Origin: Taxawa tesnikishii (nom. ined.)
Taxonomy: Eukaryota > Ascomycota > Dothideomycetes > Dothideales
Direction of reading: 5' to 3'
Assembly (NCBI GenBank): GCA_030247885.1
Contig: JAPDRO010000018.1
Location: 434,001-498,000, forward strand
DNA: 64,000 nucleotides
In this document: piece by piece, positions 1-64,000 of the stretch
Numbering within the stretch: position 1 is the first letter of the stretch
Layout of the letters: each line of letters opens with the position of its first letter
Position numbers and translations under genes: made by a program
The notes under the pieces: model-generated
Told to the model about the DNA's origin: nothing
Database searches by the model: none
What the model saw: the letters and a program-made list of their open reading frames with translations, nothing else

Positions 1-1
1 C

Positions 2-307
<306 letters not shown>

Positions 308-785
308 ACTTTGTTCCAATACAGAAGACCTCTGACTTTCCAGAGTGCATCTCTGAAGTGCGCCGAAAGGCGACTACATTTTCTCCATTTGGAGTTCTGT
401 CTCATGGTACAAAAAGCCTTTCTTTGTTTCTGCTGTGTCTACCTACAAGGCATCTGTCCGGCGCTGGGGTATCCGAGGTATCCTTACGAAATGAAAACAT
501 CTTTTACATCCTTCTCTTCAGATCGTACAAGCCGTGGTACCTTGTCTTGTTCTTCCGCCCTTTTTCTCCCCTTTGATGGCGCAAAGAAATTCCAATGCAT
601 CGAACCGTGTTTTCCTCACAGAATTTTTGCGCCCTTCTGTGCCTTTCTACGCTCACATCCGATTTATACACGTATCCCACCCATCCCTACCGTGACCGTA
701 AACTCCGCCCTAACGCCGTCCATGTTTCCCTTCGTGACTCCTTGAACCGGCAAAGGGCTGTTGTCTCTACGTTCTCTTATGCGCC
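308..785. other. Convergent intergenic region holding two 3' UTRs
   Basis: This stretch lies between the DAHP synthase stop (307) and the GOT1 stop (786 on the minus strand). It is pyrimidine-rich on the plus strand, has normal CpA/TpG content and no repeat. Several open frames cross it (for example 311-745 and 358-576), but they show no recognisable family and consist of Ser/Phe/Pro-rich shadow translation, so I read it as 3' untranslated sequence of both genes. No defined polyadenylation signal can be fixed by eye. Confidence 0.7.
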
Positions 786-1452
786 TCAAACCGGCAAATC
801 CTTATTCCTCTGCTGTTCTCCAGCCTTTTCCCCTGCCTTCTGCAGTCCTTTTGCAAGGTACGGTCCCACGACTGGAACGTTGTACGCGAAACCGGCGATG
901 GTCTTGAAGAACTCGCCGAACAAGATGAAGATTCCGTAAATCTCGACCAGAAACCCGATCAAGGGCCAGCGCAGCAGGATGAGCGTGATGCCGAGGAGGA
1001 AAGCGAGGGTTCCGCGGAGTTTTTGACGGCGCGCGAAGAAGAGGAAGGTCCTCTGCGGTCCCAGGAGGAGGGAGATGCCGAAGAGGAAGAGGATCTGAAG
1101 GTGTGTGAAGATTAGCGGGGTTCGAGTGCGTGCTGAGGAGGCACAAAGGGGAGAGGGCGTACGTTGCCCATTGCTAGCCTGTGGAGAGCTGTTAGCTTGA
1201 TCCGAGGGAGTGGAGTGGAAGTACGTACATGGCTCTATCGAAGAACAACAGCACTCCGCCTATGAGAAAGAAGCCGCCTGTTTGTTGTGAGAAGCTGTCG
1301 CATTGCGCTATCGGAGGTGCGAAAAGGCATACCTACCCCCGGAGCAGAAGGCTACACCGATTTCTGCGGGCGCTGTTAGCATCTGGACTTGTGCTGCTCT
1401 CACTTCCATTGGAATGCGTACTTTGGGAATCTGAGAGCCATAATGTGGGCAT
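786..1452 (-). CDS. GOT1: GOT1-family Golgi transport protein, five exons
   Basis: Small tetraspanning membrane protein of the early Golgi/ER that supports vesicle traffic (yeast Got1 acts at ER-Golgi fusion). Exons on the minus strand: 1452-1422, 1372-1337, 1277-1229, 1178-1163 and 1094-786; introns of 49, 59, 50 and 68 nt all follow GT..AG, and intron 1 has a CTAAC branch-like motif. The joined frame gives 146 residues, starting MPTLWLSDSQ and passing through SGGGFFLIGGVLLFFDRAM, LAMGNILFLFGISLLLGPQ, RTFLFFARRQKLRGT and LLRWPLIGFLVEIYG to a charged tail ending QQRNKDLPV. Hydrophobic blocks lie near residues 17-35, 43-55, 70-87 and 90-110. RTFxFFxRRQKxxGT and the RWPxxGFxxExYG block are the family hallmarks. 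Exon 4 is only 16 nt. The start was chosen because it gives the fungal MPTLWL beginning. Host-type composition, no RIP. Confidence 0.93.
1163..1178 (-). other. 16-nt micro-exon (exon 4) of GOT1
   Basis: Between introns 3 (1228-1179) and 4 (1162-1095) only 16 nt are retained. Together with the last two bases of exon 3 they encode the junction M-L-A-M-G-N. Skipping it would shift the frame, since 16 is not a multiple of 3, and would remove the conserved LAMGN motif, so its inclusion is needed for a Got1 protein. Confidence 0.85.
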
Positions 1453-1790
1453 CTTTGCGGTTTGGTGCGGTTATGAAGGATTCGGAGCGACGTCAGCGCG
1501 ATACTCTAGGTTCCAAAAGAGACTCCAGATATGTGTTTTTCTGGCAATGACCTCCTTTTACCCGAAACCTGGTGGTCGTTATCTGTTCTTTACCCAGGGA
1601 AAGTCAGACGTGTTCTATGCGTGGAGTACGCGTTGAAGCACCAGGATGCCGCGGATTATTCTCGTATTCAAAATCGGTGGGGATTTTCGGGAATTTTGTT
1701 AGCTAGCCCCACCAAAGTTGCCCGAAACGCGCCCATCAGGCAGTAATTCGTCGATATAGCAGTGCACGTCACCTGTATAGCCATAGTTAG
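1453..1790 (-). promoter_or_regulatory. GOT1 5' UTR and promoter region, last unique sequence before the repeats
   Basis: This is ordinary-composition DNA upstream of the GOT1 start. It contains no supported gene; the open frames 1229-1636 and 1531-1746 on the plus strand are antisense shadows. CpA and TpG are still present (for example GTTGCCCGAAACG, AGTGCACGTCACC near 1,718-1,772). No TATA box or specific activator site can be assigned with confidence. The promoter is confined to about 350 bp because RIP-mutated DNA begins right after it. Confidence 0.6.
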
Positions 1791-1829
1791 CCTCTAAAAA
1801 GGTGTAGCAATAGAGACTCGTATGTCTAT

Positions 1830-3716
1830 AATAGACATAGTCTTTTAAAACCTCCTTTTTAAGTACTATAAGCGCCGTTATAACTAGTAAGCCTTTAGTA
1901 ACTTTCGATACTATATACTATCTTTATTACTACCTCTACTAGTTATCTAGAGTATAATCTATAGTAACCCTCTTTTTACTAGTAGTATATACTCTTAGTA
2001 GCTTCTAAAATAGTTATTATAGTCGAATTAGTTATCTTTACTTCTTTCGAAGTATTTAAGGGCTTTAAAAGTATCTTTACTAGCCTTTAATTTAGTCTCC
2101 GAGTTAAATATAACGCGTTATATACGTTTTAAAGGTAAAGAGGTTATAAAGGGTAATATAAGTATAGTAAAAGAAGGAGAAGGAAGTATTACTAATATAA
2201 ATAATAGTCTAAGGTAATTATTACGTAAAAGTAAAAGTAAAAGGTATAAAGAACTAGATTTTAAGAGGGAAGTAAATAGGCCTATAAAATAGCCTTTACT
2301 TACTATAAAAACGTTAGTAAGTTCTTTAGTAATACGCTCTAGGCTTTTACTAGTTAAAAATAGTTATATTACGCTTATTTTATATTAAAAGAAAACTTAA
2401 AATACTTCTTAAACTTCGAAAATTAGTACTAGAAGCTAAAAACGACTCCTTTTACTATCTTAAAAGATATAACTAAGCGCTAAGAAGTATAGTAGTAGTA
2501 GTAAAACCTTATAAAAGGCTACTATTACTATTACTATTACTACTACTATTAATTCCTTACTAGCTATAAGAAAATTATACTTTAAACTACCTTAAGAGTT
2601 TCCTTTAGTTACTATTATATTATTTCTTTTTCCTTAGCGTAAGTTTATACTATTACGTTATTACTTTAAGCTTATTATAAAGGCTCTATTTAATAGTAAA
2701 TTACTAGTTATAAAGAAGTTTATTATTAGTAATAACTAGTAAGGCGCTAGTTACTTTTAACTTTAATAAAATGTAAAGGAAATTACTAAGTAACTATATA
2801 ACTACGAGGACTAGTAGAAGTACTAAAAGACGTATATTATAGTAGTTACTATTACGAATAATTATAGCGTTTAAGATACTAAGAACGAAGTAAATTTATT
2901 ATTAAACTCGTAGTATTAAGTAAAGAACTTTATTAAGTTTAACGCTAGTAACGCGAAGAGAAACTAAACAATTAAGGTAACTAAGTACTAGTCTTAATAT
3001 TTAGATAAACTACGCCTTTTACTAGTTTCTATTAAGTAAATATAGCCTATTTACGAAGGACTATTAGTTACTAGTAGAAAAGTAACAAAATAAGCTAAAA
3101 AGATATATACTAATTAATAAACTATATTTATAAAAAGAAATAACTAAAAAACTACCTCTAAGTATAACGCTACTAAGTTACGTACTTAGAAGAGTATTTA
3201 AAAGCTAATTACTAAGTACTAGACTTATATAAATAAGTTCTACTTTTACTTTAATTAGTAAGGTAAGATAAGTTACTATTTTATTAATTAAAAGTATATA
3301 GTTATTAAGGTACGTAAGCTAGGCTTTTAGAGGGTTAATATTAAGGCTAAAACTAGTATAATTAAGGTACTACTTCTAGTAGTATTTAATTACCTAGTAA
3401 CTAAATATTAAGGTCTATATAGTAACGTTAATAGCCCTTAATTTAGTTATTAAAAAGTAGCGAATACTACTAGTAAGGGAAGTAACTAAGTTATCGTTAA
3501 CGTACTTAGTTATAGTAGTAATAAAGAGAGTAAAAAATAGTAATAATAGTAGTATAATAAACTATACTTACCCTTACTAATTATACGTAATAGTTCGATA
3601 TATACTAAGGCGAATAACTCTAAGTAATTAAGGCTATTTTTCGAGTACTTATATTATGTTAATTATTACTATAAGACCGAGTTACGTAGTACTTTCTAAG
3701 TTCTTAAAGACGACTA
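1830..3716. repeat. Old RIP-saturated repeat, unclassified (left part)
   Basis: CpA/TpG become very rare from about 1,840 on, and only TpA-rich sequence with stops in all frames is seen. Some plus-strand stretches look formerly coding (polar, Lys-rich segments near 2.2-2.4 kb and 2.8-3.5 kb), but I recognise no family. The segment is interrupted at 3,717-3,720 by the 11.2-kb LTR element and resumes at 14,892, so it is the oldest layer of the stack. Its left terminus is not resolved; a short perfect inverted repeat (ATGTCTAT-A-ATAGACAT, about 1,821-1,837) lies close to the border. Confidence 0.55.
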
Positions 3717-3720
3717 CTAG

Positions 3721-3947
3721 TATAGTAGGGAGAACCCTATGTTAGGTTAGGTTAAGACTATAGAAGGTAGCTACGCAAGTAGTAATAGAGATAGTAGTTA
3801 GTAAGACATAAGATAAGAACAAGACATAGAAAGAATAGTTGTTAATTAAATGAGTAACTATCTTATGTACGGACTAAATAAGTAGGAATTAAAGGTAACT
3901 TCTACGTAACTAACAACCTATAACTATCTAGTAGCTACCCTACTATA
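3721..3947 (-). repeat. LTR of the 11.2-kb element (3' LTR, left)
   Basis: 227 bp, bounded by TATAGTAGGG and CCCTACTATA, the RIP forms of a TG..CA-ended LTR. It matches 14662-14887 along its full length. The interior contains a short TTAGGTTAGGTTAAG stretch that resembles, but is not, a telomere repeat. Confidence 0.92.
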
Positions 3948-3963
3948 TACCTCCCTTCCCCTT
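3948..3963 (-). other. Polypurine tract of the 11.2-kb element
   Basis: Plus-strand CCTCCCTTCCCCTT, read on the minus strand as AAGGGGAAGGGAGG, directly abuts the left LTR. This is where plus-strand DNA synthesis primes and it fixes the element's orientation. The same tract with its upstream AGGGACGAGTACT context recurs at 27,591-27,623 in the small LTR element. Confidence 0.75.
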
Positions 3964-4039
3964 AAGTACTCGTCCCTAAGTACTATATAGACTATACTTA
4001 TTACATGTCTCTAAGAGTCATGTAATCTACTTATCTATT

Positions 4040-6960
4040 AGGGAAAGACGAGGGTAGAAACTAGCGAGGGTAGTATAGACAACTACTCTAGTTAAGATAA
4101 GTAGCTAAGATGAGACTCCTAGTTAGTATCTATGTTAGAAGCTCTACCGCGAGGGCTTTTACTAGAATCATTCTCGTTAGAAATGTTTATCGCCGATCCT
4201 TCTCCTTTACCTTTACCGCTAGTATCCTTTCCGGAACTCTCTTCCGAACTAATAGACTCTACTAACTTATTATCTAAAGAGACCTTACCGTATCCTTACT
4301 TATAGCGATCGTAGGACTTTATTAGATAGTACCGAGCCTCGGCGTCTATAGTTACATAGAAGTAAACACGGAACTTACGTACGGCGTTAGCGTAACACTT
4401 ATCGATAAACTTCTTTCGCTTTTTATTATCGGTACCGAAAAGGATAGCGCGCTCGGTTAAGGTACGAGGGTCCGCCTACGTAGTGCGCCCTACGATTACT
4501 TAGGACACTACGCTATCTATAATATAGGGGACGGCTATTAGAAAAGCGTACGCAATCGTGCCGTACATCTAAGGATATCTAGAAGGCGTAGATAGAGGTA
4601 AGGTAAGCTTTAAGTAACTAAGGGTAAGAGTAGTCTAGTTATTAGCTCTAGCATTAATTTCTAGAGTGCTAAGGTCCTCTTTAATAGCTATGTACTATGG
4701 GAATACTATTACCCTCTTCTTAACTAGTCTTCCGTTGGAACCGTAAAGGAGGTATAGTAGAGTAATACGTGCCTCTTCGGCTTTATAAGGGACTTCCTCC
4801 TACTATAGGCTATACTTCTCTTTATCCTCCTTGCTCTAGATCTTATTGTCGATACGAATAACGGCTCCGCTAGAGGTCTTATTACTACTACGCTCCTATA
4901 CGTTATACTACTATTCTTTAAAATGCTAGTAAATACCTTTAATTAAGACCGTATAGTTGTCCTTCGTCTTATTTACTAGGGATATAGTTCCTTAGATTAT
5001 GTTAGTACCGTCACTAGCTAGAAGATAGTCCGAATAGTTATCTAAGTAACGGAATTCGGTCTTACTAGCTCTAGTCGCGTACTTATAGTAGTATAGGTAG
5101 GAAACTAACTATTAATTGTAATCGGGCTATAGGTATACGTAGGCTAGATAGTATAGTACATCTTAACGGATAACTTACTAGGCATAGCTATAATAGGCGT
5201 TACGTAACTAGCCTTAATCGGATTAACTAGTAGGAAGACGAAGATAGTACTTATACATAGTAAGCTCTTCTAGTATGTCCTTTATAAGGTCCTCTTTAAA
5301 TAGCTAGTCGAACACATTAATGTTAATAGTACTATCCTTCTAAAACTAGTCGTAGGTACCTAGAAAAATAGACTCTATAACGGCTCTATAATCGTATTTT
5401 TTAGCTAGAGGAACACGGTACTAATATCTATAGAGACTACGAGTATTAGAAGTGCGGGCCGGCCTACGAGACTTATAGAATTAATTTATAGTCTTAGGGT
5501 TAGTTCTAAGCTTAGAAGCTTTACTAAATAAGAACTCTCTTATGCGTATAATTAGCTACTCCCTACTAAGGGCTCTAATATAGTATCTAGCTTTCTAGTA
5601 GAGTCGGAAAAGGTATACCCTATAGAATACTTCGTCGTCCTTATTAATAGTACGTAGTACCTTCTTTATTAAGTTAGTAATATTAGGATCTAACATCTTA
5701 CTCGGGAGTTAATTAATTTCCCTCTAAAGAGCTTTATATCCCCTACTAATCTAGCAACTATAGCCGCTTCTCTTCTTTAGAGCCGTTTCCTCTATATCCT
5801 CCTTATGTCGCTCTTCCTCCTCCTCCGGATTAGATAGGATAGGATCCTTAGGTATCTCATCGTCGTTTACATTCTTGCGGAGATTATTACCGAGGTCGCG
5901 AGTATTCTATCTACCGGGATCGTTATATAGATTAGTAAGAGCATCTAGATCCTAGTTAAGAGGTATACTAGCTATCGTCCTACGCTTACGTTTCTCTACT
6001 TCCTCCTCTTTAATCTCACGTCTTACTCCTTCTAGAAGTAATAAAAGGGAGAGCTCTCTAGTATAAGTATATTCGTATCGTCGACATTTATAAGTAAGGT
6101 TTAGGCGTAGCCGCTATATAATAGTTTAGTTTTAGCGACTTTATAAACTTCTCCTTACTCGTTAATAGTATATCCTAGTATAGTTAGGTACTCGTGTTCT
6201 CCTTAATTAAGCGGCAAACATCTCTTAGGGTACTCTTTAATGTTTTCTAAGTCCTTAGGCTAGAATAGCTAACCCTTCTTAAAACCTTTGCCTCTAGTAT
6301 AGTTACGATATATATACTTACGAAGGAACGCGTAAACTACCTACTCTATAGTAAACCCCTTTCTAGCTAGCCGTCTTATCTTAAAGAGGATTATACTACT
6401 AAGGTTAAACTAAAAGATGTTCGTATCTCCCGTAATTTACTATAAGTTATAGAGAGTTCTCTTAGCTTCTACTTGCTCGTCTCTTCTATCGAGAAGAAGT
6501 CTTTCCGATTAGATAGCGTCCCCGAAGTCTTCCTTGAAGTTTAGTCTAAAGGTTATTCTTCTCCTACGGTAGTCCCATAGTAGTAGGGACTAGTATTTAC
6601 TTAGTCTTTCTTCTTCCTAGGAGATTTTATTACTTAAGTCGAGGGCTATATAGTAGTATTCGTCGTCATCGCTAATCCTCTTTACTTCTTTAAATACTCG
6701 GTGGAATAACTCGGAAATTAGAACGATAGGATTATTAGCTTTAGTAGTACTAATAACCTAACTGCTAGGTAGGTTAGGTTACGACATAGTAAGTCGCAAG
6801 TATAGTTAGACTTTAGTAAATATATAGTAAGGAAATGCTATCTTCTAGTAGGTTTCTAAGGTGTCCGTAACTGCCGTACTTACGAATCGTGGCAGCGTTG
6901 TTAGTAGTAGCTTTAGGGCGTAGTTTCTAGAGGATTTATAGTTTAGCATGTAAATTTGGA
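4040..6960 (-). other. Third coding-like block of the 11.2-kb LTR element, unrecognised
   Basis: After the pol block and a palindrome, about 2.9 kb of minus-strand sequence has the composition of a former coding region (charged, Lys/Arg/Glu-rich stretches alternating with Leu-rich ones) instead of the short untranslated region usual between integrase and the 3' LTR. I recognise no envelope, chromodomain or other family in it. It is broken. It may be an extra gene of this element family or a captured host sequence. Confidence 0.45.
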
Positions 6961-7365
6961 TGTTTGTTACGTGTTTTACTTCCTTAAAGGGAAACACGGC
7001 TAATATCCGGAGATTTCGGTTCTAGAAGTATCTTTCCTTTTACTTCTTTCTTGTTACCCCTTGTTACTATTATTACTTAATCCTTTTAACCTATAGTATG
7101 AAAGGAACATCTTTTTATATAAATATAAACTTCTTATCCTACGAGCTTTGCGCTTTTATTTAGTAATAGGATAAGACTACTATCTTAGGCAAATAGATAA
7201 AGGCCTTATTACGAAAGGGGAATGTAAGAATAGTAGAGAAATAAATAACAAAAGAGATTATTAAGAGAGTTAACAAAGGAAATTATCTAAAGAAATAAAT
7301 GGAAAGATTGTTAAAACAATATAGAAATATACTTCCCTTCCTTTATAAGTCTATCCCTAGACTTA

Positions 7366-7399
7366 AGTTTTTACATAGCTCCCGGAGCTATGTAAAACC
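7366..7399. repeat. Palindrome between the pol block and the third block
   Basis: Arms TTACATAGCTCC and GGAGCTATGTAA around a single C (core 7371-7395), with extra partial pairing outside. It would form a 12-bp hairpin stem in RNA or DNA. The same motif is at 11,118-11,144, 26,932-26,956 and, in RIP-altered form, 27,506-27,529. It keeps CpA and TpG in a CpA/TpG-poor setting. Confidence 0.9.
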
Positions 7400-10300
7400 T
7401 AGCCTACTAGCTAGCTAGCTACTCTATATAATCCTCGTACTATAATAGATCGAATCCTCGCGGCACGCTAACGATTACCTTTAGGCCTATATCTCTAATA
7501 TTTATAGGCAATTCGTCCTCTAGTTCCTCGTCCTACAAATTGATTTCTAATCCTTTATCCTTAGGTAAAGGTATACCGCCTTTAGTAGCTACTAACCGAT
7601 CTTATAGCCGTTTAGGCGTAGTTAGGAGGATAGGCTAGATCTATAGTTTTAGCCGATTTCGAGTATAAGTCCCTTTCATTTTAATACTATCTAAGGTTTC
7701 TAGTACGTAGGTACCTATAGGGGTAACGCTTTTAATCCTAGAAGGACCGTACTATCGAAATAGTAGCTTATCTCTCCGGATTTTCTTACGTTTCGTATTA
7801 TAGATAAGGACTTTCTATCCGACGTTTAGCTATTCGAACGTAGTATTCTTTCGATTGTTAAATTCCTCTACGTTCTACTCTCGCATTTGCTATTAATATA
7901 GTAGTATATCCTCTAGGACTTTATCCCGGCGTACTAACTATTATGCGCGCATAGCTACTAAATCCGTAGTAGTTTTAATAGTACTCTAGTCTAGTACTTA
8001 CTATAATGGGAATTCTAGTTCGATCGGAAGAACGACATCTCTTCTATATAGAATCTATACTAGAGACATGTTAATAGATCGCCTTAGCGTAATCCGGTCT
8101 ACCTATAAGGTTTCTAGTAACCGTACGTCCCAGGGCTTACTAAACCCGGAAGTAAGCTTTAATAAGTAGTTAATAAGGTTCGGATGTCCGCGTTCTACTA
8201 ATCCATTGCCTTTAGGATAATAAGCGGAGGTAACAATCTTCCGAATTCTATACTATGTAGCTAACGTAAATATATAGCCGAAGTTCTTAGGTCCTTCGTT
8301 ACTAATTAGTTTAGCGAAGTACCTATATCTATAGATAACGTCCTCGTAAAGGAATCTTACAACGGCCTAGCTATTAGGCTTACGTAATACTCTAGCCTCT
8401 AGCTACCCTAACATTAATTCTCTAGCGACAACGAGGTATTCCTTACTACTAGACGCGGGCATAGAGATAATATCTACTAACTATACTTCTCTAAGGACTT
8501 GCTAGTAAACCGGATGCAATTCCTCTATATCCCTATAGTTAGTACGCATCTAGTACTCTAGGTAGCCCGCGTAGTATCTAGAAACATCTTTAAAGGCATT
8601 GTTCTACTAGTAACAGTTAGCGACCTTTCTATAAGTAGCCTCTCGTCCTCGGTAGCTACTTTTATTATATAGGCTTTAAATAATCTTTCGCCTCTAATCC
8701 TCGCTATTAATTACTCGCCGTAGTAGTATGTTCCTAGTATTTCTCTAGAATAGATACTAACCGCGGACTAGATAGTTAAGCGCCTCTTTCTTAAATACGT
8801 GAAATTCCTTAAGATTTATAGCTATAGGCTTTTTAAAGTCGTAAGGTATTCCGCTATTCTCTAAGATTTCTCCGAGTAACCTTCTACTAACGACATTCTA
8901 ATAGCGGCCGCTATAGTTATAGGGTATATTTCAATACCCCCGTCAACTATAATAGTATATATAGAAGTAGTAAATAGATCTACGTCGATAACTACGTTAA
9001 TATCTTACTCGTTTAGTATATTATCGTTATCCGAAGGATAGCGAGGTCTCCGAGATAGCGCATCTATAGTAGTATATTTAGTACTAGGTACATGTCGAAC
9101 CTCGAATGTAAATAGTCGTATCTAGGCTACCTATCGGGCTATAATAGAACTAGGAAGATCCGAGGACGATTTATTAAGCTACGCTACTAGCGTTTTAGTA
9201 TTAATTTCCAAGATGAAAAATACGCTATATAGATACGAGCGTACTTTCTTTAGGGCCTTAAGTACTCTTCTATATTCGCGTTTTCTAGCATCGTAGCTAG
9301 ATTTCGTAGTCGTCTAGAGGCTACTTTTATATCGTACCGGATATTGTCTCTTCTTATTATTTCTAGCTAACTACATTAAGATAGCTCCCTATTCGCGAAG
9401 GCTAGAATCTACGGCTAGAATGATAGATCCTACTCCTTTAGTATAATTAATAGACTTTAGTACTAGAGTATTAGTAAGCTTCGCCTTTAGTAGCTTAACT
9501 ACCTATCTAGCTAGTTCTCCGAAGGAAAATACTACGTCTTTTCGTATAAGTTCGTATAGTAGTACTACTATATATGCAAAGTTTTCTACCTAGAGACGAT
9601 AGTATAAGCTTAAGCTAAGGAATGCCCGAATATCTATAACATTCTTAAACTTATCTTATTCTAAGATCTTAATAACCTTAGTAGTATCTAGATGTCTACC
9701 TTCTAAGTCGTAGACATAGCTAACGATCTTAATTCCGAATATATAGAATTAGGATTTTCCTCCGGTAATAGTATAGCTAGTACGTTCTAGATCCGTAAGA
9801 ATACTATCTAGCTAATAGATATACTTTAGAACGTATTTCCGGATACTAGGTACTACTTCTACGTCTCCTTCTTTGTTAACCGGGCCTTTAATACTAATGT
9901 CATCTAGAAATAGTAATACTACGTACGGAATGTACGCTTCTAGGATTTTAGTAATAATTCTCACGAACTACGCTACTAAGTTAGTAGCTCCTTAGGGTAG
10001 CGTCGTTTATCTTAGTAGTCCTAGAGGAGTTATAAATCCTATTATATCTCTATATTCCGTAGTAAGTTCTATCTAATTGTATCTAGAGAAGAGGTCGATA
10101 AGGGACGTTATTACGAGTCCTATAAATTGCTCGCTAAATTCATCTAAATTTAGGGGTAAATTTCTATTACGAATAGTAATACGGTTAATATTTATAGCTA
10201 TATTAACGATGCGGAACTTATTCTACTCCTTCTTAGCAATAAGAAACTATAGATTCCGGTATAGGCTATAATAGTATTCTAGTAATCTTACCTTTAGTCG

Positions 10301-11060
10301 TTCCTATAGCATCTCTACGATCTTAGGGATTATTGCCTTAGGTATAGGGAACCCTAGAGCTTACTATGCCTTATAGGGTATTATCTTAATCTCTTAAGGC
10401 AGTACTATATCTAGTTTAACCTTTCCGATTTCTAAGAAGTCCTATACTAGTACTACTTCCCTATTATATAGTATCTCTAGTAGCAAATCCTTCTCCTTTA
10501 GCTATAGCTACTTTCTAGTCTATAGTTTTATAATACGTTCCTTATTAAGACGAGTACTACGCTAGATCTTAGAGAATTTCGGAATGAGCTATTGTCCGTA
10601 CTACCTTACTAACTATAGAAGTAGTTTCTCTCTTACTAATACTCTTTCCCTCTAGTTAATAAGTCCTCCTAGAGTTAAGCTATTAGATAAGGACGAATTA
10701 ACCGAATTGACCTTGTCTACCTTTCGCTTATATAGTATCCTCGCATGTACTATATTGTCTCCTCCCTAGCTCTTTATATAGGAGCGTCCTCGCTCTTAAA
10801 TCGGACTAATTATATAGGATAGATCGAATCTTCTAGCTATTCGGATCTCGGCTATCTATAGATCTCTAGATATATATAGGAGGAAGGCTATAAGCGCGCC
10901 TTTTTAGTACTTTTAGTCTTGCGCATTATTATATAACTACGTAAACTAGATCCGTATATCTAAGTTATCGCTATCCGATTGTTATAGCCGTATTATTCTT
11001 CTACTAGTCCTACTAGATACTATATCTAGTGTGAGATTTCTAGACCCTAGATTTAGCGCT
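7400..11060 (-). other. pol block (RT, RNase H, integrase) of the 11.2-kb LTR element, fossil
   Basis: Minus-strand coding trace lying between two copies of the palindrome. A reverse-transcriptase active-site box of the FLDDIxIKGP type sits near 9,885-9,925 and is followed by the PxIRKYVL segment found in one branch of fungal Ty3/gypsy polymerases. RNase H should lie near 9.4-8.9 kb and integrase below that, judged by order only. Broken throughout. Confidence 0.75.
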
Positions 11061-11117
11061 AAGCCTCTAGACCCTAGATAACCCCGCGTTCTCGGCGGCG
11101 GCTACTAGCTAATTATA

Positions 11118-11144
11118 TTTACATAGCTCCCGGAGCTATGTAAA
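11118..11144. repeat. Palindrome between the gag-protease block and the pol block
   Basis: TTTACATAGCTCC - C - GGAGCTATGTAAA, an exact relative of the palindrome at 7,371. Its position between the protease-bearing block and the RT-bearing block is where a retroelement needs a device to reach the downstream frame, or a splice or re-initiation site. Whether it does any of that is inference. Confidence 0.9.
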
Positions 11145-11159
11145 GATCTACTAATAATC

Positions 11160-14100
11160 TTACTAGTAGCCTCGCTATTGCTAGCGCTCGACACTACGCG
11201 CACACTTATATACGTAGCTTTATACTTAGATCTCTCGTCTCTTACTAGTCTATTCGATAAGGTAGAAGCCCTACTAGTTATAGGGCTACCTACTCTTTTC
11301 CCTACTTTACTATAACTAGTACTATAGAGCGGTATAGTATTTCCTCCGTAGTACGATTCCGATCCGTATAAGGACGAATACTAACGAAAGAGATAGAGAC
11401 ATTACCGGACCTATTATATATAGTACCCTCCTAGGTACTATTGTTATAGTTAATCGCTTTTAGCCTAGATATACGTTCCTATGGCCGTCCTAAGATAATA
11501 TTGTTAAGGGGTTAGTCTATAATAAGGAAAGAGGTAAGAATCCTAATACTACTAAGACGGATAATAACTCCTTAAGCTATACCCTTAAAGGTACTTTCCT
11601 TAGTTACGCCGCGTAATACTAGACTCGGCCTATTACTAACGGGAATGCCGGCTTGCCTTACTATAGAGGTACTTATTAAGTTATATTTAGACTCGGAATC
11701 GATTAGGGCCTAATATCTACTTAAGTAGTCATTTAGCGACACCCCTATAAATAGACTTCCGGCATAGATAAGATCCTTATTTATAGTAGCAAATCCATCG
11801 TCTTTAAGGGGTTCCTCCTCCTCGTCTATAACTAGCGGTTCTACTTATAATAGCCGGACATTAATTCCTTCCCGATCCCTCTTATTATATAGGGAGATAG
11901 TAAATTAGTACTATTATCCTTTAATAGAGAACACTCCTATCTACTACTAGCTATCGTCCTTAATAGATATGTAATATACTATCGGTTCTACGCCGGTGTC
12001 TCTAGTAACTAGATCCTCCCTAGCGTATTCCGGATTCTAATATCTAGCGAAGAAGTACTTAGCTACTACTAGTATAATACTAATGAGTTTATGTAATAAT
12101 AGGGATACCCTTGCACTCTTAGTTATTTCGAAGACTTCTTTAGGATCGACTTCCCTCTAAGCTATCTTGTCTTATCTTAGTGTCTTCGGCTATGTCCTAC
12201 TATAAACTTTCCGCATAGTAGGGGATCTTCTATGCTTAGTTCTAGGCCTTCTACTATCTAGCTCCGCCTTATATTACCTAGCAAAGTTGCATTCGAAGGT
12301 TCTAGTTCTATAGAATATTTAACGTACTATCTAGTTCTTATAGATTTTGAGACTAAAAGCCTACTAGTAGCCCTCTCCTTCTCTTTTAGCTTACTAATCT
12401 AATAGTCCGTAGAATTGGCATTACTTTACCTACTTTTTAGTACCTTATTAGTACGTGCTATAGTAACACTAATAGTTCTCCGAGAGGTTTCGACTATATA
12501 ATACTAAATAGCGACCTCGTCTTTAGAGTCTTCCTCCCTATTACTAGCTAGTCCTTTAGGTAATACTTTTAATTCCTCTAGAGGGTCTACCGTAAGGAAC
12601 CTTACTTATATAAGGCGGCCCGGATGTATATCCTCCTCTTCTTCTTCTACTCTCGCTGTCCGGATAACTACCTTCTTCGGTCCGAAGTATTCTAGTACTT
12701 GCTCGTACTAAGAAGGTTCTCTTCTCTCCTCTTAGCCGTAGAGACGTTTTAGGGGCTTGTCTCTACTACCTAAGAAGATACCGTTACTATTATAGTACGC
12801 CTAGCCTTTACGCTTATACTCTTTAAGATATATATAACTATTCGTACTATAACCTAGTTTATAGTAGAACTAGTAATTTATAGGTCCTTAAGGGCGTATA
12901 GGGATAGTATTCGCCCTTATAGCTAGGGATCCGGAGGCCCTCTAATACTATCCTCTAGTAGTTATAAGTGTTACTCTCGTAACGTTCTCCGAACCTTTCT
13001 ATATATATACCGGTATAGAGTAATTAACTAGCTAGCCTACGTAAATAGATATCTTACTTACTTGCTTAGCTAGTTTCTTTATAGCCTTATTAGTGTACCC
13101 TCTACGTACTTAATTAGTCTTAAAGCTTATAGCTATGCTCTTTTCGGAGCATAGTATAATTCTACTATCTCCTCGAAACGACTATTATTAGTTATAGGGC
13201 CTGCAATCCCTTAATAACCGATCTTCTTATCTAAGAACTTCTTAGCTACCTTTATAATCTTTATAAAGTCTCTAAAAGTAGCCGGATCCTCGCTATCTAA
13301 CTATACCTTCTAATATACCTTCTCCGACATAGAGGGTACTAGTCCGCGTAATAGTAAAGACGCTCGTTCGACTACATTTATGTACTCATCTAGTACTCTC
13401 TTCTATAGAACCTAGAAGCGCTAATAGTATCCTTTCTAGTCCTCTAGAGTTTTGCCTTTCTAATCCTTAGCCTTCTTATAGAGAGTAGCTAGTATAGACT
13501 TAGTATTCCTCGGATAGTCGATATTATCCTTTCGGTACTCTCGGAGGATCTCTCTTTTAAACTAGTCTATTCCCTATCCGTATAGGAATCTAGAGACTAG
13601 ATAAATTTAGTAGGTCCTTTATCTACATACCGAGGAAGAGATCTAATAGACTTCTCTAGAGTAGTAAAGTTATTAATATACTACTCTTCCTAGTCTTTAA
13701 CGAACCGAGTAATATTGCTACTAGTAAACCTTAGAGATCTAGTAGTATCCGGCCCTAGTAAGTTACTACTAGTAACAAGGTAACGGAGATCTCTAATAGA
13801 TAAGCCTTACCCTCTACTTATACTAATGGATACCTAAATAGGAGTAGTAGGTTAAACCGTAGTAGAAGTAGTCGTAGTTTTACCTTAGCTATTACTAGGA
13901 GTACGGATAGCCTAACTATTAGACGAGGACGTCTCTGTAACTAGTAGAGGCTTAGGATTACCGTCTAGAGTAAGTCTAGGAACATCGTTATAAGTGTTAA
14001 ATAGTATAGAATCCTCGTCGGACTAGTGTCCTCTATTAGTAGTATAGAAGGTACTAAACGCTTCTCCTTCTCCGAAAGTAATACTCTAAGTAACGTTCTC

Positions 14101-14640
14101 GGACATAGTAAGTTCCGCAGATGTTATAGCGTAGTAATAATAGTATAGTTTCCGTTATAGTAAGATTTCTAATACTATCTTTAGTAAATAAATATAGATC
14201 TCTATCTAGAGTAGTACTATCGTCTCTATCTTTTATAGTAGCTCGGTACTCTACACTTTATTTTTAATCTTCGGTAAGGTTCGTCCCTAATATAAGTATA
14301 CCTTAGCATTTATATAGTCCTCGTGTTTCTAGATCTAGCTAGGCCTTCGATACTACTTGCCCTTATAAGTATACCTTCGACCCCTCTAGTCTAGATACGC
14401 TCCGATTCTAGAATAGGAAGCCTTAAGACGCCGGCTATGCGATGCCTTGTAAGGGTTCCTTATATACTATGTCGCCGATATAGGAGCTATCTCTAGCCTC
14501 CGAGGTCCTCCGTATCGTCGTAGATACGCGAGTAGCTAAAGGGGTTAATCGTCCTCTTAGTATCGACTAGAACCTCTACTATTCTCCTACTACTCTACGT
14601 ACTCCTTCTATTAACTATTTCCTTAAGGGCTTTATTTCTC
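11160..14640 (-). other. gag-protease block of the 11.2-kb LTR element, fossil
   Basis: Minus-strand coding trace between the right LTR and the palindrome at 11,118. Near 11.7 kb an ALIDS-type segment marks the retropepsin (aspartic protease) site; Cys/His-containing sequence near 12.3 kb may be a zinc knuckle. That protease sits with gag, upstream of the palindrome and separate from RT, is the main structural point. Broken throughout. Confidence 0.6.
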
Positions 14641-14661
14641 CCCTAGTACGGTTACTAAAAA
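14641..14661 (-). other. Primer-binding-site region of the 11.2-kb element
   Basis: On the minus strand the bases following the 5' LTR read TTTTTAGTAACCGTACTAGG. The same region (ATTAGTAACTATAGTAGG, differing mostly by RIP-type changes) follows the left LTR of the 2.84-kb element at 25,144-25,162. Which tRNA, if any, primes it cannot be decided by eye. Confidence 0.5.
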
Positions 14662-14887
14662 TGTAGTGGGAGAACCCTATATTAGGTTAGGTTAAGACTA
14701 TAGAAGGTAGCTACGCAAGTAGTAATAGAGATAGTAGTTAGTAAGACATAAGATAAGAATAAGACATAGAAAGAATAGTTGTTAATTAAATGAGTAACTA
14801 CCTTATATACGGACTAAATAAGTAGGAATTAAAGGTAGCTTCTACGTAACTAATAACCTATAACTATCTAGCGGCTACCCTACTATA
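14662..14887 (-). repeat. LTR of the 11.2-kb element (5' LTR, right)
   Basis: 226 bp, starting TGTAGTGGGAGAACCC and ending CCCTACTATA, followed by the target duplication CTAG (14888-14891). Differences to the left LTR are about nine transitions plus one single-base indel, about 96 percent identity. Confidence 0.92.
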
Positions 14888-14891
14888 CTAG

Positions 14892-15211
14892 TTAGTATTT
14901 ATATTAAAAAGAAAACCGGAGAGTATATTAAGTAAAGTTATAAAGAAGACTAATATTTAAAGGCTTATTAAGCGTAAAATTAGCGACTTTATCCTCGAGA
15001 TAGTAAGTATTTAAAGTAGTAGTAGCGAGGGTACTAAAGACTTATAAACGTTATTATCTTAGCGTAATAAGCGTAAGGAAAACCTTATTAAAGTATCTTT
15101 TAATATTAACGATAAAGATAAGGACGAAGATAAAAATAATAATAAAGATAAGGATTAATTATATAGTAGTTTCTTTAGCGAAATTTACGTAATATTTCTT
15201 AAATAACTCTC
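14892..15211. repeat. Continuation of the oldest unclassified repeat
   Basis: AT-rich, RIP-saturated sequence that rejoins 1,830-3,716 once the 11.2-kb insertion is removed. It includes a Lys/Asp-rich stretch near 15.1 kb (tandem GATAAAGATAAGGA-like bases). No family is recognised. It ends at the insertion site of the next LTR element. Confidence 0.5.
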
Positions 15212-15216
15212 TAAAG

Positions 15217-15375
15217 TGTTACGGGTAGTTACGTAACGCCTAGGACTTGCCTACGAAGCGAACTCGTCCCGCTTATAAGGGAACTTAAGGCCCCCTTAGA
15301 GAAAGATAACAATTAGTCTCTACTACAATCTACCGAGTCCTAGCGTTCTATACGTTACTATAAACTACCCTTACA
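15217..15375 (+). repeat. Left (5') LTR of the 6.55-kb element
   Basis: Begins TGTTACGGGTAGTTACG, ends ACTACCCTTACA; the ends are imperfect inverted repeats. It is preceded by TAAAG and is far less RIP-altered than its partner at the right end. Confidence 0.93.
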
Positions 15376-18300
15376 ATTCTAATTGTTCTACTCCGGTAGT
15401 AGCCCGTAGAACCTAATAAACGGTATAATAATAGCCGACGTCGAGGCGTAGGCGAGCTAGACGGAACCTAATAGTAAAACGCAAGGAAAACTAGTCCTTA
15501 TACTATAAGCTACCTTAGTAGAACGCCTTGCGGAAGCACGCGCAAAGTAGACTCGTCTAGACTAAGAGGAAGAGTTAAGGCAACTAGAGATTAGTAATAA
15601 TATCTAGTAGCGCCGCGTCGCCGGCGCTACGCTTATAGCCTCCTATACGAAGATAGCGAGTTACGAGGCTTATAGGAGGAAGAAGAGGAGGGATAGCCGA
15701 GGATAATAAATAACGTTATAAGCGAGGTAGCCTCGCGGATAGACACTAATAGCGGCGCGTCGTCGGATCCTATACGAACTACCCCCGGCGCGCCGAGGTC
15801 CTTTATTAAGGTAAAGGAGCTAACTCCCTTTTAGGAAGACCCTTAAAGAGGCACGTACCTTTATACGCGCCCTAGATGTTACCTACTCAATGAATCCTTA
15901 TTATTTTGCTATAGATAAGTCGAAGATCCTATACGGTATTATATACCTCGCCGGCGAGGCGGCGGAGAAGTAGTACTAGTAATATAGCGTAGACGAGCTA
16001 GGTACTTATAATTAGTTTAAGGCTTTTTACGTAGACTCCGTCGAGGATCCGGTAAATTGCGCCCTTACCGTAGCCTATTAGTATAACGCGGCAAAATAGA
16101 CGGAACACTAGATAGTAGCTAGTTTTACTTCTTATTTAGCTACGCTAGAGGATTAGATGTCCGCCTATATAGAGGCGTAGCGTATACGACACTTACTCGC
16201 TAAGCTACGGCCTAAACTTCGCCTATTAATTATAAAGTATAATACCCTTCTAGACATAAGATAAGAGCTAATCTCTTTAGTAACCCGCATAGAGATAGCT
16301 AACGACCGACTCGGTAGCGGTATATACCTGCCCTATAAGTAACCCTCTATAGGAGGATCGAATTCCTAAGGCCTAGTAAAGAGGCCTCGGTAGGACAACT
16401 TGTATGTATATACCTTATCTACGGCCGCGCCCCGCCTACGTGTCGAAAGCGACTAGAGAATATCCGTACCTCTAAGTGAGGTAGAGTACTATAATTGTTA
16501 TAAGAAAGGATATTACTCCCGGGACTATAGAGCCCCGAGGAGAGAAAAGGCTAAAAGTAGCCTCACTATGCGCAAGGTTACCGCCGACAAACCGGCGCCG
16601 AGGTACACGGGAAAAGGGAGGAGGTTAGCGAAGGACCGACGCTAGACTTCCTTTACCTTCTAGTCTAGGTACGACCTATAGTCCCCTTGCGAGGCGAGGT
16701 CGTTACGCTTCGTAGTCGCGTAAAGACTACCTTTCTACTAGACGACGCTACCGACTATAACATCGTCTTATAGGCTTTCGTGTTATAATATAATCTAGCC
16801 TTACGGCAAAGCGCGGACCTTCTAAAACCGGAATCCTTCTAGGGCCTAAGAGTATTTTGCTATAGAGCGCATAAGCTACGCATTCGAATTACTAACTCTA
16901 TTAGAGCCGAAAAGGAAATAGATTTCCTATGTTACGTAATAGAAGTAAAGGGACCGCTAGTAATCCTAGGAAGGCTATAGCGGTATTAAGAAGGTATTGT
17001 CGTCGATTCGGGTACGAATCGCTAGCGCTATAGTATTACCTATAGCGTCTACTAGATCTTAGACCCTAACTAGTTTATATAAGACTATAAGGGAGAGCCT
17101 TAAGTCTTTACTATTCTCTATATAGCTATCACGGGTTTACGTAAATATCTACGTGAAAGTCCACGTAAAGAGCCACGTAAGGAGTCCCGTAAGGAGGCCT
17201 TACCTCTAGAGGTTATAGATCTAGAGGCTATTTTTAACTATAAGGACATAGCGAACCTTCCACGACCCAAAGGGGCAACGCATGCGATCGACTTAGTAGA
17301 AGGCAAGGAGCTACCCTTCTAGCCCCTATATAACCTTTCCGAGAGGGAGTTAGGGATACTCCGAGATTACCTAGCTACTACCTAGGCAAATGGCTAGATC
17401 CGGCAATCCGAGTCCGCGGCGGGTGCGCCGATCCTATTCGTTCCGAAGAAGGATAGGAGCGTAAGGCTATGCGTTAACTATAGAGGTCTTAATGAGATTA
17501 CTATTAAGAATCGCTATCTACTACCTCTAATTAGTAAGACTTTAGATCGGCTTAGTAGCGCGTAGTAGTTTTCTAAGCTAGACTTAAAAGATACCTACTA
17601 TCGTATACCGATTAGGCGGGGCGACGAGTAGAAGACTACGTTCCGTACGCGCTACGGATACTTCGAGTATCTAGTTATACTATTTAGCCTAACTAATACC
17701 TTGGTAACGTTTTAAGCTTATATTAATAAAGCGTTAGTAGGTTTAGTAGACGTCTCCTATATAGTATATTTAGATAATATACTTATCTATAGTACTATAA
17801 GGAAAGAGTACGTAGAGTACTTACGAGCTATACTAAAACAACTAAGGAAGTATATACTATTTATAAGCTAAAAGAAGTATAAATTCTTCGTATATTAGGT
17901 AGAGTTCCTTAGTTTTATTATAAGCTATAAAGGCGTTATAATAGATAAGAGTAAAGTACGCGCTATTAAGGAATAGTTAGCTTTAAAAACAATTTATAAC
18001 GTATAATAGTTCCTAAGGTTTACTAACTTTTATCGATAGTTTATTAAGAACTACTCGAGGAAGGTAACTACGTTAACTAAGTTACTAAAGGGTAGTTATA
18101 AGAGTAAGAAATTAGGGCTTATTTAGTAAACTAACTCTAAGGAGAAGGCGTTTTATACGTTAAAAATAGCGTTTATAAAAGCCTTTATTTTAATATATTA
18201 TAACCTAGTAGTACGCCTATAGCTCGAAAGTAATACGTCGAAGTTCGCTCTAGGGGCGATACTTTCTTAGTTACTACTAGACTATAATAGTAGTAAGAAC

Positions 18301-20689
18301 TAGTACTTAATCGCATTTTAGTCTTAAAAGATAATTCTAGCAAAGTAAAATTATAAGGTATATAATTAGGAATTACTAGTTATAATAGTAGCCTTTAAGT
18401 ATTAGTACTATTACTTTAAAGAAGCCTCGTATTCGACTTAAGTACTATTAGATTATAATAACTTAAAGGGTTTTATAAAGATAAAGTAACTTAATAGAAA
18501 GTAAGCTAAATAAGCTATTACCTTATTTACTTTCGATTTTATAATCGAGTATTAAGTAAGGAAGCTAAATCCTACTAATACGTTATTAAGGTACTCGGAC
18601 TATAATATAAGAAAGGATATAATAAGTTATCTCCTCCCTATATTATAGTATAAGCTTACGACTCTAAAGGGGTAAAGTAATAATATAAGTAAATTACTAT
18701 TAGTCTAATAGGTTACTATAATAGCTATAAATACCTTAAAAAAGTATTATAAAGATAAGGTTAAACCTTTATTAAGAAAAGGCCTTAACTAGTTACTCCT
18801 TACTTAAGAAGTAGCGTAAGAGAGACGTCTTCGAAGTACTAGTATAATACTAGGCTTACCTAAAATTACTATAGTTATAGTTACTATAGTAAAAACCCCT
18901 AGGATAATCCCTAGCTAAAAGTTAAGGATATAATCTTTATACTTCTTCTAAAAGACCCCTTAGCTTAAAAGTATAGAGACTCTATAATTGCGAGCTACTA
19001 GTAGGCTACTAGTAGCGCAGCTACGTAGTACTAAAAGGAAACTTCTTATATAAAGAAAATTCTCTCTACGTACTTAAAGATAGCGTATTACGCGTATAGG
19101 TATTATATATATACTACAATAATACGCTAGTAAGCTACTTTAATAAAGAAAAGACTATTACCTTACTAGAGAGGAAGTACTACTAGCTATTTTTATAAGT
19201 AGATATAGCCGAGTATATACGTATATACGAGGTATATTAGAGGACGAAAGTAAAGCGTTACTAGTTCTATAGTAAGCTTACTTCCTTACTATATCTTATA
19301 GGGCTATAGTAGGAACTATCTATAGACTTTATTATAGACTTACTACTAAGTAAGAAAGGCGAAAGCGTCTATAATATAATCCTTATTATTATTAATTACT
19401 ATATAAAGATAGCAAAGTATATTACTACAAATAAGACTTATATAATATTAAATATACTCGATCTCGTAATAAAATACGTAATTAGCTAGTATAGTATACT
19501 ATTTAGTATCGTATTAAATAGAGGTTTTATATTTATAAGTATATTCTAGTTAGACTTCTACTATATAGTATACGTAACTCGAAGGCTTAGTATAGCGTTT
19601 TACTTATAAATAGATAAGTAGATAAAAAGATAAAATTAGACGCTAGAGTAATACTTACGCTATTACTATAGTAATAAGTAAGTAAACTAAGTAAAATAGC
19701 TACTATTAGTAGAGTTTACTTATAATAATAGTAAGTACTTTACTACTTATATAAGTCCCTTCTACGCCCTTTATAAATATAATCTAGAACTTTATATAAA
19801 GGCTTAAGACGAGCCTAGGAAAGAAAGAGTATTAGTAGTTATAAAACAAGTTTAGTAATTAAAGGAAGAGTACGTAGCGCTAGAGGAGCGCTAGAGACGC
19901 GTATTTAAAGTAAGTAGTAAAGCGTATAATAAATAATACTAGCTAAAAATATATAGGGTTAGAGATATAGTAATATTAGTAACTAGAAATCTCTAGCTTA
20001 ACGAGCTAAATAAGAAGCTCTTATATAAGTTTATAGGGCCCTTTAAGGTACTTACTACTATCGGATTATAGGTATACTACTTAGTACTTCTATTAGTATA
20101 TAGAATCTATAATGTCTTTTACGTATTCCTCCTCGAGGTATATTATAGGCGAGATAATAGCGAACTAGTAGAGGAGCTACTATTACTTAACCTTATAAAA
20201 GGTAAATAGGAGTATAAGGTAAAACTAATACTAGACTAAAAAATAAGAAAGGAAATTAAATTCTTCCTTATAAAATAGAAAGGCTAGCTAAAGGAATATA
20301 ATAAATAGGTACTAGAAGATAGTATAAGAAACTTATAAGATAAGATAGCCGCCTACGAGGTATAAAGAAGGCGTAAGTAAAGAGGAAGAAAAAGAGGCTA
20401 ATAAATATTAGCTAAGGGAGGCGGACTAATAGTAAGTTATAGTTACGATAGAAGCGAAGCGTAAGTAAGGAAGGGGAGTCTATAGGCTCTTTACCTCTAA
20501 AATTTATTATTATTTCTTATTATATAGCGGGAAGTACTACGAAGGTAACTTAAAGGCGCTATAATAGTATATCGACTCTATAAAGGCTACGAGGTACGAG
20601 TCCCTAATTTCTTATTTCTTAAACCTTTATCTTAAAACTCTCTACCTTAAAATCCTCCTTAACTATAAGAGTAAGAGTAGTAAGGACGA

Positions 20690-21090
20690 AGCGCTAGAGA
20701 AATACTAGTAGTTAATAAGTATAGTAGAAGCAAAACGTAGTCGTATATACCTTAAATATACTTAGGAACTTAGCTATATAGGCCTCTATATTCTTAAGGG
20801 CAAAGTAAATATAAGTTACTTCCTTATAGTAAGTTAAGTCTAAGGACTATAAACTAGTAGTAGCGCGACGGTACTTTAGAAGAATATCGCCTAAGACCTT
20901 ATTATAATTATACTACTAGGTATTAAGGGTAGTAGTAGTAGTAACTTAAGCCTAGGCTAAAACCTCCTTTAACTTCGTAATATCCTTCTCCTTAGCGCTA
21001 CTAATACGGCGAAGCTTTACTAGCTCCTTATAAGCGACGTACGCCTTATTAATAACTAGGAAGAGCTAAGGGTTAGTTATAATTATATAG
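20690..21090 (-). other. Antisense coding-like stretch in the 3' part of the 6.55-kb element
   Basis: Between the chromodomain-like tail of pol and the right LTR lies about 1.25 kb that is longer than a usual 3' region. On the minus strand, 21,090 to 20,690 reads as a fairly open, helix-forming stretch rich in Lys, Glu and Leu. It could be a reverse-oriented accessory gene of this family or chance. No family is recognised. Confidence 0.3.
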
Positions 21091-21609
21091 GGCTTATAAG
21101 CTTAAATATAGCGAGAGTACTTACGCGTAGTTATAAGGTTATAATTTACGTTATATTTATTACTTATTTAAAGCGTTAGCAAGTTATATACGCGTCGCGT
21201 ATTAGGGATAATACCTTTAGTAACTATATAAATTATATAGCGCTTATAAGTGTTTTATTTAAGTTAAACGTCTAAATTAGAGGAAGTAGCGCGTAAGGTA
21301 ACTACTAGTAATAAGGGGTAGTACTACTCTTACTTACTAGTATAGTTAGCTAAGTTAAGATTAAGTACTTAAATAAAGTCTTAAGAAGTATAATAGCTAA
21401 TAGCGCGTAAGTAAATCGATAGTAGTATACGAGTAAGTAAATAGTATCGCGTAGGCGTATTACTACTCTTATTAGCTAAGAATCTTATAGTATTATTATT
21501 TGGGTAAAATACGCGACGCTAATATTAGCTTATAAAGCCCCTACGCGATATTAGCGCTAAGTTAAAGTAACGCTACGAGTTAAGATAACTCGCCTAGAGG
21601 GAAGGTAGT

Positions 21610-21768
21610 TATTATAAGTAGTTACGTAACGCCTAGGACTTACTTATAAAGTAAACTCGTCCTACTTATAAGGGAGCTTAAGGCCCCCTTAGAGAAAGAT
21701 AATAATTAGTTTCTACTATAATTTACTAAGTCCTAGTATTTTATACGTTACTATAAATTACCCTTATA
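21610..21768 (+). repeat. Right (3') LTR of the 6.55-kb element
   Basis: Same length as the left LTR (159 bp). The differences are essentially all C to T or G to A relative to the left copy. It is followed by the TAAAG duplication. Confidence 0.93.
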
Positions 21769-21773
21769 TAAAG

Positions 21774-23006
21774 TTAATACCTTTATTAAAGTTATTAATT
21801 ACTTCGTTTAAAAAGCTCTTAAACTTCTTTATATACTACTCCTTATTATAATATAAATAAAGATTATATATACGCTTTATATACTACTTTAGTAAGTAAA
21901 AAGTAAGTTTAATAAAGTTATAATTTAGTAAATATACTAGTAAAAACTATACTAGTACCTTCTATAAAGTATAAAGGGCTTATATAACTTAAATAAGTAA
22001 GTATTAGCTTATTTTATACTTCGTTTAATAGCTTATTTAATAGCTCGTTTATTAACCTCTCGTTTATAAGTACTATAGTTATCGAATATTAGTACTAATT
22101 ACGTTACGAAAACTCGACTTATAGTACGTATAGTAGTACTACGTTTACTAGGGAAATTACTTATATTATAAGAATTAAAGGTCCTAGTACTTACTAACAC
22201 GTCTAGTATATATAATAGTTACTAACGTTACTATTACTAATAGTTTATATTAAGTCTTTTAAACGAGTCGCTCGTTCTATTTACTTTATTATCTTTATAC
22301 TTTCTACGAATCGTATTTTTAACGCTTATCTTATACTATTTATTTACTATACGTATATTAATCTAATCGTCTAATTTATATAGTACTTATTTGCTAGCCT
22401 ACTTAGCTATCGACTTAGTATTACTAACTATTTAAGTTAAAGTAAAGCTATACTTTATACGTACTACGTACGTTATATTATCTTTATAACTTTTAGTTAC
22501 TCTTTTAATAGTTCTTTTTCTAAGTAAAAGCTACTTACTTATCGACTCGATTACTTACTTAGTACTACTATTACGTAGCTCTTATTAATATTACTTTCTA
22601 TACGTAGTATATACTTCGTTACTTAGCTATTACTATTAGGTATTTAAACCCTATTTAGAACTCCGAATTTAATAGCGTAACCTTTCCTTATACTTCCTTC
22701 TTACTAACTTACTTCTCCGAATCGACTTACTAAATTATTCGTATTAATTATAGTATATTTGTAGTTTATATAAGTATAAGAACTAAAGATACGTTATATA
22801 ACTATATTAATATAAATAGTATTTAAACCTAACTACGTAGTAACCCTATTTATTTATTTATTACCTCTAGCTATATTTTAACGTATATATTCTTCTTAGA
22901 CGTTTTAGTCTATTATAGCTTTCTCTTAATAGGACCTATAAAGTCTTTATTAAAAACGCTATTACTATTACCTTATAGAGTCTTTAGAGTAAGATATATA
23001 TTATAC
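21774..23006. repeat. RIP-saturated old repeat between the 6.55-kb LTR element and the pogo-type transposon
   Basis: CpA/TpG-depleted DNA with no long frame. On the minus strand near 22.9 kb a DFIGPI-like stretch resembles the core of a retroelement-type integrase, but I cannot place it in a family. It is cut at 23,007 by the Fot1/pogo element and continues at 24,856-24,958 and then beyond 27,809. Confidence 0.4.
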
Positions 23007-23008
23007 TA

Positions 23009-23084
23009 ACGTGTTTTATTACTAAGCGGCTACCCCTACTAAGTAGCTACCCCTTACTAACATCGCGACTATTACAGACTATTA
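23009..23084 (+). repeat. Left terminal inverted repeat of the Fot1/pogo transposon
   Basis: About 76 bp pairing with 24778-24853. It is preceded by TA (23007-23008). Confidence 0.9.
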
Positions 23085-23149
23085 CCTTTGCACTATAACA
23101 CTATATAAAGATATACTCTAGCCTATAATACTATTTAGAAGCGTCGCTA

Positions 23150-24772
23150 TCGTCTACATCTACTATTTCTATAGTGTAGGTACGCGTATTATAGCTAGTC
23201 TTACCGTAACGTCTATAGTACCTCTACGCGCGTACCCTCTTTATAGGCTATTTAGTACCCTCCTTACTACTACTATCCTTTTCGGCTATTAAATCCTATA
23301 CGTCACCTACTATTAGGCTCTCCTCTATCCGAATGTACTTTCTTTTACGACTACGCTACTCTATTAACGCCTTAATCGACTTCCGAAGACCTGCGATTTC
23401 CCTTGTCTATAACTCTAATTTATGACCTATAATAGCTACGCCTTTAGCAAGCGAATCTATAGCTTATAGGAGAGGCGAGATAGGCGATTCTCTATACTAT
23501 TACATCCGCTCGCGAACTAGCGTTATCTACGCCTCTATCTCCTTTAGGTTAGCTAGTGTTTTAGACTCCTATAGAGTGACCTCTAATAGTGCGAGTGTCG
23601 GCGTGCGAAGTACTACGTTAAGCTTCGATAGTACTTGCTCTAGGTCGTGAGGAACTAAACTAGCGCCTCTAAAGCTTACTAGGATATTCTCCTTTGTAAT
23701 CGCCTTATCGAAAGTAGTACGAAAGGCTAGTAAGAAGGCCTCTTTCTTAACTTACGTAGTAGAGTACTATGACTAGCTATTAATCTCCGCGTTATACGCC
23801 TACTTTAAGGGGCAAAATAGCCCACGTTAAGCGGCTATAATAAGTGCGACGAGTATAAGGGTATGTAAAGAACAATAATCTTCTATTCTTTATAGTAGTT
23901 ATAGAAATTGTAACTACTATAGCTCTCGTAGCCGTCTATAATTAGTAGGCGGTATATACCTACTTAACGCGCCTTTATATACGCGTCAAAGTACTTTAAC
24001 TACTTTAGAGTAAGCTTATTCGTCGTCTAGCCGTTGGCGCTAGTCTTAATTACTTAATCGCGAGGCAGGCCGACGTACTAGCTCAATATAAGGACCTTAC
24101 TACTAAAGATAACGAAGGGTAGGATAGCCTACCTAGTAGCGTAGATACCTTAGATAATTATAACCTACTCCTAGTTACCTAGCTATACCTTTTTAGGATT
24201 ACTTCGTTTCTTAGAGCCTATAAAGACTATTTAAGCGTTAATTATACCTATCATGAACCTAGACTCATTAAAGTTATATATGTCTTCGTCTAGGATGCTA
24301 TACTTCCCCTTTATCTTCCTAACTAGTTCGAACTAGGGCGTTATGACGCGTACGTCTTCGTTTAAGGCTCGCTAACGATCGTATAGACGACTACGTCGAA
24401 GCTTAACCTCCTTAGTACGCGTCTCGAACCTGTCTACCTAGTACTTACTAATAGGTCCTTTACTGCGCGTAGTAAGTAGATCGTTAGCTATTTCTTCTAC
24501 TATAGTCCTTATAGCGCCTATCCCTCGCGAGTTTAGCTCGAGTATACGTACTACTATCGCCTCCTCCTCTATTTTCTTTAGCTTCTTCGAGTTAGGCTTA
24601 TAGTTACGTCGTGCGAGCTTTCCGTCGCGTTGTCGTCTTAGCGTCGTTCGGGGACGTCGTATACCTTAGACGCGTGTTTTATACTATTAGGAGGGGTTGC
24701 TTAGGTAGCCTTAATAGCAAGGTATAGTATACCTTCGTTGTAGGTAGATTGCGCGTTACGTCGTAGTAGCAT
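23150..24772 (-). pseudogene. Fot1/pogo-family DDE transposase, RIP-inactivated
   Basis: The start ATG is at 24772-24770. The N-terminus (MLLRRNAQSTYNEGI, later SKVYDVPE) matches the psq-type helix-turn-helix of fungal Fot1/pogo transposases. The DDE_1 catalytic core follows: FMIGIINA (about 24.25 kb), GNQEQVTIIQGI, FDAYIKARQVGIYRLLIIDG (about 23.94 kb) and PLKRAYNAE (about 23.8 kb). In family members the three catalytic Asp lie in NFDE, LILDG and LDVG. Here the first reads Asn (codon 24269-24267), the second is kept (23936-23934) and the third reads Asn (23828-23826). Both Asn codons are G-to-A changes expected of RIP. Many former Gln/Trp codons are TAG/TAA. It is certainly inactive. The C-terminal end is approximate. 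Confidence 0.88.
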
Positions 24773-24777
24773 TGTTA

Positions 24778-24853
24778 TAATAGTCTATAATAGTTGCGAT
24801 GTTAGTAAGGGGTAGCTACTCGGTAGGGGTAGCTACTTAGTAATAAAACACGT
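24778..24853 (-). repeat. Right terminal inverted repeat of the Fot1/pogo transposon
   Basis: Reverse complement of 23009-23084 with a handful of transitions. It is followed by TA (24854-24855). Confidence 0.9.
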
Positions 24854-24962
24854 TACTAGAAATACTACTTATATAGCTTCCTAGTACCTTTTTTACTTTT
24901 ACCTTTACCTTCCTCTATAAGGCCTTCTTATTAATAAAGTTATATCGCGTTAATTTATATAG

Positions 24963-25143
24963 TATAGTAGGGTAGCCTTCGCTTCCCTATTACCGCCTAA
25001 ATAGCCGAGTACTACTACGTGACTCTACATCACGTGACTCTACCCCTTATATCTACCTTTCGGAGGACAATAGCGAGGGATCTATTATAAGAATAGGAAC
25101 TAGAGATAGCTACTTACTACTACTACCTTTCCTTCCTACTATA
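24963..25143 (+). repeat. Left LTR of the 2.84-kb element
   Basis: 181 bp. It contains a tandem pair of ACGTGACTCTAC around 25,018-25,045; the second copy lies in TCACGTGA, a CACGTG E-box that could bind bHLH factors (inference). Confidence 0.9.
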
Positions 25144-25230
25144 ATTAGTAACTATAGTAGGGAGATTAATTAGCTTAATAAGTAACTTAAGAAGGACTAT
25201 AACGGTAGTAGTAAGTAGTTATTAAACAAC

Positions 25231-25305
25231 TAGACGGTTTTATTAACTAGACGAGTTATCGGTTAACTAGACGAGTTATTTATTAACTAGACGGGTTTAT
25301 TATTA
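25231..25305 (+). repeat. Short tandem array inside the 2.84-kb element (TTAACTAGACGRGTTAT type)
   Basis: About four imperfect copies of a 17-22 bp unit, close to the primer-site region in what should be the leader. Confidence 0.75.
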
Positions 25306-25548
25306 CTAGCTATATATACTATGGATTACTTATAGGACCTTTATTTTATCGTTTCTAAGCTACTACTTGTTTAATCTCGCGTCTTTATACTTATTTTACT
25401 CTTTATTTAAACCTCTATTCTACTTGCTATCTTACTAGCTTATAACATTAATTAGATTACTACCCAATTCGTATACTACTAGATTCTCATAGTACGCTAG
25501 TAATAGTAATAACTATAGTCTATTAGATCGTTATCCTCTTCCTCATTA

Positions 25549-25624
25549 GCTTATTAAGCAAGCGCTTATTAAGCAAGCGCTTACTAAGCAAGCGCTCATC
25601 AACTAAGCGCTTATTAACTAAGCG
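25549..25624 (+). repeat. Tandem array of a 15-16 bp unit (TTATTAAGCAAGCGC) in the 2.84-kb element
   Basis: About five copies, the first ones almost exact. It still contains CpA, so it is less RIP-altered than its surroundings. Confidence 0.85.
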
Positions 25625-25764
25625 GTCTCTTATTACCTTCCTTATTAGCTTATTAAGTAAGTAATTACTACAAGGCGTAGAAAGAGTAAGGTACTAGTAT
25701 TACGTAATCTAAAGAGCATAGAGATAAGTCTATTAAGGTAATGTTTATAGCTATAAAGACTTTA

Positions 25765-26160
25765 CTAGAAGATCGCGTTATACTAGAAGAGCGCGTTATA
25801 TAATAAGACTCGTTAATTAGGTAGTTACGTTATAAGATATAAGTATATAAGGTAGTCTTCTTAGTACTACTAGAGGAAGTCTATAACTATAGGGTTAAGG
25901 TTATAGCTATAGTAGCACTAGTGTTAGTAGCTATAGTAGCACTAGTATTAGCAACTATAGTAGTACTAATAACGGTAGCTATAGTAGTAGCTATAGTAGC
26001 ACTAGCGTAGAAAGGGTAAGAGACTTTATAGCTAAGTAATCTACTAGAGGATTACGCTATATAATAAGACTCGTTAATTAAGTAGTTACGTTATAAGCTA
26101 TAGGTATATAAAGTAGTCTTCTTAATACTACTAGAGGAAATTCGTAACTATAAGGTTATA
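25765..26160 (+). repeat. Internal direct duplication (about 115 bp, offset 261 bp) in the 2.84-kb element
   Basis: Two copies of a block containing TAATAAGACTCGTTAATTA and GTAGTCTTCTTA (anchors at 25801 and 26062), separated by short GTAGCTATAGTAGCACTAG-type repeats. The frame is compatible with a duplicated coiled-coil segment. Confidence 0.75.
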
Positions 26161-26931
26161 CTTACAACTAGATCTAAAGGTACTATAGAGGTAGCTATTA
26201 TAGTACCTATAGTAGTATTAGTACTAAAGCGATTAGTACTAGCACGAGGATTAGCCTCTAAGAAACTAGCTACTAACGTTACTATAAGAAGGACCGAGAG
26301 TAGTACTAGAGAACAACTAGAAGAGCGACCTACTATAAGGACTACTATTTATACGTAATACGAGAAGACTACTAGTTATATACAACGGACTAATCGCACT
26401 AGATAGAAGCGTGTCTCTAGACCTTCTACGTTTATATAACGTACTATAACTACAACTATAAAGTTACTAGTTAAAGAGGTAGTTACTACTAGCGCTAGCG
26501 TTAGCGGTATACGCCTAGAGCTATTAACGCTATAGGAGAAAGAGTAGTTACAAAGAGAAGGCCGTTGTTTTCGCTATCGTAATACTAGCTATTAATCTTT
26601 CGATTCGTACTGTCCGAATAACTAGATAGCTAGGCTAGCAAATACCTTGTAGAGAATACTAGTAAAACGCGCTATACTAGTATTAAAAGAACGCGCTAGG
26701 CTAATACTAGAATAATACGCTATTACTAGCAAGGCTTATAACTATAGTATAGCCGTACTAAAATAGGTAGAAAGAGCTAGAGATAAGGATAGTAAGGCTA
26801 TGGCTTATAAGATACTAGGTCATGCTATAGAGATACTAGAGTTTAAGTAGTAACTAGCTAGCTAATAGATTACTAGACTAGCTATAGAAGACTAGACTAG
26901 AAATCGCTTTTGCTATTATTTTACTAAGAAC

Positions 26932-26956
26932 TTTACATAGCTCGGAGCTATGTAAA
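26932..26956. repeat. Palindrome in the 2.84-kb element, copy 1
   Basis: TTTACATAGCTC - G - GAGCTATGTAAA. It is the same family as the palindromes at 7,371 and 11,118 in the 11.2-kb element and marks the end of the coding-like block. Confidence 0.9.
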
Positions 26957-26999
26957 AACTTAGGGGTAAAAGAGTTATTTAATGTTACTAGAGTTAACT

Positions 27000-27450
27000 A
27001 GTTACTTACTACTAGACTAGCGTTTGTTACTAAACTAGCTATTATTACTAAACTAGACTAGCTATTAATTACTAGACTAGCTATTATTCGCTAGACTAGC
27101 TATCGGTTACTAGACTAGCTATTGTTTACTATACTAGCTATTAATCGCTAAACTAGCTATTAATCGCTAAACTAGCTATTATTAGTAGACTAGCTATTAC
27201 CTACTATATTAGCTATTAGGTACTATACTAGACTAGTCGCTAACTACTAGAATAGTTACTATACTAGAATAGCTACTAGACTAGTTATTAATTACTAAAC
27301 GGGCTATCGATCGCTAGACTAGCTATTAACTACTATACTAGATTAGCTATTAACTACTATACCGGACTAGCTAATAGTTACTACTTACTAGATTAGACTA
27401 GCTACTAGCGATTAGGCTAGCTACTAGCTACTATACTAGAATGGACTACT
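27000..27450 (+). repeat. Minisatellite-like array between two palindromes (CTAGACTAGCTATTA type)
   Basis: About 20 degenerate copies of a 17-25 bp unit with the core ACTAGCTATTA. It lies exactly between palindrome copies 1 and 2, whose flanks (TTACTAAGAACTTTA before, AACTTAGG after) are also duplicated. Confidence 0.8.
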
Positions 27451-27505
27451 AGACTAGAAGTCGTGCTACTACTAAGGGCTATTTATTATTATTCTTACTA
27501 AGAAC

Positions 27506-27529
27506 TTTATATAGCTCGGAGCTATATAA
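27506..27529. repeat. Palindrome in the 2.84-kb element, copy 2 (RIP-altered)
   Basis: TTATATAGCTC - G - GAGCTATATAA. It is the copy-1 motif with CpA and TpG turned to TpA symmetrically, so pairing is preserved. Confidence 0.85.
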
Positions 27530-27590
27530 TAACTTAGGAGCTTACGAGTTATTTGACGAGTAGTTTAATAGGCCTATTCGATAGAGTACT

Positions 27591-27623
27591 TAAGGGACGA
27601 GTACTATAAGGGGTAGGGAGGTA
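27591..27623 (+). other. Polypurine tract of the 2.84-kb element
   Basis: AGGGACGAGTACTATAAGG followed by GGTAGGGAGG just before the right LTR. It corresponds base for base, apart from a small indel, to the tract of the 11.2-kb element read on its own strand. Confidence 0.75.
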
Positions 27624-27804
27624 TGTAGTAGGGTAGCCTCCGCTTCCCTACTACCGCCCGAATAGCCGAGTACTACTACGTGACTCTACATCACGTAACT
27701 CTACCCCTTATATCTACCTTTCGGAGGACAATAGCGAGGGATCTATTACAAGAATAGGAACTAGAGATAGCTACTTACTACTACTACCTTTCCTCCCTAC
27801 TATA
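27624..27804 (+). repeat. Right LTR of the 2.84-kb element
   Basis: 181 bp, same length as the left copy, about 96 percent identical, and less RIP-altered (still begins TG). The ATAG duplication follows it. Confidence 0.9.
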
Positions 27805-27808
27805 ATAG

Positions 27809-30200
27809 TATCGACTTTCTTTACTACTATATATTTATAAGTTAAAGCTCTAGTTACTCGGTTAATAGTACCGAGCTTAAGTTACTATTTAATAGTATAC
27901 TATTATCCTTAATAAGACTTAACTTAGAGTAAGGCTTCGCCTTTATTACTACTAATATCTCGCCTTAAGTTTTATTATTATTAAGTAACTCCCTAGAGTA
28001 ATATAATTCGAGACCTTATAAACTTATTATAGTACTATTTCTTAGTATTTATAAATTATATTAGTTTAACGTACTCGACTACGGCGAATTAGCGACTATA
28101 TAATAAGTTTGTTATAGTTCTTAAGTAAGACTCTTATTACGGGTACTTATATACTTACTCTAATTAGAAGTTTAATAGGATAGTTTGTCTATTAATAACT
28201 ATAGCGTTATAGTATATTAATAGTTAACTTTATTATAAGTATTTTCGTCGTTAGTATCTTTATTTTACGATCCCTTAGTACTTTCTAACTTATCGAATAT
28301 ATTCCTATATAACTATATATTTATCTTATTAGTATATTTAAGTAAGAACGAGTCTCATTTAAGGTAAGCTAGTACGTCTTTAGTAACGTAATATCTTATA
28401 TATATCTTTTAATTAGTAAAGTTTTTATTTTACGTTTATAACTTTACTTCTATAAGCTCTATAGTATTAGTTACGTTAAAGTCCGAGTATAATAGTACGC
28501 TAGTTAAGTTAGTCTTACTCGTTCCGATTACTTATATATTAATACGAGACTAAAGCGTAGTATATACTAATAGAATAAGGAAGTCGAATAAGAGCTAAAA
28601 TAAAGTTTCTATTAACTTATATATACTAGCTTTATTAGTCTTAAAGTATACTTAGAAAATACTCTAAATAATAAGCTCGCCTTTATATTTCGTAACTTAT
28701 ATATTAGTTAACTAACTATAGTTAAAAGAAGATAATATATTTACTCCTTCGTTACTTAAGTTTACCTTATATTTAAACCTCGCGTTATTCTTATTATATA
28801 GTACTTATTTCCTTCTATAAGTAATATTATTACGCTTTATATATACTATCTTCTTTAGTATATTCTTAACGGCGGCCGTAACTATACTTCTACTTTTCTA
28901 AACGGACTTATATAACTTATACTATTAGTAAAGTTTACTTCTTATATATATAAGCTTACCTTAAATCTTATAAGAGTATTAGGACTCTTATCGAGTATCC
29001 TTTTAACGTCTTATTAGAGGAGTCGCCGTCTTATACTTATCTATTCCTCGTTAATTATTTCGCTTAGTATACGCTCGCCTAATATTATAGACGTAGGAAA
29101 TAATATTTATTCGTACTTTCTATTATATACTCGAGCTATTAGTCGGATCCGTACCTCTTAATATATATTATATAACTTTACTAAAAGTAACTATTTACCT
29201 CTATTAACTATATATCTTATCCTCTTATCTCGTATATTACTATAGGATATATCGTCCGTCTAATTAGTAGCGTTAAATAAGTCGAGACTAAATTCGTTAC
29301 TAAATATATAATTTTAACTAAGTTACTATTTTCCGTTTTAAGTAGCGACGCTATCCTTTATAGCTATAAGTAAATAGGACTTTCCCTAAGGAATACTTAC
29401 AAGCCTATTATATTTTAAACGGCCGCTAAAGAAATTAATATATATATATTACTAGGCCCTCTTATATCGCGTATATAGTACGTAGTTCGCCTAAAATATA
29501 GTAATTTACCCTTCGTACTTATAGTACTATTTATTTTCTTATCTAATCGTATAGTTAAATAGTATATAGTAAGAATATCGTATATAATACGCCTTATCTA
29601 TTTTAATGTCGCTAGTAATAGGTAAGTATATTATCTAACTACTAGCTATTATATTCCTAGGCGCGTATTAATATTAGGCGTAACTATTAGTCTTACTATA
29701 TAAACGTTACTTCGCGTAAGAATTTATATAGTATCCTAGTAAGATGCGATAAAATCGTTAGGATTAGTTTAATTAAAGTAAGAAGGCGTAATACTACGCT
29801 ATTTATATATAATACGCTATAGGGATTTAGTAATTAGCTTTCGACTAGTTATTATAGCGTAACCTTCTACTTTAACGTCTTTAATTAGTTGCTTAAAAGA
29901 GTCGTTATACTCGTATTATATACTAGTAGGGGCCTAGTCTTCCTTAGTTTATAGTAGTCTTACTAAAGGAAAGTAAAAGTTAAAATATAAAATAAGATAA
30001 TAAGAAGGTACTCGAATCTTACTTTACTAGTAAATTACTATATAAGTCGGATATTAGTACGCGAATAGGGCTTTAATACTAGCCTATATAGCGATATACT
30101 ATAAAGTATAACTAGATAGGAAGTACTAGTAGTAAACGAATACTAGATAACTACTAGTAACTTTATATAAGGAATAAATACGCGACTTAAAAAGCTATTT
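27809..30200. repeat. RIP-saturated sequence, boundary between the old repeat and the KDZ-type copy 1 not resolved
   Basis: CpA/TpG-free, TpA-rich DNA with no frame of note. It resumes the host repeat of the 2.84-kb insertion on its left. On its right it grades into the plus-strand coding trace that starts around 30 kb. I could not find terminal inverted repeats or target duplications here. Confidence 0.4.
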
Positions 30201-33200
30201 CGCCCTTTAGCTTTATCTTAGCCGACTTAGCGTATATATATTAGTAAAGCTATGCCGAATTCGGTTAGACTTAGCTTATTTAGCGTACGAATTAATAACT
30301 TAAGTCGAAGATTCGCGTTATCTTTCTCCTAGTAAATAGCTAGTTTATTAACGGCGTAGTAAGTTACTTTAACGTCTATTTACTACTATCTTACTATCTT
30401 ACTATCCCCTAATACTAGCGTACTAAACGCTATAAAGTACTATTTACTAAGTAGTAAAATCTCGTAGAGGTACTAATACTATATTTTAACTAGAGTAAAT
30501 ACTATCGAATAATATAATATAGATACTTAGGAGAAGTAGTAGACTCTATATATAATACTAGTACTTTTAGATTATCGCTTATATTTATTAGTTCTTTCTC
30601 TCTAGTAGTATTACCTTTATAGTCTTACTTTAGCGTAGTAAATAAACCGACTAGGCCGATACTAAGACGCTAAACTTATTTAACTTACTTACTAATATAG
30701 AGCTATTATAACTACTATATACTTTAACTAATAAGAGTAAAGTTATTAGCTATTTTTAGTAGGAATTTCTACTCCCTAGTATTATAGTTATTAGTAATTA
30801 TATAATAGCTAAGCTTCGAGTTACTCTTACTATAGACTATAGTCTAACTTATTATATACTCGTCGCCGCCTTTAACGTAGTAGTAGCCGAGTCTATATAG
30901 ATAAAAAGGAGTAAATACGTCTATACTTATAAAAGGTAAGTATTAAATTACCTTTATATAATAGTATAAACTATACTATCTAAATAGGTAATAGCTACTT
31001 TCTTATCGATGCCGAGTACTCCGACTATTTTATATATATCTACTAGGTAGAGTTATTATACTTAAAGCTAAGGATACGTACGCTTTATAGTCCTCGCTTT
31101 TATAACCTCGACTATAACAAACTAGCTAGGTAGCCTTATTATTAGCGGTAATAGTACTTTCGCTAGTATCCTCCTTATTATTTTCCTTCTTTAATAGAGT
31201 CTTATAGCCCTTCTTCTTAACTAAAGTAAGCTAGTTATTATCGTCGGAATTACTTTCGTTATTTTTCTTACTACGCTTCTTAAGAGTAATAGTTTCCTTC
31301 TTTAAAGTCTTTTTCGGAGTAATTAACTCGCCGTTAGTAGACTCTAGTAAATAAGTAAGTACGCCGAATTATAATACTTACTATTCGATAGCGTAGGAAA
31401 GACGTACTAGTAAGAGAAAGTATAGTAATATTATTATTCTTATTAGTAAAGAGCTCTCTCTTAATTACGCCCTACGTATTCTAGGTAGTCTTAATAGTAT
31501 TAAAACCGACTTTATCTTTAAACTTCTCTATATCGGTCTACGGAATAGTTAGCTTATAACTAAGAGTATTTACGTAAGCGAAAATAAGACTATAAAAGCT
31601 TATAGTAAGCGTAGACCTTAGGTACTACTAAGTAACCTCTAAAGCTAGTTCTTCCTTCGCCGTAATAAGTAACTTACTTTAGCTACGTACTCTTCGTAAG
31701 TCCTTCTTATTATTCTCTACTATAAGACGTATAGTAGTAAGAGGAATAATATTAAGCTAGAGGGCGTTTTACTTAAGACTTTATATTAAAGTAAAATAAA
31801 TAGTATACTTTTATTATAGAATATTATCGCGTTATATACTCTTTATAAGTCGTATTATTATTACTTCTAGTTACGTCTTACTATCGGCCGTAACTATATA
31901 GCCTTTATATATAATATAATAAAAAAGTAAGTAGCTACCCTAGTAATATCTTATATACTAGGACGGCCTTTTATTATTACTCGTTATTAATCGTAAAGTA
32001 ATTACCGGGTTTATTATCGTCCTAACTTAGAAGGTCTTTCTTACGCCGAAAACTATAGTTAGTTTCTAGTATATATAGGAACCTTTTTTACTTAAAGTTA
32101 TCCGAGTTAATAGTAGCTAGTATATTAGCGTAAGGCTAGTTACGTATTAACTCGCATAGTTAATAGAGCGCCTTAAAGGTACTATTACTTCGTATAACCG
32201 ATATTATAGCCCTTTACTAATTACGCTAAATAACTAGTTCGAGCGTATAATAGACGCTTAGAAGCGTATAGTATATATTATTCCTTACTAGTATACTAAC
32301 TTACGATATATTACTCTTACTATTTACTTTATATATATCCTAGCTCTTTTACTTCGTATTACGCCGTCGAAAGTTATTATTAATCTATAAGACGAAGTTA
32401 CGAAATAGTATCTAACTTTCCTTTATTTAAATATACCTTATAGTATTAAGAAACTAGTTCCGCGCTTAATTACTAGTAAGTATTAACGTAAGTATCCTAT
32501 TTTATATTAGACGCTTCTTTAAGTTTAACTAGAACCTCTTACCTAGTAGCTCTATTTACGTTATAATAGTCTCGATATATACGTAAAACTCCTTATATTT
32601 ACTATTATCTAGTCCGAGACTATTTTAGATATTATAGTACTTTAGTTACTTACTTAGTAAGCGCGTAGTTATAAGGCTACTATTTTACTTAATTGCGTAG
32701 CTAGTCTTCTTTAATATACTAATTATACTAAACGTCTCGCTAGACTAGGTAGTATAGTAAAGGTAAAGTAATAAGTTAGTTATACTAAGGCGTATATATT
32801 ATAAACGTAATACTATATATTAAATAGCTAGTTAAAAGATATATAAAGTTACGACGGTTAAGTAACGTCGTTTAAGATTATAACTTAACTTTATCTTTAT
32901 ATTATCTTTACTTATATTTACTTATTTATTTCGTACCTAATTTATAATAAGTCCTAGGCTTATTAAAGCGGTAATATTAGTTATTATTAACGTTTTATAT
33001 GTCGCTATTAATAGTATAGTAAATAGTAGCTATATTACGTATTTATCTCTTAGTTAATACTATATATTATCTATATTTATTAGGAGCTCGTATCGACTTT
33101 ATTACCTTATTATAACTATTAGCTCTTATATATTTTAAGATCTTAGTAACTACTTATACTATAAATATAGAAAATACTCCTAAAACTTTATAATAGTCGA

Positions 33201-33750
33201 GTTACTTAGTTATAGACAAGATACTATCTTACTACTATAAAGAGCTTAATATAGTAACGCGTAATAGTACTAGTTATAATAGGATAGTATATCCCTTAAA
33301 GTTAATACTCCTTATAATATAGAGTTAGTAACTAGTTAGTTAGTTCTATAAATTATTATATAGTAACTATATTATACTATTATAGAGACTAAGTAAATTA
33401 ATAACTAATAGGCGAAGTTATTTAATATATATTAATATAAGCTAGTTAGTTAATCTTCCTTTACTTTTATCTTCTTATAGTTCGACCTTCCTTACTTCTA
33501 TTAGATAATTAGTTATCGAGTTAACTTAGGCTTATACTATTTAGTTGCCTATTTAGTAAGGTAACTTCGCTAGCTTATAAGAACTTCTTTCTTACTCTTA
33601 TATTTATATACTTTACTTCTATTACTTCCGTTAGACTTTTAGTTACTAAGTCGACTTATACTTATACTATTCGGTCGCTTATTTAGTAAGATATAACTAG
33701 TAATAAGTAAGTATTATACTAATCTAAATTCGCTTACTACTACTAGCGTT
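30200..33750 (+). pseudogene. Long unrecognised coding trace X upstream of the SNF2 helicase (copy 1)
   Basis: Reading the plus strand and allowing for RIP-made TAG/TAA at former Gln/Trp codons, about 3.5 kb behaves as a continuous former coding region, mostly in one register. It includes stretches such as VEVLILYFNQSKYYRIIQY and FLIDAEYSDYFIYIYQVELL. It is Tyr/Ile/Leu-rich, partly because RIP converts codons to those residues. I recognise no domain. It sits at the same distance upstream of the helicase as the X region in the 9.9-kb tandem units, so it may be the matching gene, but the sequence match was not convincing by eye. Confidence 0.45.
33470..33690 (+). repeat. Internal direct repeat near the 3' end of X, copy 1
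   Basis: Two copies, about 110-125 bp apart, of a block containing TTTACTTCTATTA, then GAGTTAACTTAGGCTTATACTATT versus AAGTCGACTTATACTTATACTATT, then TTTAGTAAG. The tandem units carry a different 99-bp repeat at the comparable place (46.9-47.1 kb). Confidence 0.6.
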
Positions 33751-35879
33751 TCCTATTATTTAATTAACTACTTATACTAATCTTTAATCTTTGCCTTTAT
33801 TATAGCTCGTTAACTATAATAATTCTATATATAGCGCGCTATAGCTATACTACTTATAGCTTACTTACGTTTCTAGTTAGCGCTATTATTTTATATAGTA
33901 TATTATATCCTTATACGCGTTTATATTTTATTTACGCGTTTTAACTTATCCGACTTAGAGTATTAACTCTATCTTCTTAATAGTATTTTATAGACTTTTA
34001 CCTCTCTATTTACTAATACTCTTATTACTTCCTTTACTTACGCTATTTTCTCGGTACTATTATAACGTCTTTTAACTTCTATTAAGGAGGTTTTAACCTT
34101 AACTTCCTTTTATATTAGATATTACTACTATACCCTCCGGCTATATTTACTATATTTTATTACTCGCGCGCTTTCCGGCTACGTTTAGATCGTAGTATTT
34201 ATTAGTTTATTTTAGTTTATATATATCCTAGCCGCTAATATTACTAATTACATTTAGACGAGGCGACTACTTATAGACGCTAGTACTCTTCCTTACCTTA
34301 CTAAAGCGCGCTACTTATCCGACGTACTATGCTATAAGTTTCGCTTTAACGAAATAGGCTAGCTAAAATACTTACTAATAATTTTAACTCTAAGTACGTT
34401 TCGAGCTTATCGAATCCTCTCTTTAATATACGTAATACTTACTTAAGTTTATCTCGACGTCGAATATTATATTTACGACCGAAGGTACTAAAGTTACGTT
34501 TAATTCTACTAATACTTAAATATAAGATAAAGATTTACTATTATCTTATATCTATAATAAGAGTAGAAAAAGGCCTTAGTTACTATTTAGAAACTTCTTT
34601 AACTAAGATAAGAACTAGTTTAATCTTACGATAAAGAAGATACGTAACTAGTATAAGTCTACTAATATAAACTATACTAATAAGCGACTCGATAGTCGAA
34701 GTAGTAAGGTACTTAAGTAGCGATATAAAGTAGAAAGTAATATAATTAGCAATAAGAATAACTTCTTCTTATATTAGGGAGACTTAACGCTTATATAGTT
34801 TATAATAAAGACTCTTCGTAGCGCGGACTTTAATAAGGTATTATCTACTAGGAATATACTCTAAGTAACTATCTCGCGAGTATAGTAAAATCGAATATAA
34901 TTTAGTAAGTCTTTAACTAGGACCGCTTTTAGTAGCTAGTTTAAGAGTCCTTCTACGAACTTACTATCGAGCTATTATAAACGTACGCTACTACGTTACT
35001 TATTAAATAGTTCGAATATAAGCTTAGCTACTAGTACTTTTCGCTCTTTATAGTTTAAGGGTAGTTATACTATAAAAGACTTAATAAACGTAAAGTAATC
35101 GTTTCTAAATAGACCGTTTTTTAAGTCTAATATTATCGCCGTTATTATAAATTAATAAGGTAACTAGCTCTAGCTTAACTACTTCCTTTTCGCTCTAATA
35201 GGTATATTTTACTTATATAATAACTCGAATATCGTCGACTAGGCCTCGTTTTAACGATTTATTACGTTTATAAAAATACTAAACGTATAGTATTTCTAGT
35301 TTAATATAGTACTACTACGTAACTCTATTTTAATTAGGAACGAGTTTATATTATCTAGCGCGCTTCGTAACTTATATAGACGCCTCCCCGGTCGTAGTAA
35401 GGCTATATAAATATTTATCGCTACTAATAATGCTACCGTTTAACTCGTACTCGATTCGGAGAAAAGTAATACCCTTAAGACTATATTAAATATCGATATA
35501 TATACTAACGCGCTAGTAAATAACTCGGTCCTACGCTTTAAGTTTAAGACTATATTAATTTAGAGTAGAGAGGAGCCTTCTAGTAAAGAATAGTAAGTAA
35601 AGGAGCTTCTTAATAATAAATAGTAAATAACTAGAGAGGCGCCTCTTATTAAAGTACGCCTAATAGTCGAAGATATTAAGATAGTTAATATATCGAAACT
35701 AGTTAGTAACTCTCCTATTTAAGATAAGAGTAAAGGTCGGGCGAATAATTAGCTTTAAATAGTTAGGGTTACGCTATACGATTTAGCTAATACTTATACT
35801 TTTAATTAGCCTTCTATAGACCTTAGTATAATTACCTAGGATAAGGATAAGGTACTCTTATCTAGCTATTTTACTATAA

Positions 35880-38200
35880 AGAATTCTAGTATAGGGTACA
35901 ATTTAGCTAAGGAAGTATTACTAAATAAGATAGATCTCTAGTATATTAATAAGAAAGACTAGAGAATCTTTTACTAGTACTAGGACTTTAACCTTACTAA
36001 TACTCGCGTAAGAGACGGTACGTTCTTCCTAGGCTAAAATTCGAGAAACTTCCTTTTATTATATTAGTTATATATAGTCGTATAGATCCTAAGGCTACTA
36101 TTATAAGATCGCGACTATACTATACTAGGCTACTAGATAGGCCTAAGTAAGACGAGTATTACTTACGCGCTAGCTCTTAATTAGGCTAGAATTATTAGTA
36201 ATTACGCTCGAGGAGTAATATAACCTAAGGATTATAACTACTATCTTAACGCTTACGCCCTTATAAATTAGGAAGAGTTTAATATTAACGTCGGGCCTAT
36301 ATTAGCGGTTATACTACTTAGCCTTACTAATATATAAGTTATAAAATCTAAGAAGTTTCTTATCCTTAAGCTAAACGAGGAAGGATAGCCTTTAAAGATT
36401 ATATTATACTTATCTTATATATTACTAATAAAGTATAATATAAATAATAAGTATAAAGGGTACTATAAGCTCGATTTTAATGTCCTTTCGATTAATAGAC
36501 TATTAGACGAGAAGCTAATAGTTACTTATAAAAAGGTACTAAAGTTACTTAAGGTACGCGATCTACTTAGGAATATAAAGAACGTTAATACTATTAACTA
36601 GTAGTTATCCTAGTTAGTAGTAACTATACCTAAAAAGATTAATACGAAGACGAACTCTATCTTTAATCTTAACGCGTCCTAGTTACTCGTCCTTTTCGAC
36701 GAATTTTATTTAAATAAAAATTAGACTTATAACGTATATAAGATACTAGTTTAATAGGTAGTATATGCGCGCTATATTTTTATAAGTAGAACCCTATACC
36801 CTCTAATGCGAATAATACTTATACTCGCTTTAACTATAGAGTATTACTACTACTCTTATAAGAAAAATAGTAGGAGTTTTACGTAGATTAGAGCGACTAG
36901 CTAAAAACCTATAAATCTTATAGACTTACCCTTTAATAAAGGACTATTAAAAGGAGGAAAAAAGCTATTAAAGTAAAAGTAGAAATAGCTACGAACTTGT
37001 AGGTTTCTAGTACTAGCGAAATAAATAGCGATTATTAATAAAGCTTAGTAAAAGGATAATAAGTTAAGCGAATCGGTAGCTAATTTAACTTAAGCTAACT
37101 AGGATAATAGTAATAACCCTTAACTAATAGATTTTATTACTAATCTTTCGGAAGAAGTAAGGAAGGCTTTATAAGTATTCGCTAAGATCGTACTATTAAT
37201 AATAATATAGTTTCCGTCTCGTCTTATATAAAATCTACTTTAAAGTAAATATTTTAGTAAACTAGCGATCGAATTTTTACTATATTATATATATAACGTT
37301 AGGATTATTATTAAAGATAAGTATTAATAGTCCCTCGAAGGCAAGTAAAAGTAATCGATTAAGTCTATATAAGAGGATATATAAAGAGTATAAACTAAGA
37401 CGTTTATAGTTTAGAAATTCTTTATAATTATACGCCTATTTTATATCTAGTTAGTATTTTCGTATTTATAGAGCTTAACTAATAACGACGAAACCCTAAA
37501 GGAAGAGCTCGCTAATTATAATATAGTAATAGCGAAAGGGATTATAACTAACTTTAAAGGCTTTTACTTATAGAGTATTATAACGGATATTAATAAGCTC
37601 GCATTAATATAGGTACTAAAGTAGTTAATTACGAAAGTACGTACTTAGAGAAATACTTAAGGTTATTATCGTAAGATCGTCCTCGCTACCTTTAATCCGT
37701 TTAATACTATAGTAATTTAAATAGTATATATATATAAACTTTATATAATAGTAGGAAGATCTAACTCGAGTATAGTATTTACTATAGTTAATAAAGTAAT
37801 TAAACTTCTCTATTATTACGGACGAGGAAGATATTACCTTTATATCCTTATTATATACTACTAATAATAGGAGTCGAGAGATTAGTAAGTTCTTAAACTT
37901 AACTAAAAAGGAAGAGTATATAAATAAGCTATTTATCTTAAACGCGATAGCTTTAGTAATTAAGACTAAATAGTCGCTTATTTTAGCGGACGTAGTTATT
38001 ATTATCGATTCGAAATAAGATATTAAGAAAGTCCTCTAGGTTTAGGTAAGAGTTAGCTATATAAGTAAAATATAGTAAGCTAGCGTTACTAAGTACTATT
38101 ACCTAGTATATATAGTATTATAGTATAACTTCTAAACGTAAGTAGTTAAGTAATAAGACTTAGTATTAACTATACGTAAAGAAGTAGCGCGTATAGTAAG
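35880..38200 (+). pseudogene. SNF2-family helicase/ATPase, copy 1, RIP-inactivated
   Basis: SNF2 ATPases move along double-stranded DNA and remodel chromatin. Motif I (P-loop) reads GYQIGLSKTSITYALALN with GLSKT at 36140-36154; SNF2 proteins have GLGKT, and Gly to Ser is the change RIP makes. Motif II (DExH) reads VLFDEFYLNKN, FDEFY at 36696-36710, followed by motif III FISRTLYP (36778-36801; family form SGTP/SGTL). Further down, VLATFNPFNTIV (about 37.68 kb) and KLLYYYGRGRYYL (about 37.8 kb) fit the start of the C-terminal helicase lobe. Many TAG/TAA stops replace Gln/Trp codons. It stands directly upstream of a Plavaka-type transposase on the same strand. Confidence 0.75.
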
Positions 38201-38849
38201 TAAAATACTAATAGACGATTAGGGCGTAATTTAGCTAGTATTAGAGTAGTTAAGATAAATAGTATTTATCGAAGTATTATACTCGTCTTATAGTACTTAC
38301 TATATTTTATAACTATTTAGTAGCTTTATTTTATAGTAGAAATATAATAACTCGAATAAATACCTTACTTCTTTTATTCTATCGAGTCTATTAGTAATAG
38401 TTATACGTTTGTTACTATACTTTTATAGTAAGTAAGCTCGTACGAAATCGAAAGTAACTTACTAAGTTAATAAGTAACTCGTAACGTAATAGTAAGTAGG
38501 ATCTTAAATCGCGTATATTTACTTACTATTATCTTAGCTACTACCGAGTTAGCTAGTATTATTAAGCGAGTTCGATAACGACTTACGTAAGACTTACTTA
38601 GTTACGAATTTAATTTATATAATCTTAGTCTCTACTTTAAATATACTAAATACTCGCTATTTACTATACTTCTTTCGTTTATACTTTATTACGTCTACTC
38701 CTTATACTAACTATTATAGTAAGAGGTATTGCCTATAGAATATACGACTACGTATATAAATAGAAATATAACTTCCTATAGTATATTTAGCGCTATAGGA
38801 AACGCCGCTAATACGAGATATAATATAGTACTAGTAACGAATATATATT

Positions 38850-41800
38850 AGCGAACTATATACTACTCTTCTTTTCCTCGAGTTAAGAATATAATATAAT
38901 ATACCTTAATAATATTATCTAAGACGAGTATAGCGAAGATAGGGATAATAATAAGATATAAGACGACGTCGATATAGTAGTTATAGTAATAGAGTACTTA
39001 GTTATAGTAATAAATAACTACGACTTTAATAAACTATTAGATATCTTCTAAAATATATAATATATACTAATAGTAATAGAAGTAATCGACGAGGCGTAAA
39101 ATAAAACGTTACTTAATAATAGGCTAAGCGATAGAGGGGAAAGTACTAATATATATAGTTTCGTAATATATAGTAGTAAAGGTAAGTTATTAACGTTTAA
39201 TTTACGAATAAAAGGATATATATAAATATTCGAGGAAGCTACTAAGATCTTAGCTAGTAAAGGGCTAAATTAGTATAGTATTAGAGTCGTTTATATAAGA
39301 GCTTTATAAGCTAATCGTTCTAGTTATAAGTAAAACGAATATATAGATATAAAGAACCTCGCTAGTTTTAGTAGTAATATCGATATTAGCTTTACGAACT
39401 AGTTATATTAAGAAAATATTTCTAAAAATGCTATTACTTACTTACTACGTAACTCTAAACTAAAGCCTATTATTAGCCTACTTAGCTAGCGCTTAGTAAT
39501 AAAGCTAAAAGATAAAATAATAGGAGTAGAAAAGTAAAAGGACGTAGCGAAGTAATATACTACGCTATTTACTTTACTTACTCTAGATACTACCTAGGGT
39601 AAGATAATATATTATCTTTATTATTACTAAGTCGAGGATACGATTTAATTCTTTCTTAAGTACTAAGGATTCGTTAATAACCTTTTATTCTCGCCGTATC
39701 GTATATAAATAAGCGATAAAGAAGCGAAAAGAGTATATAATAAAATAGTATTAGTAAACTAGTAGTAAGATACTTAAGAGTAAATTAACTATAATAGTGC
39801 GACTATTATCCTTCTAATTATTTCGAGCGATAAGACTTAAGTAACTAATTATTAAGGCAATTAATTAGTATATTTAATATACCTTATAATTAGGAACCTA
39901 AAAGCTAACGTATAAAATTCGAACTAGAGACTTAGTTTAATGCTAATTATCCTTATTTCGAATATAAATACCCCGGATTCGGACACTTAGAGCCGAGTAT
40001 TTTATAAATGTTTTAAGGTATTATTCGACCTAATTAAGTAGATTTTACTAGACGGAGGAAAAGAAATACTATATAGCGACGAATAGATACGAAGGTACTT
40101 CCTTATACTTACTATAATAATATTAAACTATAAAGAATAGATACGAGTAACTAGTATAAAAAGCGGTCGATATTATACTATATATATTATAAACTCTAAT
40201 AATAAAGAAGATTTAGAAGCTTAGGCTCCTTAAAAAACTTACGAAACTACCTTATAATAGATTTACTACTAGCGCTCGAACTCTAATAACTAAGATCGAG
40301 ATAACTAAATATATAATATAAACTACTTTACTTTTAGTTACTTATAAGTAAATATCTACGGGATAATAATAGTTAATAATTTATACTAATTACTTAAGGG
40401 CGTCCTTAACTACGTATAGTAATAGTTACTAAGATTACTAGAAGACTAACTTCCTAAGATATATAGTAAAATACTTAAAGTAATAATCGATAAAGCTAAA
40501 TATTATAAAGTACGCTTTAGAAGGAAGGCCCTACTAAAGGATTTTATAAGTAATATAGTCGATAGATAATTCGCTATAGTCTAACTATACTATAATTTAC
40601 GAATCTTCTAGTAACTATTAGTAAGGAAATAAATAACGAGGAAAGAGCTTAAAAGTATATTACGCTAGCTCTTACTTATATATATACTACTACTAAAAGA
40701 AGTCGATTTTATCGAAGCAATTTAGTTTATACGCGTAGTTATTAACTTTATATTACTAGTACTATATTATAGCTACGACGACGATACTCTTCGATATATA
40801 ATACTAGTACTATTTCGTATAAACTAATATAAGGAGATTTTCCGTAAGTATTAACTTAATAGTAAAAAGGAAGGAAATAATATAAAGGGTTATTTTAACT
40901 TCCTTAAATAGTATAGGATTATATATTATATTAAGATAATTAAGTAGCTTAGCGTAGTACTTAACTTAGATACTAGCTATAGCGAATATAACTACGTTAC
41001 GTTCGTAAAGAAAGAGTATAAGCGTACTAATAGGAAATATAATTAGGAAGACTAACTAGCTACGTATAATAGCTAGTAGTTAAGTATAACTACTTACTTT
41101 AATATCGGACTAGATATACGTAGCCTTACGCTAACGAAGAAGATAAAAGAAGCGGCCTAGCTAGTAAGGCTAATAGAAGCTATAAACGTATAATAGTTCT
41201 TTAGCTAGCTACTAATAGTATACCTTAAATTACGAAGCGTATAAATAAGATAGCAATAAGTACGAGAGTTATAATTACTCCTCGGACTTACTATAAGTAT
41301 AATATTTAGATAAGTAATAGTAATATTTATACGTAAATCTAGACTAAGAGAAGGAAATATAACTATAACTTATATTACCTAGGACTTAGATAGGCTTAAA
41401 GAAAATAACTCGTAGGTACTACTATACTAGGTTTAGTTTTACGCCTTATTAAAAGTTAAGAAGGCTAGTAGTACGGATCCGAATAATCTAAATAGTACTA
41501 AGCTAAATATAATTAAATACGCCTTAAACTAGTAAGGAATCTAAGGAAACGAGAAATATAACTAGCTATAAGTATAAGAATACGTAATAATAGCGCCGTT
41601 CGACTTACTAAACTACTCGTTAATAGTAAATAATATATTTAACGGTCGCCGACTAGTATATTTATAGTTTATTATAATAGTAGAAGATTAGTACTATAAT
41701 TAGACTAGGAATATTATTAAAGCGTAGTATATAGGCGTACTAGTTAATCTCTACGTATTAAAAGACTTAAGTAACTACGTCGACCTTATATATAAAATAA

Positions 41801-42100
41801 CGGAAATTAAACTATTACTATTAGTTCCTTCTCGATATATAGGGTAACTAAGTATACGAAGGATTTACCTACTAACGAGCGTATATTATAGTATTTACGT
41901 AGTTTCTAAACTAGAAATACGAGGTAATAGTAAGGGTAAGATATATATTAATAATACTACTAACTAAGAGACGTATAATTTCCTATATAACGTAGATTAA
42001 AAAGAAGAAGCTACTCGAGTAGTAGTAGACTTACGTAAGATACGTATTAGAGCTACGTAAGCCTACGTAAAAGTAAAGAGTATATACGTAAGTAACTAAA
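38850..42100 (+). pseudogene. Plavaka-type (KDZ superfamily) DDE transposase, copy 1, RIP-inactivated
   Basis: An acidic Asp/Glu-rich N-terminal stretch (about 38.93-39.1 kb) leads to the Plavaka core: LLIISSDKT (Asp codon 39829-39831) followed by VTNY and LVYLIYLIIRNLKANVQNS, then SRVFYKCFKVLFDLIKQIL, a Gly-Gly-Lys-Glu turn, SDEQIRRYFLILTIIIL and NYKEQIRVTSIKSGRYYT. Downstream VNNLYQLLKGVLNYVQQQLL fits the family's (D)xLHQLxKGVFxxH block, with Asp and His lost to Asn and Tyr. The order and spacing DKT - YLTIGN - CHxxL - DG/DE - YxADYPEQ are those of KDZ (Kyakuja-Dileera-Zisupton/Plavaka) transposases. Read-through of RIP-made stops is required, so it is dead. The end is approximate. Confidence 0.78.
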
Positions 42101-42556
42101 TATAGTAGCGCTATATTAACTATCGAATCGATAACTAAATTAATAATTAACTTAAAAATATAAATAACGCCTCGGTTTAAGTATAGCGGCGGCGCTAAGA
42201 CTATAAGACTAATATACGCCTAAAATAAGTATATTAAGTAAAGAGCTTATAATAACTAACTTAATAACTTATTTAATAAGTAAATCGGATCGTACGTAGA
42301 TTTATACGACTAGAACGATATATAGTTAAGTATAAAGTAATGTCGACGGTACTATATATATATAACGATAAAATAAAGTCGAGCTAAGAATAGTAAGGTA
42401 ACTTATTAGTTAAGTAGTCTTCCGACTTACTTACTAAATAATAGTTCGCGGAATACGTATCCGGACTATTTAGCGCTATACTAATAGCGTCCTTATTATA
42501 TATATTATATTATAAGGGAAACGAGGTCGAAGAATAATATAAACTTAACTATATAT

Positions 42557-42860
42557 TACGAAATCCTAATAGGTAAATTAGCGCGTTATAGTACTAATCT
42601 ACTCTCTAGTACCTAATCTACTAATCCTTATATCTTAGATTTACGTATCGAATCTACGATATATACTTCGATTTATAGCATCTATAGTTCCTAGTATAAC
42701 TATTAATATCGCCTATAATAATCCTAATAGGATACCTAATATAATCCTAAGGTGCAAGTCCTCTAGTCCTATTAGGATCCCTAGTAGGATTACGAGGTAT
42801 AGACCTAGCAAGTATACTATTACTATAGTTACTACTAGATCTTCCGTACTATACGTACAA
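42557..42860 (+). repeat. Left end of the KDZ-type copy 2 with subterminal TCCTAATAGGA-type repeats (unit A)
   Basis: ATCCTAATAGG, its complement CCTATTAGGAT and the relatives ATCCTAATAGGATACCT, CCTATTAGGATCC and CCTAGTAGGATTAC recur at about 42,562, 42,721, 42,766 and 42,783, and again near the far end of the unit at 52,230-52,253. Clustered short palindromic repeats inside the first few hundred bases, plus a CAC start, are typical of CACTA/KDZ-type element ends where transposase binds (established for the class; assignment here is inference). Confidence 0.5.
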
Positions 42861-44984
42861 ATTAGTATAAGTATAAGAGATAACGTAGTCGTATTATACG
42901 CTATTACGGAAATACTCTATTTACTTAGGTTCCTTACTAGGCTTATCTAGCTAGGCCCTTACTTATATATTTATTATATTAAAAGTCTTCTTAATTACGC
43001 TCTATAACGCGCTATTAAGTAGTTTATCCTCTAAAACCCTTTTATTCTAACTAACTATAAGTACTAACATCTCCTCGTTCTCTTCGCTATATATATTATA
43101 GTACTATATATATAGGCTACTTACGTTCCTAATTACGCGAGTAACCTTAGGCTTAATATTCTTTTAGAGTCTACTCGAAGACGTAACTTAGTAAAAGAAT
43201 ACCTTTTCGCTAATCCTATTTATCTTTACCTTAATAGCCTTTAGTATAAATATAGTAAGGGATAATAACTTACTACTTATAAGTATAGATAGTATATATA
43301 AACTAATACGCTAGCGCTTAGGGCTCCTATTACTAGCGTTTATAGTACTACTAACTTAAGCGGTAACTATAAGGGGCAATAACTAAGAGGATATAATAGT
43401 CGTAGTAGGTAATAACGATTATCGAACGTTTCTATTAATACCTTCGTTACTACTACGGAGCTCTAAACTAGATGTATCTATAATACGTTAAATTATATTA
43501 AAAAGGAATAAGGGCATAGTTTACCTTCTTTACTAAAGTTTAGTCTAGTAAGGTTATCGCTAAAGGTATAGCGCTATTAAGGAGCGACGTATTACTTAAT
43601 CTTATTATCGACTACGCTAAGCTATTTGCGCGCCTAATATGTTATAATAGTAAGGATACGCTCGCGGCGAAGAGGCCTATTCTCGCGTTACTATATATCC
43701 TAGTATCTGTCGTATATGCGCTATATAGTCTTACTACTTAGTGTTTTCTACTTTAGCTCGTACGTTATATTAGTCTCTAGTATACTAGTTATCTATAAGT
43801 TAATAATATACTTTATAGTTACTACTAAATAAAATAGTATATATAGTATTATATCCTAGAAGAATTTACTAGTATCCTCCCGGCCTATAAGGCTACGACG
43901 TCTATAGTAGACCTTACCTATAATCTCGATAAATATCTTACTTAGGAAACGTTTCGCTTATTTAGTTATTTAGTACTTAGCGTAATAATGTTAATATAAG
44001 TATTATAACGGTACCTCGTCGCTATCTTAGTAAAGGAAAGCTCTTACCTTTCCTTCCTTATATACTTATTACTTAAGGTAATTAGTATCGCGAGACGTAT
44101 ATCTACTAGTAGCATTTCGATTAATATAAGCGTTTATTTCTCTATAGGTAATAGTAGAGTAGTTATTACGAGTCGTTCTTATAGATTTACGTATCTAGAT
44201 TTACGTTAGTACTTCGAGGATAGCTAGGAATATTATATACTCTAAAAACTATAGCCCTATATAGGGCGCGTAGTACTTCCGTCCCTAGGTTAGCTTCTTA
44301 CTCGATAGACTAGACGTCTCTCTATATATCCCGAATAAGTTTATTCGTCTAGTATTCGTTTTAGGATACTAGGTAAAATCTAGGGTATATTATCTCTTAG
44401 AAAGAAGGCATAACCCCGAAGTAGAAATAAATGTAATATAAAGCTTAACTACTTTATAGACCCGAAATGTAACTAGAGGTAATAGTAGCTTACCTCGACT
44501 AATAATCTATTTAAGGTCTTCTCTTCCTTAATAGAAGAGTACTAAAGGTTATATCGTTTATATTTCCTAGCGCTCTTCTAGCTCTTAGTAGCCTTACTTA
44601 ATACTACGAGATACTTAAACGAGACTTAAGTAGTTAGGATTATAAATAAACGTAGCTTCTATCTAAACCGAGTCGTAGTTAATACTATCCGATCCTTAGG
44701 ATAGCTTAGTAATACTATAATATATAAGAGAAATCTAATAATATATATTAAAGACGAACGACGTATCGAACAAATAGTTAATAAAGTTTTACTAAGGTAT
44801 TAGGATATAATATAACAAAACGAACGCGTTAATATAGTTAGGTTAAATGAAAAGAAGGAAAAAGTTCTATACGTATAAACGTATCTTAACGCTTCCTTTA
44901 GCGATTCGTAGTAGTCTAAGCTATTTACGTAACTCTTAGTAGCTATATTAATAGCGGCCTTAGTAGCTTCTTTAAGACTTACCT

Positions 44985-45335
44985 TATTAGTAATCCTAGT
45001 AGTAATCCTAGTAGTAATCCTAGTAGTACTCCTAGTAGACTCTCTAGCGACTTTCTAAGAATCGCCCTATTAGTAATCCTAGTAGTAATCCTAGTAGTAC
45101 TCCTAGTAGACTTTCTAGCGACTTTCTAAGAATTGCCCTATTAGTACTCTTAGTAGACTTTCTAGTAGCTTTCTAAGAATCGCCCTATTAGTAATCTTAG
45201 TAGTAATCCTAGTAGTACTCCTAGTAGACTCTCTAGTAGCTTTCTAAGAATCGCCCTATTAGTACTTCTAGTAGTACTCCTAGTAGACTCTCTAGTAGCT
45301 TTCTAAGAGTCGCCCTATTAGTAATCCTAGTAGTT
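44985..45335 (+). repeat. Minisatellite in X, unit A
   Basis: About five copies of a 50-80 bp composite unit built from CCTAGTAGTAATCCTAGTAG and GACTCTCTAGTAGCTTTCTAAG, with inner 12-bp CCTAGTAGTAAT repeats. In one frame it would encode a Ser/Pro-rich NPSSNPSSTPSRLSS-type repeat. Confidence 0.88.
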
Positions 45336-46897
45336 AGTATTAATAAAGTAATATTACCTTCTTAACTATTATCTAGTTATAATACTTATTTATATAGTAA
45401 AACTCGTATAATTACCTTAATTAAGTTATTATAGCTATCGCCGTTAAAGTAAGTATTATAGTAAGTATAAGCTAATATACCTTAAAATAAGTAGTTTAGT
45501 AGACTATCTTATATAAAGAGACTATAAGTACCGTACGCTCTATAGTTACATTCGTAAGTACTACTACCTTAAAGGTAATAAATAATTATAATAAAGGGTA
45601 GTTTAGGACCTACTCTCTATTAGTATTATATATCGAGGGTATACTTAAAACTTACTATACGAAACTTTAAGTTCTTTCCTTATAGACATCGAATCGAGAT
45701 AAGTCTCTCCTAATTACCTTAATCGTTAATTATAGTAGGCCTCTTATCTTCTTAATCTAATTCGATATAATTCGAGGCGCTATTTAACTCTTACTTTATA
45801 GTTAGCAATTCGACTAAGCGTAATAGGAGTAGATCCTTTAGGGCGTAATAATACCTTATTACTTTTACTCTAGCTCTTATAATCTCGTACGTAAAGCTAA
45901 TAGCCTTAAACGAACTACCCTTAAGCGTAACTTATATAGGCTCTATAACTAGGATATAGTAGTATCTTTTCTTACTATCCTTACTCTTTATCTCTACGCT
46001 TTTAGTTTTAGCTTTATCTCCGTCCTTATTACTAGTACTACTAGTAGCTAGGCTAGTTATAGCGCGACTTATACTAGAGGTTAATTTAGCGTTACTATAA
46101 GTAACTTTATACTCGTAGCCGCGTCGCTTAAGGTTTACGTTAATTTAGTATATTAGCTTCTAGAATAACTCTTTTCTATTGTCTATCTATATAAATCGTA
46201 TAGTATCGTAGAATCGGTATACTATGTCGTATTACTTTAGGACTATAGTAAAGATCTTAACCTCGATATAGTTCTATATTTTAATTGTCGCAAAACTCTT
46301 TCTAATAAGACGCAACGCTACGAAGATTCTCTCGATAAAAGTATAGAAGTTATAGTATCTCTAGTTACTTAGCTATAAGTCCTATTTAATTATCTATGTA
46401 ACTAATCGACTACTATTTTTGCTAATATTCTTTAACTTATAAGTTAAAGCTATAGTCGCATTAGGGGAGTATCTTTATAAGAGTATACGTAGGTATTAAG
46501 TAAAGGCTTAGTTAGTCTTCTTTAACTTATAAGGCCTTCGGGATTAACTATATACGCCGTCTAGTTACTACTTACATATTCCTCTCGTTTAAATAGTAAA
46601 TATTCCTCGATGTCTTATTCGCATTCTTTGTACCTTTACGATCTAATTATCTTATTAGCTTTGTAGAAGATAGTCCTTATAGGCTACGCTAGCGTATATA
46701 GGAACTACTATTAGTACTTTACTTTAACCTTATCGATAGTATAAACTTAACCCTTTATTTACCTACGTAAAAAGGCCTCTCTTATCGTGTTAATTAGTAG
46801 TCTAATACTAGCAATTTCTATAGAGTAGTACTCTTCTCCTTTTCCTTTATTATATTATATATATAGTTAAGTAGTAAAGTAAGGCATAATTATAGTA

Positions 46898-47100
46898 GGC
46901 CTTATTAATCTTTCCTTTATATCTTATATACTTATTCGTTTATATCCCCTCCTTACTTTTATACTCTAATAAACCTCCTAGTAGGATTACTAGTAGGGCC
47001 TTATTAATCTTTCCTTTATATCTTATATACTCGTTCGTTTATATTCCCTCTTTACCTTTATACTCTAATAGATATCCTAGTAAGATTACTAGTAGGGCTT
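46898..47100 (+). repeat. 99-bp tandem repeat, unit A
   Basis: Two copies starting GGCCTTATTAATCTTTCC at 46898 and 46997, plus a partial third ending AGTAGGGCTTACTTACTCCC. The counterpart in unit B is at about 56,793-57,000. Confidence 0.85.
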
Positions 47101-47459
47101 ACTTACTCCCTCGTTTGTACTTTATAAACCTATTCCTTTACTTCCGTTTTATACTTCCTTACTAATAAAGTCTTTTATCTAGTTACTACCTTTTTCCCTC
47201 CGGCTATATTTATATACTTATTCTTTACTACTACTTATCTTATTCGCTTTACTCCTTTATTAGCTTAGTACTTAATAGTTACTACGTCTTACGCTACGTT
47301 TTCTTAAGCCTTCTAGATCTATATTAGTATAGAGACTTCGTTTATATTATACGTTACGCGTTAGTTAATAACGCTATCTTCGGCTACTATTATAATATTA
47401 CTTTCTCGTCCTTCCGCGCTCGTATAAGTCGTCTCTATATATATGCTAATTACTTCGTA

Positions 47460-47575
47460 TTACTACCTTCTTATTACGCGCGTTACTATCTTCTTATTAC
47501 GCGCGTTACTACCTTCTATAATACGCGCGTTACTATCTTCTTATTACGCGCGTTACTACTTCTATCATACGCGTA
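47460..47575 (+). repeat. 22-bp array (TTCTTATTACGCGCGTTACTA), unit A
   Basis: Five or six copies rich in the palindrome ACGCGCGT. It is repeated in unit B at 57,360-57,470. It is unusual for keeping dense CpG in AT-rich surroundings. Confidence 0.85.
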
Positions 47576-47899
47576 ATATAGACTTATACTTTACTATTAG
47601 TTCTTCTTTATTTCCTTATCTAGCGCTAAATTTAGTCGCTATCTTATATAGTCGTTCTTATAGACTCTCTTTTACTAGTCCGAGGTATTTCTTCCTTCCT
47701 ACTTACTTATATCGTATTTTAACTTACTACGTAGAATAATTATTTATCTTAGTCGTTATAGTAAGCTATTAGAATTACGCTCTTTCTTTTACTAGTCCGA
47801 GGTATTTCTTCCTTTTACTCGTATATATACTTGTATTAGATTTTAACTTATCGCGCAAAACGATTATTTTACTTCCGCGCTATTACTATAAGTATACCT

Positions 47900-50800
47900 A
47901 CTAATCTCGCCGTATCCTTCGCGCTACTACTTCCTAACTTAAATCCTTTAGTCGATTTCGATAAGTATAATCCCTCTATATAGACGAAGAACTTACTTCG
48001 GCATTTTCTCGCGACCGAGGGCCCGGGTAAGTCTAAAAGAAGTACTATAAAGGGATTCGTATACGCTACTCTAAGCGTAAACGAAGCTAACTAGTAAATT
48101 CTTAAGGATATAATTATAAGCTATCTAAGGAATTCTAAATACCTTCGCGAGGGCCTCTTAAAGATACTCGTAACTAAGCGCGAACGCTTTAGTATTTAGA
48201 ATAACCTTCTTAATAGAGCAAAAGGCTAAGCTATCTAGGAATTACTCTAAAAGAAGTCTCGAGAGAAGCTACCCTAACCCTAGTACTACTCGGACTTGTT
48301 TTATAGAAGTAAGAACGACGCGGACCTTATTAAGACAATTATATAGTATCTTCTTTAAATATACGTATAAGACGTAAAGTACGAGAATAAAAGTAATAGT
48401 AAGAGTAAATATAGCTAGGGTACTAAAAGTAGAAAAAGAGTACGTTTAACGTTATAGTTAAGAGTATGTTTATTATTACGCTTAGAGCGCTTACGAAGCC
48501 GAATACGTAGTAGTATATATAGTGCCGTATTATTTACTAGTATAACTAACGATCTCGACGATATAATTATTAGTAGTTTAACGTTAAAGAAGAATCTTAG
48601 TAATATACTTCTTATATTCGTCTAGGTTAACTCTATTTACTCTAATATAAATATACTTATTAGTCTATCTATAGCTATACCTTTGCGCCTCGGTACTATC
48701 TATAATACTAATAAGGATATATATAAGCTTAACCTTTTCTATAAGCTAGCTTAGCGCTATTTTAGGAGCGTTCTATTACTAGTAGTCTAAGAGCTTATTA
48801 CTTACGTTTAGTAATAAGTAACGCGCGAATTTTAGTAGTTTAACTTAACTATTGATCTTAAAGTAAACGTAGACGAAGCTAAATTGGCCGGCTTACTATA
48901 TAATAGTATACTTCGGGAAGTATACTAAAATACCCTAGCCGATATTAAATAGCTCTAGATATTTATTATACGTAATCTCGACTATATCTAATTAATCCCT
49001 AAGTCTAAGCTCTATAGATAGAGAGCTATTTTAAACGAGCGTACCTTAGAGAAGACGAACGAGCGTACTCTAGAGAATATAAAGGTAGCGAAGTTATCTA
49101 CGAAGATTAAGCGTCGACTAGTACTATCGCTACCTCCTATAAAGCCGACGCGTCGTTCTACTATTAAGTTTATAATAATAGAGAATAATAGTTTAATATT
49201 AGAAAGCGACGATCTATTCGAGCTAGACGTTTCTCTTAGTTTAGAAAACTCCTATTAGCTAGAAGATAACTACGTTACTATAGAGAGAGTTACTCTTAAA
49301 AGAAAATAAAAAGAGCTAGACGATAAGGTAGATAATAAGGCTCGTAAGAAGGCCGTATACTTAACTATAAAGTTTTTTAGTCGATTAGAAGTAATACTTA
49401 CGAACCTAGTTCCTCGATAGAGTAAAAGCTATCTATCGCTCTCGATAGTAATTAGATAGTATATAAGTAGCTATCGAGTAGTAATATCGAGGGCTTAGAC
49501 TTTATTAATAGAGATAATAAAAGCGCGACTACTAATTTCTAGGCTCTAACATTAAGAGATTATAGTTTCGAGTATAGGGAACTTGCTCTTTAGTAAGCTA
49601 CGTATTACTTCTTTAACGGCGATTCGGATAACCTTAACCCCGTATCTAGTGTTTTCTATAAGGGCTAAAATAAGAAGAACTTCTTATTATCTTACTAGTT
49701 CTACTCTACGAGCTAGGCTTTAAAGGAAATACTTTCTAGTAGCCCCGTAGTTTATAATACTTATAATATAGGCCTTAGTAAGACTTATATTACTATCGCG
49801 TAGCTCTAGGTATCTATATAGATAGTAAAGGAGTTAGGACGTCCTCTAGACGCTAAAGTATACTCGGGCGACTACTTTAACTCTAAGATACTACTCGCCT
49901 TATACGACTAGCTTAAAGACATTTAGCCGCGACTCGAAGTAGGCCTAAGCCTAATAGTTATTATAAATAAGCTATTCTCGACGTAAATTAATAATATTCG
50001 CAAATTCGTCGGGGATAGGATTAAAATCGTACTTACTAGTCTAGAGATAATAAAGAGGAACCGAGCCTTCTTTACTAAGGAGAAAACGTATTACTTTATA
50101 GATACTATTATTTAACTTAGAAGTATATACTATCTAAGCTAAAAGTAGCTAAAACTAAGGTATACGTAGTAGGAACTTAATATTCCTAAACCCTTTCTAG
50201 TTAGAGATTTACTTAAACGTAACCTTATTAAAGATAGCGAGGAGGATAATAAAGGAAATATAAATAGTATATAGAATAGCTCCCTACTATAGTTCGACGA
50301 CTATTCGAAATAGGTCGTACTTATAACCCTAGAGAAGCTCGTAAGTAATATCTATCTTACTAACTATTACTTTAAGGATAAGAGATATAATAAGTAGTTT
50401 AGTAAAGTTACCTACGAAAATATAAGTAGTAAGAAGCGAAAGATAATAATACGCGTTTTAGTATAAGAAAACCCTATTAATACCTCGTTTACGCGCGTAA
50501 TTATAAATAAGTTCTACGAACATATTAGCGCATTTAAGAGCGTTTAGTTAAATCTAGGCTTACTTTCGAGTACTTCGTAGTTTATATTCGTTAGTAGAAC
50601 GCTATTTAATAAGGTTACTTCGATTATAGGCTTATACCTTACCTCTAAAGCCTAGTACTTTAACCTTAGAGATCCTAGAAAGCGTATTATTAGAAACTAG
50701 ACCTAGAGCTTTCCGTATTAGGTAGCGAAAGTCGCTAGTAATAAAACGAATCCTAGTAGTAAGTAGTATAACCTAAACAAAATCGAGTTAAATACTTAGG

Positions 50801-52200
50801 AGTAAAGTTAACTTACTTATATTAAATAGCGCCTATTAAGAGCTAGCTTCCTATAGCTTATAACTACTACTAACATAGTTGCAAAAGAGTAGGGCAAGGT
50901 TAGCGCTACCTTACTTAGAAAGATAAGAGATACTAGAGGCGAGGGCGACGACAAGGAAGACTAAATAAATATTAGTAAACTTAGTAAAGAGGGTCTTAAA
51001 TAAGTTTAAATCCTTAGTAAAGTACTATAAGCTAGGACTATTAAGTATAACGTTAACTATCGATAGCTTCTAAATGTTAAGACTTACTTACGCGGAGAGG
51101 GTATAAGAGCTATACTAATACTACTATATCTAATGTTTAACTATATAGTCGGGATTCTAAAGAGAGAGATAAATTATCTAATACCTACCTAGTAGAAGGT
51201 CCTTACTAATGCGCTTAAGAAAGGCATAGGAAAGTCTAGTTTTAGTATATATAACTTTATAACTACTTGTTACCATTTCCGCGTCCTTACGGTCTTACTC
51301 TACCTTAAGAGACTCGAGGAAATTAATAAAGCTATACGCACGAAATTGGCGGAGAGTATAACGGCTAAGATAGCGCCGACGCTTTTAAAGGATCCTTAAA
51401 GTACTACTCTCTAGCGATATATAGTAAAGATTAACGCTACGCTTATAATATAGAAGCTTCGTAAGATCCTTAAGAAGGTACGAGCCTAAAATAACTTTAC
51501 TAGCTAGTTCCCGCGCAAGGTTATAATTAGTTCGTTCTTACCCTTTACTATCGCTATAGTTAAAATATAAATAATATAGTTACTCGAATAAAAGGCTAAT
51601 AGTAACGCTCTTACCTAGGACTTTCTTAACTTTACTAATTTCTTAAAGGATATTAGGTTCGTTAATTTCTAGACTAGTAATAAGTTCTAGGTAATTAACG
51701 ACTTTAAGAGTACTAGTAACGAAGAGTATAAGGACGAGCTAGGAGCCTTATTAGCTATTATAAGCTAAATTAGTAGCGGAATAAATCTAGTTCTTAGCGA
51801 CTATATTATCTTATTAGACTCTAACTAGACTATATAAAATATATCGTAGCTTATCTATTAAGTAAGACGCGCTAAGATAACGTAGAAGGTAAAGATTACG
51901 GAGTACTATTATATTATTTATAACTCTAAGCAAATCCGGATTTAGGGATAAATAAACAATCGTATTATAAGCGCTAATAAGCTTCGCGCTAAACTAGCTA
52001 CGTATAGTATTAAGGAGGAGAAGCTTAGGAAGTATATAGATCGAGTAATTAATATTAGTAGCGATAAGGAAGGCGATAATAGTATATAGATAGAAGGTAG
52101 TAGTAATAGAAGACTAGAAAATTATACTTATATAAATCTAAAAGAAAAAGAATATACGTAAATTATTATTCCTAAAAGTAGACTATCTACGTAAATAAGA
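47900..52200 (+). pseudogene. SNF2-family helicase/ATPase, unit A, RIP-inactivated
   Basis: Same gene as in unit B but more damaged. Motif I reads NIGLSKTYITIA (GLSKT at 49771-49785). The C-terminal lobe with the SGINLVLSDYIILLDSN and LIYQVRRAKIT stretches lies at about 51,774-51,890. See the unit B entry for the fuller description. Confidence 0.78.
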
Positions 52201-52463
52201 TAGAAATTAGCAAAGTACTTAAAACACTAAATCCTATTAGGATACTTAATAGGGTCGAGTAGATAGTCTAGTATACGTAACGTATAAGGCGAAAACGCGA
52301 GAACGTAAACACTTAGTAGGGCCGTATTATATTCGCGTCTTACGAAGCGTAACTACCTTAATTCTTTACTATTATACTATTATTTAAATAATAGTACTAT
52401 AATATTAATATAAGTATACTCCTTGTATTAAAGACTAGGATTTAAGAGTACCTCTAGGTTCGT

Positions 52464-52770
52464 CACGAAATCCTAATAGGTAAATTAGCGCGTTATAGTA
52501 CTAATCCACTCTCTAGTACTTAATCTACTAATCCTTATATCTTGGATTTACGCATCGAATCTACGATGTATGCTTCGATCTATGGCATCTATAGTTCCTA
52601 GCATAACTATTAATATCGCCTATGATAATCCTAATAAGATACCTAACATAATCCTAAGGTACGAGTCCTCTAGTCCTATTAGGATCCCTAGTAGGGTTAC
52701 GAGGCATAGACCTAGCAAGTATACTATCACTATAGTTACTACTAGATCTTCCGTGCTATACGCACAAATT
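52464..52770 (+). repeat. Left end with subterminal repeats, unit B
   Basis: The same motif set as in unit A, at about 52,469, 52,628, 52,674 and 52,690, preserved with CpA at the CACG terminus. A partner at the unit's far end lies at 62,124-62,147 (ATCCTATTAGGATACCTAAT). Confidence 0.5.
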
Positions 52771-55700
52771 AGTATAAGCATAAGAGATGACGTAGTCGTA
52801 TTATACGCTATTACGGAAATGCTCTATCTACTTAGGTTCCTTGCTAGGCTTATCTAACTAGGCCCTTACTTACATGTTTATTACATTAAAAGTCTTCTTA
52901 ATCGCGCTCTATGACGCGCTATTAAGTAGTTTGTCCTCTAAAACCCTTCTATCTTAACTAACTATAGGCACTAATATCTCCTCGTTCTCTCCGCTATACA
53001 TGTTATAGTACTATATATATAGGCCGCTTGCGTTCCTAATTGCGCGAGTAACCTTAGGCTTAACATTCTTTTAGAGCCTACTTGAAGACGTAACTTAGTA
53101 GAAGAACACCTTTTCGCTAATCCTATCTATCTTTACCTTAATGGCCTTTAGTGTAGATATAGTAAGGGATAACAACTTACTACTTATAAGTGTAGATAGT
53201 ATATATAAACTAACACGCTAGCGCTTAGGGTTCTTATTACTAGTATTTGTAGTACCGCTAACTTAAGCGGTAGCTATAAGGGGCGATAACCAAGAGGATA
53301 TAATAGCCGTAGTAGGCGATAACGATTGTCGAACGTTTCTATTAATGCCTTCGTTACTACCGCGGAGCTCTAAACTAGATGTGTCTATAATACGTTAAAT
53401 TACATTAAAAAGGAATAAGGGTATAGTTTACCTTCTTCGCTAAAGTCTAGTCTAGTAAGGTTATCGCTAAAGGTATAGCGCTATTAAGGAGCGACGTGTT
53501 ACTTAATCTTATTATCGACTACGCTAAGCTATTTACGCGCCTAATATGTTATAATGGCAAGGATACGCTCGCGGCGAAGAGGCCCATTCTCGCGTTACTA
53601 TATATCCTAGTATCTGTCGTATATGCGCTATATGGTCTTACTACTTAGTATTTTCTACTTTGGCTCGTACGTTACATTAGTCTCTAGTATGCTAGTTATC
53701 TATAAGTTAACAATATGCTCCATAGTTACTACTAAATAGAATAGTATATATAGCATTATATCCTAGAAGAATTTGCTAGTATCCTCCCGGCCTATAAGGC
53801 CACGACGTCTATAGTAGACCTTGCCTATAATCTCGATAAACATCTTACTTAGGAAACGTTTCGCCTATTTAGTCATTTAGTACTCGGCGTAATAATGTTA
53901 GTATAAGTATTATAATAGTACCTCGTTACTATCTCGGCAGAGGAAAGCTCCTACCTTTCCTTCCTTATATACCTATTACTTAAGGTAATTAGTATCGCGA
54001 GACGTATATCTACCGGTAGCATTTCGATTAATATAAGCGTTTATCTCTCTACGGGTAATAGTAGAGTAGTTGTTACGAGCCGTTCTTATAGATTCGCGTA
54101 TCTAGATCTACGTTAGTACTTCGAGGACGGCTAGGAATATTATATACTCTAAAAACTACGGCCCCATGTAGGGCGCGCGGTACTTCCGTCCCTAGGTTAG
54201 CTTCTTACTCGATAGACTAGACGTCTCTCTATATATCTCGAATAAGTTTGTCCGTCTAGTATTCGTTTTAAGATACTAGGCAAAATCTAGGGTATATTAT
54301 TTCTTAGAAAGAAGGTATAACTCCTAAAGTGGAAACAAATATAATACGAAGCTTAACCGCTTCGTAGACCCGAAATATAGCTAGAGGTAATAGTAGCTTA
54401 CCTCGACTAATGATCCATCTAAGGTCTTCTCTTCCTTAATAGAAGAGTACTAAAGGTTATATCGTTTATATTCCCTAGCGCTCCTCTAGCTCTTAGTAGC
54501 CTCGCTTAATACTACGGGATACTCGAACGGGACTTAAGTAGTTAGGATTATAAATAAACGTAACTTCTATCTAAACCGAGTCGTAGTTAATACCGTCCGA
54601 TCCTTAGGATAACTTAGTAGTACTATAATATATAAGAGAGATCTAATAATATATACCGAAGACGGACGACGTATCGAACGAATAGTTAGTAAAGTTTTGC
54701 TAAGGTATTAGGATGTAATATAATAAAACGAACGCGTTAATATAGTTAGGTTAAATAAAAAGAAGGAGAAAGTTCTATACGTATAGACGCGTCTTAACGC
54801 TTCCTTTAGCGATCCGTAGTAGTTCGAGCCGTTTACGTAACTCTTAGTAGCTATACTAATAGCGGCCTTAGTAGCTTCTCTAAGACTTGCCCTATTAGTA
54901 ATCCTAGTAGTAATCCTAGTAGTACTCCTAGTAGACTCTCTAGTAGCTTTCTAAGAATCGCCCTATTAGTACTCCTAGTAGACTCTCTAGTAGCTTTCTA
55001 AGAATTACCCTATTAGTAATCCTAGTAGTAATCCTAGTAGTACTCCTAGTAGACTTTCTAGCGGCTTTCTAAGAATCGCCCTATTAGTGCTCCTAGTAGT
55101 ACTCCTAGTAGACTCTCTAGCGGCTTTCTAAGAGTCGCCCTATTAGTAATCCTAGTAGTAATCCTAGTAGTACTCCTAGTAGACTCTCTAGCGGCTTTCT
55201 AAGAGTCGCCTTATTAGTAATCCTAGTAGTCGGTATTAATAAAGCGGCATTGCCTTCTCGACTATTATCTAGTTATAGTACTTATCTACATAGTAGAACT
55301 CGTATAACCGCCTTAGTTAAGTTACTATAGCTATTACTATTAAAGTAGGTATTACGGTAAGTATAGGCTAATATACCTTAAAATAAGTAGTTTAGTAGAC
55401 TATCTCATGTAAAGAGACTATAAGTACCGTACGCTCTATAGTTGCATTCGCAGGTACCGCTACCTTAAAGGTAGTAAATAATTACAATAGAGGGCGGTTT
55501 AAGACCTACTCTCTATTAGCATTATATATCGAGGGCATACTTAAAACTTACTATACGAAACTTTAAGCTCTTTCCTTATAGATATCGAATCGAGATAAGT
55601 CTCTCTTAATTACCTTAATCGTTAATTATAGCGGGCCTCTTATCTTCTTAATTCAATTCGATATAATCCGAGGCGCTATTTAACTCTTACTTTATAGTTA

Positions 55701-57250
55701 GCAATTCGACTAAGCGTAATAGGAGTAAATCCTCTAGGGCGTAATAATACCCTATTACTTCTACTTTGGCTCTTATAATCTCGTACGTAAAGCTAATAGC
55801 CTTAAACGAACTACCCTTAAGCGTAACCTATATAGGCTCTATAGCCGGGATGCGGTAGTATCTTCTCTTACTATCCTTACTCTTTGTCTCTACGCTTCTA
55901 GTTTTAGCTCTATCTCCGTCCTTATTACTAGCGCTACTAGTAGCTAGGCTAGTTATAGCGCGACTTGTACTAGAGGTTAATCTAGCGTTACTATAAGTAA
56001 CTCTACGCTCGCGGCCGCGTCGCTTAAGGTTTACGTTAATTTAGTATATTAGCTTCTAGAACGACTCTTTTCCGTTGTCTATTTGTATAAATCGTATAGT
56101 ATCGCGGAATCGGTATACTATATCGCATTGCTTTAGGACTATAGTAAAGATCTTAACCTCGACGTAGTTCTACATTTCGATTATTACGAAACTCTTTCTA
56201 GTAAGATATAATACTACGAAGATTCTCTCGACAAAAGTATAGAAGTTGCGGTATCTCTAGTCGCTTAGCTATAGGTCCTATTTAATTATCTACGTAACTA
56301 ATCGACTACTATTTTTACTAGTATTCTTTAACTTATAGGTTAAAGCTATAGTCGCATTAGGGGAGCATCTTTGCAAGAGTATACGTAGGTATTAGGTAGA
56401 GGCTTAGTTAGTCTTCTTTAACTTACAAGGCCTTCGAGATTAGCCGTATACGCCGTCTAGCTACTATCTATATATTCCTCTCGTTTAGATAGTAGATATT
56501 CCTCGATGTCTTATCCGCATTCTTTATACCTTTACGATCTAATTATCTTATTAGCTTTATAGAAGATAGTCCTTATAGGCTACGCTAGCGTATATAGGAA
56601 CCGCTATTAGTACTTTACTCTAACCTTATCGATAGTATAGACTTGACTCTTTATTTGCCTACGTAAAAGGCCTCTCTTATCGTGTTAATTAGTAGTCTAA
56701 TGCTAGCAATTTCTATAGAGTAGTACTCTTCTCCTTTTCCTTTATCGCATTATATATATAGTTAGGTAGTAGAGTAAGGTATAATTATAGTAGGCCTTAT
56801 TAATCTTTCCTTTATATCTTATATACTTATTCGTTTATATCCCTTCCCTACTTTTATACCTTAATAGACCTCCTAGTAGGATTACTAGTAGGGCCTTATT
56901 AATCTTTCCTCTACATCTTATATACTCGTTCGTTTATATCCCCTCTCTACCTCTATACTCTAATAGACATCCTAGTAGGATTACTAGTAGGGCTTACTTA
57001 CTCCCTCGTTTGTACTTTATAAACTTATTCCTTTACTTCCGTTCTATACTTCCTTACTAATAAAGTCTTCTATCTAGTTACTACCTTTCCTCCCTCCGGC
57101 TATATCTATATACTTATCCTTTGCTACTACTTGTCTTATTCGCTCTACTCCTTTATTAGCTTAGTACTTAATAGTCACCGCGTCTTACGCTACGTTTTCT
57201 TAAGCCTTTCGGATCTATATTAGTATAGAGACTCCGTTTGTATTATACGT
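52566..57250 (+). pseudogene. Unrecognised long coding trace X, unit B
   Basis: From the ATG-containing stretch at 52570 the plus strand reads as a former protein: MLRSMASIVPSITINIAYD, IPNIILRYESSSPIRIPSR, then SILRDDVVVLYAITEML-like sequence; later in another register LLRSDVLLNLIIDYAKLF (53481 on), ILPAYKATTSIVDLAYNLDK and SAEESSYLSFLIYLLLKVI, and still later KAIVALGEHLCKS. Register changes suggest introns or indels. The length potential exceeds 1,300 residues. I recognise no catalytic motif. Fungal telomere-linked helicase N-termini were considered, but the match is too vague to claim. It might be one gene with the downstream helicase. It is inactive as it stands because stops occur throughout. 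Confidence 0.5.
54885..55225 (+). repeat. Minisatellite in X, unit B
   Basis: The same composite repeat as in unit A but with a different order of long and short sub-units. It accounts for the small length difference between the two units. Confidence 0.88.
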
Positions 57251-57359
57251 TACGCGTTAGTTAATAACGCTATCTTCGGCTACTATCGTAACATTACTTT
57301 CTCGTCCTTCCGCGCTCGTATAGGTCGTCTCTATATATATGCTAATTACTTCGTATTAC

Positions 57360-57470
57360 TACCTTCTCGTTACGCGCGTTACCGTCTTCTTATTACGCGC
57401 GTTACCGCCTTCTATAATACGCGCGTTATTATCTTCTTATTACGCGCGTTACTACTTCTATAATACGCGC
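57360..57470 (+). repeat. 22-bp array (TTACGCGCGTTAC), unit B
   Basis: Counterpart of 47,460-47,575, with some copies reading GCGTTACCGTC or GCGTTACCGCC, the less RIP-altered state. Confidence 0.85.
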
Positions 57471-57799
57471 GACGTAGACTTACACCTTACTACTAGTTCT
57501 TCTTTATTTCCTTATCCGGCGCCAAATTTAGTCGCTATCTTATATAGTCGTTCTTATAGACTCTCTTTTACTAGTCCGAGGTATTTCTTCCTTCCTACTT
57601 ACCTATATCGTATTCTAACTTACCGCGTAGAACGATTGTTTATCTTAGTCGTTATAGTAGGCTATTAGAATTACGCTCTTTCTTTCACTAGTCCGAGGTA
57701 TTTCTTCCTTCTACTCGTGTATATACTCGTATTAGATTCTAACTTACCGCGTAGAACGATTATTTTACTTCCGCGCTATTACTATAAGTATACCCGCTA

Positions 57800-60700
57800 A
57801 TCCCGCCGCGTCCTTCGCGCTACTACTTCCTAACTTAAATCCTTTAGCCGATTTCGATAAGTACAATCCCTCTATATAGACGAAGAACTTACTCCGGCAT
57901 TTTCTCGCGACCAAGGGCCCGGGTAAGTCTAAAAGAGGTACTATAAAGGGATTCGTATACGCTACTCTAAGCGTAGACGAAGCTAACTAGTAAATTCTTA
58001 AGGATATAGTTATAAGCTATCTAAGGAATTCTAAATACCTTCGCGAGGGCCTCCTAAAGATACCCGCAGCTAAGCGCGAACGCTTTAGTATTTAGAATGA
58101 CCTTCTCAACGAAGCAAAAGGCTAGGCTATCTAGGAATTACTTTAAAAGAGGTCTCGAGAGAAGCTACCCTAACCCTAGTACTACCTAGACTTGTTCTAT
58201 AGGAGTGAGAACGACGCGGACCTTATTAAGATAGTTATATAGTATCTTCTTCGGATATACGTATAAGACGTAAAGTACGAGAATAGAAGTAATAGCGAGG
58301 GTAAATATAGCTAGGGTACTAGAAGTAAAAAAGAGTACGTTTAACGTTATAGTCGAGAGTACGTTTATCGTTACGCTTAGAGCGCTTACGGAGCCGAATA
58401 CGTAGCAATATGCATAGTGCCGTATTATCTACTAATATAACCGACGATCTCAATGACATGATTATTAGTAGCTTAACGTTAAAGAAGGATCTTAGCAACA
58501 TACTTCTTATATTCGTCTAGGTTAACCCTATCTACTCTAATATAGACATACTTGTTAGTCTATCTATAGCTATACCTTTACGTCTCGGTACTATTTATAA
58601 TACTAATAAGGGCGTATATAAGCTTAACCTTTTTCGCAAGCTAGCTTAGCGCTATTCTAGGAGCGTTCTACTACTAGTAGTCTAAGAGCTTATCGCCTAC
58701 GTTTAGTAACAAGTAACGCGCGAATTTTAGTAGTTTAACTTAACTATCGATCCTAAAGTAGACGTAAACGAAGCTAAATTAGCCGGCTTACTATATAATA
58801 GCATACTCTAGGAGGTATACTAAAATGCCTTAGCCGACATTAAATAGCTCTAGATATTCGTTACACGCGATCTCGACTATGTCCGACTAATCCCTAAGTC
58901 TAAGCTCTATAGATAGAGAGCTATCCCGAACGAGCGTACCTTAGAGAAGACGAACGAGTATACTCTAGAGAATATAAAGGTAGCGAAGCTATCTACGAAG
59001 ATCGAGCGCCGACTAGTACTATCGCTACCTCCTATAAAGCTAACGCGTCGTTCTACTATTAAGTTTGCAACGATAAAGAATAATAGTTTAATATTAGAAA
59101 GTAACGATCTATCCGAGCTAGACGTTCCTCCTAGTCCGGAAAACTCCTATTAGCTAGAAGATAACTACGTTACTATAGAGAGAGCTACTCTTAAAAGAAA
59201 ACAAAAAGAGCTAGACGATAAGGTAGATAATAAGGCTCGTAAGAAGGCCGCATACTTAACTATAAAGTTTTTTAGTCGATTAGAAGTAATACTTATAAAC
59301 CTAGCTCCTTAGTAAAGTAAAAACTATCTATTACTCTCGATAGTAATTAGATAGTATGTAAGTAGCTATCGAGCGGTAATGTCGAGGGCTTAGACTCTAT
59401 CGACGGAGATAATAAAAGCGCGGCTACTAATTTCTAGGCTCTAACATTAAGAGATTATAGTTTCGAGTATAGGGAACCCGCTCTTTAGTAGGCTACGTGT
59501 CGCTTCTTTAACGGCGATTCGGATGACCTTAACCTCGCATCTAGTGTTTTCTATAAGGGCTAGAATAAGAAGAACTTCTTGTTATCCTACTAGTTCTACT
59601 CTACGAGCTAGGCTTTAAAGGAAACACTTTCTAGTAGCCCCGCAGTTTATAATACTTACAATATAGGCCTTAGTAAGACTTATGTTACTATTACGTAGCT
59701 CTAGGTATCTATGTAGATAGTAGAGGAGTTGGGACGTCCTCTAGACGCTAAAGTATACTCGGGCGACTACTTTAACTCTAAGATACTACTCGCCTCGTAC
59801 GACTAGCTTAAAGACATTTAGCCGCGACTCGAAGTAGGCCTAAGCCTAATAGTTATCGCGAATAAGTTATTCTTAACGTAAATCGATAATATTCGCAAAT
59901 TCGTCGGGGATAGGATTAAGATTGTACTTGCTAGTCTAGAGATAATAAAGAGGGACCGAGCCTTCTTTACTAAGGAGAAAACGTATTACTTTATAGATAC
60001 TATTATTTAACTTAGAAGTATATACTATCCGAGCTAGAAGTAGCTAGAACTAAGGTATACGTAGTAGGGACTTAATGTTCCTAAACCCTTTCTAGTTAGA
60101 GATTTGCTTAAACGCAACCTTGTTAAAGATAGTAAGGAGGATAATAAAGGAGATATAGATAGTATATAGAACGGCCCCTACTATAGTTTAACGACTATTC
60201 GAAATAGGTCGTACTTACGACCCTAGAGAAGCTCGCAAGTAACATCTATCTTACTAACTGTTACTTTAAGGACAAGAGATATAATAAGTAGTTTAGTAAA
60301 GTTACCTACGAAAATATAAGTAGTAAGAAGCGAAAGATAATAACACGCGTTTTAGTATAAGAAAACCCTATTAATACCTCGTTCGCGCGCGTAATCGTAG
60401 ATAAGTTCTACGAACATATTGGCGCATTTAAGAGCGTTTAGTTAAATCTAGGCTTACTTTCGGGTACTCCGTAGTTCATGTTCGTTAGTGGAACGCTATT
60501 TAATAAGGTTACTTTAATTATAGGCCTATGCCTCGCCTCTAAAGCCTAGTACTTCGACCTTAGAGATCCTAGAAAGCGCATTATTAGAAACTAGACCTAG
60601 AGCTTTCCGCATTAGGTAGCGAAAGTCGCTAGCGATAAAACGAATCCTAGTAGTAGGCGGCATAACTTAAACAAAATCGAGTTAAACGCTTAGGGGTAAA

Positions 60701-62100
60701 GCTAACCTACTTATATTAGATAGCGCCTATCGAGAGCTAGCTTCCTATAGCTTATAACTACTACCGATATAGTCGCAAAAGAGTAGGGCAAGGTTAGCGC
60801 CGCCTTACTTAGAAAGATAAGAGACGCTAGAGGCAAGGGCGACGACGAGGAAGACTAGATAAATGTTAGCGAACTTAGTAAAGAGAGTCTCGAACAAGTC
60901 TAAATCCTTAGTAAAGTACTATAGGCTAGGACTATTAAGTATAATATTAACTATCGATAGCTTCTAAATGTTAAGACTTACCTACGCGGAGAGGGCATAA
61001 GAGCTATACTAATGCTACTATATCTAACGTTCGACTATATAGTCGGGATTCTAGAGAGAGAGATAGATTATCTAATACTTACCTAGTAGAAGGTCCTTAC
61101 TAATACGCTTAAGAAAGGCATAGGAAAGTCTAGTTTTAGTATATATAACTTTATAACTACTTGTTACTATTTTCGCGTCCTTACGGTCCTACCCTACCTT
61201 AAGAGACTCGAGGAAACCGACAAAGCTATACGCACGGAATTGGCGGAGGGTATAATAGCTAAGATAGCGCCGACGCTTCTAAAGGATCCTTAAAGTACTA
61301 CTCTCTAGCAATACATAGTAGAGATTAACGCTACGCTTATAATGTAGAAGCTCCGCGAGATCCTTAAGAAGGTACGAGCCTAAAACAACTTTACTAGCTA
61401 GTTCCTACGTAAGGTTATAATTAGTTTGTTCTTACCCTTTACTATTACCGTAGTTAAGATATAGATAATATAGTTACTCGAATAAAAGGCTAATAGTAAC
61501 GCTCCCGCCTAGGACTTTCCTAACTTTACTAATTTCTTAAAGGACATTAGGTTCGTCAATTCCTAGACTAGTAATAAGTTCTAGGTAATTAACGACTTTA
61601 AGGGTACTAGTAACGAAGAGTATAAGGACGAGCCGGGAGCCTTATTAGCTATTATAAGCTAGATTAGTAGCGGAATAGATCTAGTCCCTAGCGACTATAT
61701 TATCCTACTAGACTCTAACTAGACTATGTAGAATGTGTCGTAGCTTGTCTATCGAGTAAGACGCGCTAAGATAACGTAGAAGGTAAAGATTACGGAGTAC
61801 TATCGTATTATTTGCAACTCTAAGCGAATCCGGATTTAGGGATAGATAAACGATCGTATTATAAGCGCTAATAAGCTTCGCGCTAAACTAGCTACGTATA
61901 GTATCGAGGAGGAGAAGCTTAGGAAGTATATAGATCGAGTAATTAATATTAGTAGCAATAAGGAAGGCGATAACGATATATAGATAGAAGGTAGTAGTAG
62001 TAGAAGACTAGAGAATTATACCTATATAAATCTAAAAGAAAAAGAATATACGTAAATCATTATTCCCGGAAGTAGACTATTTGCGTAGATAAGATAGAGA
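57800..62100 (+). pseudogene. SNF2-family helicase/ATPase, unit B, RIP-inactivated
   Basis: Plus-strand trace with SNF2 landmarks in order: a pre-motif I segment like other fungal SNF2 proteins (FYSTSQALKETLSSSPAVYN), motif I NIGLSKTYVTI (GLSKT at 59666-59680), ILLASYDQLKDI, motif III FVSGTLFNK (60481-60507), then in the C-terminal lobe GIDLVPSDYIILLDSN (61672-61719) and the motif VI arginine-finger region LVYRVRRAKIT (61744-61776; family form QxxxRxxRxGQ), followed by KVKITEYYRII. The order and the GxDLVxSDYxILLD - RxxR pair identify an SNF2 ATPase and argue against a RecQ or DEAD-box enzyme. RIP stops occur at former Gln/Trp codons. The transposase of the same orientation starts within about 0.3 kb of its end. 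Confidence 0.82.
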
Positions 62101-62354
62101 TTAGCAAAGTACTTAAAATACTAAATCCTATTAGGATACCTAATAGGGTCGAGCGGATAGCCTAGTATACGTAACGTACGAGGCGAAAACGCGAGAACGC
62201 GAACATTTAGTAGGGCCGTATTATATCCGCGTCTTACGAAGCGCAACTACCTCAATTCTTTACTATTATACTATTATTTAAATAATAGTACTATAACACC
62301 GACATAAGTATGCCCCTTGTATTAAAGACTAGGATTTAAGAGCGCCTCTAGGTT

Positions 62355-64000
62355 ATTAAGGTATATTACCGCCTATACTACCGCTTAAAAACTAAAGAAC
62401 GCCTTATAGGCTAGAGAGGGTATATATATAGCTCGTAAAGATAGTAGATATACTAGAACTAATGCATAATAGGCCGCATATCTCCTTCCGTACTAGACGC
62501 CTTATATACTAATATAGCGTCTTAAGACCCCGATAGACTAGGTAGAGGCGACATTGACGCTATAGCGTACGAGGATACTATATACGACCCGACAAGCGAC
62601 GGATTACCTTGCGGAGGTATAGGAGAAGGTAATAGCGAACAAACGGAGGAAGACGAGAAGGTTAAAGAAGAGTCTAACGATAACGAAGAATATAACCTAG
62701 CTAGGGACTTTATAGACTAGACGTAGATATTAGAGGCCCTCGACCTATAGCCTAGTAATAGTAGTAATAATAACGATAATATAACTCCTATCGACGAGTA
62801 AGAGAGGATAGCTAGCAAGGAAGCGGAAGACGCATATAGTACTACGTATAGTATAAGTTCTAACTTAATCCGCCTAGGTAGCGGAAGACTATTATTATTG
62901 GCGTTAAGCGAGGTACGCGATAGTTTTAAAGAAAAGACGGCTCTAAAAGTAAGCTCTCGTAAGACGCGGTACGTATAGTATAAAAATCAAATATTAACGC
63001 ATAGCTAACGGCATCTAGTTATAATATATAGGACACAATTAATCCAACGCTACTTAGAAATTTCTAAGACTAGTTCGACTTTAGCTTTACGCGATAGATA
63101 TACCGAGAAAACATCTCTAAGAACGGCATTAACCGCCTACTTAAGACCCCGGGACTAGAACCCCTACTATAGCGCCTTAGCTAGAAGTCGGCCGACTAGC
63201 TACGAATAAAGATAGAAAACATACCCACGGTAGCGGATATTAAGTAGTAGTATACAAAGGAGATGCGAGTACTAAGTAAGAGTAACCTAACTAGATATAT
63301 AGCGTATAGTTTATAGTATAGGGATCCGATGTAAGTAGTTAAATTCTTCCTAGGCTATATCGGCTTTCGATATAACCTCTACTATAAGTCGTACCGCGCA
63401 TAGATAGACGAGAACCGCAACTACAAGAGGTATACTAACATACTATCTAGTAATTAGTAGTAGGACATATAGAAATAGGTTAGCTTAACTATGCCTAGAG
63501 CTACTATCGTGCCTATTATTATCGCAAGCGACAAGACTAAGTTAACGCTTTAATTAGGAGACCTATAAGCTTACGCTATATATATAATAGTTAGTAACCT
63601 TAATGCAACGACGCGATATTCGAACGAACGGCCTAGGTCGATATTATTAGTATTACTACTAATAGTTAATAAGGGTAATGCGGACTTAAGGAGTAGGATA
63701 TTCTATTAGTGTTTAGAAGAAGTCTTTAAACTAGTCGTAGATGCGTGTAAATAGAGAGGAACTAAAATCTCCTACGCTAATAGCTAGATAAGGCAATGCT
63801 TCCTAATAATCGCCGCAATTATAACCGATTACGAGGAGTAGGTTAAGCTAATAGGCGTACTTAGTAGTCGATACTATATAATGTGCAAGATCTATCTTAA
63901 TCTACGAGAGGATCTCGAACTCTTAGCGCCCTAGTAGACTAAAGCGGATTCTTAAAATCGTATTAAACGTTAGCGACGGGCCGTTCGTATTCGTGTAAGT
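62355..64000 (+). pseudogene. Plavaka-type (KDZ superfamily) DDE transposase, copy 2, runs off the window
   Basis: An acidic N-terminal region (about 62.52-62.83 kb: DPDRLGRGDIDAIAYEDTIY, later EEDEKVKEESNDNEEYNLA) leads to the catalytic core: PIIIASDKTKLT (Asp codon 63530-63532), AYAIYIIVSNLNATTRYSNE, SILLVLLLIVNKGNADL, SRIFY(stop)CLEEVFKLVVDACK, ISYANS(stop)IRQCFLIIAAIITDYEE, VKLIGVLSSRYYIMCKIY, NLREDLELLAP. These are the family's DKTxLT, YLTIGN-like, CHxxLxxLLxPL-like, DGxxRxCFPxLAAxIADYPEQ-like and C-rich hairpin blocks, in order. At least eight stops, mostly TAG at Gln/Trp positions, make it inactive, but CpA/TpG survival is the best of the right half of the window. The 3' end and the right terminus lie beyond 64,000. 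Confidence 0.82.

Follow-up and report, generated by a model that had tools for sequence, protein, structure and literature searches.

Accessory genes for TET/JBP proteins are carried by some families of PlavakaB transposons and have been read as anti-silencing cargo in Plavaka elements (Kojima 2025; available text of PMC12730594). The Plavaka termini given there are CATCA..TGATG for the B lineage and TGT..ACA for the A lineage. For KDZ elements, target duplications of 7 bp are described in Kyakuja (PMC12730594) and of 4-8 bp in Cryptococcus elements (PMC12810828, in the portion available). SNF2 helicases besides a transposase have been named in the Inton and Enton DNA transposons (excerpt of PMC3627910, citing Kapitonov et al.), and X3X3R8 of Parastagonospora nodorum is a repeat mutated by repeat-induced point mutation (RIP) with Rad5/SNF2-like helicase genes (excerpt of PMC3017866). 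Among the literature matches listed, none reported an SNF2 gene in Plavaka elements or elsewhere in the CACTA group.

In this work, we analysed a 64,000-nt stretch (hereafter the window) of Taxawa tesnikishii, a desert soil-crust fungus (GCA_030247885.1, JAPDRO010000018.1, positions 434,001-498,000 of the forward strand), which falls inside a RIP-mutated island. A Plavaka-type transposase gene and an SNF2 ATPase gene lie inside one element bounded by 2-bp target duplications, and they have moved together many times, in diverged families.

Nested elements in the window

The earlier note had described two parallel modules. Two pairs with the same gene order are indeed present, but the description was incomplete, as the window holds parts of three nested elements belonging to two families (Table 1). 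The P-loop motif GLSKT and the transposase motif DKT (39,829 and 63,530) lie exactly where they had been placed, 3,689 and 3,864 bases apart. A further SNF2 copy, that of element B with its P-loop at 49,771, had been overlooked.

Table 1. Features of the three elements (positions counted from the first base of the window)
Feature	Position	Strand	Remarks
Element A (family F2), interior	27,811-42,553	+	same-family copies C18, C22
Accessory gene 'A', element A	28,223-29,241	-	tblastn E 3.5e-13 and 1.8e-6
Accessory gene 'B', element A	31,917-32,642	-	family unknown; tblastn E 2.4e-25
SNF2 trace, element A	35,810-38,054	+	P-loop 36,140; tblastn E 1.5e-23 and two more pieces
Plavaka transposase trace, element A	39,022-42,054	+	PF18759 E 6.7e-23 (read-through frames); tblastn E 0.0
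Element B (family F3), left part	42,554-52,460	+	remainder ~66,508-70,650, outside window
Accessory gene 'B' trace, element B	46,121-46,357	-	tblastn E 9e-5
SNF2 trace, element B	49,609-51,906	+	P-loop 49,771; tblastn and DNA match
Element C (family F3), complete, 14,047 bp	52,461-66,507	+	right 2.5 kb outside window
Left terminal inverted repeat, element C	52,461-52,473	+	13 bp
Accessory gene 'B' trace, element C	56,017-56,268	-	tblastn E 4e-6
SNF2 trace, element C	59,492-61,776	+	P-loop GLSKT 59,666; SGT, motif III trace; motif V/VI 61,519-61,776
Plavaka transposase trace, element C	63,041-65,887 (window end 64,000)	+	PF18759 E 2.6e-28 (read-through frames); tblastn E 1.5e-131

The sequence left of 52,461 picks up again at 66.5 kb, following a 2-bp duplication, which shows that element C inserted in element B. 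The ends of element C, CGTCACGAAATCC...GGATTTCGTAACG, are alike at 12 of 13 bases, the difference being one transition; its target duplication is TT/TT, and the empty site is visible in sister copies. Seven long genome matches start exactly at its left edge, and the other long ones, two pieces excepted, start at most 9 bases away. Element B, 91% identical to element C over 9.9 kb, has inverted ends and a TA/TA target duplication; its transposase, at 67.2-70.0 kb, lies past the window end and far from its own SNF2 gene because element C inserted between them. A tandem duplication of 42,558-52,460 and 52,465-62,354 was considered and rejected, homologous copies starting at or near 52,461. Left of the window, a reverse copy (element D) also has inverted ends and a TT/TT target duplication.

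Element A has lost both edges, the left end being displaced by a repeat element (24,965-27,810) and the right end by the insertion of element B; its same-family copies match it from 27,805, the end of that repeat element, up to 42,553. Terminal repeats were looked for in element A and none were found, and a RIP-tolerant scan of the C10 region with the full 20-base repeat of the C2 element described below gave no match, as did five shuffled controls.

A nearly unmutated relative with exact ends

A relative on C2 is nearly unmutated: it spans 14,345 bp, with 20-bp terminal repeats, a TA duplication and both genes inside. The intact form that the earlier note had asked to look for, both genes within one pair of terminal repeats flanked by a target duplication, thus exists, and the terminal repeats do not separate transposase from SNF2, the arrangement that would have spoken against a common element. 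The C2, C11 and C30 elements are copies of one element (14.34-14.41 kb, 95.9-97.5% identical) with exact ends in common and a perfect 20-bp terminal inverted repeat. Nearly all the changes that set the C11 and C30 copies apart from C2 are C-to-T/G-to-A, for the most part at CpA/TpG (206 of 239 private changes in C11 and 221 of 274 in C30). Their 2-bp flanks are TA/TA (C2), CT/CT (C11) and AC/GC (C30), the last difference being a RIP-type change; altogether, the 2-bp flanks are identical in five of the six insertions resolved, and the sixth is off by that type of change. Of the terminal repeat, the first 13 bases and no more are common to both families. At least two more genes are carried on the other strand, towards the left end; for accessory gene 'A', the C2 counterpart matched DUF6532 marginally (25.5 bits, cut-off 24). 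No TET/JBP model was listed when six read-through frames of the C2 element were scanned with Pfam.

Genome-wide association of Plavaka and SNF2 genes

Of the 33 Plavaka loci that the genome search yielded, 31 have SNF2 upstream and on the same strand (30 of 33 without C8). Twenty-seven of these pairs are 3.3-5.6 kb apart between reference points, the others being C11, element B, C5 and C8. At C8, SNF2 lies 14.3 kb upstream, with none in the 4.75 kb first covered there; element B has its own SNF2 gene (C10:483597), about 3.64 kb from the transposase once element C is subtracted. A first count had given 28 of 34 Plavaka loci with an SNF2 match at most 8 kb upstream, among them C10:501208, where the only SNF2 gene was that of element C. 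C9:33237 (residues 813-916) was then left out, because we took it for the displaced end of the C9 copy, which covers residues 2-820. This left 33 loci, and C11:678906, element B, C5 and C8 were added to the count. The number of Plavaka loci is at least 33, since 50 of 62 candidates were scored and loci may therefore be missing.

Random placement of both genes genome-wide, a null that takes no account of repeats being clustered in islands, would put about 0.17 loci within 8 kb, so that chance pairing is implausible. SNF2 was not found at two of the 33 loci, C29:738,796, which is adjoined by the left end of an F3 element, and C30:1,428,325. Conversely, the first count had left nine SNF2 loci without a Plavaka partner: one is that of element B and the other eight are partial-gene matches. 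Gene order is the same in the deeply diverged families F1, F2 and F3. Together with shared inverted ends, 2-bp target duplications and the empty site, this co-occurrence bears out the proposal that the two genes are parts of a single mobile element.

Assignment of the transposase

The Plavaka domain PF18759 scored 245.2 bits in the C2 copy and 81.9 and 99.6 bits in the window copies (cut-off 26.3), and Plavaka protein relatives were found, among others in Polychaeton citri and Meristemomyces frigidus. The elements had previously been filed under KDZ, which finds no support here: Plavaka, and no KDZ model, is listed when the transposase frames are scanned with Pfam-A, and the target duplications, at 2 bp, fit the 2 or 2-3 bp of Plavaka, not the longer ones of KDZ, in line with the available text of PMC12730594. 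The termini, CGTCA..TGACG, match neither Plavaka lineage.

The SNF2 gene and its traces

The C2 frames carry the features of an SNF2 ATPase: SNF2-rel_dom (42.8 bits, cut-off 24.9) and Helicase_C (30.6 bits, cut-off 23.5) both pass, in separate frames, and a P-loop (MGMGKT), a DExH box (DEYH), SGTP and motif VI (ARVRR) are recognisable by eye. In the window, SNF2 is present as decayed traces only. Pfam at E up to 1 found no SNF2 in plus-strand read-through frames of 35,950-40,900 and 59,050-64,000, and phmmer against PDB chains gave no match for 59,050-62,400 read in all three plus frames; for the window, the SNF2 call is therefore based on alignments with the open C2 frames. A PDB search with the 581-residue C2 SNF2 ORF was also negative (E up to 0.01). 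By tblastn, the open C2 frames align to element A at 35,810-37,081 and, for the helicase-C part, 37,776-38,054 (E 3.1e-8), to element B at 49,609-50,112 (E 4.6e-11), and to element C at 59,492-60,007 (E 2.4e-8) and, for the helicase-C part, 61,519-61,776 (E 1.4e-9). The traces can be aligned over three regions (P-loop, DExH and motif V/VI) even in diverged families, whose transposases are only 25-47% identical to C2 by pieces.

In the C2 sublineage (C2, C11, C30, C1 and C24), the SNF2 frame is split between the two lobes; in element A, a single frame runs through the inter-lobe linker and changes before the helicase-C part. As the sublineage with the split frame is present at five sites, an intact SNF2 gene in cis was dispensable for those moves.

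A protein database search with the SNF2 query retrieved 11 proteins at 4-13% query cover with no SNF2 domain listed, matched because of a repeat in the query; residues 125-581 found no relative among 7,997 scored candidates. These searches are insensitive, since this fungus's own copy was also unrecovered, and they overlook genes that are split or mis-modelled. With NCBIfam, the only results were a TolA-like match, which fell on the repeat, and a weak helicase one, both well short of their cut-offs. Viral contigs yielded 33 pattern matches, none of them confirmed, and plasmids no match.

Codon constraint

In the comparison with element A, transversions at codon positions 1/2/3 number 112/97/150 in SNF2 and 78/68/206 in the transposase, SNF2 being the less constrained, in codon alignments that were picked by protein similarity and lean towards constraint. 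The position bias was not significant in several SNF2 and accessory-gene pieces. Within F1 (SNF2 of C1, C24, C11b, C6 and C12; Plavaka of C1, C11b and C29), dN/dS is not computable because the differences between copies are transitions, no comparison showing more than one transversion. Identity to C2 ranks the loci similarly for SNF2 and for Plavaka (rho 0.88, 19 hand-chosen loci); this agreement is confounded by shared RIP and was excluded as evidence.

Origin and possible role of the SNF2 gene

We consider it probable that these are ~14-kb cut-and-paste transposons of Plavaka type, with one pair of inverted ends (CGTCACGAAATCC...) enclosing a transposase and a same-strand SNF2 ATPase that lies about 3.5 kb upstream of it and has a putative role in the element's life cycle, and that the window copies were wrecked by RIP after insertion. 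The transposase would bind and cut the element ends. The SNF2 protein would move along DNA with ATP and remove nucleosomes from donor or target sites, presumably repeat-rich, heterochromatin-like islands, where their removal could aid transposition or expression. As the earlier note suggested, SNF2 may be a heterochromatin opener. A bolder version, which we hold to be rather unlikely, is a Dothideomycete Plavaka lineage with a core SNF2 remodeller that would open heterochromatin for insertion into silenced RIP-mutated islands, its own dead copies included, the motor of the youngest sublineage consisting of two cooperating separate lobes.

SNF2 might instead be a captured passenger that lies inside the element, moves along with it and does nothing for it. 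The mobile C2 sublineage with its split frame and the weaker constraint relative to the transposase speak for such a passenger; the same position and recognisable motif regions in the diverged F1, F2 and F3, hardly expected of a neutral gene, make it doubtful. In cells, SNF2 proteins counter silencing, aid repair and open chromatin. A conceivable alternative, though not the one we expect, is accordingly that SNF2 acts against silencing or in repair, sustaining expression or closing the post-insertion gap, not opening target chromatin; the reading of TET/JBP genes in other Plavaka elements as anti-silencing cargo (PMC12730594, available text) favours it, and nothing here distinguishes it from chromatin opening.

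That a host gene cluster was duplicated and then RIP-mutated, as proposed for X3X3R8, has a precedent in the helicase genes of that repeat (PMC3017866, excerpt); the exact inverted ends, 2-bp target duplications, empty site and internal transposase refute it for C2, C11 and element C, and make it scarcely credible as a whole. Very improbable, too, is a pairing due to one recent duplication: elements B and C are adjacent and similar, and the F1 copies compared differ almost only by transitions, but C inserted into B in an event of its own, and gene order is kept across the deeply diverged families, whose many transversions argue against a derivation of F2 and F3 from F1 by post-insertion mutation.

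If SNF2 works for the element, as we favour, whether a DNA transposon brings its own chromatin opener becomes a testable question, since one genome holds a nearly unmutated, exact-ended copy.

Comparison with known systems

SNF2 helicases have been named as transposon cargo in Inton and Enton (PMC3627910), and TET/JBP genes are known as cargo of Plavaka (PMC12730594). The Taxawa elements resemble Inton and Enton, compared by name and description only, in combining SNF2 with a transposase, as those two are said to do. AcademH and KolobokH are likewise DNA transposons with their own helicase-type ATPase, in other transposase superfamilies (PMC10799480, as excerpted). Plavaka/KDZ elements bearing TET/JBP carry chromatin- or DNA-modifying cargo as here, but a dioxygenase, not an SNF2 motor (PMC12730594, available text). 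PlavakaB, of the CMCT superfamily, likewise has a PF18759 transposase and 2-bp target duplications, and its CATCA..TGATG termini are one letter per end apart from those found here; unlike PlavakaB as portrayed in that text, the present elements carry SNF2 and at least two other genes, reside in a Dothideomycete host and have no TET/JBP model listed.

Copies of one element on three contigs

The SNF2 and Plavaka transposase genes of Taxawa tesnikishii, described as a Dothideales fungus from biological soil crusts (PMC11195213), lie in one element that has moved by insertion with 2-bp duplications. Searches of the genome (29.37 Mb, 34 contigs) for PF00176 and PF18759 revealed adjoining SNF2 and Plavaka genes on contigs C2, C11 and C30, in three copies (14,345, 14,344 and 14,414 bp) that are 95.9-97.5% identical end to end and share a 20-bp inverted repeat, CGTCACGAAATCCCGGATCG, at both ends. 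Their 2-bp flanks are TA/TA (C2), CT/CT (C11) and AC/GC (C30), the mismatch in the last being a change of the type caused by repeat-induced point mutation (RIP).

In the C2 copy, the Plavaka frame is open from stop to stop over 917 codons, the SNF2 N-lobe frame is open for 581 codons from its ATG and the helicase-C lobe lies on further frames. Almost all changes that set C11 and C30 apart from C2 are C-to-T or G-to-A, most of them at CpA/TpG (206 of 239 private changes in C11 and 221 of 274 in C30, counted over ungapped columns with two states); a further 111 such sites are common to both copies. As the C2 copy is almost free of mutation while the other copies compared in its family (F1) are RIP-mutated, this element has moved recently. 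Directly upstream of its SNF2 gene lies a 294-codon open frame, for which tblastn (E up to 1e-3) found no counterpart in the C10 region.

Nested elements in the window

The SNF2 P-loops (36,140 and 59,666) and transposase DKT motifs (39,829 and 63,530) lie exactly at the positions given in the earlier note, which had read them as one mobile module present twice. Close to each DKT motif, read-through frames match Plavaka (PF18759). The SNF2 traces, whose P-loop reads GLSKT, are genuine though decayed: searching the window frames against Pfam and PDB sequences gave no SNF2 match, whereas tblastn queries taken from SNF2 frames in other parts of the genome align to them. The window, positions 434,001-498,000 of contig C10, is AT-rich from about 2 kb onward with the dinucleotide signature of RIP (composite index 1.4-2.5 in each 2-kb bin except the first), and closed reading frames of 150 codons are absent past 1.3 kb.

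Ends, flanks and uninterrupted sister sites show that element B interrupts element A and that element C interrupts element B. The two ends of element C are one transition apart, and its site is found uninterrupted, with a single TT, in sister copies of family F3 on C8 and at 682 kb on C11, and also at the element's own paralogous site. Element D, a reverse F3 copy left of the window, is likewise flanked by TT/TT. Element A has the gene order of the C2 element; a repeat element interrupts its left part and element B its right end, which is why its own ends could not be placed. Together with an F1 pair on C11, these copies represent repeated nesting in relatives.

Features of the window (positions from its start) and of other contigs
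Feature	Location	Remarks
Element A, interior	27,811-42,553	SNF2 and Plavaka on plus strand, genes A and B on minus strand
Element B	start 42,554, split at 52,460, resumes after element C, end 70,650	flanks TA/TA
Element C	52,461-66,507	ends CGTCACGAAATCC...GGATTTCGTAACG, flanks TT/TT
Repeat element in left part of A	24,965-27,810	2.85 kb, 185-bp direct end repeats (96%), internal minisatellite; related copies at other genome sites
Direct-repeat pair	3723-14887	225 bp, 96%; may be LTR-element ends; RIP-mutated sequence
Direct-repeat pair	15225-21766	149 bp, 87%; may be LTR-element ends; RIP-mutated sequence
Accessory genes, window	28223-29241 and 31917-32642	
F1 element, C2	C2:247317-261661	
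Accessory genes, C2	C2:248243-249628 (-) and C2:250994-251956 (-)	
Open frame upstream of SNF2, C2	C2:253689-254570 (+)	
F1 pair, C11	C11:594936-615587	young element within older copy of its own family, CT target duplication
F3-type SNF2 piece	C29:410226-410600 (-)	125 residues, P-loop region

Genome-wide pairing, families and codon constraint

A script retrieved 34 Plavaka and 36 SNF2 loci before checks; after checks, SNF2 lies upstream on the same strand at 31 of 33 Plavaka loci, against about 0.17 loci expected at random under a null that treats repeats as unclustered. Between projected reference points, the spacing is 3.47-3.49 kb in F1 and F2, and in F3 about 3.6-3.76 kb in most copies, with one copy at 3.3 kb and three at 5.5-5.6 kb. 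DNA searches placed the SNF2 end about 1.24 kb ahead of the transposase start in most F3 copies. The isolated SNF2 piece on C29 stands in a normal-GC stretch, the rest of the gene being absent from the 3.5 kb examined.

As read-through protein, the F1 members compared are 52-75% identical to C2 over most stretches and 93% over one. Their DNA differences from C2 are transitions, no comparison (304-1,981 sites each) having more than 1 transversion, so these copies make up a single recent family that RIP has mutated. F2 (element A and copies on C18 and C22) and F3 (elements B, C, D and others) show true divergence from F1, including many transversions in the window copies compared. Gene order is common to all three families, and the first 13 terminal bases to F1 and F3.

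Transversions at codon positions 1/2/3 number 78/68/206 in Plavaka against element A (p 1e-22) and 112/97/150 in the N part of SNF2 (p 0.002), a third-position excess stronger in the former, in alignments whose choice by protein similarity leans this bias towards constraint. It was not significant at 0.05 in five of the nine listed SNF2 pieces, nor in the gene-A pieces (three, in two comparisons).

F1 and F2 both keep two accessory genes, A and B, whose strand is opposite to that of SNF2 and Plavaka; gene B has also left a trace in F3. A marginal DUF6532 match was obtained for gene A and none for gene B; against element A, gene B displays a third-position bias resembling that of the transposase.

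The split SNF2 frame and possible roles

In the copies on C2 (near 256.33 kb), C1, C24, C11 and C30, a slight difference in length from the sister copies C11b, C6 and C12 breaks the SNF2 frame between its lobes; those sister copies, like element A, keep a single frame across the linker. C11 and C30 show no length change relative to C2 at this linker, and C24 carries a further length change. On inspection of the sequence, no ordinary intron explained the break. This sublineage kept moving, being present at five sites despite the split frame, which would imply a two-piece or frameshifted SNF2, supply by other copies, or an SNF2 that is not needed. The split gene may encode either one protein by frameshifting or two proteins, or else be dead.

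Cutting would be done by the Plavaka transposase, and the SNF2 motor might clear nucleosomes at the donor or target, counter silencing or help repair. The AT-rich, repeat-like flanks of six resolved insertions favour chromatin opening weakly, since AT-rich islands are also where transposons survive.

Comparison with known elements

Iyer et al. 2014 is reportedly the founding paper for KDZ and Plavaka. Among the matches listed, which do not cover that paper, no report of SNF2 with Plavaka, KDZ or CACTA was found, as judged from titles, abstract openings and passages of the cited papers. SNF2 is absent from the main text of PMC12730594, which assigns Plavaka to CMCT and notes TET/JBP cargo for some of its families, and goes unmentioned in the main text of two papers on mushroom genomes that hold Plavaka elements (PMC7473861, PMC8290104). 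In Parastagonospora nodorum, a RIP-mutated repeat with Rad5/SNF2-like genes was interpreted as a host gene cluster (PMC3017866). Among other transposons, Inton and Enton are said to have an SNF2 helicase (PMC3627910), and AcademH and KolobokH are described as carrying helicases (PMC10799480).
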